This document shows positions 1-44,840 of a stretch of 44,840 bases of DNA, in pieces. A program made the translations under genes and the position numbers. The stretch comes from Candidatus Zipacnadum vermilionense (GTDB lineage: Bacteria; Armatimonadota; Zipacnadia; Zipacnadales; Zipacnadaceae). The notes beneath the pieces were generated by a model, which saw only the letters and a program-made list of their open reading frames with translations, was not told the DNA's origin and made no database searches. The stretch lies in the NCBI GenBank assembly GCA_029821755.1, contig JALGSV010000040.1, forward strand, positions 1-44,840. Reading direction: 5' to 3'. The first letter of the stretch is position 1; each line of letters starts with the position of its first letter.

Positions 1-1
1 G

Positions 2-214
2 CACATGGTCACCCCTAAGGATGGAGCCACGGTAATGCTCAGGGGCGTCGGCGACGAACCGCTGCTGGTGGGCCAGCCCTACGGCCAGGGCCGGGTAGCG
101 GTCTTCACCGGCACTGTACTCGGCGAGCCCCCGGCGGGCAGCCAGGCCTTCTGGGAAACCGAGGCCTGGAAGCAGGAACTGACGCGGGCGATAGGTTGGG
201 TATCGGGAGGATAG
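2..214 (+). CDS. C-terminal end of a class I amidotransferase-like (ThuA/DUF4350-type) protein, partial
   Basis: Only the last 70 codons are present; the reading frame is open to the left edge, so the gene begins outside the window. The visible part includes the strand motif GQGRVAVFTG, typical of the last beta-strand of glutamine-amidotransferase-like domains that lack catalysis and are found in large secreted bacterial proteins. It aligns by eye with the amidotransferase-like domain of the protein at 37996-41190 (LLVVGRHGQGQVAAFLITPF, then a W-rich helix before the domain end), so the two are probably paralogues. It ends with TAG about 200 bases before the decayed PHP-like gene. A catalytic role cannot be judged because the nucleophile region is missing; a structural or ligand-binding role is more likely. 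Confidence 0.6.
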   Translation, partial: HMVTPKDGATVMLRGVGDEPLLVGQPYGQGRVAVFTGTVLGEPPAGSQAFWETEAWKQELTRAIGWVSGG

Positions 215-418
215 AGAGGCGGCCAGCAGTCATCAACCTGCACTTGCCCCGCGCCGGCATCGCCACGCTCTGCCTGTCGGTCAACTTGCGGGCCTGGCCC
301 AACCGCGGCAAGCAAACCGTTCTGGTGCCAAGGTACCCGCTGCCGACGCAGTCAACCGTTCGCGCCCTTGCGAGGATTGGTCCCTAACTACCGCCATTGT
401 TGCCGGAGGTAACCAACC

Positions 419-2342
419 ATGCGCTCACTCACTTTGACCCTCCTCCTCACCTCCACTCTCAGTCTCTGCCTTGTCCCGGTCCATGCCGCCGGAGTGCAGG
501 GCAAGCCGCTGCGCGTGCTTTTGTGGACGCGCACCCTCACCCTCGACGAGTAGTACAACCAGGAACTCGAGGCTCAGGGGATTTTCTTCGACCAAAGGCC
601 CCTGATCAAGCCACTGACGCTGCGGCACCTCAAGGCCTACAACCTGGTCGTCATCCCCGACTTCCTCACCTTCGACGCCCAGTTCGAGGTGGGCGCGATC
701 GATGTGCCCGACTGGTGGGATTGTCAACCTCCCCAACCTGCGCACCTACGTCGAGTCCGACGGGGGGCTCCTGGTGACCAGCTTCTTCAACCAGGCGGGC
801 GAGGCGCTGTGCGCCTCCCTCGACCGCCTGGTCGACCCCTGGGGTGCGGGCTTCCGCGCGATGGAGATCATCGACACCGCCCACATCGCGAAAGTCGACC
901 GCATGGGCACGTCCCTCAAGGACAAGCTCTTATACTGCTACACGGAGAACATCACTCCCCATCCCGTCAGCAACGGCGTCAAGCACGTATACTATCCGGT
1001 GGTCAACCTCCGCTGGAACCGCTGCTACACCACACCGCCGATCGTGCTCTACGACAAGTCCTGGACCCCGCTGGTGCGGGCCATGGCCGGCTCGTACAAC
1101 GCCAAAGCCGACAAACTCTACGACTGGCAGGAACCGTTGGGCAAGGAGGACGTGATCTGCGCCGTCCGCACCGTCGGTCGGGGCCGGGTGGCGCTGCTGT
1201 CGCTCAACTCCTACTACACGTTCTACCGGCCCTACACCAAGGAGACAGCCTTCGGCTAGAACGGCCATGGGCGGATTGACGGCATGGTCCTGAGCGGTGG
1301 GGATGGGACGACGCCCTCGGACGACGGCAAGCTGCTGGTTAACCTCTACCGCTGGCTGGCCGAGCCCGGCGTGCAAGCCGGTGGCACCGGTGTCCCCCCA
1401 CCGCCGCCGATTACCTTCAACTTCCAGCGCGTCCTGGACTGGGATACGCTGACCATGCCCTCCACCTGGCGGCACCGGGCCATTCCCCAGAAGATCGACA
1501 GGCAGATGTACTACGACGAGCTGCCCGACCCGACCATCACGGGGGAGTTGCACTACTACAAGGCCTTGATTGGCCTACATTCCGCCTACTCCGACGGCCG
1601 GGGCAGCGTCGCCGAGTACGCCGCGGCCCCCGAGAAGGCCGGCTACTCCCTGATCGCCTTCACCGAGACCTTCGAGAAGCTGGGTGGCCCGGACCGCTGG
1701 GAGGCCCTCCGCCACGATTGCGTGAAGCACACCTCCGACTCCTTCGTCTGCCTGCCCGGTATCGACATCGCCGACCCGGAGGGCGGTCGGTACCTGATTT
1801 TCGGGCAGCCTAACTACCCGAGCAAGGCATGGCTGTCGGAGGACAGGCTGGTCGACAAGCTGGGAGAGGCTGCCGTGATACTGCTCGTGCTCGACGGGGT
1901 GCCCTTCGCGGCGACCAGACACCTGGGTGATGAAGTGGAGAGGGAAGGGCAAGCCCATCTCAGTGACGATGAGCTTTACCTGGCCCTTCTTCCGACGCTG
2001 ACGCATATCAACAAACCCTCGATTCTGCTCGGCTCCCATGCAGACCTGGCAGGGGACGTGAACGCCGGGTCACTCTCGGTCCGCTGGGGACTTCTTCCTG
2101 AGCGCGTGGACGTCTACCTGTTCGGCAGCCTGTTCTACGGCTGCAAACTGAAGGTGGAGAAGCAGGACACGATGCGGCTGTTCATGATCGGCAACGCAGC
2201 GAAACTGGCCCTGCGATTTGTGGAGTACAATCCCGCCGACGCCTTCACCGACGAGGCCCTGCAGGGGCTTTTGCGCGCCTTTGACGATCTGCGCCGGTTG
2301 GGCGAGATGGACCTAGAACTCAACCATCCCGAGGTCCGCTGA
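419..2342 (+). pseudogene. Decayed secreted ThuA-like/PHP-like protein, paralogue of 30193-33561
   Basis: Translation from ATG 419 gives a signal peptide (MRSLTLTLLLTSTLSLCLVP, then an AAG-type cleavage region) and an amidotransferase-like domain, but the frame is broken three times. TAG 551-553 sits where the intact paralogue has Gln. A one-base shift occurs near 710-722. TAG 1257-1259 precedes NGHGRIDG, which matches NYGIIDG in the paralogue. Between these lesions the similarity is continuous: LVVIPDF/LVVVDKL, LLVNLYRWLAEP/LLMNLYRWLAEP, and the PHP-like segment GLHSAYSDGRGSV/GVHSATSDGTGSV. The similarity stops near base 1866; the remaining roughly 158 codons, to TGA 2340-2342, are unlike the paralogue and unlike anything I recognise. 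The gene is very probably non-functional, although a product of about 350 codons could still be made from about 1284. Confidence 0.8.
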
Positions 2343-2358
2343 CGGCGCCCGAGCGGGA

Positions 2359-2584
2359 CGACGGCTGACCAGCGAGGACGTGCTGGACCGGCTGCGGCAG
2401 CCGTTCATCGCGCGGGGCTTGCTGGCCCACCTACGTTTAGGATAACGACGCGGAGTTCACGGCGCGGCGGGTGCGCTCATGGCTGCAAAGCCTGGGGGTG
2501 AAGACCCTATTCATCGAGCCGGGTAGTCCCTGGGAGAAGGGCGACGTCTGCTACGACACCTTTCGGGTAGTCTCGTTGCCCTAG
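2359..2584 (+). mobile_element. IS3-family transposase (OrfB) remnant
   Basis: The strand reads RRLTSEDVLDRLRQPFIARG and, after a frameshift near 2438, DNDAEFTARRVRSWLQSLGV followed by KTLFIEPGSPWEKGD. IS3-type integrase cores have the pattern SDNGPEFTA...VREWL...GVKTLFIEPGSPWENGY...ESFN, so this is the second-Asp to Glu segment of the DDE domain. The frame is shifted, the Ser-Asp context is altered, the ENG motif has become EKG, and the final ESFN is lost. No OrfA and no terminal inverted repeats are visible. It lies directly behind the broken PHP-like gene and may mark the event that truncated or rearranged that gene. Confidence 0.75.
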
Positions 2585-2897
2585 GCCGGAGCTGACCGGG
2601 CCGCAGTTGCAGGCATGGGGACAGCCGTGTCCGCCCTCAGCCGCCTAGTTCCGTTTCGGTCCCATTGGCGGATTGTGGGCCCGCCGCAAGTGAGAGTCTC
2701 AGTGAACGGCGGGAGGTGAGCCCGCAGAGGCAGTGCCAAACGTCCCCTAGTCGTCGCGCGAGATGGGAAAGGTAATCTCCGCGTAACGGCGAAAGACCAT
2801 TCAGGCGCCCGAAGTGGTCGACACGATTCCCACCACTTCAGGGACGCCACCCTGTTGGTAAGAAGAGTACCTACCTCCCACCGAAAATGGTCATGCC
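2585..2897 (+). other. Intergenic stretch, 313 bases, no recognisable content
   Basis: It lies between the IS3 remnant and the next gene. There is no convincing ORF, hairpin terminator or transposase similarity on either strand. It presumably holds the promoter of the downstream secreted protein, but I cannot identify -35/-10 boxes. Confidence 0.4.
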
Positions 2898-5132
2898 ATG
2901 GAACACTATGTAATTATCTGCCTTATCGTGTTGCTGGCGAGCCTGGCTTGCGCGGCGTCGGGGTCGAGTTGGACGGCGGTGCCGTTCGACAAATGGGCGG
3001 AGGCGCCGACGCTGGATCCCTGCGCCGAGGGACTCACGCCGGAGGGGGTAAACCTGGGGGATCAGCGTACGCCCCCGGCTCTTCCGGAGCCGCCCTACGG
3101 CGCCTGGAAAGAGAGCACCGGGCGGCTGGTGGCGGCGGGGATTGCCCCTTGCTGGAGCACGATGCTCATGCCGGGTGATCAGCGCGAGGTCACCGTATCG
3201 CTGCGCTTCACGGTGCGCAAGAGCTCCGAGACAGCCCGCCAGTTGCCCGGAGGGTGCGTGCGCTGGGGGTTTCACTGGGGCGAGAATCTGCCGGGCTGGG
3301 ATGTCGGCGTGGTGCTGGGCTATCAGGATCCGCTGAGCTTCTACCGCGTGCAGCTCTCCGCCTCACGCGGCGAGTTGGCGCTATGGGACGCCACCGGCGG
3401 TTTCCTGCAGCTCATTCCCTGCCCCGTCGAGATCGGCAAGCCTCACAACCTGACCGTGACCTGGCGCGGTGCGCACTTGATCGCCCTGCTGGACGACAAG
3501 AAAGTGATGGATTACTGGGACCGCTCTCTGCCGTATACCCAAGGTCAGGTGGGGCTGGCCGTCTGGCAGAGCAACGTTCGGTTCGAGGATGTCGCGGTTA
3601 CTCCGGCCCTCGGTCGGGCGGAGAAGATGTCGGCCCATGTGCCTGCTTTCCGGCTCGCGCCGACCGACAATATTCTGCACGGGCACCCCTCGTTCCGCAT
3701 CGAAGCCTATCCCGGGATGATCCTGTTCGATGGCCACGAACCGATCTGCTACTTCTTCAAACAAGCGTCGGACAAAGGCGACGAATACACCCGCGACACG
3801 TTGCTGCACGAGGCGGTGAAGCTCAAGCCCGGCTGGCGTCCGGCCTACTACAACTATATCGGGCCCAACGGGCTGGAATGGACGTGGCGATGGGCGTTGC
3901 TGGTCGGCGATCTGCCGGACGCCTTCAAGATCACGAAGTCCGGCAAACAGCTTGTCTTCGATTTCCAGACCGAGACGCCGGGGAAGGGCCGCACGGATTA
4001 CACCTGCACGGTCAGCTTCGACCAGGCGCGCGGGGTGTACCGCTACGAGTTCCGCGGCACGCTCAAGATGATTGCGACCGCCGAGGTCAATGAGTTCGAG
4101 CTGTCCGACCCCCTTACTTACAACAATCGCGCCCCCGGTCCGGAGGTGGTCTACCGCTGGAACCCGGCCGGCCATCGCTGGTGGGTCTACCAGGGCACCA
4201 GCGGCGCGTGGGAGCGCATGCCGCTGACCGATTACCCGAACGACTACAGCACCGACATCAACAACGCGAAGATGCAGTGGGGCAAGGTCGCCGACTTCCT
4301 CTACCCCGACCCGGCCGCCTGCCCGCTATTCGAGACGGAGCTCAAATGGCGCCCGGGCATCTACAGCGCCGGCCAGTGCTCGTGGGGATACGACTATCAC
4401 CACCGCGAATTGAATGCCGGCACCATCGGGGCCGGTGAGGAGCGCTCCTTCGTTATGACCTTCTCCGCCCTGCCCCCGGCGGAGGCGGAACGAATCTTCG
4501 CCCAGTCCAACCTCATGCCATGCCTGGAGAACGAGGAACGGACGATCATCCCCTTCGTCCCTACCGGCAACTCCTTTGTCGACACCACCACCTGGCAGGA
4601 TCCCTCCGCCACCATGGCCTGGATCGGCGGCACCCGCGACGAGACCACCGGCCACGGCGACTGCTGCTCCCTACGGCTCGACGGTCCCGGCAAGACCTCG
4701 GTGCGAGTCTATCATTACATGATTGAGCCGTACGCCAAGCGCTGGTGGATTCGGGGCTGGTACAAGACGAAAGACCTGGAAGGCGCGGGCCTGGCCCTAC
4801 GTGTCGGCTACTTCGATCCTCCCCCGCAAGTGCGGGACGACTTCAACCTCGGCACCGGCACGCGCGACTGGACCTACTTCTCTGTCATCACTGACGTGTT
4901 CGGCTACCGAGATATCACAGATCTCATCTTTGAGGTCGAGGGCGAGGGCCAGGCCTGGATCGATGACATCGCCGTATCGGCGCTGACGGAGGAGGAGCGT
5001 CCGCAAACGACGGGTGTGGTGGACTCCGTTGTCGAGACACCAGAGATGGCTTCCCCAGAGCAGCGCTCGGCAAGGCCCTTAGGGCCGGCGGGTACCTGTG
5101 CCACAATCTCCTCTTGGCCGCCCGGAGGATAG
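2898..5132 (+). CDS. Secreted lectin-like protein with DUF1080-like and C-terminal carbohydrate-binding-like domains
   Basis: Predicted 744 residues with a signal peptide (hydrophobic IICLIVLLASLACA core, residues about 5-20). Residues about 75-235 look like a concanavalin/laminin-G-type beta-sandwich of the 3-keto-disaccharide hydrolase (DUF1080) kind, with the pattern YQDPLSFYRVQLSASRGELA, a lipid-like GGFLQL strand and a closing RFEDVAV strand. Residues about 265-560 form an unassigned beta-rich domain. Residues about 580-700 resemble a jelly-roll sugar-binding module ending in AWIDDIAVSAL. The protein at 14240-16279 has the same order of domains and stops right after the equivalent WLDDFLLERL. 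Here about 45 low-complexity residues follow, suggesting the original stop was lost and TAG 5130-5132 is a later one. No strong ribosome-binding site is seen. Probable role: extracellular glycan binding or a hydrolase; the exact activity is unknown. Confidence 0.75.
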   Translation: MEHYVIICLIVLLASLACAASGSSWTAVPFDKWAEAPTLDPCAEGLTPEGVNLGDQRTPPALPEPPYGAWKESTGRLVAAGIAPCWSTMLMPGDQREVTVSLRFTVRKSSETARQLPGGCVRWGFHWGENLPGWDVGVVLGYQDPLSFYRVQLSASRGELALWDATGGFLQLIPCPVEIGKPHNLTVTWRGAHLIALLDDKKVMDYWDRSLPYTQGQVGLAVWQSNVRFEDVAVTPALGRAEKMSAHVPAFRLAPTDNILHGHPSFRIEAYPGMILFDGHEPICYFFKQASDKGDEYTRDTLLHEAVKLKPGWRPAYYNYIGPNGLEWTWRWALLVGDLPDAFKITKSGKQLVFDFQTETPGKGRTDYTCTVSFDQARGVYRYEFRGTLKMIATAEVNEFELSDPLTYNNRAPGPEVVYRWNPAGHRWWVYQGTSGAWERMPLTDYPNDYSTDINNAKMQWGKVADFLYPDPAACPLFETELKWRPGIYSAGQCSWGYDYHHRELNAGTIGAGEERSFVMTFSALPPAEAERIFAQSNLMPCLENEERTIIPFVPTGNSFVDTTTWQDPSATMAWIGGTRDETTGHGDCCSLRLDGPGKTSVRVYHYMIEPYAKRWWIRGWYKTKDLEGAGLALRVGYFDPPPQVRDDFNLGTGTRDWTYFSVITDVFGYRDITDLIFEVEGEGQAWIDDIAVSALTEEERPQTTGVVDSVVETPEMASPEQRSARPLGPAGTCATISSWPPGG

Positions 5133-5175
5133 GGCAACGCAGGGATGCGACCTGAGCGCCGCGGCGGGGAGCCAT

Positions 5176-5520
5176 TCAGAACGGAGTGAGCATGCGGTAG
5201 CGGAAGGCAACTTCGAGGCAATCCGGACTGTCGAGGAAGATGCGAGAGTAGACCCGTCTGGTCCGCCTGACGGTACGGCTGTCCATACCACCGTACCAAG
5301 CCTTGTCATCAGCCCGCAGACAGGCCATCAAACGCGAATCGTAGGCACTTAGTGTGCTGCCTCCGTTGGCGTAGCTGCTTGTGCCACTGCGAAGAAACTC
5401 AGCATGGACCCGGAGGGCACGAGCAGCGGGGGGCACCGGCCGGGGCCGCTCCCCGGCGGCTTGCCGTACTTGCTGCCATTCGCTTCTGCTGGGTCTGGGG
5501 TACCGGGTGGGGGTGCTCAT
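5176..5520 (-). CDS. Small unrecognised ORF, 114 residues, doubtful
   Basis: An ORF runs from ATG 5520 (with a possible TTG start at 5541), beginning MSTPTRYPRPSRSEWQQVRQ and ending RYRMLTPF. It is rich in Arg and Ser, has no signal peptide or membrane segment, and I recognise no family. It occupies most of the 545-base gap between the secreted protein ending at 5132 and the convergent gene ending at 5678. It could be a fragment of a mobile-element gene or a chance frame in GC-rich DNA. The rest of this gap shows nothing I can name. Confidence 0.25.
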   Translation of the reverse strand: MSTPTRYPRPSRSEWQQVRQAAGERPRPVPPAARALRVHAEFLRSGTSSYANGGSTLSAYDSRLMACLRADDKAWYGGMDSRTVRRTRRVYSRIFLDSPDCLEVAFRYRMLTPF

Positions 5521-5677
5521 GTAACCCCGATCCGACACCAATCTCAGAATCCTTGCCTAGGTGCGAGAGTCACCAAGTATGGTGTCCCCGGAATCCCCGG
5601 AGTCAAACGACCACAGGCGATCGTCACCAACTGCGCCGTGGCGTGGTTGCCCGGCAGCGGAGAGAGGCTGGGCGTGG

Positions 5678-8600
5678 CTACCCGGCTGGCTTTTGTACCA
5701 GCACCGCTACGGACGGATTGCCGCCGTCGTAGTCCATCTTCCACTTGCCCGCGCCGGGATCATAGGCAATCATGCCCGACTGCACCACCCAGTCGTGGGC
5801 CGGCACTCCTACCTGCCGCAGCCCGGCCGCGCCGTGGGCGGTGATGGTAATGGTCTTGGCGACCTTATCGTAGACGATCTCCGTCGCGCCGCCCACTACC
5901 GACAGGTCATGAGCCGAAGCGAGGTTGGCGTCGTAGGTGGACAGGACGTCCTTCCCCGGACTCGTGAAAGAGTACCAGGTATCATTGACGTTCGTCGTCT
6001 CGTCGTTGATGGTGACGACCAGCGTGCCGCCGTTCAGGGCGACGGTGGGGGCGGGTTGCCCCTTGCGGCGAGGTACTAGCAGCGTGCGGAAGCCGCCGGT
6101 CCCCTTGATATGCAGCAGGTACTGGCGCTGCTCGTAGGGGGCACCGTTGTTGACCGCCGAGAAATCTCCGCTGGCGCCGCTCCCGCTGTTGTGCCCCCAA
6201 CTCCCGATGCAGAACTGCTGGGCCTCCGGGGCCACGTCGTACAGGTCCCAGTCAATAGCCGGGGTGACACCGGCCGTGCCGAACTGCTGGCCCGTGAACT
6301 CGAAGCGGTTGAGGCCCTTCGCGAGCTCATAGACGAGGCCCCCGGACGGCTCTTGCCTCTCTCCGTTGAGGTCGCAGAACCGGGCCTCGGGCGTGATCAT
6401 CCCCGCGGGGGTGGTAACAGCGCCAGTGGCCATCTGCGTCAGGTTGAAGGTCATGCTTTCGTTGGCCCGTGCACCGCCGAACACGTCTTCCACAAGGATC
6501 AGTGGAAAGTCGGGGTTCGGGAAGACCGAGATGACGGTGCGCGTCCAGTCCAGATCGGGGCGTTTGTGGTCGGTGTGGAACCGGGCGACTCCACTGTTGG
6601 CGAAGGAGATCACCGGCGCCTGGGTCTGGGACTTCCACGCCCAGGGATCGCCGGGGTTCCAGAAGTTCCCGTCTTTGTACTGGGGGATGTCGCCGTTCCA
6701 GGGCATGCCCCAGTCGGCCTCGGGAATGACGATATTGTGCATCCCACCCGAGACGACCGCCGGAGTGTACATGGGCTCCCAGTCCAGCGCCAGGGGCGAG
6801 CCCAGGGCGAAGATGTGCAGATTGCCGCTATTGGCGTCCCGGTGGTCGGCGTAGAAGGGGCCGCCGATGAGGTGGATGCTGGTCTCCTGTGGGGCACCCC
6901 AGCCGTGGCGCAGGACCGCGTAGGAATTGGGGAAGCAGGCGTTGCCCAGTTTGGGGTCCTCGGTAGGCAGGCCCTCGTCAATGCGCAGCACGGAGCTGCC
7001 GTAGAAGTCACTCTGCGGCCGGCCGTTGTTCATCCACAGCCACATCAGCTTCCGGGAGAGCTCGGGCTGATCCTTGGCGCAGGCGGTAGCGTTGAGGGCG
7101 AACATGTGGGGGAGCTCGCCGGCCTGGCTGTTGCCGTCGGCGATCTGGCAGCGGTGGCCGAAACGCGGATCCACCGGCGTCATCAGGTTCATCTGCCACT
7201 CGGCGAACTTGGCGAGCTTGGGCTCGTCGCGCCAGTCATGGTGGCCCGCCATGTTGCGCTGCATGACGACGTTGAAGGTCGGCTCCATGGTCTGGGCATA
7301 GTGCGGGCAGGACATGCTGGAGCCATCCTCGGCGATGAGCCACCAGTCGGGCTCCGATTCTTCCAGGTGCGTGGAGATGACTGGATGCGTAGCCAGATAC
7401 CACGTGAAGGTGCCGCGCGTGCCGATCCACTGTTGGGGCATATTGGGCGTGCCCAAATTGACAGTGGAGATAGTCTCGCCCGTGACGGGGTCGACTTTCA
7501 GCGGATAGGCGTCGTAGTCCCATAGCCAGTTGGCGAGGAAGGCTGCGTCTGCCTTGACCTTGGTCTTCTCCTCCGGCGTGAGGTACCCGCTGTGGAGCAA
7601 CTGGTCATAGCGGTCGGCCATCGGCGCCGGCAGCAGCCAAGGCTGGGTGGTGTACTTGCAGCTAAGGTACCCCCAGCCATTCTCCCAATCATCTATGAGG
7701 TCCCGCAGTTGCGTGTGGAGGCCGGTCACCATTTCATGGGCCTTGGCGCCGGTGGTGTCCCGCCACATATCCCAGATATCGCGGGAGTAGGTCGAAGTGT
7801 TGTAAATATACCGGAAGAAGTTCTCGTCATTGCGGGCCCGCTCGATCGTCGCGTCAAGGGCCGCCCGCGACATGTACATCTGCCCAAATCCCGGCGGATC
7901 AGGGTACTCCAACTGGTAGTGCGCCAGCTTGTCGAGTGTCATGCCATTGCCGTGCAGGCAGAACTGCTTGCTGATGGTGGGAATCACCCTCAGATCGGCC
8001 GGGATATCCGCCTTGGTGCCGGCGAACAGGCCCCAGGCAAAGCGGATGGTGCGGGGGGAGGTGTCGAAGTAGTACTGTCTGTTGTTGGGGCCGCGCAGGT
8101 TGGTGAGGACGGTAACGCCTGCATCCGGATCGGGATGGTTGTAGACGCCCGGACCGCTGGCGCCGGCGGCGATCAGGCGGCCTGGCGGGCCGGCGAAGAT
8201 GCCCATGACATTGGCATTGTCGGGGCCATTGGCATCGTACATCTGCCAGTACCAGCCGCTGTTGTAGGCCCAGGGGTCCCACAGGGCCATCCATTGGCGG
8301 GTGTTCTCGGAATCACAGTAGGCGACGTCCATCGGCGTGGCATAGTCAATATCCACCAGGGCATTGGAGATGGCGCCAGCCCTGCCCAACGGGGGGTACA
8401 CGGTCCCATCAGCATTGCGACCCAAGATCGGGTCGCTGGCATGGTGGCCGCAGTAGCGCAGTTGGGTGGGCCGTACCCCCTCGTACAGGCTAAACGAGTA
8501 CGTCGAGTACACGTTCGCATCGGTCTCGAACAAGACCGAGGGCTGGCCCTTCTCCAGAATGACAACGGTGGTGTAATGGGCCGGAGCGTCATCGCGTATC

Positions 8601-9139
8601 AGTAACTCCCCGAACGTATGCACCGGGCAGGTCACGCGGTACGTGACCTCGACAGTGGTCCGAATGGGCCCGCGCTCTCTGATCGTGACCTCCATAGCGT
8701 CCACGCTGGTGATACCACCCTCGTTGTTGTCGTTGACCCAACCCAACGGGGTGCCCGGCGGCGACCAGGTTCCGTCGCGGAACTGCACGCCCTGGATGGG
8801 GCACTTCGGATTGATGGTCAAGGGCGCGTAGACCTGGGGCACGCGGATGCCCGTCAAGCCGTTGGTGATCTCGTAGTAGTCCGGATGGGCTGCGTCCAGC
8901 GTGACCACTTTGGGGAAGGCGGCCGGGGCTCGGCCGCTCTGCAGCGAGAAGGTCTTGGTGGTATTGGCGGGCAGGTCGGTAGCCAGGGCGAGCTGCCCAT
9001 GCTCGCCGCCGGACAGCACCTGGTACGGCACCTCCTGGCCGGCCCCATCGAGCAGGTAGCAGTTGGCCGGGGTGACCGCCTGATCCAGGTCGAAGGCCAC
9101 CACTTGATCGGGATGGTTAACCCCGAAATGCTCGACCAA
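5678..9139 (-). CDS. Large heparinase-like polysaccharide lyase-fold protein, body of a TAG-interrupted secreted gene
   Basis: The open frame is 1153 codons from a TTG at 9139. In-frame upstream codons to ATG 9250 encode a signal peptide but are separated by TAG 9149-9151 (listed separately). The N-terminal about 200 residues are beta-rich. The centre (about 400-700, counted from 9250) is a helical segment of the alpha/alpha-toroid kind, and the C-terminal half is a beta-sandwich. The segment YADHRDANSGNLHIFALGSP with His about 803 matches the heparinase II/III pattern in which a His precedes a strand and 'GxPLxxD'. A paralogue is at 33835-37269. It follows the gene ending at 9303 with about a 50-base gap from ATG 9250, so the two were one operon. 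Substrate is probably a uronate-containing glycan; activity is inferred from fold only. Confidence 0.7.
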   Translation of the reverse strand: MVEHFGVNHPDQVVAFDLDQAVTPANCYLLDGAGQEVPYQVLSGGEHGQLALATDLPANTTKTFSLQSGRAPAAFPKVVTLDAAHPDYYEITNGLTGIRVPQVYAPLTINPKCPIQGVQFRDGTWSPPGTPLGWVNDNNEGGITSVDAMEVTIRERGPIRTTVEVTYRVTCPVHTFGELLIRDDAPAHYTTVVILEKGQPSVLFETDANVYSTYSFSLYEGVRPTQLRYCGHHASDPILGRNADGTVYPPLGRAGAISNALVDIDYATPMDVAYCDSENTRQWMALWDPWAYNSGWYWQMYDANGPDNANVMGIFAGPPGRLIAAGASGPGVYNHPDPDAGVTVLTNLRGPNNRQYYFDTSPRTIRFAWGLFAGTKADIPADLRVIPTISKQFCLHGNGMTLDKLAHYQLEYPDPPGFGQMYMSRAALDATIERARNDENFFRYIYNTSTYSRDIWDMWRDTTGAKAHEMVTGLHTQLRDLIDDWENGWGYLSCKYTTQPWLLPAPMADRYDQLLHSGYLTPEEKTKVKADAAFLANWLWDYDAYPLKVDPVTGETISTVNLGTPNMPQQWIGTRGTFTWYLATHPVISTHLEESEPDWWLIAEDGSSMSCPHYAQTMEPTFNVVMQRNMAGHHDWRDEPKLAKFAEWQMNLMTPVDPRFGHRCQIADGNSQAGELPHMFALNATACAKDQPELSRKLMWLWMNNGRPQSDFYGSSVLRIDEGLPTEDPKLGNACFPNSYAVLRHGWGAPQETSIHLIGGPFYADHRDANSGNLHIFALGSPLALDWEPMYTPAVVSGGMHNIVIPEADWGMPWNGDIPQYKDGNFWNPGDPWAWKSQTQAPVISFANSGVARFHTDHKRPDLDWTRTVISVFPNPDFPLILVEDVFGGARANESMTFNLTQMATGAVTTPAGMITPEARFCDLNGERQEPSGGLVYELAKGLNRFEFTGQQFGTAGVTPAIDWDLYDVAPEAQQFCIGSWGHNSGSGASGDFSAVNNGAPYEQRQYLLHIKGTGGFRTLLVPRRKGQPAPTVALNGGTLVVTINDETTNVNDTWYSFTSPGKDVLSTYDANLASAHDLSVVGGATEIVYDKVAKTITITAHGAAGLRQVGVPAHDWVVQSGMIAYDPGAGKWKMDYDGGNPSVAVLVQKPAG

Positions 9140-9250
9140 GGTGAACGACTACACGGGCGCCGCCTGGAGACTCTGCGCCATTCCCCCCATCAACAGCAGA
9201 CAGATTCCCCAGACAGATATGGTTGACAGTAATCTGGCTGACGTTCCCAT
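9140..9250 (-). other. Signal-peptide leader of the 5678-9139 gene, cut off by in-frame TAG
   Basis: Reading from ATG 9250 on the minus strand gives a clean signal peptide (ARLLSTISVWGICLLLMGGM, then AQSLQAA) that is in frame with the 1153-codon body. Codon 34 (9149-9151) is TAG, four codons before the TTG at 9139. An AGGGA ribosome-binding-like site lies about 9 bases before the ATG. Because the rest of the gene has no other lesion, the TAG looks recent, or is read through, or is a sequence error. As written, translation would either stop after 33 residues or restart downstream without the export signal. Confidence 0.75.
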
Positions 9251-9302
9251 CGGATCACGTCCCTGTAGTCAAGACTGGCTAAGCGTCACCTGCCCACTGG
9301 CG

Positions 9303-11483
9303 TCAGCGCGTCCACTGGTAGTCCGGCGTGCCATCAGCATTGAAACGCAGGTAGGCCATGGCGGCGGCGGTCTTCACCGGCGGGAGGCCGTTGCCGCCCA
9401 GTTCCAGCGCCGCCTTCGCCGGGTTGATGATGAGGAACTCTACGGTGCCGTCGGCGCTCTTCACCGCCGCGGCGGAGGTGCCGAGATCATCCTTGAGCAC
9501 GATGATGTCGCCTGCCAGCTGGGAGGCGTCGAGCATCGGCGCATGGGGCAGCAGCACCTCGGTGAACTGCACGCGGGTGCCGGGGGTCACGTCGCCTTCC
9601 CAGGCGTACTGCGTCACGTACGGCACGTCCACCTCGCTGCCTTCCCAGCGGCCGCGTACGGTCAGTTGGCGGTCGGCCTGGGGTGCGTGGTAGACCAGCA
9701 GGTCCCAGGGCGGGTTACTGTACAGGAAGCAGTTCTGGAACCAGTGGCCGCTGAACCAGGTATTGACCCAGTTGGCGCCCTGTACGGGGGCGATGTTTTG
9801 CGTATTCCAGATGGGCCCGAGGCGGGCCTTGAAGGTGTCGTCGAAGGTGGTCTCGTCGCGCACAAGTACCGGGCCGTTCTTGACGAAGAGGAAGTCGCGT
9901 TCCTGGGTGGCCTTGAAGCCCATGTAGTTGGTCACCTGCACGCGGGCGAAGGACACGCGCTCGTCATCGCCGAACTCCGGCACCGTCACTTCCATCCCCT
10001 GGTAGCCGGTCGGCAACTCCTTGCGCCCGGGCCAGTCCGGGTTGCCGCAGAAGGTGGCTTCCCCGGACAGGTCCTCGATCTTCACCATGTTCTCCCGAGA
10101 GACGTACTTCTCGTAGGTGGGCATGGCGAAGACCGACGCATAGCGCTCGAAGCCGATGATGGCGGTGGGGTTGAGCGGGTCGTGGCGAGGGAAGAGTTCC
10201 ACTAGCATGAACTGATCACCGGAATTCCACCCCGCGCGGAAGGCCAGCTTGCTGGGCATCTCCCGCTGCGAAGTGTACATGTTGCAGTCCACCCCGCCCG
10301 CGTCCGGGAACATCTGCTTCGCCTCTTCGTTGGTCAGGCGCAGTACCTCTTTGCGTATCAGCAGTTGCGACCCGCCGTCGGGCTCCACCGGCGCCACGGT
10401 ATCGTCGCAGAACAGGCTGGCCAGTGCCACGCTCTCCTCGCTGATGGCGCGGGCGTTTTGATGGCCGGGAGAGAAGCCGCCGCGGGCCATGGCGTAGTTG
10501 AACAGGCGGTTGGCCACCCAGCGATAACGGCCATCGCGGGTGTACTTGCCCAAGAGCTCCAGCGCGAGGATGCGGTGGCCGGCATGGGAGTTGTAGCCGA
10601 GATGCGCGCCATAGGGGGGCACCGCGCCGTCGGGGGTGGTTTCGTAGAGCAGGCGCTTCCACAGGAACGATTGCACCAGCGGATCGGTAAAGGCTTCGGC
10701 GCGACCGAGCAGCTCGGCTTCGATCATGATGCGCTCGACGCTGCCCATGAAGTAGTTGATGTCATTAATGCCCACGTCGCGGAAGTTGAACCAGTCGCCC
10801 CACACCTTCTCCCCGTATTCCTTCCACTTAGGCGCGTCCAGCTCGTCGGGATAGAGAGTAGCGCACAGCAGGTGGTTGATGCCCTGCGCCTGCGACCGGT
10901 GCTGCTGGCCCCGCCACAGGCCGTCATTCGGACTCCAGGCGAACTGGTACCGGCGCAACATCAGCAAGAGGTCCTTGGCGAAGGCTTCATCCTCGGCGGA
11001 CATGTCGCCACGCTTGCGCATTTCCCGGAAGTGCGTGGCGCACAGGTAGCCGCCCTCGAAGGAGTAAGTGCCGCCTTGGTCCTTGATCTGCTGATCGAGA
11101 GTGGCCTTGTAATCGCGCAAGGTGATCTTGATGCCCGCGGCTAGGGCGTGGCAGGCCGCCAGCTTGTTCTGGTCACCGTTTGCGGTGTCGAAGTCATACG
11201 CGTAGACGGCCAGGGCCGGCAGGGCGTGGCGCGGGCCGTAGATGCCGCGCTTCTGCCCTCGTTCAAACCCCTGGGCCAGCGGACGCAGGAAGTTGATGTA
11301 ATCCTCGCGCGTCACCGGCTGACGCGGGAGGGCCAGGGTGGTGGGGTCAACCTGCGGAAACCGGCTCAAATCCGGCATGAAGTACCCCGTCGTGCCGAGG
11401 AAGGTCGGCGCCGGCCCCTCTTGGGCGAGCGCGGGAAGGAGGAACAGTAGGGAGCAGCAGAGCAGCAGTAGACGTGTGAGCAT
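9303..11483 (-). CDS. Secreted heparinase II/III-like polysaccharide lyase family protein
   Basis: Predicted 726 residues with a clear signal peptide (MLTRLLLLCCSLLFLLPALA) and a good Shine-Dalgarno sequence (GGAG about 8 bases before ATG 11483). Residues about 60-350 are mostly helical, with repeated short Trp/Tyr-rich helices as in an (alpha/alpha) toroid. Residues about 390-640 are beta-sandwich. SKLAFRAGWNSGDQFMLVEL followed by PRHDPLNPTAIIGFERYASV (His about 434) corresponds to the heparinase II/III C-terminal core, where a His/Asp region faces the toroid. This suggests a periplasmic or extracellular lyase-type protein acting on a uronic-acid glycan. It is the first gene of a two-gene minus-strand unit with the TAG-interrupted heparinase-like gene. 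Family membership is by motif and fold pattern; substrate is unknown. Confidence 0.75.
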   Translation of the reverse strand: MLTRLLLLCCSLLFLLPALAQEGPAPTFLGTTGYFMPDLSRFPQVDPTTLALPRQPVTREDYINFLRPLAQGFERGQKRGIYGPRHALPALAVYAYDFDTANGDQNKLAACHALAAGIKITLRDYKATLDQQIKDQGGTYSFEGGYLCATHFREMRKRGDMSAEDEAFAKDLLLMLRRYQFAWSPNDGLWRGQQHRSQAQGINHLLCATLYPDELDAPKWKEYGEKVWGDWFNFRDVGINDINYFMGSVERIMIEAELLGRAEAFTDPLVQSFLWKRLLYETTPDGAVPPYGAHLGYNSHAGHRILALELLGKYTRDGRYRWVANRLFNYAMARGGFSPGHQNARAISEESVALASLFCDDTVAPVEPDGGSQLLIRKEVLRLTNEEAKQMFPDAGGVDCNMYTSQREMPSKLAFRAGWNSGDQFMLVELFPRHDPLNPTAIIGFERYASVFAMPTYEKYVSRENMVKIEDLSGEATFCGNPDWPGRKELPTGYQGMEVTVPEFGDDERVSFARVQVTNYMGFKATQERDFLFVKNGPVLVRDETTFDDTFKARLGPIWNTQNIAPVQGANWVNTWFSGHWFQNCFLYSNPPWDLLVYHAPQADRQLTVRGRWEGSEVDVPYVTQYAWEGDVTPGTRVQFTEVLLPHAPMLDASQLAGDIIVLKDDLGTSAAAVKSADGTVEFLIINPAKAALELGGNGLPPVKTAAAMAYLRFNADGTPDYQWTR

Positions 11484-11652
11484 ATGAACACTCCGTGAGC
11501 AACAGGGTGAGGTCGGACCAGTTCATCGTACGACGGGGGGGAGGGGGTTGTCAACTTGCTCCGATCATGCCCGCGACATGCCGATGCAGAAGGTCGTCTC
11601 AGGCCCATCGGCAAATAGTTTCTCCGCCTATCCATCCTCAGGAGGTGCCCCC

Positions 11653-11870
11653 ATGTCCTCAATGCTCCTCGGTTCTCCACCGGTCCTCCGCCTTCTGTGG
11701 CTGTGCGCCCTTGCCAACCTGTAGGCGGGCAAGCAGCAGATCGTCCTGCGCGACCATCTCAGCAAGCAGTGGAAGAACGAGCTCCTGACTTACCCCTTCT
11801 CGGCTCCGGAGGGCGCCTGCCACGCGACCTCGGTAGCCCTGACCGGCCCCTAGGTGCAGCCGGTGCCGCC
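11653..11870 (+). pseudogene. N-terminal remnant of a heparinase-like secreted protein, paralogue of 33835-37269
   Basis: ATG 11653 is preceded by GGAGG. The frame gives a signal-peptide-like start, TAG at 11722-11724, then QQIVLRDHLSKQWKNELLTY and, a few codons on, SVALTGP, followed by TAG 11851-11853 and VQPV. The intact paralogue reads KALVLEERLNRSWQRELVTY and then SVALTGPQGPQPV, so identity is clear over about 45 codons and the second TAG stands at a Gln. After about 11870 the similarity ends and an IS5-type transposase tail begins. The rest of an expected 3.4-kb gene is gone, presumably removed with the IS insertion or a later deletion. Confidence 0.75.
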
Positions 11871-11950
11871 CCCTGCAGGTGCCCGGGTCGGTGATCGGGA
11901 TGTGGTCGGGTCCCGGAGATCGCACGTCGGTGCCAGGAGCACAGCTGGGG

Positions 11951-12114
11951 GGGCTACCGCGCCGCAGGGCGGTGGAATGCACTCTCGCCTGGCTGGGGCG
12001 CTACCGCCACGCCACGCGGCAGAAGACAATGAGGTGCTGCCCCAGACCAGCGAAGCCTCAGTCTGTGTTGCCACCGTCAACATGCTGGCTCATCTGCTCA
12101 AGCCGGGTTGACGA
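11951..12114 (+). mobile_element. IS5-family transposase C-terminal remnant
   Basis: One frame reads RRAVECTLAWLGRYRHATRQ and a second, after a one-base shift near 12020, reads EDNEVLPQTSEASVCVATVN followed by MLAHLLKPG and TGA. IS5-type transposases end with VERTFAWLxRxRRLSKDYExLPETSEAMIYxAMIRLMLRRL, including the catalytic Glu of the DDE triad (here the Glu of VEC). Only this tail remains; the DDE core and terminal inverted repeats are not visible. It abuts the truncated heparinase-like gene, making an insertion-mediated truncation likely. Confidence 0.7.
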
Positions 12115-12285
12115 TGGTCCTCACACACGCTCTTGAAGGCCGTAGAGGGGGCGTGGAGGGGCAGATTCAGGCAGGGCGCCGGCAGCGGCGAGAGGGCGGG
12201 TAGGGATGCCCGCCCGGCGCGGAGGAAAATTCTTCCGCGGCGGAGAAGTAGGGGGCCCGAACTAGGGGAGAGAGGTGAGACGATC

Positions 12286-13335
12286 ATGGCCGAGACGATG
12301 AAAGCGGCAATGTTGCATAAGGCGCGGGACTTGCGGATTGAGGAAGTGCCGCGGGCGCGGATTACGGGGGCGGAGCAGGCCCTGGTGCAGGTGGAGGCAG
12401 TAGGGATCTGCGGGTCGGATGTGCATTACTGGGCCGAGGGGCGGATTGGGTCCAAGACCTTCTCGCAGCCCTTCATCCTGGGGCATGAGACCGGAGGGAC
12501 GGTGCTGGAGGTGGGGAAGGCGGTCACTAACGTTAAGCCGGGGGACCGGGTGGCGATTGAGCCGGGGTACCCGGACCGGACCTGCCGCTACTGCCGAGCG
12601 GGACATTATAATCTGTGCCCGGAGATGACCTTCCTGGCCGACCCGCCGGTGGACGGGTCGCTGTGCGAGTACGTGGCGTGGCCGGCGGACTACTTGTTCC
12701 CGCTGCCGGAGCCGCTGGACGTGGAGGCGGGGGCGATGATGGAGCCGCTGGCGGTGGGAGTGTACGCGAACCGGCAGGTGCGAGTGGGGCCGGGGGAGTC
12801 GGTGGCAGTGATCGGGGCGGGGCCGATTGGGCTGCTCTGCCTGCAGGTGGCGCGGGCCTCGGGCGCCTACCCGGTGTATGTCGTGGACGTCGTGCCCTCG
12901 CGGCTGGAACACGCGCGGCGGTTGGGCGCGACGGAGGTCATCCACGCCGGCGAACGAGACGCCCTGGAGGCGGTGCGGGGAGCGACGGAGGGCTGGGGCG
13001 TGGACGTGGTGATCGAGTGCGTAGGTATCGAGGGGACGGTCAACCAGGCGCTCTACATGGTACGGCGGGGCGGGCGGGTGCAACTGGTGGGGATGAGCGC
13101 GGCGACGCTCGCGAGCTTCCCGGCGTGGGATGTAATCCTGAATGAACTGGAGATCCACGGGCAGTTCCGCTATGTCAACTGTTACCCGCCGGCGATAGCG
13201 CTGGTGCAGTCGGGAGCCGTGGACGTGGCGAGCATGGTCACGCAGCGCTGGGCGCTGGAGGAGGCGCCGGAGGCGTTTGCCTTCGTGCATGAGCACCGGG
13301 CGGAGGTGGTCAAGGGGGTAGTGAGGGTGGGGTAG
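12286..13335 (+). CDS. Zinc-dependent MDR-family polyol dehydrogenase (sorbitol dehydrogenase-like)
   Basis: Predicted 349 residues, the usual MDR length. The ATG at 12286 gives MAETMKAAMLHKARDLRIEE, a normal family N-terminus, so longer upstream starts were rejected. Catalytic-zinc residues are visible: GICGSD (Cys42), GHE (His67-Glu68) and MMEPLAVG (Glu). The structural-zinc lobe reads PDRTCRYCRAGHYNLC, with three of the four usual cysteines, the first replaced; loss of this site is known in sorbitol dehydrogenases. The Rossmann motif VIGAGPIGLLCLQ and the acidic VVDV end of beta-2 indicate NAD preference. It probably oxidises a polyol or sugar released by the neighbouring hydrolases, in the cytoplasm. 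It is followed almost immediately by a truncated GH51-like gene. The exact substrate cannot be told from sequence; xylitol, sorbitol and L-threonine dehydrogenases are close relatives. Confidence 0.85.
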   Translation: MAETMKAAMLHKARDLRIEEVPRARITGAEQALVQVEAVGICGSDVHYWAEGRIGSKTFSQPFILGHETGGTVLEVGKAVTNVKPGDRVAIEPGYPDRTCRYCRAGHYNLCPEMTFLADPPVDGSLCEYVAWPADYLFPLPEPLDVEAGAMMEPLAVGVYANRQVRVGPGESVAVIGAGPIGLLCLQVARASGAYPVYVVDVVPSRLEHARRLGATEVIHAGERDALEAVRGATEGWGVDVVIECVGIEGTVNQALYMVRRGGRVQLVGMSAATLASFPAWDVILNELEIHGQFRYVNCYPPAIALVQSGAVDVASMVTQRWALEEAPEAFAFVHEHRAEVVKGVVRVG

Positions 13336-13336
13336 A

Positions 13337-13978
13337 GTGAGGCGGGTGCGAGAGGGGAGGGCGCGCGAGACGATCCCGCCGCCGTTGGAGAGTGGGTTGG
13401 CACGCGGGTTGGGCGCGGCCGCGCTGCTCCATGGACTGATAAGACAGGGGGGCGTGCTAACCCTTGCGACCCAGTCTATGTGCGTGGGGTGCGGGTGGAA
13501 AGGTTTGGGGAGTATCTACTATGATCCGACCGGTGCCGTACCGGCTTATATGATGCCCAGCGGACAAGCCGTCATGTTCTACAACCTGCATCACGGCAAC
13601 GAGCTCCTGAAGCTCACCACACAGGGCATCGCGACCTTCGACCCCGTCCATATCGGTTTCTACTCAGCACTGCCGGAACACCCGGTGGCCTATCTGGACG
13701 TACTGGCGACAGCCAGCGGAGAGGCCGTTTTCGTGCATATCATCAACCGGTATTTCGATACGGACGTGCCGGTGACATTGGACCTATCCGCGTTCCCCGC
13801 TATCGGAGAAACGGGTATCTGGCATAAGTATCTCGGGCGGTTGAACGACGCGCCGGGAGCGCAGGAGTCTAACGAGATCGTCGCCTTCACCGATGCGCCC
13901 CTCGTCATGACCGGCAAGACCGTGACGGTAACGCTGCCGAAACGCTCGATCTCAATTATTGAGATACCGATTGAGTAA
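13337..13978 (+). pseudogene. C-terminal fragment of a GH51-like alpha-L-arabinofuranosidase
   Basis: The frame is open from the end of the dehydrogenase gene, but recognisable protein starts only near 13376. It then shows the last helices of a TIM barrel (LARGLGAAALLHGLIRQGGV, then ATQSM) and a beta-sandwich with EAVFVHIINRYFDTDVPVTL and a closing KRSISIIEIPIE strand. This is the order seen at the C-terminus of GH51 arabinofuranosidases (NALxxAxFLNxLxRxxDxVxMAxxAxLVN, then HxxLFVVNRxxxEPVxVxLDL). The catalytic acid and nucleophile lie upstream in that family and are absent here. About 200 residues remain of a usual 500 or so. No ribosome-binding site fits, so it is probably a deletion remnant that joined the end of the dehydrogenase gene. 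Confidence 0.6.
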
Positions 13979-14239
13979 GGCCAGACAACCGCGGCTAGGG
14001 CGCCTGTCGGTTTCGGTAAGTGCAGCGCAAGCTGGGAGTCGAGACCACCGCCCCGGCGGTCGAACGGTGGCGGCACAGGGAGGGCGCACTGAGGATGTTT
14101 GCTTTTGCGGGTGGACCCCCGACCACCGTGCGCTGAATCCCCCCTATCCGCGCATCGGGGAAGAGAATGCAGGCTTGGTAGCGAATAGCAGAGAATACCC
14201 GGGCCGGCCGACCGCCATGCACGGCAAAGGAGATCTCCC

Positions 14240-16279
14240 ATGTTCACACTCGTCCCAACCATCGCGCTTCTGGGCTTGCTCGCATTTACTGTTGCCATGG
14301 CTGCCGAGACCGAACAAGACACGGCTGCGCTCGCGGGTTGGGAGCGCCTAGATATGGTGCTGCCGGACATCATGCCCTATTACCCGGCCCGGCCTGTAAA
14401 CCACCCCGAATGGAGCGAACAGGCGGGGGTGGTGCAGGCAGAGAGCAAGGCGGCCGCCTGGAGCTACCTGCTGCGCGGGGAGCCGGAAGAGGCGGACTAT
14501 GCCCTGGAGTTCGCCTTCCTGCTGCCGGCGATGGTCCCCGACCGCGTCGAGTATTTCGGGATGAACGTGTTGGGCTACCGCCCGGGCGAGTTCGAGCCCT
14601 GCTGGGAGACCTGCGCCGTGGTGCGCTACACCGACCGCGACCACTTCTACCGCATTGCCTTCGGCACGCTGGCCGGCGACAGCAACGGGCTCGGCCCCGG
14701 CGGCGCGGTAGCCCTGTGGTCACCGGCCGGTGGCTTCCTGCAGGTGGTGCCTTACAACGGCAAACCGTTCGTCTGGCGGCAGGTGAAAATCGTCACCGCC
14801 GGGCCGGTCATCGAGGTGTGGGTGGATGGCGAGGTGGTCATTCACTACCGTGATACCGTGGCCCCCGTCGCGGCGGGTCGCTACGGCCTCGGGGTTTTCG
14901 GCCAGCAGTTCTACCGGTTCAAGGACGTCCGGAAGTCCGCGAACGGGCAGGTGCTGCCTGCCGAGCAGGCGACCTATCCCGGGAAAGAAGCGCCGCGTTT
15001 CCGCGTAGGCTACTTCCTGCGCCAGCAATTCCTCTTCTGCAATAACGAGCCGCTGGGGCGCCTCGATCCGGCGTCATCCCTCATCCACGAAGTGCGCCTC
15101 CGCTCCGGCTACAAGCCCCTGACGACGATTGGGCTCCACTGGGACCAATACAACGGGCCGCATAACGCGGTCGACATCAGGGAAGAGTGGGTGGTGGAGA
15201 AGACCAACGGGCCGGAGTTCGTTGTCCGCTACCGCTTCCGCAACCCGCAGGGCAATGTCTACTGCCGCGGACGGCTGACGGTGAGCTACGATGCGAAGCG
15301 CGAAACCTACCTGTGGGAGTTGGATACCACCGTCGAAGTAGCTCCCGGCCACACCTGGAAGAACGACCATTTTGGGCTGTCCTTCGCCGATCCGGTACCC
15401 TACGATCACGTCCCACCGGCCGTGGAAGTCCCCGATCCCTGGCAGTGCCGCTATCAGTGGGTCGTCTTCCAGGCCCCCGAGGGGAAGTTATACCGGCACC
15501 CCTTGTTCCACAACCACGTACCGGCGATTCCCGACCAGATGAAGTTCGACTCGGCCGGGGGAATGGTAGTGCTCATGCACGATCCGCTGGGCAATCTCGC
15601 CCTGGAGTTCGCTTTCGACCCCGAGCCGAATCTGCGCCCCACCTGGTGGCTGTGCCCGTGGGTATATGACATCCATTTCCTCATCAATCCCTATGAGCGG
15701 GGGGAGGAGATACCCGGCGGCACCCAGCACCATGTGAAGTTCCGCTACCTCTCGGTGCATGGCGACGAGGCCCGGCGTCTCTTCGAGGCGTCGACCGTGC
15801 ACCCGTACTTCGCCACGCTGCCGGATCGCTTGATCTTCATCGGCGGGGTGAACACCTTTGCTCTCACCAAACCGTGTACTGAACCGCAAGCCGAGTACTT
15901 CTGGAAAGGCGGCGAGCGGGACGAGGAGATCGGCCACGATGATCGCCACTCGTTGCGCCTGGGCAACGACAATCCGGACAGGAAAGCCCGCTCTGCCGTC
16001 GCCATCGGCGGATCAAACTTCATGGGGCGCTTCAGCAGCCGGCGCTATCGCCTGAGCGGGTGGATTCGCACCCGCGACGTACAGGGCAACGGCGCCGCCC
16101 TCTTCGTCCGCAGTGGCGAGCATGTCGTCTACAGCCGGCGCCTCACCGGCGACAACGACTGGACGAGAGTCGAGCTGGAGACCGAGCTCCTTTACAGCGT
16201 CCTGATGGCCTCGATCGGCGTTGAACTGGACGGCACCGGTACCGCCTGGCTAGACGACTTCCTGTTGGAGCGCCTGTAG
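14240..16279 (+). CDS. Secreted lectin-like protein, DUF1080-like and C-terminal sugar-binding-like domains
   Basis: Predicted 679 residues, with AAAGGAGAT ideally spaced before ATG 14240 and a signal peptide (LVPTIALLGLLAFTVAMAAE). Residues about 85-235 match the DUF1080/laminin-G-like pattern: VRYTDRDHFYRIAFG, GAVALWSPAGGFLQVVPYNG, then IEVWVDGEVVIHYRDT and YGLGVFGQ. A middle beta-rich domain (about 250-520) is unassigned, and residues about 565-679 form a jelly-roll-like module ending in AWLDDFLLERL. It shares the whole architecture with 2898-5132 but is diverged, so the duplication is old. It stands alone between the GH51-like fragment and a convergent gene. Likely role is binding or processing of an extracellular glycan; an enzymatic residue set is not evident. 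Confidence 0.75.
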   Translation: MFTLVPTIALLGLLAFTVAMAAETEQDTAALAGWERLDMVLPDIMPYYPARPVNHPEWSEQAGVVQAESKAAAWSYLLRGEPEEADYALEFAFLLPAMVPDRVEYFGMNVLGYRPGEFEPCWETCAVVRYTDRDHFYRIAFGTLAGDSNGLGPGGAVALWSPAGGFLQVVPYNGKPFVWRQVKIVTAGPVIEVWVDGEVVIHYRDTVAPVAAGRYGLGVFGQQFYRFKDVRKSANGQVLPAEQATYPGKEAPRFRVGYFLRQQFLFCNNEPLGRLDPASSLIHEVRLRSGYKPLTTIGLHWDQYNGPHNAVDIREEWVVEKTNGPEFVVRYRFRNPQGNVYCRGRLTVSYDAKRETYLWELDTTVEVAPGHTWKNDHFGLSFADPVPYDHVPPAVEVPDPWQCRYQWVVFQAPEGKLYRHPLFHNHVPAIPDQMKFDSAGGMVVLMHDPLGNLALEFAFDPEPNLRPTWWLCPWVYDIHFLINPYERGEEIPGGTQHHVKFRYLSVHGDEARRLFEASTVHPYFATLPDRLIFIGGVNTFALTKPCTEPQAEYFWKGGERDEEIGHDDRHSLRLGNDNPDRKARSAVAIGGSNFMGRFSSRRYRLSGWIRTRDVQGNGAALFVRSGEHVVYSRRLTGDNDWTRVELETELLYSVLMASIGVELDGTGTAWLDDFLLERL

Positions 16280-16651
16280 AAACTTGCGAGGACCCGTGCA
16301 ATTCAGGGACACGACCGCCATACCGTTCAGTTGGCGAATGTGAAGCTAAGTGATATTGGCCTACGTCGCCTCTTACCGGGTCACGACCTTCGGCGGAACG
16401 ACCTCTCGCGACGCGGTCTCGGTCTGCTCATGCCTGGGGCGCAGTCGGGGCATCGCGCCCTCCTCTTTCGCACGGGGCCGTAGCCCCAGGTTCTCGGAGA
16501 GTTAGAATCAGCGGGGAGGGGAGAAAGATCTCCTCGAGGAAGGTTTCCTCAGCCCCCCCGAGTTACACCTCCTCAAGAGGGGGCCGAGTGTCCAATTATC
16601 GCTGAGGACGTACACCCCGGGTTTGTGCGTCAAGTAAGTAAGTGCCCAAAC
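16280..16651 (+). other. Convergent intergenic region, 372 bases, no gene
   Basis: It separates two converging gene ends. It holds a small perfect hairpin (GGGGC-CGTA-GCCCC, 16474-16487) and purine/pyrimidine-rich inverted bits around 16530-16590, any of which could help bidirectional termination, though no T-tract follows. Bases about 16298-16335 (AATTCAGGGACACG and following) faintly resemble ends of REP-associated IS200-type transposon relics. No ORF or RNA gene is recognised. Confidence 0.35.
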
Positions 16652-17341
16652 TCACGGGGTCGGGCGGTCCGGCGGGGTCGGCTCCGCCCGCAGGCCCCAG
16701 AGGTCCCGTTCTCTGCCGCTCAGGGCGAAGCGGAAAGCCCATCCGCCGATATTCTCAAACTGCCAGTTGTGCGCCCAGCCGTCGCAGCGCAGGAGCAGAC
16801 GGTTCCAGCCCGCGCTCAACGCGATCTCCTGGTCAGGTTTGATGCGGAACTGCTGCGCCCCCCGATCCGGTACCGGCACTCGCTCTAGTTCCTTCTCGTT
16901 GAGCCAGAGCCGGAAGGCCCAGACGATGCCGTGAGGCTCTACGTTGAGTTTAACCCTCACCGCGGTAGGAGAGTACACCCAGGCGCCGGCGTAGGCGGTG
17001 CCCCGGCTGTTGTCGCCCGTAATCTGGAAGGCCCGGTCAAAACGCAGCCAGCCTCCGGGGTCGGCCTCGGCCTGCTTCCAGGCGACCTGGTGGGTCTGGC
17101 CCTGCCAGCCGCGAGTCACGTCGCCGTCGTAGGTTGCCTCCAGGTCCACGCCCTGCTCGGGGGGGTAGGATTGCGCGGCCAGCAGTTGCATGAAGGGGAG
17201 CAGGCCGGTGTGAGCCAAGTCGGGGTGGCCAAACAAGCCGATCACGCTCCAGCGAGTCAGCGTGAAGCGGCTGGGGTCGGCGAACTGGGCCTGGCCCCAG
17301 TCCTGCGGATAGATCCCGGCCTCCGAGAACTCGTCGCTCAC
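16652..17341 (-). CDS. Detached C-terminal part of the FlgD/propeller/CBM9 protein (frameshifted)
   Basis: 229 codons from a GTG at 17341 whose first bases overlap the TGA of the upstream frame (GTGA). Its start, SDEFSEAGIYPQDWGQAQFA, corresponds to the closing segment of CBM9/DOMON-type domains (SDxPSEARLxPxNWG), which is exactly what the upstream protein lacks. The rest is a second beta-sandwich (about residues 85-225) with WVYSPTAVRVKLNV and SAGWNRLLLRCDG, the pattern of accessory domains that read 'tWvySP...lWlNgk...l..GWNrLLlK'. It is therefore best read as the true C-terminus of the 17338-20832 protein, separated by a one-base shift near 17362-17378. Expression as a separate protein by coupling at GTGA is possible but it would lack a signal peptide. 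Confidence 0.65.
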   Translation of the reverse strand: MSDEFSEAGIYPQDWGQAQFADPSRFTLTRWSVIGLFGHPDLAHTGLLPFMQLLAAQSYPPEQGVDLEATYDGDVTRGWQGQTHQVAWKQAEADPGGWLRFDRAFQITGDNSRGTAYAGAWVYSPTAVRVKLNVEPHGIVWAFRLWLNEKELERVPVPDRGAQQFRIKPDQEIALSAGWNRLLLRCDGWAHNWQFENIGGWAFRFALSGRERDLWGLRAEPTPPDRPTP

Positions 17342-20300
17342 CAGGGAGACGCCCGGATCGGCCCCGGTACCCGGGCGCCGCTCGCGAAGGTCGCCTCAAA
17401 GTCCATCCCCGTCACCAGGTCCCCGCGCGGAGCCAGCCGGGGAACCGCCTGGATAGGGATGACAGCGGCAAGTACCATGCCGTTTCCGTCCTCGTCGAGC
17501 GCATAGCCTGCTCGGGCGTCGGTCAGCACTCGCACCTCATCAAAACGAACCTTCCCCGCCGGGCTGCTATAGGTGACGGGGTTCTTCCCTCCCGGGTAGA
17601 CCCTGTACATGGCGACCACCTGGGGGCGCAGGGCACCGCCCTCTCCGGGCACCAGGGCCAGCAGGAAGCGCACGTCCCCCAGGGCCGCCGTGGTGCGCAC
17701 CGGATCGGCGCCCGCATCCCCCTGTAGGTACAAGCCCACCACATCGCTTTTCGCCTCGTGGGTGAAACAGCGCGCCAGGTTCCCCGGAGCGGTAGGCGTC
17801 GGCGGCCCGGCGGTGCGCACATGGTAGCGCAGGTACAGGTTTTCCTGGTCGTACAGGATGCGCGCCTCCACTCGGTGATCCTCATCCAGGCCAAACTTCG
17901 CCTCACTGGCCTGCGACCAGCCGTCCAGGGAACCGTCCAGGGCTGGTGTGCCGCCACGGGTCGTCGCGATGGGAAGCAGAGGCCGCTGTCCCCTCCGCGC
18001 CAGCGCCCACTCGGTCGCGGGCGCAATCTCGCTCGCGGTGAGGTTGAAGGCCCGAGCCGGAGCGCGCAGTTCCCTGACCACGCCTGGTTTGGTGAGGTTC
18101 TCAATGCGGAAGATGCTCACCGCCTTGTGCCCCTGCAGCAGGTAAGCTTGCCCGTCCTGCTGGTTGAGGAACATCCGCCCGCCGAACATTTCTCCGTCCA
18201 GGTCATAGGCGGTGCACGGGAAGCCGTGAGCGTAGGAGTCGTTGGTGAGGGTATCCAGGTACAGGCCATCGGTAGTGAAGAGATGGAAAGTGCCGTTGAC
18301 GTCGTGCACCCCGATGATGCCGTTGATCGGCTCCGACATCTGGCTGGGGGCGTACATCTCTCCCGGCTGGGCCAGGCCCCGGGCGTGCTGTCCGACGCGC
18401 CAGGCCAGCCGGAACCCGTCCTGGCCGTCGGGGCGCAACCGCAGTACCTTGGCGAAGGAGTAATCCGTACCGTGGTCCGGCCCGGCCGCGGCGCCGCGGG
18501 GGAGAACTACAGCGGGACAGGGCGGGCCATAGAACTCGGAGCGGTAGTAACTGCCGTCCGGCCCCGACGCCACCGCCCCAAAGCCGGACTCTCCCTGGCC
18601 TTCGGCAACCAGGGCCGGGTCGGTGAAGAGCACCTTCAGGTCGGCCCAGGAGAGAATCGGGTTGCCGCGGTCATCCCAGCCCTTCCGGGGAACCATGGCA
18701 CAGCGCGTGGCATTAGGAGTGTAGCTCTCCGGGAGGAGCAGGTTGAGGTCCTGATCGTAGTACTCCCCTGAGTAGCTGGCAAAGTGGCGGGCCACTTCCT
18801 CAGGCGTCTTGTACGGCGGCACCACCGGTGGCGGGGAGAAGTCAATCTCCTCCAACTGGTCCTTTCCATCTCCGTTCCGGTCGCGCCAGGCCCAGGGACG
18901 AAGGTAGATGTCCGTCGGCCCGAACCCCAGATTCCATTTGCGCGCGGGAGCATTTTCGACATCTATGCCCATGCGTTCCGTGTAGGACTTCAGCAGGTAG
19001 ACCCCCATTGAGGCCCGTGGAATCAAGCGGTAGCCGTCGACCTCGTAGATGTACTTCGAGCTGAACGCGCAACTGGCGACATAGAAGGTCCGGTTGTTGA
19101 GGTGGTACACCCGCAGCCGCCAAGTGCCCAGGCCATACATCAGGCTATCGCCGATGGCGCCGGGCTGGGTCGGCCAGACCGCGTCCAGCTTCCAGGCCCC
19201 CGTCTGGTAATCGACTTTGTACCGCACCGTCCCGGACCAATCACCGGTGACGTACACGTCCTGCGGGTTCTCCGGGTCGGGCGCCGCCGGGAAAGCATAG
19301 GCGCTGACGTACCAATCCTTCTCAAACCGTCCGTCCAGGCTCCAGCGGCTGACCCGCTGCCAGGGAACCCGTTCCGCTACCACCAGGTGCCCGGCGTTTT
19401 CGGCGTCGTAGTAGATGGTCAGGCCCAGCGGCACTCGCATGGCCGCGGGGTCGAATTTGCCGGCCCGTTGCCCGCCTTCCTTGCCGATCTTGAGCAGCAA
19501 CTGCCCGGAGGGGGAGTACTTCCACACCTGGTTAGCGATCTGGTTGCCCACGTAGAAGTTGCCTTCCCGATCCACGGCCAGCCCCTGGGCCGGCTGTAGC
19601 TTGCAGTTCCAGGTCAAGACCGCCTGGCCGAAGGCTGCCCAGGGGGTGCGCTCCGAGCTGTACACCTCATCAGTGACCTCGCCCCACGCCGCCACCTCGG
19701 CGGGACCCAAGCCCGGCAGCACAGCGGCTACGGTGGGTGGTCCGCTGATTAGGCCCTCTCTCAGCGGCAGGTGAGCGACCACGAAGCCGCCCGCTTGGCC
19801 CTCGATCCCTCGGCACAGCACGAACAGACCGCCCTCCGGATCGGCCGGGTCCAGCCGCGTACCCCGCGGGCTGACCAGCCCGTCTGCCTCCCCCCGGAAT
19901 CGGCCCGTCTCGCCGTCGATAACGCGAATCTTGCCGGCGCGCAGCAGCGGCACGTAGAGGTAGTGCCTGCCGCCCCTGGTCTTCTGTGCCGCGAGGCTTA
20001 CCGCCATGTCGCGCTCGCCCTCCGCCGTCTTCGGCAGCAGTAGCACGTTGCTCGGGTCCGTACCCTTCTCGCCAACGAAGGGCAACCGCCCTCCGGTCTT
20101 CGCGTCATAGCGCGTCACCAGGTCACTGTCCCCTTGCCCGCTTCTGGCGGCAGCGAAGGCCCCCTCTTGGACGAAGGCCCACTCCCGAGAGTACTGGGCG
20201 AGGTAGACGAAGTCCTCGTCCCCGGCCACGGCCTTCGCCCCGCCATAGCCTCCTGAGGGTGCCCCCCAGACCAACTGCTTCGCCCCGGCGGGTTCGGGAT

Positions 20301-20832
20301 CTATCAGTAGCGGGTTGGTGCCATTCTCAATGTACTCGCTCGCGAACAGCAGCCGCCCGTCGGGCATAGTGGCCACGTCATTGACCGGCGAGGTAGAGAC
20401 GCCCTGGAAGATCATCGGCAGGGCGTCCTCGTCGGGCTGAGGGTGTATGGTCGAACCGGCGGCCACGGCCAGTTTCGTGGTGAAGGTGTGGTACTTGCCG
20501 TCGATCGCCCATTTGCCGGCCGGCATGTACACCCCCTTCCAGGCATACCTGCCGGGCTTGACTGGGAAGCCGTCTTCATCCAGACCGTCCCAGGTCTCGG
20601 TGAACTTGCCTCTGTTCTGCGCGGTTACTTCCCGCACCGCCCCGCTGAGCAGCGTGCGCACGATCCATTCGGGGTTGTCCGCCGGGACCATGGCGAGGGT
20701 AACGCGGTAGACCTGGGGAGCCGGGGCTGGGGGTAGCCGATACGCTATCTGTACGCCGGCCACCGCTGGGCCTACCAGACCCCCAGCCAGCATGGCGAGA
20801 CCGATGACGCAGCCGAGCACGCATTTTCTCAT
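17338..20832 (-). CDS. Very large secreted protein: FlgD-like Ig domain, NHL-type propeller, CBM9-like domain
   Basis: 1164 codons with a signal peptide (MRKCVLGCVIGLAMLAGGLV, then AVAG). Residues about 30-115 are a FlgD-like Ig fold: RTLLSG, then GKFTETWDGLDEDGFPVKPG and RYAWKG. A long beta-propeller follows, with blades such as DVATMPDGRLLFAS and GLAVDREGNFYVGNQIANQV (about 417) with WKYSPSGQLL. Residues about 970-1164 form a CBM9/DOMON-like domain (DHRVEARILYDQENLYLRYH). That domain breaks off at GARVPGPIRASPW and continues in the -1 frame in 16652-17341, so the original protein was about 1390 residues. The FlgD-like and CBM9-like parts suggest a surface-exposed polysaccharide-binding scaffold; a lyase or isomerase activity of the propeller cannot be excluded. 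It is divergently arranged with a decayed copy at 21111. Confidence 0.75.
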   Translation of the reverse strand: MRKCVLGCVIGLAMLAGGLVGPAVAGVQIAYRLPPAPAPQVYRVTLAMVPADNPEWIVRTLLSGAVREVTAQNRGKFTETWDGLDEDGFPVKPGRYAWKGVYMPAGKWAIDGKYHTFTTKLAVAAGSTIHPQPDEDALPMIFQGVSTSPVNDVATMPDGRLLFASEYIENGTNPLLIDPEPAGAKQLVWGAPSGGYGGAKAVAGDEDFVYLAQYSREWAFVQEGAFAAARSGQGDSDLVTRYDAKTGGRLPFVGEKGTDPSNVLLLPKTAEGERDMAVSLAAQKTRGGRHYLYVPLLRAGKIRVIDGETGRFRGEADGLVSPRGTRLDPADPEGGLFVLCRGIEGQAGGFVVAHLPLREGLISGPPTVAAVLPGLGPAEVAAWGEVTDEVYSSERTPWAAFGQAVLTWNCKLQPAQGLAVDREGNFYVGNQIANQVWKYSPSGQLLLKIGKEGGQRAGKFDPAAMRVPLGLTIYYDAENAGHLVVAERVPWQRVSRWSLDGRFEKDWYVSAYAFPAAPDPENPQDVYVTGDWSGTVRYKVDYQTGAWKLDAVWPTQPGAIGDSLMYGLGTWRLRVYHLNNRTFYVASCAFSSKYIYEVDGYRLIPRASMGVYLLKSYTERMGIDVENAPARKWNLGFGPTDIYLRPWAWRDRNGDGKDQLEEIDFSPPPVVPPYKTPEEVARHFASYSGEYYDQDLNLLLPESYTPNATRCAMVPRKGWDDRGNPILSWADLKVLFTDPALVAEGQGESGFGAVASGPDGSYYRSEFYGPPCPAVVLPRGAAAGPDHGTDYSFAKVLRLRPDGQDGFRLAWRVGQHARGLAQPGEMYAPSQMSEPINGIIGVHDVNGTFHLFTTDGLYLDTLTNDSYAHGFPCTAYDLDGEMFGGRMFLNQQDGQAYLLQGHKAVSIFRIENLTKPGVVRELRAPARAFNLTASEIAPATEWALARRGQRPLLPIATTRGGTPALDGSLDGWSQASEAKFGLDEDHRVEARILYDQENLYLRYHVRTAGPPTPTAPGNLARCFTHEAKSDVVGLYLQGDAGADPVRTTAALGDVRFLLALVPGEGGALRPQVVAMYRVYPGGKNPVTYSSPAGKVRFDEVRVLTDARAGYALDEDGNGMVLAAVIPIQAVPRLAPRGDLVTGMDFEATFASGARVPGPIRASPW

Positions 20833-21110
20833 CCTGACCTACCTCTCGGAGATTGTGGTGTTAGGCAGATGTGCGCTCCGCGGGGCTGGCCGGTGACAGG
20901 TGCCCTCGCTGGGCCAAGCCCCTCGGTCCGGCCCCGGCCGCGTCCCGGCCTCTTGCTCCGCCGGCGCTACTGACGGAATTCACCGCGCGGCCCACACTTC
21001 CTCCGCGACCTCCTTGGCGCGGCCACTCCAAGCATCTACCAGGATTACCCACACCGAACGGAGAATACCCATTGGGTGCGGCTGATACCGGCTTAGGGAA
21101 ATGAAACTGT
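20833..21110. promoter_or_regulatory. Divergent promoter region between two copies of the FlgD/propeller family
   Basis: 278 bases separate the start of the minus-strand gene (ATG 20832) and the start of the plus-strand pseudogene (ATG 21111), so promoters for both should lie here. A GAGGT purine run directly precedes ATG 20832. I see no clear -35/-10 pair or operator palindrome. Confidence 0.35.
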
Positions 21111-21876
21111 ATGCGCGCAGCATGGAGATTACCGGCCGCGACCGTCCTGGTGGTCGTCATGGCCTCCGGGATAGTCCATGCCCAAGTCTCGATCCCCTAC
21201 CAGACCCAGCAGGAGGGACAGGTCAGCCTGGGTATTTACGACCAGCGGGGACGGCTGCTGCGGACGCTGCAGTCGGGCAAGCAGCAGGAGGCCGGGGCGT
21301 ACAAGGTAGAGTGGGACGCCACAGACGACAACGGGAAGGTCTGCGCGCCGGGGCCGTACCAACTGCGCGGCCTGTCCAGCAATCTCCAGGTGGACTACCA
21401 GCTAGTCGCCGGGAACCCCGGCGATCCTCCCTACTTCAGCGTGGACGGCAAGGGGGCGTGGAATGGGTACTGGGGCAACCCGCTTTCAGCAAGGCAACCT
21501 CATGTGGCTGGCAGGGACCAAGGCCTTCGCCAAGCCGGGGCAGTTCTACGCTTCCTCTGGCGTGGACGGGACCATCCTTGGCTTCGTCTTCTTCACCGAC
21601 GTTAACGGCCAGAGCAAGGTATACACCGGCGATGGCCTCTACGCGGGCGCCTTGCTCGACGACATGTACCGGGGTCCCGCGCCCGGGCCGAACCAGTTGT
21701 CGGTCGAGTTGTGCGGCTCCCGAGTCTTCACGCATCCCCAGACCGGTGACGACTACCTGCTGGGGGGAGACGGGGCGGGGTTGCACGTGTGGAAGATTCT
21801 GGGGCTGCAGGACGTGCAGCGCTTCACCGTGCCGGTGACGTTGACGGCGGCGGGCACCACGGCACCGCCGGAGTGA
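21111..21876 (+). pseudogene. Deleted and frameshifted copy of the FlgD/propeller protein
   Basis: ATG 21111 starts a good signal peptide (WRLPAATVLVVVMASGIVHA) and a FlgD-like Ig domain (VSLGIYDQRGRLLRTLQSGK, KVEWDATDDNGKVCAPGPYQ). Near 21480 the frame shifts by one base, and the text continues as GVDGTILGFVFFTDVNGQSK, then VYTGDGLYAGALLDD and DDYLLGGDGAGLHVWKI. The intact neighbour has VHDVNGTFHLFTTDGLYLDT and QAYLLQGHKAVSIFRIENLT near its residues 850-940, so about 700 residues of propeller have been deleted between the two pieces. The CBM9-like end is also gone; TGA is at 21874-21876. It is a non-functional duplicate. Confidence 0.75.
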
Positions 21877-22034
21877 CCGCCTCGATCCCGGCCGGACCTC
21901 CACCCACCCGGAGCGGGGAGGTCGTGGAGTCGGCCGCCAACCCGCACGTCTCCGACCTCCGAGGTATCCTCCTCGGATAGCTCCTCAACGGCGCGGTGGT
22001 CGGGGGGGCCGAGCCCAGGGATCAATCTGGCGGA

Positions 22035-22133
22035 CGGCATGTGCGCGTGCGCGGTCACGCCAAGGTCCACGCGCACCTGATGTTCGGCTTGGTGGCGCTG
22101 TTCGCCGATCAACTGCTCAAGTTGGCCACCTAA
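22035..22133 (+). mobile_element. Transposase C-terminal remnant, family uncertain
   Basis: The frame reads RHVRVRGHAKVHAHLMFGLV and ends FADQLLKLAT before TAA. Many DDE transposases of the IS4/IS5/IS1182 type finish with a pattern like 'VRGxxKVxxHLmFgllAlxadQLlrL'. No upstream continuation in frame is convincing and no terminal repeats are seen. The surrounding 21877-22372 region has no other gene. Confidence 0.5.
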
Positions 22134-22372
22134 CCGAGCCCGACGCGGACTGCAGCAGGCCTCGGCAACTGCAGAGAGAGATGCAGACAGCGGTGGCACC
22201 GCTGACAGTCGCGGGCCTCCATCGTCGCGCCTTGATTGTCATGAATCTGTCTTAGGAGGACCGGCCCGGTGCCTGGCGAGGAGAGGCGATCCGCTGATCG
22301 CCTGCCCCGCCCTCGCGCTCAGAGGCGAGATTGCGGGATTTCTGCAATTCGCTCTACTTATAGGAATAACCC

Positions 22373-24697
22373 ATGACAACGCATGCTGATACTGCATTGA
22401 GCCAGGGCATGGAGCGGACCACATGGAACGGTGCGTGGATCTGGTCCGAGGAGATTACCGCGGACCGCAACGTTTGCGCGCTTTTTCGGCGGTCATTCAC
22501 CCTCGACTCCTCGGCCGGATTGCGCATCGCCATCACGGCGGACAGCGAGTATGTCCTCTACGTCGATGGCGAATTCGTCGTGCGGGGACCAGCGCGCGCC
22601 CCCCTGGACTACTACCTCTACGATGAGATCGAAGTACCGTTGACGCCGGGCGAGCACTGCCTGGCAGTACTGGTGCATCATGTTGGGGAAGTGAACGCGT
22701 GTATGATGCTGGGCCGCCCCGGGTTGCTGGTGGAGGCCTGCGTCGAGAAGGCCGATCCGCCACTCGATCTCTCGTCAGGGCCGACCTGGCGGTGTTGCCG
22801 CCCCTCCGCGTGGCGCCGGGACCTGCCGTGCTCGATGTCCCATTTTGGCTTCTGGGAGGATTGTGACCTCGCCCAACTCCCCACGGACTGGACGCAGCCG
22901 CATTTTGCAGACGCGGCATGGGAAGCGCCCGTCACTATCGGTACGCCCCCCTGTGCCCCTTGGCAGCGCCTTATCGCGCGTGACATTCCTCTGCCGGCCT
23001 ATTCGAAGAGCCTGCCCGGACTACTTGCTGCCTCCGGCACCTGGAAGGAGATCGTGCCCGACGCGGAGATCCCCTCGGTTCAGGTGGCGGCGCGGGAGCG
23101 CACGCGGCGCGCGGAGACCGTGGACTTCCCCGTAACCTTCTCGTTGCCGCCCACCACACAGGGGGAGTACTTGACCATCGATTTCGGCCGGACGATCTCG
23201 GGGTATGTTGAGGTCGAGATCGCGCAGGCATCCGCCGGTGTGCAACTCGACCTCTCTTACGATGAGATGCTCACGCCGGAGATGGCGGTCAATCCGGAGC
23301 GTAGCTACGCGCACCTCACCGACCGCTACCGGCTTGCCGGCGGGCGCTGCGACCTCCGTCCTGTGCACCCACGTGGCTTTCGTTACGTTACCCTGGACCT
23401 GGCGGGTTCAGGTACTCTCGAGATCGCACGGGTAACGGCGATCGAGGAAACCTACCCCTTTGTGCGCCAGGCCTCCTTCACCGCGCCGGACGACGAACTC
23501 ATGTCTTTCGTGGGAAAGGCAGCAGAAACGGTGCGGATCTGCACCACCGACGCCTTTACCGATTGTCCCACCCGCGAGCGCGTGCAGTGGATGGGAGACC
23601 TGTACATGCATGCGCGCGTCGCTGCCTACACCTTCGGCGACACCCGGATGCTGCGGCATGCCCTCTTCCAGGCGGCCCAAGGCGTCTTGCCGGATGGGCG
23701 TATCAACGGCTTCTTCCCAACGGATCGCGTGAATCTGGGCTGGGCCACCAGCAGCCTGATGTGGCTGCACTTGCTGGTTGATTACTGGCTGCACGCGGGC
23801 GACGAGGATATCCACCGTCTGCTACCCACCGCCGAGCGCCTGTTGGGGTTTCTTGACGTCCAGACCGACGACTCCAGGTTGATCCGCGGCTGGCCCGCCG
23901 GACAGTTCTGGGATTGGGCGCCTATCGAAAACAACGGATGCCTGCTCCTGACCAATGCGGTATATGTGTGGGCACTCGCTCGGCTGACAGAGCATTCCCT
24001 CTTCCGTGATATCTTGGGGGATGATCCGATCGCCCGCATCGACCGTATCCGCCAGGAGGCCCACGCGCGGTTTTGGGATACGTCGCGGCGGTGCTATCGG
24101 GATACTCCGCTGGATGACCCGCGCTCCCCTATCTACAGTCAGCACGCTAATACGCTGGCGGTGCTGGCGGGTATCTGTCCGCGGGAGGAGCAGGCGGCCC
24201 TCTTGCGGCAACTCCTTGACCCGGCTCGACTGGGCCCGGTGCCCGTGGGGGAAGACTCATTGCGAGCAGGGAACCATCCCTCCCCCGACCGTATCGTGCC
24301 CATGGGCACCCTCTGGTTTGGGCATTTCCTCTGCCAGGCGCTCTTCGAGACCGGCCTGGACGAGGAAGCTTTCGCGCAGGTGCGCGCGTACTGGGGCGCC
24401 TATGACCACCTCCCCACTTACCCCGAGACGCGGATCACGCACGGCAATACCGGACACTGTCATGGCTGGGCCGCCGGACCGGCATACCTCTTGCCAGCCT
24501 ACGTGCTGGGCGTGCAACCGGTCGAGTCGGGATGGCGCGCCGTGCGGATTGCCCCGCATCCCGGCGAGTTGACGGAAGCTCAAGGGGTGTTTGCCACTCC
24601 GCGAGGACCGGTGACGGTCGGCTGGACTCGCACCGGGGAAGAGCTCGCCCTCCGAGTCGAGGCGCCGGACGACGTGCGGATCGCGTGCAATTATTGA
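22373..24697 (+). CDS. Alpha-L-rhamnosidase, GH78 family
   Basis: 774 residues, no signal peptide (cytoplasmic), with AGGAATA about 7 bases before ATG 22373. Residues about 15-110 are an N-terminal beta-sandwich (GAWIWSEE, ALFRRSFTL, YVLYVDGEFVVRGPARAPLD). A second beta domain precedes the (alpha/alpha)6 barrel, which carries the family hallmarks DCPTRERVQWMGDLYMHARV (Asp397, Arg401-Glu402, Trp406), GQFWDWAPIENNG (Asp514) and TGHCHGWAAGPAYLLPAYVL (His697). A C-terminal beta-sandwich ends the protein (GPVTVGWTRTGEELALRVEA). GH78 enzymes release terminal alpha-L-rhamnose from oligosaccharides by inversion. The motif order and length fit the family; the catalytic acid/base pair is inferred from position. 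Intracellular location suggests it acts on imported oligosaccharides. Ends in TGA. Confidence 0.9.
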   Translation: MTTHADTALSQGMERTTWNGAWIWSEEITADRNVCALFRRSFTLDSSAGLRIAITADSEYVLYVDGEFVVRGPARAPLDYYLYDEIEVPLTPGEHCLAVLVHHVGEVNACMMLGRPGLLVEACVEKADPPLDLSSGPTWRCCRPSAWRRDLPCSMSHFGFWEDCDLAQLPTDWTQPHFADAAWEAPVTIGTPPCAPWQRLIARDIPLPAYSKSLPGLLAASGTWKEIVPDAEIPSVQVAARERTRRAETVDFPVTFSLPPTTQGEYLTIDFGRTISGYVEVEIAQASAGVQLDLSYDEMLTPEMAVNPERSYAHLTDRYRLAGGRCDLRPVHPRGFRYVTLDLAGSGTLEIARVTAIEETYPFVRQASFTAPDDELMSFVGKAAETVRICTTDAFTDCPTRERVQWMGDLYMHARVAAYTFGDTRMLRHALFQAAQGVLPDGRINGFFPTDRVNLGWATSSLMWLHLLVDYWLHAGDEDIHRLLPTAERLLGFLDVQTDDSRLIRGWPAGQFWDWAPIENNGCLLLTNAVYVWALARLTEHSLFRDILGDDPIARIDRIRQEAHARFWDTSRRCYRDTPLDDPRSPIYSQHANTLAVLAGICPREEQAALLRQLLDPARLGPVPVGEDSLRAGNHPSPDRIVPMGTLWFGHFLCQALFETGLDEEAFAQVRAYWGAYDHLPTYPETRITHGNTGHCHGWAAGPAYLLPAYVLGVQPVESGWRAVRIAPHPGELTEAQGVFATPRGPVTVGWTRTGEELALRVEAPDDVRIACNY

Positions 24698-24809
24698 GTA
24701 GTCCTCAACAGCACGGGGCCTCAATGTGGCCTCCAATCGGGGTTGGCGAGCTCCGGGAATTGCGCACAGAACCTTCGTGAGATGCAATTCAGTGCCCCTC
24801 TATTGTCGT

Positions 24810-24842
24810 TCCAACTGTCCCTGTACTAACATAACAGTTGGA
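24810..24842. terminator. Perfect 9-bp inverted repeat, possible bidirectional terminator or binding site
   Basis: TCCAACTGT (24810-24818) and ACAGTTGGA (24834-24842) are perfect inverse complements with a 15-base spacer. The position between two converging genes fits a terminator, but there is no clear T-run on either side, so a protein-binding site or a transposon end is equally possible. Confidence 0.4.
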
Positions 24843-25027
24843 CCCGATTTTGGGGGCCAGGTCTCCCCACGGATTCACCCGCGCCAGAGCGCTGGGCCGG
24901 CTATAGGGGGGATAGAGAACCCCTGTAGTTTGTCTCGAAATCCAAAGCCACCAGGCCATTCGCGAGACGCATGGGACTACTCCTTGGCCCGCTGAGCGAC
25001 ACGGCTACTCATCTCCGCACGATATGG

Positions 25028-25043
25028 GGAAGCGTACGCTTCC
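25028..25043. repeat. 16-bp perfect palindrome just past a stop codon
   Basis: GGAAGCGTACGCTTCC is perfectly self-complementary and begins 5 bases beyond the TAG of the minus-strand GH99-like gene. As RNA it would give a 6-bp stem with a GUAC loop, a short terminator-like hairpin without T-run; as DNA it could bind a dimeric protein. Confidence 0.45.
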
Positions 25044-25047
25044 GCCG

Positions 25048-26496
25048 CTAGCTACGCGACTTCTCCTGCTGCAGCAGGGACCGTATCGCTGTATCATACG
25101 GTCCCAAGCCAATGTCCTCCGGGAGAAGATCGCGGTGCGGCTCGGGGGCTTCGGTGAGAACCTTCCGTATGGCATCCAGGTAGCCGAAACCGTACTCCTG
25201 GTAGGGCGCGAGGTAGTGCCCCTCACCCCATTCGTTCCAGTTGTCCAGGAGTAGCATCCGACTCCCTAGCTGTCCGGGGGGCAAGGTTGCCATGAAGACG
25301 CGGACCTGACGCAACAGCAACTCGAAGTCCTCCGGCGGAATCTTCCAGATGGATCCCTCATCGTTCCATCCGCTCCACGCCTGCGATACCGTGGGCGCCT
25401 GGGGGATAATGCTCAGGTCCTCGATGCCTTGCATCGCTGCCATTTGGGCAGCAATCGCCTCCGCCGGGGTGGGGTTGTCCGCCACGTGCCAGCAGTAGGC
25501 GAAGGTGTAATCGAGGCCCATCTGTTTCATGATCGATAGCTGCTGGGCGTCGATGTATCGGTTCTCGCCGAGGACATACAGGCCGGTGAACCCGGCCTCA
25601 CGGCAAGCCTCGCGCATCAAGTCGATGGCTTTGGCGGCCCCCGCAACGCTGCCCAGGTCGTCTACCAGGAACTCCGGGCGGTAGATGAACAGGACCGGCC
25701 TGCCATCGACTTGCAGATAGCTCGGGTGGGTGAAGTAGTTCTCGATCCAGAAGGGCAGCAGGTTCTCCGTCAGGTCCCGCTCGTCAGCGATACCGGCCTG
25801 GCCGCGCTCTTGATTTTCCCACATTATGGTGAAGTGCATCCGATCGACGTACCGCGAGCTGAACAGCGCGTCATGGAGGGCCGAGGAGAACCTGGTGGTC
25901 ACCGGTCCACCTTGGCTCGTGCGATACCAGCAGTACACAAAGAAGTCGATGCCATGTTCCACCGCCCAGATTGTCTCCCAGTCGGAGACCTCCGGGTTCT
26001 CCTGGGCATAGAAACCCAGGGCGGGGGTGCGTTCCGGGTGCTTCAGTACATTGTCCCACATGCGTGGCTTATCCGTTTCCCACAAGGGACAGTGGTGAGC
26101 GCCAATCAAGAGCTCGCCGTGCGCGGGTTCCGGCTCTGGAATGTAGGGAACTGGCTCCATCTGGATAGACGGAAGGAAACATAGCCGTAGCGAAGCCGTC
26201 GGCTGTTCCATGCCCTTGGCCTCCAGCGCGAGGTCCAACTGGCAGGCCAGGGCAACGTCTGCTTGCACGGTCCACTTCAGGTCAGCCTCGCTGTTGGGCT
26301 CCAGGCGCACCTGCGGCGGCTGGGCCGCCTCCAGCACAGACACGCCTGCGGGTAGCACCAGCCGCGCTTGCACCTCGACGGCGACGGTGCTGAGGTTCTC
26401 GATGTGGGCAACAACTGTGGTCGGCTGTCCGACCCTATTCAGAGGCCTTTCCAGATAGAAGTTTCTGATGGAAACAACTGGTGAGGTAGTCTGCAC
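25048..26496 (-). CDS. GH99/WbsX-like endo-acting glycoside hydrolase family protein with N-terminal Ig-like domain
   Basis: 482 residues from GTG 26496, with AGGAG about 11 bases upstream; no signal peptide, so cytoplasmic. Residues about 5-100 are an Ig/CARDB-like beta-sandwich (ENLSTVAVEVQARLVLPAGV). The rest is a TIM barrel of the glycosyltransferase-WbsX/GH99-like group: LLIGAHHCPLWETDKPRMWD, ETIWAVEHGIDFFVYCWYRT, YLQVDGRPVLFIYRPEFLVD and the diagnostic DNWNEWGEGHYLAPYQEYGF near residues 420-440. GH99 enzymes cleave internal alpha-mannosidic bonds and use Glu residues in such motifs, but WbsX-like proteins on polysaccharide loci are mostly uncharacterised. It is divergent from the heparinase II/III gene, sharing a 290-base promoter region. 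Function here is inferred: an intracellular glycosidase for oligosaccharides. Confidence 0.8.
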   Translation of the reverse strand: MQTTSPVVSIRNFYLERPLNRVGQPTTVVAHIENLSTVAVEVQARLVLPAGVSVLEAAQPPQVRLEPNSEADLKWTVQADVALACQLDLALEAKGMEQPTASLRLCFLPSIQMEPVPYIPEPEPAHGELLIGAHHCPLWETDKPRMWDNVLKHPERTPALGFYAQENPEVSDWETIWAVEHGIDFFVYCWYRTSQGGPVTTRFSSALHDALFSSRYVDRMHFTIMWENQERGQAGIADERDLTENLLPFWIENYFTHPSYLQVDGRPVLFIYRPEFLVDDLGSVAGAAKAIDLMREACREAGFTGLYVLGENRYIDAQQLSIMKQMGLDYTFAYCWHVADNPTPAEAIAAQMAAMQGIEDLSIIPQAPTVSQAWSGWNDEGSIWKIPPEDFELLLRQVRVFMATLPPGQLGSRMLLLDNWNEWGEGHYLAPYQEYGFGYLDAIRKVLTEAPEPHRDLLPEDIGLGPYDTAIRSLLQQEKSRS

Positions 26497-26786
26497 TCCC
26501 GCTCATTCTCCTGTTGCGCGCCCGGTAATCCGGACGCAGGTCTAACCCATGGCGCGCTCCTTTGCCCCGGGCAGCGTCTGGGCGCTGACACCCGCCTTGA
26601 AAGGTATAGCTCGAGGGCCTAGGGAACTCTTCCTCGCGGAGCGGCGACACCCCTCCCTGCACGGCGGGGCCTCTCCGGCAGTCCGGGGCGCAGGCCCCGT
26701 CGGGAAGAACCGAGAAAGCCGCCGCGCTTGCGGCGCCTCACGGCGCCGGCCTAGCAGCGATTCAACTGTCCCCGAGGAGCGCCCCT
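26497..26786. promoter_or_regulatory. Divergent promoter region with hairpins
   Basis: 290 bases between the two outward-facing starts (GTG 26496 and GTG 26787). It holds a perfect GGCGCC-TCAC-GGCGCC hairpin (26732-26747) with further GC-rich dyads nearby (GGGGCC and GGCCCC around 26667-26700), about 40 bases before the plus-strand start. These could form a leader structure or a binding site. Clear promoter boxes are not seen. Confidence 0.4.
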
Positions 26787-28961
26787 GTGACAATCAGCAA
26801 CGACTCGATGAGCCTCGCCTGGGTCTGTAGGCATCACTCCCTGCGCGTACGGCAACTACTAGCCGCCCTTGATCTCGACCTGCCGGCACTGGGGGCGGTG
26901 CGAGCCGCGGCGGAGACTGCGGACTGGGTCGGAGCTTGCCAAGCGCTGCTGGCCTACTACCGTACCTGTTCCTCAGGAGAGTGGCTCCGTCATGAGCGGG
27001 TAGCTCCTGGCAACGGTCGCGAGGAGAAGGCCGAAAGGATGGCGGACGCCTGCTTCTCTGTACCCGGAGGGAACGTCCAGATCCCGCGCTTGGCGTCGGG
27101 TCGCCTGGACTGGGGATATGTCCCGCCCCAGAGCGGGGGCCAGGAGTGGGTCTATGGTATCAACCGGCATGATCACATGGCCGATTTGCTGGCGGCGTTC
27201 TATGCCACCGGCAACCGTCGCTACGTGCGCAGCCTCAACGACCAACTGTACGACTGGACTGCCTCCGTCGAGTACCCCGACCCGCCTGATACGCACGAAG
27301 GGGCGTGTCCGTGGGGCACTATCCTAGAGGTGGGCCATCGCGCCAAAGCCTGGCCCGCGGTCTTCTATGGGTTGCAGCCGGAGCACGAGTTTGCGCCGGC
27401 CACACGCATCCTGCTGCTGAGTCAGGCCCTCGATCATGCCACCTTCCTGCACCAGTATCACACCGGCGGCAGCAACTGGGTGATCACCGAGATGACCGGC
27501 CTGCTGTCCCTTGCCTGCGCCTGGCCGGAGTTCCGGGAGGCGGCGGCCTGGCGCGAGTTGGCCCTGTCGCTGGCCCAGCAGGAGTTGGCCGGACAGGTGT
27601 ACCCCGACGGCGTGCAGAAGGAACTGAGCAGCAACTACCAGCTCGCGGTGCTGGGACACATGGGTTTCTTCGTGGAGACCGTCCGCGGCGCAGGCCTTCC
27701 TGAAAATCCGGCCCTTACCGCCCTGTTGGAGCACATGTGGAACTACCTGGCCTACTCGCTTTGCCCCAACGGACAAACGCCGCAGAACGGTGATTCCGAC
27801 CGCCCTGGATCCACCGATTCCCAGGTGATTCAGCCGCTCGAGACCTGCCAACCCTTGCTGGACGCGGCCGACGCTTACCGCCGCCAGGACTGGCTCTACA
27901 TCGCCACCAATGGCGCGCGCGGCGAGCAGCCGCCCGGGCTGCCCTCAGTCCTCTTCCCTTGGGCCGGACAACTCATCATGCGCAGCGGCTGGGAGGCCGA
28001 GGCCCATTGGGGCTATTTTGACTTCGGCCCCTGGGGGGTGCTGCACCAACATAACGACGCGCTGCATCTCTCCATCACCGCCTGCGGGCGCGATCTGCTG
28101 GTGGACAGCGGACGGTACACTTATCAGAACTACTGGGGTGAACCGGGCACGTGGCGGAGCTATTTCATCGGCTCGGCCGCCCATAACGTGATCCTGGTCG
28201 ATGGTCTGGGTCAGGCCAACGGCCGCAAGGTCACCGATAAGCCTGTCGAGGCAGATCAAGCGTTCCTCACGCCTGCATACGATTATGCCCAGGGCAGCTA
28301 TACGCATGGCTTTGTCGACGCGGAGACCGCAAGCCTTCGCCACAAGTCCATGATGTATGGCGAGGAGACCTATGCCGAGGTCAAGGGAGACGTGGTTCAC
28401 ACCCGGGCGGTGCTGTACCTGCGCGGCGTGGGGTGGGTGGTGGTGGATCGCCTGGAGACTGACCACCCGTGCCGCGTCACGCCGCTCTGGCACTTCGCCC
28501 CGGAGTGTACGGTCGCCCGCGAGGGACAGGCAGTGGTTACCGTTGACGAGGGGGTGGGGAACCTCCGCCTTCAGCCGGTGGGAACCCTCGACTGGGAGAT
28601 CGAGTTGATCAGCGGGCGGGAGGGGCCCGATTTCCAGGGGTGGTACAGCCCGGGAATGGATGTCAGGCTGCCCAACACCTGCGCCTGCTATTCCGCCGCA
28701 ATCCCACAGACTACTACCCTGGCCTGGCTGCTGCTGCCGGGGAAGGGCCCGGTGTCGGCGGCAGAGCTTACCCTACTGAGCGCGCCGGAAGGAGCGGTGC
28801 ACCTGGTGCTGGCCAGGCCGGGACAAGCGCCTCTTGAGGTGGCCATGAGACTGGACCCCTCCCTTGATCTACGCCTATCGACCGGGGAAGCGTTCGCCGG
28901 CCACTGCGCCGTCCTCTCCGGGGAGAGTCAACTTGGGCAACCTGAGGGAGGCCGGACGTAG
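26787..28961 (+). CDS. Heparinase II/III family polysaccharide lyase
   Basis: 724 residues from GTG 26787, chosen because GAGGAG lies about 7 bases upstream. No signal peptide. Residues about 60-380 are the alpha-toroid: WVYGINRHDHMADLLAAFYA, the Asn-Trp-Val segment SNWVITEMTGLLSLA (about 229) and YPDGVQKELSSNYQ, the Tyr region used by lyases. Residues about 390-650 are the C-terminal beta-sandwich with the classic GVLHQHNDALHLSITACGRD (His420, Asn423, Asp424) and LLVDSGRYTYQNYW, followed by SAAHNVILVDG. These are the residues of PL12/PL21-type enzymes, which break uronic-acid linkages by beta-elimination. It heads a plus-strand run with a GHL-type hydrolase (112 bases downstream) and the PHP-like protein. 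Cytoplasmic location suggests an oligosaccharide lyase. Confidence 0.9.
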   Translation: MTISNDSMSLAWVCRHHSLRVRQLLAALDLDLPALGAVRAAAETADWVGACQALLAYYRTCSSGEWLRHERVAPGNGREEKAERMADACFSVPGGNVQIPRLASGRLDWGYVPPQSGGQEWVYGINRHDHMADLLAAFYATGNRRYVRSLNDQLYDWTASVEYPDPPDTHEGACPWGTILEVGHRAKAWPAVFYGLQPEHEFAPATRILLLSQALDHATFLHQYHTGGSNWVITEMTGLLSLACAWPEFREAAAWRELALSLAQQELAGQVYPDGVQKELSSNYQLAVLGHMGFFVETVRGAGLPENPALTALLEHMWNYLAYSLCPNGQTPQNGDSDRPGSTDSQVIQPLETCQPLLDAADAYRRQDWLYIATNGARGEQPPGLPSVLFPWAGQLIMRSGWEAEAHWGYFDFGPWGVLHQHNDALHLSITACGRDLLVDSGRYTYQNYWGEPGTWRSYFIGSAAHNVILVDGLGQANGRKVTDKPVEADQAFLTPAYDYAQGSYTHGFVDAETASLRHKSMMYGEETYAEVKGDVVHTRAVLYLRGVGWVVVDRLETDHPCRVTPLWHFAPECTVAREGQAVVTVDEGVGNLRLQPVGTLDWEIELISGREGPDFQGWYSPGMDVRLPNTCACYSAAIPQTTTLAWLLLPGKGPVSAAELTLLSAPEGAVHLVLARPGQAPLEVAMRLDPSLDLRLSTGEAFAGHCAVLSGESQLGQPEGGRT

Positions 28962-29073
28962 CCGGTCACGACGGCTGGTCACCGCGGCCCGCGGCGCGTC
29001 CCTGTCTGAGTCCCTCGGCGACGCTGCACAGAACGCCAACGACATATAGAGCGGCAAGAAAGGAAAGCGGAGC

Positions 29074-30135
29074 ATGTTCAAACACATGGCCATGTGGACC
29101 TGGCCGGACGCGGTGCTGGGCGAGACGGCGGAACAGATAGTCGAGCGGCTGCGGGCGGCGCACATCGACATCGTCATCCCCTACCTGGGCTTGCGGGACG
29201 ATCCCGCCCCGCGCGCCGCCTATGAGGAGCGCCTGCAAGCGCTGGTCGAGGAGGCGCACCGCCACGGAATGACGGTGATCGCCTGCTTCGACGAGATGGG
29301 CACCTACGCCTCGATGCCGGCGAAAGACTACTGCCAGGTGCGCCAAGACGGCGAACCGCAAAACCTGCTCTGCCCGGCTCACCCCGGCGCTCGCGAGTAC
29401 CTGCTGGGTGAGTTGGAGCGGGTGCTGGGAGAGTTTGCTTTCGATGGCGTGAACCTGGAAGACAGCTACGTCTACAACTCGACCACCATCTACGATCCGG
29501 CGCACAGCGGTGGGGCCGAGTTCAGCGTCATCCCGGTCTGCTATTGCGATCACTGCCGGGCGCACGCGCCCCTGGAGCAGCCGGAGTGGAACCAGTGGCG
29601 CCGCGACCGTCTATCCGAGCTAGTGGCCGCCGAGTCGCGGCTGGTGCATGAGCGCGGCCTTTCCTTCTCGGTGGCGGCGCGCATGCCCTATGCCCGCGAC
29701 GATTTCTACGCGGCCTACCAGGACGAGATTCCCTATTACTCCGGATGGCAGCACTGCCAGGCTCGCGACGGGCTGGCGGCGGATTGGCTGTCATGGCTGC
29801 AGCAGGGAATCATCGACTTCGCCTGTCCCATGTCCTACTTCCACAGCTCGCGACTGGTGGAGTTGGAGACACTGGAGTGCCAGTACCGCGTGCCGGAGGC
29901 GCGCGAGAGTATCTGGATGGGTCTCGGCCTGGACGTCATCACCGCGGAGTATGCCCAGGCGCACCGCGATCACCCCGAGCCGGGAAAAGTCCACCAGGAC
30001 GCCTTCAAGAACGACGCCGCGGCGATCGGGCGACAGCTCGACTTGCAGGTGCGCTTGGGGCAGCAGCATGTGGTCTTCTTCTCCCACGCCTTCCTACGGG
30101 ACGAGCACATCCCGGTGATGGCTGCATACCGGTAG
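29074..30135 (+). CDS. GHL-type TIM-barrel putative glycoside hydrolase
   Basis: 353 residues, with AAAGGAAAGCGGAGC just before ATG 29074 and no signal peptide. The order of strands fits a beta/alpha barrel: DIVIPYLG at strand 2, HGMTVIACFDEMGTYASMPA, then the strand-4 motif FAFDGVNLEDSYVYN, in which Glu129-Asp130 sit at a typical catalytic position. CYCDHCRAH may bind a metal. Further on are LSFSVAARMPYARDDFYAAY, IIDFACPMSYFHSS and SIWMGLGLDVI. This pattern belongs to the GHL10/DUF4015-like and related hypothetical glycosyl hydrolases found next to heparinases. It lies between the lyase gene and the PHP-like gene with short gaps, so probably one operon. Substrate unknown. Confidence 0.75.
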   Translation: MFKHMAMWTWPDAVLGETAEQIVERLRAAHIDIVIPYLGLRDDPAPRAAYEERLQALVEEAHRHGMTVIACFDEMGTYASMPAKDYCQVRQDGEPQNLLCPAHPGAREYLLGELERVLGEFAFDGVNLEDSYVYNSTTIYDPAHSGGAEFSVIPVCYCDHCRAHAPLEQPEWNQWRRDRLSELVAAESRLVHERGLSFSVAARMPYARDDFYAAYQDEIPYYSGWQHCQARDGLAADWLSWLQQGIIDFACPMSYFHSSRLVELETLECQYRVPEARESIWMGLGLDVITAEYAQAHRDHPEPGKVHQDAFKNDAAAIGRQLDLQVRLGQQHVVFFSHAFLRDEHIPVMAAYR

Positions 30136-30192
30136 CACCGGTGCCCGCCTGAGCAGCGGCCCCGCGCAGCGCACTCCCTGGAGGTTACCTTG

Positions 30193-33100
30193 ATGAACCG
30201 TACCTACACCGTGGCGGTTGCCGTTCTGATTCTGCTGGTCTGGGCTCGCCCCGGAGCCACTGCTCTGCCTGACCCGAAAGCGGGGGGACCCGGCGGTGCC
30301 CCCCTGGCGATTCTCTTCTTGAGTAACAGTCCCCAGATGGACACGCAGTATGCCGAGGAACTGCGCGCGGCCGGCTTCACCTACGTAATGCACAACTATG
30401 AGGAAGTGGTTACGTATGACTTCCTTAAGGGGTTCAATCTGGTGGTGGTGGACAAACTGCCGAGGATGGGTGCTGAATACCAGATCTTCGGGCAAAGGAT
30501 CATCCCCGTTCTGGCCAACCTGCAACTGGTCTGGCAATACGCCGAGGAGGGCGGCGGGGTACTGGTCTACACCAACCAAACGGACGGCGGCGGGGCCCTG
30601 GCGGGTGGCTGGAACCATGTCATGAAGCGCTGGGACATCCGTATGCTGCAGATGTGTGTGCGCGACCCCGCCACCGCCTTCAATGAGTTCCGGGTCTATG
30701 GCACCAACTTCTACTGCTGGACTGAAGCGATTGCCGGCCACCCGGCCACGGCGGGGGTCCAACGCTTCTACTACCCCTCCGTGAACGGCCGCTTTGATGA
30801 CTGCTACACCGCGCCGCCTTTGGTCTTGGGCCCGGCATGGACCGCGCTAGTGCAGGGGATGCCGACCGCCCGAGTGATAACCGAGGTGGATCGGCAGGAG
30901 GTGGAGGAGACTAAGCACAAGTCCGACACCACGCTCGTGGCTGTGCGCGAAGCCAAGCGAGGCCGCTTGGGGGTATTCTCCATCAACCCGGCTTACACGC
31001 ACCAGTTGGGGTACTCCGTCAACGGCAAGAATTCGGAGCTGAACTACGGGATCATCGACGGCATCATCCTCACCAGAGGGGATCAGGGCGTACCCAGCGA
31101 CACCGGTCAACTACTGATGAACCTGTACCGGTGGTTGGCCGAACCATCGGTAGCAGCCGGTTTCGGCGGCTACAGACAGGGGGACCCGGTAGAGAAAGCA
31201 CCGGTCACCCCGAACCCGGGCATTGTGAACTTCCAGCCCACCTACGACCCCGACAGCGTGACCATGCCCCCCGCCTGGCGCAACCGGCCCGAGGTGGTAG
31301 AGCGGGATGGTTTCTGGTACGTCGTCGACGTGCCCGACCAGATGATCACCGGTGACTTACGCTTCTTCAAGGGCCTGGTTGGCGTGCATTCCGCCACCAG
31401 CGACGGCACCGGTAGCGTGAGTGAGTACGTCGCCGCTGCGAAGAGGGCCGGTTACGCGATGATTGCCTTTACCGAGAACTTCGCCGCACTCACCCCGACC
31501 AAATGGGACGCCTTGGTGGCGGACTGCGAACGTCAGACCACGGCGGACTTCTACTGCCTCCCGGGCCTCGACATCCAGGACCCGGCCGGCAACCACTTCA
31601 TCCTGGCTGGCGTGGAAACACTGCCGAAGAAGAGCTGGCTCACCCCTGACGGCCAGCGGCTCGTGCAGACCTCCTACATCAACTGGCTCATGTCCGGCCA
31701 CACGGTCATCGCCCACCGCCCGCTGGCCGGCCCTCTGCCCTATGAACGTCTCAAGCATTTCCAGGCGCTGACCGTCTTCACCTATCGTGGTGACACCTTG
31801 GAGGAAGACGCCACCGAGGCGTACGACTGGCAGCAGCAAAACGGCTCCAGCCCGCACCCTATCGTGGTGCATGAGGTATTCAGTCCGGCGGGCGTGGCCG
31901 TTGCCGCCCGCACCGGCTACCAACAGATCCTGCCCTCCGACACCATTGAGCACGCGGTGGGCTACTTCCGGGCAGGCATGGGCTCCTACTATGACGGCCC
32001 CAGCCGCCATATTCTCTCCGAGGGACCGGTCATCACCGACTTCACCGTCAACGCTCGCGACATCGGTCCGGCGGCAGTCAATCGCGAGCAGTACCGGGTA
32101 TCTATTGGCGTCGCCAGCGAGTTCCCGCTCAAGGAAGTCGTGCTGCACGATAGCGGTGCCGTGGTGCGGCGCTGGTTGCCCAACACCACCACCTTCCAGG
32201 CGGCGGTGGATTTCCACCACTCCCATCAGCGCGCCCTGTACCTAACTGTGGAAGACGCGCGCGGGCGCCAGGCGCTTACTGCGAGCATCCGCAACGTGGC
32301 CCGGCGCTATGTGACCCGCTGTGCGGACCGGCAGAACTGGCTGGGCGATGTCGGTTTCTGCTACACCGGCACCTTCCTGCCGCCGACCATGAATGGCACC
32401 ACCATTCGCATGCCGGTCCAAGGCACCTTGGAGGGTACGGAATTGATGCCCGACGTGCCCGGCACGAATATGGCGCCCAAACTCAACTTCCCCTTCACCT
32501 GCAACCATCTGATAGTGACCGAAGCACGCCTCAACGAGAAGTACATTTCTGCGCTCTTCGATACCGGCGCGACCAAGATTGGCTTCGACGCCACTCCCAG
32601 CCAGGCCAGCGAGCCCTCCACCGTCTACGACGCGACGATGCGTTACTACAACTTCACCCCCGGCACCGGTGCCCACGACACCGTCTCGATGGTCGATTTC
32701 GACATCACCCTTAAGCGCGATGTGGAACCGGTCGACCCCGCCGGGCTCTTCCCCGCTTTCGGAGCTCTTTACGGCAAGCGTTACTGGTGGCAACAGGACG
32801 GCCAGCCCGTGACCGGCACGCTGGGGGAGGAGTCCCTGGCGATCCCGGTGGGCGGCATGGCGGGCGGCGTTATAGCGCTGACCCCAGGCCTGTTTTTACA
32901 AGACGGACAATTCGGCCTGGCAGCTCCGCTCGATCACCCCACGCTGCTCAAGCAGGGCTCCCGTTTCACCGCACGCTACCTCATTCGCTCGCCATTGAAC
33001 TGGCAGACAAATGCGGTGTTCAACTTCGACGAAGATACCGAAACATGGATGCACGCCATGGGCTTTGCCGGTGCAACGCCTTATACGCTGGCGCTCACGC

Positions 33101-33561
33101 GCGGGAAACTGGACGGGGTGAGCTACTTCGCCTCGCTCACGGCGGAGAGATACGGCGTGGTGGGACAGGTGGCAACCACGGCGGACCTGCCCTTCCAGGT
33201 GCCCTTGCGGATCAGTACGGTGAACCGCAACTGGCCCGCAGGTCTCTGGCGAGAGGGCGGTACGCTGGACTATACAGGGGTCTTTGAGGAAACTGCCTGG
33301 CCGCTGCTGGACGTGTCGCAACCGGGCGCCTTCTATGCTGGCAATCTGGTAACCGGGGATCAGGAAGCCTTGGTGCTGGAGATCGTCAAATGGACCAAGG
33401 ACGCCATCACTGTGGAGGTGCATAACCCCACCAACGCGGCAATCACCGCCACCATTCAGACCCCGCCGGAAATCACCGATCACTATGCTTTGACGCAGCG
33501 AGTGGACGTCCCTGCGGGCACCTCCCTCTTCGTGCGTGCCGGGGCAGGGGAGGCGCAGTAG
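30193..33561 (+). CDS. Secreted ThuA-like/PHP-like domain protein with degenerate metal site
   Basis: 1122 residues. ATG 30193 is preferred over the TTG three bases before because GGAGG lies about 8 bases upstream. Signal peptide: YTVAVAVLILLVWARPGATA. Residues about 35-320 are amidotransferase-like (LAILFLSNSPQM, FNLVVVDKLPRM, GGGVLVYTN). Residues about 390-560 match PHP: GVHSATSDGTGSVSEYVAAA (His399) then MIAFTENFAAL. PHP enzymes use HxH and TDH; here the first His is Gly397 and TDH is TEN, so the metal cluster is incomplete and phosphoesterase activity is unlikely. The rest is beta-rich and unassigned. It shares these substitutions with the decayed copy at 419-2342, so they are a property of the family. 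It follows the GHL gene by 57 bases. Confidence 0.75.
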   Translation: MNRTYTVAVAVLILLVWARPGATALPDPKAGGPGGAPLAILFLSNSPQMDTQYAEELRAAGFTYVMHNYEEVVTYDFLKGFNLVVVDKLPRMGAEYQIFGQRIIPVLANLQLVWQYAEEGGGVLVYTNQTDGGGALAGGWNHVMKRWDIRMLQMCVRDPATAFNEFRVYGTNFYCWTEAIAGHPATAGVQRFYYPSVNGRFDDCYTAPPLVLGPAWTALVQGMPTARVITEVDRQEVEETKHKSDTTLVAVREAKRGRLGVFSINPAYTHQLGYSVNGKNSELNYGIIDGIILTRGDQGVPSDTGQLLMNLYRWLAEPSVAAGFGGYRQGDPVEKAPVTPNPGIVNFQPTYDPDSVTMPPAWRNRPEVVERDGFWYVVDVPDQMITGDLRFFKGLVGVHSATSDGTGSVSEYVAAAKRAGYAMIAFTENFAALTPTKWDALVADCERQTTADFYCLPGLDIQDPAGNHFILAGVETLPKKSWLTPDGQRLVQTSYINWLMSGHTVIAHRPLAGPLPYERLKHFQALTVFTYRGDTLEEDATEAYDWQQQNGSSPHPIVVHEVFSPAGVAVAARTGYQQILPSDTIEHAVGYFRAGMGSYYDGPSRHILSEGPVITDFTVNARDIGPAAVNREQYRVSIGVASEFPLKEVVLHDSGAVVRRWLPNTTTFQAAVDFHHSHQRALYLTVEDARGRQALTASIRNVARRYVTRCADRQNWLGDVGFCYTGTFLPPTMNGTTIRMPVQGTLEGTELMPDVPGTNMAPKLNFPFTCNHLIVTEARLNEKYISALFDTGATKIGFDATPSQASEPSTVYDATMRYYNFTPGTGAHDTVSMVDFDITLKRDVEPVDPAGLFPAFGALYGKRYWWQQDGQPVTGTLGEESLAIPVGGMAGGVIALTPGLFLQDGQFGLAAPLDHPTLLKQGSRFTARYLIRSPLNWQTNAVFNFDEDTETWMHAMGFAGATPYTLALTRGKLDGVSYFASLTAERYGVVGQVATTADLPFQVPLRISTVNRNWPAGLWREGGTLDYTGVFEETAWPLLDVSQPGAFYAGNLVTGDQEALVLEIVKWTKDAITVEVHNPTNAAITATIQTPPEITDHYALTQRVDVPAGTSLFVRAGAGEAQ

Positions 33562-33834
33562 GTCAGAACGGGAAACACGCAGTCCAGCGGGAGCCCTGTC
33601 GCAGTAAGGCCCGCTATTCGTTCGGAGGGAATCCACGACCAATTGCCACCTTCCGTCGCCTGGTGGCAGGGCAGGGCGGGTGCGATGGCGAACGGTACGC
33701 GCCTCTGAGGGACGGTGGCAGGGCCTTAGCACTGGTGCACGCCCCGCTGCTGGGTCCCCAAGGTCGCTAGCCTATGCTTGACTAGTCACAAGAGGGTCGT
33801 GAGGTTCGGTCTCCGGCCCCGGAAGGAGCAACCC

Positions 33835-36800
33835 ATGCCTCACTTTGTTGTAGTCCTGATCGCTCTAGCTGCTCTGCTCTTCATTGCGGCTTCCAACGCT
33901 TGCGGCGCTGAGAAAGCTCTCGTTCTCGAGGAGCGCCTTAACCGCTCCTGGCAGCGCGAATTGGTCACCTATTCCTTCGAGGCCCCCCAGGGCCAATGCT
34001 CGTTCGGCTCAGTGGCTTTGACGGGACCGCAGGGCCCCCAGCCGGTGCAGTACTCCGAAGTGGACTTCTGGCCCGGAACGCAGGCCGTCAGATCCGCCCG
34101 GTTCTCCTTTGTCGTCGCTGAGCTGCCGCCACTGACGAAGTTGACGTACAGCCTGCACTATGCCCCCGAGGCCACCGCCGCCGCCCCGGCTCCCACCATC
34201 CCGGCCGTCGGGGGCCTCCAGCTCGATCAAACGCCCGATTCGGTCGAAGCAGTCAGCGACCGCTTCGGCGCGCGCCTGCTGCTCGGAGCCCAGACCTATG
34301 CTGATCCGGTGGGCTCTGACCAAGTCCCGGGGCCGGTCCGCGCGTTGCGTCTGGCCGACGGCACCTGGTTCGGCGGCAGCCGTCTCTACGGTGAAACTCC
34401 CGTCAAGTCCTGGTCCTCCCGCCTGCTTGACAGCGGCCCCGTCTTCGTCCGCACCGAGACGGTCTACACCTACGCGGATGGCGCCACGCTCACCGTGCGC
34501 TGCCAGCTGGCTGCGGGCGACTATGCTCTCCTCGTGGACATGGAGGTCAGTCAGGACCACCCCGAGGACGGCTGGGAACTGCTACTCAACCAGGGGGTAG
34601 CGATAGCCGGAGGGACCAAGATCAACGGCGCCCGCTACACGACCGATCAGGACGCCTTCACCCTCGATCCCCAGTCCCCCGACCCCGCCTGCTACCTCAA
34701 CCCGTGGCCGGGTGACGGCTGGTTCCCGGACAGCCCCGCGCTAGTGCGTCTGGCGATGCAGAATCGCCCGGAGGAGCTGTATCTCTCGGTGCGGGAGCCG
34801 GGCGCCTGGGCCGAGCCCGACCTGGAGGGACCTTGGATCAACTTCACCAATTGGGTCGCAGGGATGCCCGATACCATGTGGAGTCATGGCTGGAGCACCC
34901 GGCGCCTCCCGATCTACCCCGCCGAGGGGGGCGTGCTCTTGCGCATGAACTTGCTGCACGGCACGCGCAAGTTCACCGTCGGCGCCAACGCCGACCCCGA
35001 GGGTCTGATGGACACCTTCCTGTGCAAAGCCACCGGCTTCCACACCCCCTTGCCCCGCCTAAACGAGGTCAAGGACATGGTCCTTGACTGGCCGGATGGC
35101 CCCCAGAAGCACCCCTTCTTGTTCGCCGATGCCCGGACGCTGGCCGCACTCGGGAACTGGAATGCCGCGGCCTACCAGAACATGCACGACCCTGACAAGC
35201 TCCGGGCCCTGCTCGGTAGGCTGGGCGAGCTCGACTACATGCGCAATATCATCGAGATCGCCGTCCGCTACGATGCCGTGATCGACTCGCCCGACCTGAC
35301 TCCGCAGGAGCGCAAGCTGATCAAGGCGCAGACCGCCTACCTCGGCTACCTGGTGGCTGACCCCTTCCACTGGTCCTACGAGCGCGGCTACTGCTCCGGC
35401 AACCCTAACATGACCGTCTCCCGCTACGTCAACCTGGGCTTCCTGGGTTTCGCCATGCGCGACAACCCCGCCGCCCAAGCGTGGGCGCAGTACGCTGTGG
35501 ACTGGACCAAGTGGTGGCTGGTCAATGTTACCGACGACTCCGGGTCCTGGCCGGAGAGCAGTCACTACGCCCGGGTTTCCTGGATGGACCTGGTGGACTT
35601 GGCTATCATAGCTCGGTACGCCGGCACGTACGACTTCTTGTCCGACCCCAAGTTCAAGCTCATGGCACTGTTCTACGAGAAGACGCTCACTCCGCCGAAT
35701 CCTCTCCGTCGGGTGGCCGTACCCGTGCCCGCCGGTCCCACTGGACCTGCGGCGCCTGCCGGACGCGTAGTCCCCACCTACGGCCGAGGCAACCGGGGCG
35801 ACGTCTGGGGGATCAGCGGCCTGCTGGCCGCCGCTACGGCAGTCACCGACCCCGAATTGTCGCGCACCATGCAGTGGTCCTGGCGCGAGGCGGGCTTCAA
35901 CGAGTTCTTCTCGCACAACACCGCTGGCATGGCCCCGCTCTTTGTCAATCGCTTCCTGCCCGCCGAGGCCCCGGACTGGCGCTCCGAGTTCTACCCCCAT
36001 CTGGGCTATCTCCTCCGCGATCACGTCGGTTCCCCCGAGGAGAACTACCTGCTGTTTGTCTCTCAGTACCAGCGCTCCGCCGACGGCGAGATCTGGCCCC
36101 CCGACACCGGCGCGATCTGCAACTGGTTTGCGCTGGGCCGGCCGCTGGGCGGTTCCTTTGTGCGCGTGCCCGAACTGACCCATACCCTGACCGTCAACCG
36201 CGTTTCCCTCGCCACCAACTGGGACCCCGGCGACGGGCAGGCCACGGCCTCGGCTGGATACGTCACCGATACCATCCATGACGGCTTCGCCCTGCTACCC
36301 GGCGTCGAGTATGTAAGCGCGGGCTTCACCGTCAAGGAGATCGCCGGACACAACCTGTCGCTGCCCGCGGACATGCCGGCCTTCCCCCAACGGGAGAAGA
36401 CCGGACGCGCTCCCTACCAGTGGCAGCGCCAACTTCTGCGCGTGAGCGACAGCCCGGACAGCGCGGCCAACTACCTCGTCCTGCGCGACACTGTCGCCGG
36501 CAACCAACCCACCCAGTGGCAGTTCTGGACGCTGTCGGAGAAGATCGGCACGCCCCAAGAGGTCGCCGATCGCGACGCCTTCCTCGCCGACAAGCCAGGA
36601 AGCAAGATTGCCCCCCTGCGCGAGTTGCGGGGCGATCGCTTTACGGCCCTCGGCCAGTTCGGCGTGGACGTGGACTACTACATCGCCGCCCCCACCGACG
36701 GCCCGCGCTACACCCTGCGCTACGGCCTGCAGGGCGGCGCCTACGGAACCCACGGCTACGACGAGTATCAGGACCTGCTCTACCTCCAGCGCGAGGGTGA

Positions 36801-37269
36801 TGGGGAGTACTTCGTCGTTCTTTACCCACATCCGGCCAGCGAGCCGGCCCCGGCCTTCACCACTCTGGGCAACGGCACGGTCATCAAAGTCGCCAGTCCC
36901 GGCGGGACCGACTACTGCTTCCTGAGTCGCGGGGAGGTCACTACCCAGGCGGAGGCCGCCACCTTCACCGGCACTGCGGCTACGGTGCAGGATCACCCCG
37001 ATCGCCTGGCCCTGGCCCTCGCTGCGCCAGGATCATTGCGCTACCGCGACTTCGCCCTCACTGCGTCCGGGCCTGCCTGGCTGCAGATTTCCCCATACGC
37101 GGCGACCGTGCTGGTGCCCGCGGCCGGCCCCACCCGGGTGACCCTGAGCCTTCCCGACAACTGGCGGCTGGCCGACGGCCAGGCCGGGACTGGACTGAGT
37201 AGGCAAGGGGATGGTTACGTCCTTACCCTCCCCGCCGGCCAGAGCCGGGCAGAACTGCTCAGACAGTAG
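33835..37269 (+). CDS. Large secreted heparinase-like toroid/beta-sandwich protein
   Basis: 1144 residues from ATG 33835, chosen because GGAAGGAG precedes it and a signal peptide follows directly (FVVVLIALAALLFIAASNAC). An N-terminal beta domain (ERLNRSWQRELVTYSFEAPQ) precedes an alpha/alpha toroid containing GYCSGNPNMTVSRYVNLGFL and SGSWPESSHYARVSWMDLVD, where the Tyr and His resemble heparinase lyase residues. The C-terminal sandwich has RSADGEIWPPDTGAICNWFA (about residue 748) where paralogue 5678-9250 has YADHRDANSGNLHIFALG; the equivalent His is missing here, so chemistry may differ or be lost. It is a separate transcription unit or the end of the 26787 operon (273-base gap). Probably a periplasmic or extracellular lyase-like or glycan-binding protein; substrate unknown. 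Confidence 0.75.
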   Translation: MPHFVVVLIALAALLFIAASNACGAEKALVLEERLNRSWQRELVTYSFEAPQGQCSFGSVALTGPQGPQPVQYSEVDFWPGTQAVRSARFSFVVAELPPLTKLTYSLHYAPEATAAAPAPTIPAVGGLQLDQTPDSVEAVSDRFGARLLLGAQTYADPVGSDQVPGPVRALRLADGTWFGGSRLYGETPVKSWSSRLLDSGPVFVRTETVYTYADGATLTVRCQLAAGDYALLVDMEVSQDHPEDGWELLLNQGVAIAGGTKINGARYTTDQDAFTLDPQSPDPACYLNPWPGDGWFPDSPALVRLAMQNRPEELYLSVREPGAWAEPDLEGPWINFTNWVAGMPDTMWSHGWSTRRLPIYPAEGGVLLRMNLLHGTRKFTVGANADPEGLMDTFLCKATGFHTPLPRLNEVKDMVLDWPDGPQKHPFLFADARTLAALGNWNAAAYQNMHDPDKLRALLGRLGELDYMRNIIEIAVRYDAVIDSPDLTPQERKLIKAQTAYLGYLVADPFHWSYERGYCSGNPNMTVSRYVNLGFLGFAMRDNPAAQAWAQYAVDWTKWWLVNVTDDSGSWPESSHYARVSWMDLVDLAIIARYAGTYDFLSDPKFKLMALFYEKTLTPPNPLRRVAVPVPAGPTGPAAPAGRVVPTYGRGNRGDVWGISGLLAAATAVTDPELSRTMQWSWREAGFNEFFSHNTAGMAPLFVNRFLPAEAPDWRSEFYPHLGYLLRDHVGSPEENYLLFVSQYQRSADGEIWPPDTGAICNWFALGRPLGGSFVRVPELTHTLTVNRVSLATNWDPGDGQATASAGYVTDTIHDGFALLPGVEYVSAGFTVKEIAGHNLSLPADMPAFPQREKTGRAPYQWQRQLLRVSDSPDSAANYLVLRDTVAGNQPTQWQFWTLSEKIGTPQEVADRDAFLADKPGSKIAPLRELRGDRFTALGQFGVDVDYYIAAPTDGPRYTLRYGLQGGAYGTHGYDEYQDLLYLQREGDGEYFVVLYPHPASEPAPAFTTLGNGTVIKVASPGGTDYCFLSRGEVTTQAEAATFTGTAATVQDHPDRLALALAAPGSLRYRDFALTASGPAWLQISPYAATVLVPAAGPTRVTLSLPDNWRLADGQAGTGLSRQGDGYVLTLPAGQSRAELLRQ

Positions 37270-37792
37270 GCTCGCACGGGTCCAGCCACGGATCCACACG
37301 ATTAGCCATTCGCGCCCGGCTTCGCACTATCGTCCCCTGGGGCAACCAGTCTATCTCGGCGGGGGTCCCGCCCCCTGGCACTACCGCTAGGGTAACCACC
37401 CAAGAGGGGAGAGTCGCGAAGTCAATAGCCTGCAGTATGTCCCGGGGACGTGAGATCTGGTCCAAGCAAATGACCATGCGATAGCACTTAGTCGGCTGAG
37501 GGCAGTCTCGGTAGGCCCGAATCGTTCCGTCCTCGGCAGCAGAGATCTCATGTAGGCGGAATGGTGAAATTCGCCTACAGCGTACCTCACAAACGGCATG
37601 ACGCCACGCTCCTCGCCGTTCGGTGCGAGAATTGCAGGTCCAACCCTGACGGCCAGCGGCCACTGCGGGGGGGGGCCTTCCCTCGAGGGCAAGCGGCCAT
37701 TGCTGGGCGTCCTGTGGGTTCGTCCCTGCCACGATCACTTGACCACGGCAGGGAGGGCTGGCCCCAAGCTGGCCAGGCAATGGAGGCCCCAC
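37259..37792 (-). CDS. Doubtful unrecognised ORF in a 726-base gap
   Basis: The gap 37270-37995 has no plus-strand gene. On the minus strand a 177-codon frame ends at 37259, inside the last codons of the preceding gene. Its last hundred residues (CYRMVICLDQISRPRDILQA, then FATLPSWVVTLAVVPGGGTP) look protein-like, while the first half is low-complexity. Other frames upstream (for example from about 37923, MVLSVHGLSNHLSG, ending in TGA) also look partly protein-like, as if a gene had decayed by frameshifts. I recognise no family. Treat as a possible gene relic. Confidence 0.25.
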   Translation of the reverse strand: MGPPLPGQLGASPPCRGQVIVAGTNPQDAQQWPLALEGRPPPAVAAGRQGWTCNSRTERRGAWRHAVCEVRCRRISPFRLHEISAAEDGTIRAYRDCPQPTKCYRMVICLDQISRPRDILQAIDFATLPSWVVTLAVVPGGGTPAEIDWLPQGTIVRSRARMANRVDPWLDPCEPTV

Positions 37793-37995
37793 GAAGCGCC
37801 CCGGCTACTGACAAGCTGGGCTCGATAGCGGTGCCCTTGACCGAGGAGGAAGTATCCGCAGTCCCAACGGCGAAGTTCCGTACCAGACAGGTGGTTGCTC
37901 AGCCCATGCACGGAGAGCACCATCTTGACATGAGTAATCTCAGATTACGATAGAGAAGCTCCTCTTCACACGAGCATGACTCCGGAGGAATCGCT

Positions 37996-40900
37996 ATGCG
38001 CGGCCTTATGCGTTCCCTGCTCCTGTCCTCGGTGCTCCTGGGTGTGTTGCCGGTATGGGCCCAGCAGATTGCCGATCCAGTCGATGTCGACTGGAAAGAC
38101 ACCGTTGCCACCTATCAGGCCGAAGCCCTGACGGTCGGCCCCTCGGCGAGGCTGGTGGCGGACGCCCAGGCCCAGGAGGGCAAGGCGGTCGCGGCCGTCA
38201 TCGGGCAGGGGCGGGCCGGACACATCCTCAGCGGCGGGTGGGTGCCGGTGCGGCCCGATCAGAAGTACGAGATCACCTTCCACATGCGGTTCGATGTGAA
38301 GGTGGTCTCCCCAGCGGACACTCCCATGCCCATTTACGTGGGCACCGAGGACAAGGCCGCGTCCTCGCGCTTCGGCTGGCCGCTGCGGCTGGAGGCGGTC
38401 TACAAAGGGAGCGAAAAAGAGGCCGCTGTCTCCGTCATCCACTGGCGCTTTGCCCGCATCAGTGACGTCCAGCAGGCCGGTCAGTATCATGATTACGTCA
38501 TCACCGTTGACACCCCGCCGCCGGGAGTAGTGGGCTTCCGCGCTTACTGGTACGGGCGGGCCTTCGCCTCGGTGTGGATCGACAGTGTGCAGGTCCGTGC
38601 GCTGCCCGCGGTCACCGAGACGGAGGCACTAAAGGACGTGCCCGCGCCCGCTTTCACCATCGACCATGCCCATCCGAAGACGCTGGTGGTGAACGGCGTC
38701 TACCAGTGGACCTACCGCGTGCCCGAGCTGATCGGCGGGCCGTGTGAGGCCGTGTGGCAATTCCCCGCCGACGCGGCGGGGCTGGCGGGCTACGACGCCC
38801 TGGTGCTGGCGGACGTGAACCTGGGCGACTTGAAACCGGCGCAGCGCCTGCTGCTCGCGGGATTCGTCAAGGCCGGCGGCGGACTGCTGGTGCTGGGCGG
38901 CCCCTATGCCTACGGGAAGAGCGCGGTGCACGTCTCGCCGCTGCTGCAGGAGCTGTTGCCGGTGCGGACCGCCGGTCTGTGGGACATCCGTAAGGCACAG
39001 GGCGGCAGTCTGCGTCTCTCTCCCAGTGCCGCCCTGTTGGCACTGGACTGGGCGCAGGACCCGCGCGTCTACTATTACCATGTGGCGACGCCGAAACCGG
39101 GGGCGCAGGTGTGGCTGACCGGGCAAACGCCGAACAGTCGCACGGCGCAGACGCCGCTGCTGGTCGTCGGCCGGCATGGTCAGGGGCAGGTGGCCGCCTT
39201 TCTCATCACTCCCTTCGGCCTTCCGCAAGCAGGAGAGACGCCGCTGTGGGCCTGGCGCGAGTGGGGCGATTTGCTGAACCTGACGCTGAAGACCATCACC
39301 GGCCGCCAGGGGCCGATCCCGGCGCCGGGCTACGTGGCGCCGGAAGTAAAGACGTCACCGCGCCCGCCGGCGCCCGCGGCGCGGCCTCCCGCGCCCGTCG
39401 AGGAGAAGCTGGACGGCGTGGCGGTGCTGAAGGTCTGGCCGGAGAAGCTGTGTGTGCGCCCGGGCGAGTGGGCGAAGGCGACGGTGACCCTCGGCAACGG
39501 CACTGCCGCGGAGGCGCCGGTAAAGCTGGTGGTCACTCTCGACAGTGGCCTGCATGAAACCACCGTGCTGAAGGAGATGGAACTGGTCCTGCCGGCCAAC
39601 ACCCGTCGGGAAATCCCGGTCACCTGGCAGACCGGTAAGGAGGAGGAATGGGGCCGTACGATCACTGCCGAGCTGCGCGCTGCCGACGGCACATCCCTGA
39701 GCCGCCAGTCCGAGGTGTTTACCATCGGCTGGAACAACTACCGTGTAGGGCAGTGCCGGCTGGTGCAGCCGTGGACGTGGGACCAGGGGGCGAAGACCTT
39801 CCCGGCTATCACCCCAGAGGACCGCTGGAGTATCTGGCTGCCCGGCATCCGCGCTGCCTACGCGACGACCACCGAGTACTTCTTCTGGGCGCCGGACGAT
39901 TTCGGCAACTTGCTGCCGGAGAAGGACCAGTGGTTCTCCGGCCAGGCCACTTACCTCATCAGCCAGGAAGACATCCGCGCGGTCATCGACGCCGCCCACG
40001 CGCAGGGCATCGCCGCCGTCACCTACGGCAAGAAATGGTTTAGCGTGAGCGGCCTGCAGGCGGGTCGCGATGGTGTGGAGTTGATCCGCGAGCATCCGGA
40101 GTGGTGCGAGTGGGATGTGAACGGGCACCCGAAGTGGTGGTTCGACGCCGATAAGTATGGCTGGACCCTCGACCAGTGGCGTGATGAAATCGAGAACAAA
40201 GGCAAGCGCAGTATCGGTGGCGCCGCTGTGAACTGCGTGCCGGAGGACTGTGTGCGCTATGGCCTCGACCAGCTCATCCGCTCCGCGAAGAAGTATGGCT
40301 GGGACGGCGTGCGCTTCGACGACCATTTCACCGCCGATGCCGTCTTCGACGGCGGGCTGGCCATGGACGGCGAGACTACTGAGCACGGGCAGGATTACGA
40401 GGCCATCACCGTGCGCAATAACCGCCTCACCCGCGAGGTGACTAGGCAGGTACTGCCGCACTACTTGGTGGGCTTCAACTACGGCGGCACCTATACCGAC
40501 TGGGGCGTGCGCCAGCCGGACGCCTTCGTGGAAACCTGCAAAGACGGCCAGTTCGTGATGATCGAGCACTCCGTCTGGTGGAACAGCCGCACGTGGCCGC
40601 AGGTCATCAACCTGCTGGCGCAGGAGAATCACCGTGTGCAGGCCCTCGGTGGCGTGCCGGGCATGGTCTCCATGAGCGCCAATGAGCATTTGGCCCACCG
40701 CTGGGAGACGGCCATCAACTATGCCAGCCAGGGGCACTACTACAATGTGCGGAACTGTCCGGAGGTGGTGCAGTACACCAAGTTCATGCTACGCTACGGC
40801 GAGGTGCTCTACGACCCCCGGACGCGTTACGAGGAGAACGCCGATTGGGTTTCGGTCACTCCTGCCGACCAGGTCATTTACCGCCCCTTCACCCATCGGC

Positions 40901-41190
40901 GCACACTGGATGCCGCCCACCAGCAGATAGTGGTGAGCCTGCTCAATGACCCTGGTGAGGGCAAAGTGGATGACCTCAAGACCGCCCCGGTCCCGGTGCA
41001 AGAGGCCATGGCGAGCATCACCATCCCGCCGGGGTGGATGGTGGCCCGTGCCTGGCGTCTGAACCCCGATGATCCGGCGCACCCCTGCACACCGATCGCT
41101 GGCGCCATGCGCAACGGCACGCTGGTCCTCACCGTGCCGTCAGTGGAGGTGTGGAACGTGCTGGTGGTAGAGTTGGAGAAGGGGAAGTAA
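37996..41190 (+). CDS. Secreted fusion of amidotransferase-like domain and GH66-like TIM-barrel hydrolase
   Basis: 1064 residues, with GGAGGA about 7 bases before ATG 37996 and a signal peptide (MRSLLLSSVLLGVLPVWAQQ). Residues about 30-200 are a jelly-roll carbohydrate-binding-like domain. Residues about 215-435 are a glutamine-amidotransferase-like fold (YDALVLADVNLGDLKPAQRL, GGGLLVLGGPYAYGKSAV); no Cys-His-Glu triad is visible, so it is probably non-catalytic. A Pro-rich linker (KTSPRPPAPAARPPAP) and an Ig-like domain (about 475-580) lead to the barrel with TTTEYFFWAPDDFGNLLPEK, a strand with TYGKKWFSVSG and WDGVRFDDHF (Asp775-Asp776). GH66 proteins (dextranases and cyclodextran-forming enzymes) show a similar layout, so GH66-like is the best guess, not proven. 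The partial protein at 2-214 shares the amidotransferase-like part. Confidence 0.75.
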   Translation: MRGLMRSLLLSSVLLGVLPVWAQQIADPVDVDWKDTVATYQAEALTVGPSARLVADAQAQEGKAVAAVIGQGRAGHILSGGWVPVRPDQKYEITFHMRFDVKVVSPADTPMPIYVGTEDKAASSRFGWPLRLEAVYKGSEKEAAVSVIHWRFARISDVQQAGQYHDYVITVDTPPPGVVGFRAYWYGRAFASVWIDSVQVRALPAVTETEALKDVPAPAFTIDHAHPKTLVVNGVYQWTYRVPELIGGPCEAVWQFPADAAGLAGYDALVLADVNLGDLKPAQRLLLAGFVKAGGGLLVLGGPYAYGKSAVHVSPLLQELLPVRTAGLWDIRKAQGGSLRLSPSAALLALDWAQDPRVYYYHVATPKPGAQVWLTGQTPNSRTAQTPLLVVGRHGQGQVAAFLITPFGLPQAGETPLWAWREWGDLLNLTLKTITGRQGPIPAPGYVAPEVKTSPRPPAPAARPPAPVEEKLDGVAVLKVWPEKLCVRPGEWAKATVTLGNGTAAEAPVKLVVTLDSGLHETTVLKEMELVLPANTRREIPVTWQTGKEEEWGRTITAELRAADGTSLSRQSEVFTIGWNNYRVGQCRLVQPWTWDQGAKTFPAITPEDRWSIWLPGIRAAYATTTEYFFWAPDDFGNLLPEKDQWFSGQATYLISQEDIRAVIDAAHAQGIAAVTYGKKWFSVSGLQAGRDGVELIREHPEWCEWDVNGHPKWWFDADKYGWTLDQWRDEIENKGKRSIGGAAVNCVPEDCVRYGLDQLIRSAKKYGWDGVRFDDHFTADAVFDGGLAMDGETTEHGQDYEAITVRNNRLTREVTRQVLPHYLVGFNYGGTYTDWGVRQPDAFVETCKDGQFVMIEHSVWWNSRTWPQVINLLAQENHRVQALGGVPGMVSMSANEHLAHRWETAINYASQGHYYNVRNCPEVVQYTKFMLRYGEVLYDPRTRYEENADWVSVTPADQVIYRPFTHRRTLDAAHQQIVVSLLNDPGEGKVDDLKTAPVPVQEAMASITIPPGWMVARAWRLNPDDPAHPCTPIAGAMRNGTLVLTVPSVEVWNVLVVELEKGK

Positions 41191-41319
41191 CGAGGCGAGG
41201 GTAATCGGCACGGGCTCGAGTCGCCGGCCGGAGGCGGCGCGGGAGAGCAGCACGTGGGTGCGGCTGTACCAGGACCGTCTGCGGACAGCAAGCACGGGCC
41301 CGCCCGTTAGGCCACCGGG

Positions 41320-43173
41320 CTAGGCCAGCTCATGGGCACCGGTCCAGCCCTGGGTGCCAAGGTGGCGGTTCTTGGGGAATTCGGTCAGGTCAACCTGGCG
41401 GACGGGGTCGTCCAGGTGCGCCTTCATCAACTGCAGGCGCGGGCTGTCGTCCGGATCCTTGTCGCGGGCGCGGAGCATCTCGGCGTGGTTCTCGATCTCG
41501 GCGAGCATGAGGTCGCGGAAGGAGGGGGTGCCGGGCGGGACGGTTTCGTCGCTGAGTTTGTAGAAGGAGGCCTGGATCCAGTGGCGCTGGCGGCGGAAGG
41601 TGGCGGGATAGCCGGCGAAGCTGTCGCGCTGGACCTGCAGGCACTGGCGCTGGTCGGGAGTGAGGTCGGGGCGGGCGAGCAGGTCGTCGAGGATCGCCAG
41701 ACCCTGGGCGTAAGCAGGGAAAACGACCCCGTCGAGCTGGCGCAGGTAGGCGAGTTTGTCGTCGTGGTCGTAGTTCACCGCGCGCCAGATGCCGCCCTGC
41801 TGCGACTTCATCTTGGTCTCGTCCCGGAGCACCGGGGTCAGGAAGTAGTCGAGGTCGTGCTCGCCGAGGAGATTCTCGTCGGGGACGAGGGGCATGCTGT
41901 TCACCAGGGGTTGGAGGGGGAAGAAGTGACCGCCGGGGGGGACGGGCTTCTCGCGGGCGGCGGTTTCGGTCAGCCGCCACACCTCCAGCAACTGCGGCGC
42001 GAGGGCTGAGCCGACCCACTGCTCGGCCAACTCGCGGACCACCTGGTCGGTGGGGCGAGGACCGTGGCTGATGGCGTCGAGCAGGACGGCGCTGTTGGCA
42101 CTGTAGCGGCCGCGGCCGGCGCCGCCGATGAGGTTGGTGACGCCCCAGCGGAGCAGCTTGCAGATGATCTCGTGGGTCTCCCAGGGGCGGGGATCGTCGC
42201 CGGCGTAGTAGTAGGGACTGTAGTTGGCGTAGACTAGGCCGCCATTGTCGCGGATCTGGCGAACGCGGGCCTCGTAGTCGGCGTCCTGCCAGGCGCGGAC
42301 CTTCGCGCGCTGCTCAGGGTTGTTGTGCACCTGGGGGCCGACGGCCTGGGTGCCCCACCAGTCCTCGAGGCCCCCGCCCCACGCGAAGGCGCCGTAGACG
42401 GAGGAGGCGGCGCCCTCGGGGGCGTCGGTGATAAAGTCACGCTTCTCCGCGGGAGATAGGCCGGAGGTCATCACGACGCGGAACTCAGGGTTGATCTCCC
42501 GCGCGGCGGTGATGAGAGTCTCGGCGAAGACCTGGGCCTGGCGACCGGTGGGGACGTCCTGGCAGCCATAGGGGCCATTGGGGCCGGCGTAGAGATGTGA
42601 GGAATAGCAGAATCCGCCGCCGGAGTCGTTGGTGAACAGGTGCATCTCGTCGATCTCGGGGACGAGTTCGAGCATACCCCTGATGAGCTGGCTGTAGTGG
42701 TCCTGCACCTCTGGTAGCATGGGACAGAGGGCGAAGAGCGGGGTGGTGGAGCAGGCGGGGTTGTCCACGCGGGGTCCGCGCAGAGCGGGATAGCGGCGGA
42801 AGAAGCTCTCCGGCATGAAGGTCATCTCGACGCAAAGCATCGCGCAGCGGAATCCATGGCGGCGGGCGAGGGCGGCATTGCGCAGCAGCAGCTTGCGGTT
42901 CTGTTCCAGGAGGGAATCGTGGTAGAGGCCGACGTTGTAGGTGGAGGTGACGTACTGGTCTGGGGTGGGGCCGAGGGTGGTGAAGCGGAGGTAGGAGTTC
43001 TCCGGATCCATCACCCAAGGGATGGAGACGAGGGCCTCGTTGATGACGACGTGGGTGACGCCAGCGCGGCGGAGAGCCTCGACCTTGCGGTCGAGCACCC
43101 CTTCCCCGGCCTCGGAAAAGTCTGAGGCCATGAGACCGCCGCCAATGATGCGATCGATAGTGTTTGAGGTCAT
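41320..43173 (-). CDS. Putative TIM-barrel glycoside hydrolase, family unassigned (GH20/DUF4838-like)
   Basis: 617 residues from ATG 43173, with AAGGAT about 12 bases upstream; no signal peptide, so cytoplasmic. The N-terminal 400 residues form a beta/alpha barrel: VEALRRAGVTHVVINEALVS, HGFRCAMLCVEMTFMPESFF, the conserved-looking EIDEMHLFTNDSGGGFCYSS (about 175-190), SVYGAFAWGGGLEDWWG and NGGLVYANYSPYYYAGDD. The Asp-Ser and Glu-Asp positions could hold a catalytic acid. The C-terminal 200 residues are helical (NHAEMLRARDKDPDDSPRLQ). The layout recalls GH20, alpha-glucuronidase and DUF4838 proteins but I cannot place it. It converges with the GH66-like gene, 129 bases apart; no hairpin terminator is evident between them. 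Confidence 0.7.
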   Translation of the reverse strand: MTSNTIDRIIGGGLMASDFSEAGEGVLDRKVEALRRAGVTHVVINEALVSIPWVMDPENSYLRFTTLGPTPDQYVTSTYNVGLYHDSLLEQNRKLLLRNAALARRHGFRCAMLCVEMTFMPESFFRRYPALRGPRVDNPACSTTPLFALCPMLPEVQDHYSQLIRGMLELVPEIDEMHLFTNDSGGGFCYSSHLYAGPNGPYGCQDVPTGRQAQVFAETLITAAREINPEFRVVMTSGLSPAEKRDFITDAPEGAASSVYGAFAWGGGLEDWWGTQAVGPQVHNNPEQRAKVRAWQDADYEARVRQIRDNGGLVYANYSPYYYAGDDPRPWETHEIICKLLRWGVTNLIGGAGRGRYSANSAVLLDAISHGPRPTDQVVRELAEQWVGSALAPQLLEVWRLTETAAREKPVPPGGHFFPLQPLVNSMPLVPDENLLGEHDLDYFLTPVLRDETKMKSQQGGIWRAVNYDHDDKLAYLRQLDGVVFPAYAQGLAILDDLLARPDLTPDQRQCLQVQRDSFAGYPATFRRQRHWIQASFYKLSDETVPPGTPSFRDLMLAEIENHAEMLRARDKDPDDSPRLQLMKAHLDDPVRQVDLTEFPKNRHLGTQGWTGAHELA

Positions 43174-43744
43174 GTCGTTTGGGATCCTTCCGCAGAATGC
43201 TGCCTATTTCGCCACGGCGACGCTGTCACCTTCATTGCGAAGAATCTGAGGCCAATCCGCCAGGCGCAGGCGATCCTGGCGGAAGTAGAAGCGCAGACCC
43301 GGCAAGCAGCGGAGGTCCTGCAGGTGCTTTTGGACGCAGACGTGATCCCCCCGGGGAGTGACCTGGGGAAAGCCCTGCGAGGTCTGGGAGTGAGTGCAGA
43401 TGGCGAGTACAGAGCAGCGGGTGAGGCGACTGGCGCAACGCCTACAGGGGCAGGCCCCTGCCGGCGGCCACAGGAAGTTCCCAGGACGCGCCGGAAGCCC
43501 CCAGGCAGGGGGTAAGACGTCTCCCCTCGGGGTGAGCGGCACTTACAGGCCGTCCTGGGGATCCCACAGAGCGTAACGTTCTTGCGGAGGTGGCAGCAGG
43601 TGGCCAAGGAAGCTCGGTGCGACTTTCCGGCAAGCAGAGGGGGACAAGAGCAAGGTCACAGGTTGGCAAGGTGGGCGGGCATCGCGGGGGGGTGTCCTCG
43701 CGCAATGCCCGCCCTTACTCAGCCGTCCGAGCTACGCTGCGTTG
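43174..43744 (+). other. 571-base gap with a possible gene relic
   Basis: A plus-strand frame around 43230-43516 encodes a helical, coding-like stretch (RQAQAILAEVEAQTRQAAEV, then GSDLGKALRGLGVSADGEY) and another frame from about 43397 continues with STEQRVRRLAQRLQGQ. They may be pieces of one decayed gene, perhaps from a mobile element, but I recognise no family. Upstream of 43173 this stretch must also contain the promoter of the minus-strand hydrolase. No RNA gene or CRISPR array is seen. Confidence 0.3.
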
Positions 43745-44840
43745 CTACTCGCCCGCGATCCGGTCGATGCGGCGGATACGTTGGTAGGCGGTGTCCGTGA
43801 CGTACAGGCTCCCGGAGGCGTCCAGGGCCATGCCGGAGTCGGCGAAGCCAAACTTAGCCACCAGGCCGGAGCCGTCCAGGTAACCGGTGCCTCCGTCGGT
43901 CATCTTTTCCACGGTCCACGAGCCGGCCAGCTTGGGATTCGTGCCGGTCAGACGAAGCTGGTAGACCCGGTCCGTGGACGAACTCTTGAAGTAGCAGATG
44001 GTGCCCGGCCGGTTCACCACGCAGGCGCCATGGACTAGTGTGACCCCCGTGGCGATGTCGGTAAGCGTGCCATCGGCGTCCAGTCTGGCTATCTCATTGG
44101 TGCTCGCGTTGGCGACGAATACGTTGCCGTGGTCATCGACCGAGCAGTCCTGGGTGAGGGCAATGGTGGTCAGATTCTGTACTACCCGGTACTGGGCGGC
44201 GGTGGCCGTGAAGGGGTCCACGCCCGGCAGCGGTCGGATCTGGTACAGCCGGTTCTTAGCAGTATCGACCAGCCAGAAAGCCCCGGTCAGGTCACACGAC
44301 AGCCCGTAGGGGCTTTGGAGTTGCAGGGCGTCCCCGGTGGTGCCCGTGTCACTGACGCCACCCCCGGCCACCGCCGTCACGCTGACGGTGGTGTTGGTGG
44401 AGGGGTAGCGCACGATCCGGAAGATCTTGTTGGAGTCGATGGCCGCGACATAGACGAGCTGCGTGCCGGACGTGGAGTGGGTCTCGTCGATGGTCACGTC
44501 AGTGGGCCCGTTGACGATCACTCCCTTGAGGGGCACGGTCCGCACTTGGCCGAAGGGGGTGATCTCCCGCACGGCGTCGTTGTACCGGTCCGCCACGAGG
44601 ACGGCGCCATTGGACGCCACGCACAGCCCGTACGGGCCGTAGAACTGAGCCTGATGAGCCGCGCCATCGGCGAAGCCGAACACGCCGGAGCCGGCTATGG
44701 TGGTGACCCGGGCATGGGTTAGGAGTCGGGGGAAGTTGCCGGGCAGGGCGCTGTCGGTGCGCACATGCACGCCCCAGACGATAGTGGTTGCGGTGAAAGG
44801 CACTTGGAAGACCACTTCCCGCCCGGCGGTCACGCCGCTG
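43745..44840 (-). CDS. NHL-repeat beta-propeller protein, partial
   Basis: The frame is open to the right edge, so the N-terminus is outside the window; at least 365 codons are visible, ending with TAG at 43745-43747. Repeated NHL-type blades are clear: FYGPYGLCVASNGAVLVADR with YNDAVREI, QLQSPYGLSCDLTGAFWLVD with TAKNRLYQI, TQDCSVDDHGNVFVANASTN with EIARLD, and FADSGMALDASGSLYVTDTA with YQRIRRID. This gives about five or six blades, with the GSGVFGFADG type segment between them, as in secreted NHL proteins of unknown ligand. Probable role is protein or glycan binding on the cell surface; enzymatic activity (lyase or lactonase) cannot be excluded. No export signal can be judged because the start is missing. 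Confidence 0.8.
   Translation of the reverse strand, partial: SGVTAGREVVFQVPFTATTIVWGVHVRTDSALPGNFPRLLTHARVTTIAGSGVFGFADGAAHQAQFYGPYGLCVASNGAVLVADRYNDAVREITPFGQVRTVPLKGVIVNGPTDVTIDETHSTSGTQLVYVAAIDSNKIFRIVRYPSTNTTVSVTAVAGGGVSDTGTTGDALQLQSPYGLSCDLTGAFWLVDTAKNRLYQIRPLPGVDPFTATAAQYRVVQNLTTIALTQDCSVDDHGNVFVANASTNEIARLDADGTLTDIATGVTLVHGACVVNRPGTICYFKSSSTDRVYQLRLTGTNPKLAGSWTVEKMTDGGTGYLDGSGLVAKFGFADSGMALDASGSLYVTDTAYQRIRRIDRIAGE

What the first reader, a model, noticed from the sequence alone, without database searches (positions are those of the whole stretch)
22373..41190. Possible undescribed system for a rhamnose- and uronate-containing glycan
GH78 rhamnosidase, heparinase II/III lyase, GH99-like and GHL hydrolases (all without signal peptides) lie beside secreted ThuA/PHP-like, heparinase-like and GH66-like fusion proteins. 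There is no transporter, SusC/D pair, sulfatase or regulator in the window, which does not fit known polysaccharide-utilisation-locus layouts. Pairing intracellular small enzymes with very large secreted proteins is the novel feature.
Basis: inference. Interest (0 to 1): 0.5.

Follow-up and report, generated by a model that had tools for sequence, protein, structure and literature searches.

The report
Mosaic locus of secreted lyase-like families
A stretch of an uncultured bacterium's genome that looked like a new sugar-degrading system is most likely a loose grouping of internal sugar enzymes with single members of two large families of big exported proteins, one resembling enzymes that cut acidic polysaccharides and one of unknown, probably non-enzymatic, function.

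Summary
The genes are real, but I found no sign that they form one conserved system. The window is a whole 44,840-bp contig of an Armatimonadota genome. It holds a GH78 rhamnosidase, a WbsX protein, a PL12-like lyase and a GHL10 protein, none with a signal-peptide-like N-terminus, beside three exported-looking proteins of about 1,100 aa. The combination recurs in 0 of 57 named loci carrying the ThuA/PHP protein. A same-genus genome keeps the 33778 protein (80% identical) without the upstream neighbours. SusC-type transporters are absent from the whole genome. More interesting is the genome-wide picture: about 40 loci of the 33778 family and 27 of the ThuA/PHP family, about 5% of the genome. 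The first family has a polysaccharide-lyase fold closest to PL39/PL40. Most copies keep Asn, Tyr and His, but the window's 33778 copy belongs to a clade without the His base and is under purifying selection (dN/dS 0.10). The second is a GIFT/ThuA-like domain fused to a PHP fold without conserved metal ligands; it probably binds rather than cuts.

The parts
22373..24697 (+). GH78-type alpha-L-rhamnosidase, no signal peptide seen
   Evidence: Pfam PF17389/PF17390/PF05592; best solved relative RhaB 2okx, E 4.8e-76; D397, E402, D409 align with RhaB D567, E572, D579. Fourth acid unresolved: RhaB E841 falls on Gly, and E685 in a TYPE motif lies two columns from the Glu shared by four homologues
25048..26496 (-). 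WbsX family protein (GH99-like by recall), no signal peptide seen
   Evidence: PF14307 E 6.1e-21
26787..28961 (+). PL12-like heparinase II/III family protein, no signal peptide seen
   Evidence: PF16889 E 9.3e-43, PF07940 E 1.7e-22; 5jmd E 1.7e-21, Asn/Tyr/His aligned
29074..30135 (+). GHL10 hydrolase-like protein, no signal peptide seen
   Evidence: PF02638 E 5.3e-12; 57% identical protein in L071
30190..33561 (+). Exported-looking GIFT/ThuA-like + degenerate PHP fusion, 1,123 aa
   Evidence: AlphaFold2 pLDDT 90, pTM 0.90; residues ~30-320 match OST48 Z 18.2, ThuA 1t0b Z 13.9; ~390-600 match PHP 2anu Z 18.1; metal-ligand positions not conserved
33778..37269 (+). Exported-looking polysaccharide-lyase-fold protein lacking the His base; likely start 33835
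   Evidence: Family profile to PL39 6jp4 E 6.7e-9; fold 6jp4 Z 24.1, 9vtk Z 20.7 (model pLDDT 62); Asn and Tyr kept, Ile at the His position
37996..41190 (+). Exported-looking protein with GATase1-like domain and weak GH66-like match
   Evidence: PF07090 E 3e-7, PF13199 E 0.0088 below cut-off
5678..9139 (-). Second member of the lyase-fold family, with Asn, Tyr and His; the family match runs to 9199 through a TAG
   Evidence: (C41:5681-9199, 1 TAG)
413..2342 (+). Broken second copy of the ThuA/PHP gene
   Evidence: C41:413-697 and 723-1847, stops inside

Best explanation
The stretch is a mosaic, not a dedicated conserved system. In an Armatimonadota genome, cytoplasmic enzymes likely to act on rhamnose- and uronate-containing oligosaccharides (GH78, PL12-like, WbsX, GHL10) lie next to single members of two large, dispersed families of exported ~1,100-aa proteins. 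Family 1 ('33778 family') has an N-terminal part like PL26 and a toroid plus beta-sandwich like PL39/PL40. Copies with Asn/Tyr/His most likely cleave uronate polymers by beta-elimination outside the cell (Tyr as acid, His as base). The copy at 33778-37269 belongs to a clade with Asn and Tyr (mostly) but without the His, and most likely binds such polymers or uses another base. Family 2 (GIFT/ThuA-like + degenerate PHP) most likely is a non-catalytic exported glycan- or surface-binding protein. Products would enter by ABC importers encoded elsewhere and be finished by scattered cytoplasmic enzymes. Shown: gene content, copy numbers, fold resemblance, residue patterns, lack of synteny, purifying selection on the His-less gene. 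Inferred: export, activity, substrate, binding role, uptake route.
For: Dispersal: 40 merged loci of family 1 and 27 near-full loci of family 2 in one genome, 222,329 bp together. Their nearness to each other is not significant: 8 of 27 within 10 kb, 4.5 expected, p 0.06. Synteny: 0 of 57 named loci repeat the combination; G001 has the 33778 protein without the upstream neighbours. Lyase fold. Own paralogues: Asn 35 of 37, Tyr 35 of 37, His 29 of the 35 rows with a letter there; 28 rows have all three. The His-less rows form one clade, 8 of 8 rows, SH-aLRT 100 (quick tree), plus one long-branch row elsewhere. The roles of Tyr239/His405 in PL39 Dp0100 and of Asn245/Tyr305/His485 in PL40 Uly1040 are published (passages of PMC8286568, and PMC12915356). 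Purifying selection: dN/dS 0.10 over 654 codons. Degenerate PHP: first ligand position Gly in 35 of 35, second His in 9 of 35, the His after 'TD/TE' in 1 of 35. DHDPS-type aldolases near two family-1 genes (C69 in the own genome, C143 in G001) and an Fe-ADH at C69 fit uronate catabolism. ABC import: C88 has SBP, permeases and GH29 and a WbsX relative.
Against: The gaps 28961/29074, 30135/30190 and 33561/33778 on one strand (about 50-270 bp) would fit an operon PL12-GHL10-ThuA/PHP-33778, which would argue for joint function here. In the close ThuA/PHP subclade (about 50% identity) the own copies on C41, C70 and C77 and L070 do have a family-1 gene within 10 kb, though L067 and L068 do not. The family-1 model is poor (pLDDT 62), so the missing His rests on a sequence alignment. 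No GH88/GH105 was found in the genome, a gap for a lyase pathway. G001 is only 79% complete. No expression or activity data exist.
Confidence: 0.6

Rival explanations
1. A genuine, lineage-specific operon (PL12, GHL10, ThuA/PHP, 33778, perhaps GH78 and 37996) for one rhamnose- and uronate-rich glycan, assembled recently so that relatives do not show it.
For: Co-directional genes with gaps of about 50-270 bp; GH78 closest among solved structures to RhaB, recalled as a gellan-pathway enzyme; fold match of 33778 to the PL40 ulvan lyase.
Against: The ortholog of 33778 in G001 lacks the upstream neighbours; 0 of 57 named loci share the set; GH78, WbsX and PL12 have lower GC3 (0.77-0.79) than the median 0.86 of 224 own ORFs sampled, hinting at separate origin, though they lie only at the 8th-12th percentile.
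Confidence: 0.2
2. The exported families are not for feeding: they are surface or matrix proteins (adhesion, envelope polysaccharide remodelling, self-recognition) built from enzyme folds and diversified by gene birth and death.
For: Lost metal ligands in the PHP fold; lost His in one lyase-fold clade with a member under purifying selection; broken copies in the genome; dispersed genes.
Against: 28 of the 35 own lyase-fold rows with a letter at the His position have Asn, Tyr and His together; aldolase and dehydrogenase neighbours at C69.
Confidence: 0.2
3. Family 1 are uronate C5-epimerases rather than lyases; this superfamily fold also occurs in dermatan sulfate epimerase 1.
For: 6hzn (DS-epi1) matches the model with Z 15.4 over 532 residues.
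Against: PL39 and PL40 lyases match better (Z 24.1, 20.7); catabolic aldolases lie near two members.
Confidence: 0.08

Closest known systems
PL39 alginate lyase Dp0100 (6jp4) and PL40 ulvan lyase Uly1040 (9vtk)
   Same: Toroid plus beta-sandwich over ~560-600 residues; aligned Tyr (Tyr239 of Dp0100) and, in most paralogues, the His base (His405)
   Different: 12-13% identity; extra ~400-residue N-terminal part; the window's 33778 copy lacks the His; substrate unknown
PL26 exo-rhamnogalacturonan lyase from Penicillium chrysogenum (5xqg)
   Same: N-terminal part of 33778 matches it (Z 13.4 over 300 residues)
   Different: The lyase part resembles PL39/PL40 instead; no PDB sequence match to it
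GIFT-fold proteins OST48 and IFT52; ThuA-like proteins
   Same: Fold of residues ~30-320 of the ThuA/PHP protein (Z 18.2, 16.9, 13.9)
   Different: Exported-looking, fused to a PHP fold and beta domains; no Pfam ThuA match
PHP metal-dependent phosphoesterases (TM0559, 2anu)
   Same: Fold of residues ~390-600 (Z 18.1)
   Different: Metal-ligand motif not conserved
RhaB, GH78 rhamnosidase (2okx; recalled as Bacillus sp. GL1, gellan pathway)
   Same: E 4.8e-76; three catalytic acids conserved
   Different: Fourth acid unresolved; no GH88 in the genome
Bacteroidota polysaccharide-utilisation loci
   Same: Secreted and intracellular glycan enzymes side by side
   Different: No TonB plug domain in the genome, no conserved locus

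Membership tests
SusC/D-type polysaccharide-utilisation locus | SusC-type TonB-dependent transporter | tested here: not met
   PF07715: 0 matches in the genome; control rings in 3 of 14 genomes
SusC/D-type polysaccharide-utilisation locus | Gene set conserved as a unit across relatives | tested here: not met
   0 of 57 named loci share the set, many cut by contig ends; G001 ortholog without the upstream neighbours
GH78 | Bac_rhamnosid domains over the curated cut-off | tested here: met
GH78 | Acids matching RhaB D567, E572, D579 | tested here: met
   D397, E402, D409
GH78 | Fourth acid (RhaB E841) | tested here: inconclusive
   phmmer places Gly there; E685 of a TYPE motif lies two columns from the Glu shared by L136, L138, L139 and L142 (six homologues aligned, two of them garbled)
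PL12-like heparinase (26787-28961) | Hepar_II_III domains over the cut-off and Asn/Tyr/His | tested here: met
   that these three are the catalytic residues is recalled
PL12-like heparinase (26787-28961) | CAZy assignment and activity on heparan sulfate | not testable with these tools
   no CAZy library; NCBIfam HepC models score 78-97 bits against cut-offs of 600-700
PL39/PL40 lyase (33778-37269) | Toroid plus beta-sandwich fold | tested here: met
   Z 24.1 and 20.7, on a model of pLDDT 62
PL39/PL40 lyase (33778-37269) | Catalytic Tyr and an Asn near the neutralising position | tested here: met
   Y597, N544
PL39/PL40 lyase (33778-37269) | Catalytic His base | tested here: not met
   Ile at the aligned position; 8 of 8 rows of the clade lack His. 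Not filed as a lyase
PHP metallo-phosphoesterase (30190-33561) | Metal-ligand His/Asp motifs | tested here: not met
   Gly in 35 of 35 at the first ligand, His in 9 of 35 at the second (the window's own row has that His); PF02811 below cut-off
ThuA / GIFT fold (30190-33561) | Fold | tested here: met
   Z 13.9 ThuA, 18.2 OST48
GH66 (37996-41190) | GH66 profile over the cut-off | tested here: inconclusive
   E 0.0088, 15.1 bits against 23.7
GH99 (25048-26496) | GH99 activity or profile | not tested
   Only the WbsX profile was matched; the GH99 link is recalled

The most novel reading that the evidence does not exclude
In phyla without SusC/D, GIFT-pseudo-PHP proteins and His-less lyase-fold proteins act as a large repertoire of non-catalytic, exported glycan-binding proteins that, with dozens of divergent active lyase paralogues of the same fold, replace locus-encoded capture by a dispersed, mix-and-match system for uronate polymers.
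Probability: 0.15. Interest if true: 0.75.

Novelty: new variant of a known kind. Interest (0 to 1): 0.42.

Why it matters
If right, one 4.4-Mb Armatimonadota genome carries about 40 loci of a divergent lyase-fold family that the Pfam and NCBIfam models I ran barely recognise, and 27 copies of a GIFT-pseudo-PHP fusion. This would enlarge the reservoir of candidate polysaccharide lyases and show a dispersed, non-locus way to organise glycan breakdown. It also warns against reading a single contig as a utilisation locus.

Tried and rejected
Reading the seven genes as a conserved system: rejected on synteny. Co-localisation of the two exported families: 3 of 27 within 2 kb (2.4 expected, p 0.42), 6 of 27 within 5 kb (3.2, p 0.10), 8 of 27 within 10 kb (4.5, p 0.06), 9 of 27 within 20 kb (6.3, p 0.16); not significant, so not claimed.

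Neighbouring transporters: the contig ends at the window ends. Genome-wide there are 8 BPD_transp_1 domains on 4 contigs.

GATase catalysis in the ThuA-like part: no column of residues 30-320 has Cys in 12 or more of the 35 rows.

A conserved fourth acid in the GH78: I first read it as conserved; checking the alignment shows E685 two columns away from the homologues' Glu, so it is now given as unresolved.

Copy-number comparison with relatives: one search scored at most 12 candidates per genome, so counts are lower bounds. It shows strong matches (at least 280 bits) only in G000, G001 and G003 of 61 genomes; add family members in G061, G070 and G076, which one search did not include.

Rows dropped: 19 short rows of 67 and 14 of 44 (fragments or broken copies) before the counts; the merging was done by hand. 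The tree left out 2 truncated own rows and 6 duplicate rows of 53.

Gene neighbourhoods of the 25 own ThuA/PHP loci were judged from first residues and window matches only; some neighbours look like housekeeping genes by eye, but they were not annotated.

Literature: searches. I saw only the listed best papers (15 of 357, 4 of 4, 15 of 107, 8 of 101, 2 of 2, 10 of 74, 10 of 72) with starts of abstracts; none of those is about these families in Armatimonadota. Passages were read in PMC10290634, PMC12915356, PMC7904915 and PMC8286568. This library lacks most subscription papers.

C-terminal beta domains of the ThuA/PHP protein (about 610-1122) were barely tested by the fold search, so no claim is made about them.
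Full report
What is there. The window equals contig C41 (44,840 bp) of a 4.39-Mb assembly in 115 contigs, 95.4% complete and 1.5% contaminated. The phylum is therefore Armatimonadota, and the class is probably Zipacnadia (inference; the class is described in PMC10290634, passages seen).

The seven genes of the finding exist as described. The four at 22373-30135 have no strongly hydrophobic N-terminus; the three at 30190-41190 do. In the GH78, D397, E402 and D409 align with RhaB D567, E572 and D579. The fourth acid is unresolved: phmmer puts Gly opposite RhaB E841, and E685, in a TYPE motif like the homologues' T-x-P/W-E, lies two columns from the Glu that four of the six aligned homologues share (the other two rows are garbled and a seventh locus gave no usable ORF). 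The PL12-like protein has Asn, Tyr and His aligned with BT4657 (the catalytic roles are recalled).

Is it a system? I tested this three ways. First, I scanned genome contigs with a profile of the ThuA/PHP protein: 57 loci, mainly titled Armatimonadetes/Armatimonadota, Lentisphaerae, Verrucomicrobia, Planctomycetota, Kiritimatiellia or uncultured bacterium. In these the family of 33778-37269 occurs in 8 of 57, the GATase/GH66 protein in 5, GHL10 in 2, GH78 in 1, PL12 in 1 and WbsX in 0; no locus repeats the combination, though many loci are cut by contig ends. Second, the same-genus genome G001 (79% complete) has an 80%-identical 33778 protein but no other window gene in the 8.6 kb upstream, its contig ending inside the gene, and no genome-wide match to the GH78 or the PL12 protein. 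Third, in the window's own genome the two exported families are not significantly close: 8 of 27 ThuA/PHP genes have a family-1 gene within 10 kb, with 4.5 expected and p 0.06 in 5,000 random placements. Against this, the closest ThuA/PHP relatives (about 50% identity) on C70 and C77 and in L070 do have a family-1 gene within 10 kb, while L067 and L068 do not. The absence of SusC/D says nothing about the locus, because no TonB plug domain was found in the genome. Its few ABC permease domains (8) include a set with a solute-binding protein and an alpha-L-fucosidase and a WbsX relative on C88, and it has 13 sulfatases. A GH88/GH105 enzyme was not found.

What the large proteins are. A profile of the 33778 family (16 sequences) finds the alginate lyase Dp0100 (6jp4, E 6.7e-9), BT4657 heparinase III, an oligoalginate lyase and exoHep in the PDB. 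The AlphaFold2 model of 33835-37269 is poor (pLDDT 62, 8 sequences). Even so, the fold comparison is clear: Dp0100 Z 24.1 over 601 residues, PL40 ulvan lyase Z 20.7 over 562, and the N-terminal part like PL26 (Z 13.4 over 300). The published roles are Tyr239 as likely acid and His405 as likely base in Dp0100 (PMC8286568, passage), and Asn245, Tyr305 and His485 in Uly1040 (PMC12915356, passages). In my alignment His405 falls on the family's conserved His and Tyr239 on its Tyr. Of 37 own-genome paralogues covering at least 600 model positions, Asn is kept in 35 of 37, Tyr in 35 of 37 and His in 29 of the 35 with a letter there; 28 have all three. The window's 5678-9139 copy has all three; the 33778 copy has Ile in place of His. 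In a tree of 45 rows (quick method), 8 His-less rows including 33778 form one clade with SH-aLRT 100, and one further His-less row sits on a long branch elsewhere. Two of the eight (L065 and the C112 copy) also have His instead of the Tyr, and L091 has Asp instead of the Asn. Between 33778 and its G001 ortholog dN/dS is 0.10 with dS 1.07 over 654 codons (the G001 contig ends before the His position), so the gene is maintained. The paralogues mix with rows from Verrucomicrobiota and other Armatimonadota in the tree, so the expansion is not simply a recent tandem burst.

The ThuA/PHP protein gave a confident model (pLDDT 90, pTM 0.90). Residues about 30-320 have the GIFT/ThuA fold (OST48 Z 18.2, IFT52 16.9, ThuA 13.9), residues about 390-600 the PHP fold (TM0559 Z 18.1), and the rest is beta-rich and barely tested. 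The name GIFT for this fold group is recalled. In 35 sequences the first PHP ligand position is Gly in 35, the second is His in 9 (the window's own row among them), and the His of the 'TDH' motif occurs in 1. Two Cys columns are nearly invariant (445 in 35 of 35, 710 in 34 of 35) and none with 12 or more Cys lies in the ThuA-like part. I infer a non-catalytic exported protein.

Numbers. One search gave 67 match rows for family 1 and one search gave 44 for the ThuA/PHP family. After merging pieces by hand and dropping 19 and 14 short or broken rows, 40 and 27 loci remain, 222,329 bp or 5.1% of the genome. The window itself carries a broken second ThuA/PHP copy at 413-2342. Comparison with other genomes is limited, because one search scored only 12 candidates per genome; strong family-1 matches there were confined to G000, G001 and G003 of 61.

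How it most likely works. Full-set family-1 proteins would cleave uronate polymers outside the cell. His-less copies and ThuA/PHP proteins would bind. Products would enter by ABC importers encoded elsewhere, and scattered cytoplasmic enzymes such as those at 22373-30135 would finish the job. DHDPS-type aldolases near family-1 genes on C69 and in G001 C143, with an iron alcohol dehydrogenase on C69, fit release of unsaturated uronates. Every activity statement is inference.

Verdict. The finding is a correct list of genes with an over-read interpretation. The part worth following is the unnamed, much-expanded lyase-fold family and the GIFT-pseudo-PHP fusion, not the locus.

Noticed in passing
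window 413-2342: Broken second copy of the ThuA/PHP gene, with stops inside; the own genome also has a broken copy on C53 about 380-386 kb.
   Followed up: partly
window 5678-9199: The family-1 copy with Asn, Tyr and His has a TAG before its N-terminus, so the ORF starting at 9139 lacks a signal peptide; possible truncation or sequence error.
   Followed up: no
window 11686-11868 and 21463-21876: Fragments: one of family 1 with two TAG, one of the SGL-type protein at 17338-20832 (36% identical).
   Followed up: no
window 9303-11483: Member of a third repeated family of exported-looking proteins; relatives beside ThuA/PHP genes in L155, L157 and L161.
   Followed up: no
window 41320-43173: 617-aa protein with no Pfam match and no signal peptide seen; a 24% identical relative in L146.
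   Followed up: no
L128 (own genome C88): Solute-binding protein, a 626-aa ORF with two permease domains, alpha-L-fucosidase and a WbsX relative together: the clearest sugar importer locus I saw in the genome.
   Followed up: partly
L031:2-8410: Open frame of 2,803 aa beside a ThuA/PHP gene in G001.
   Followed up: no
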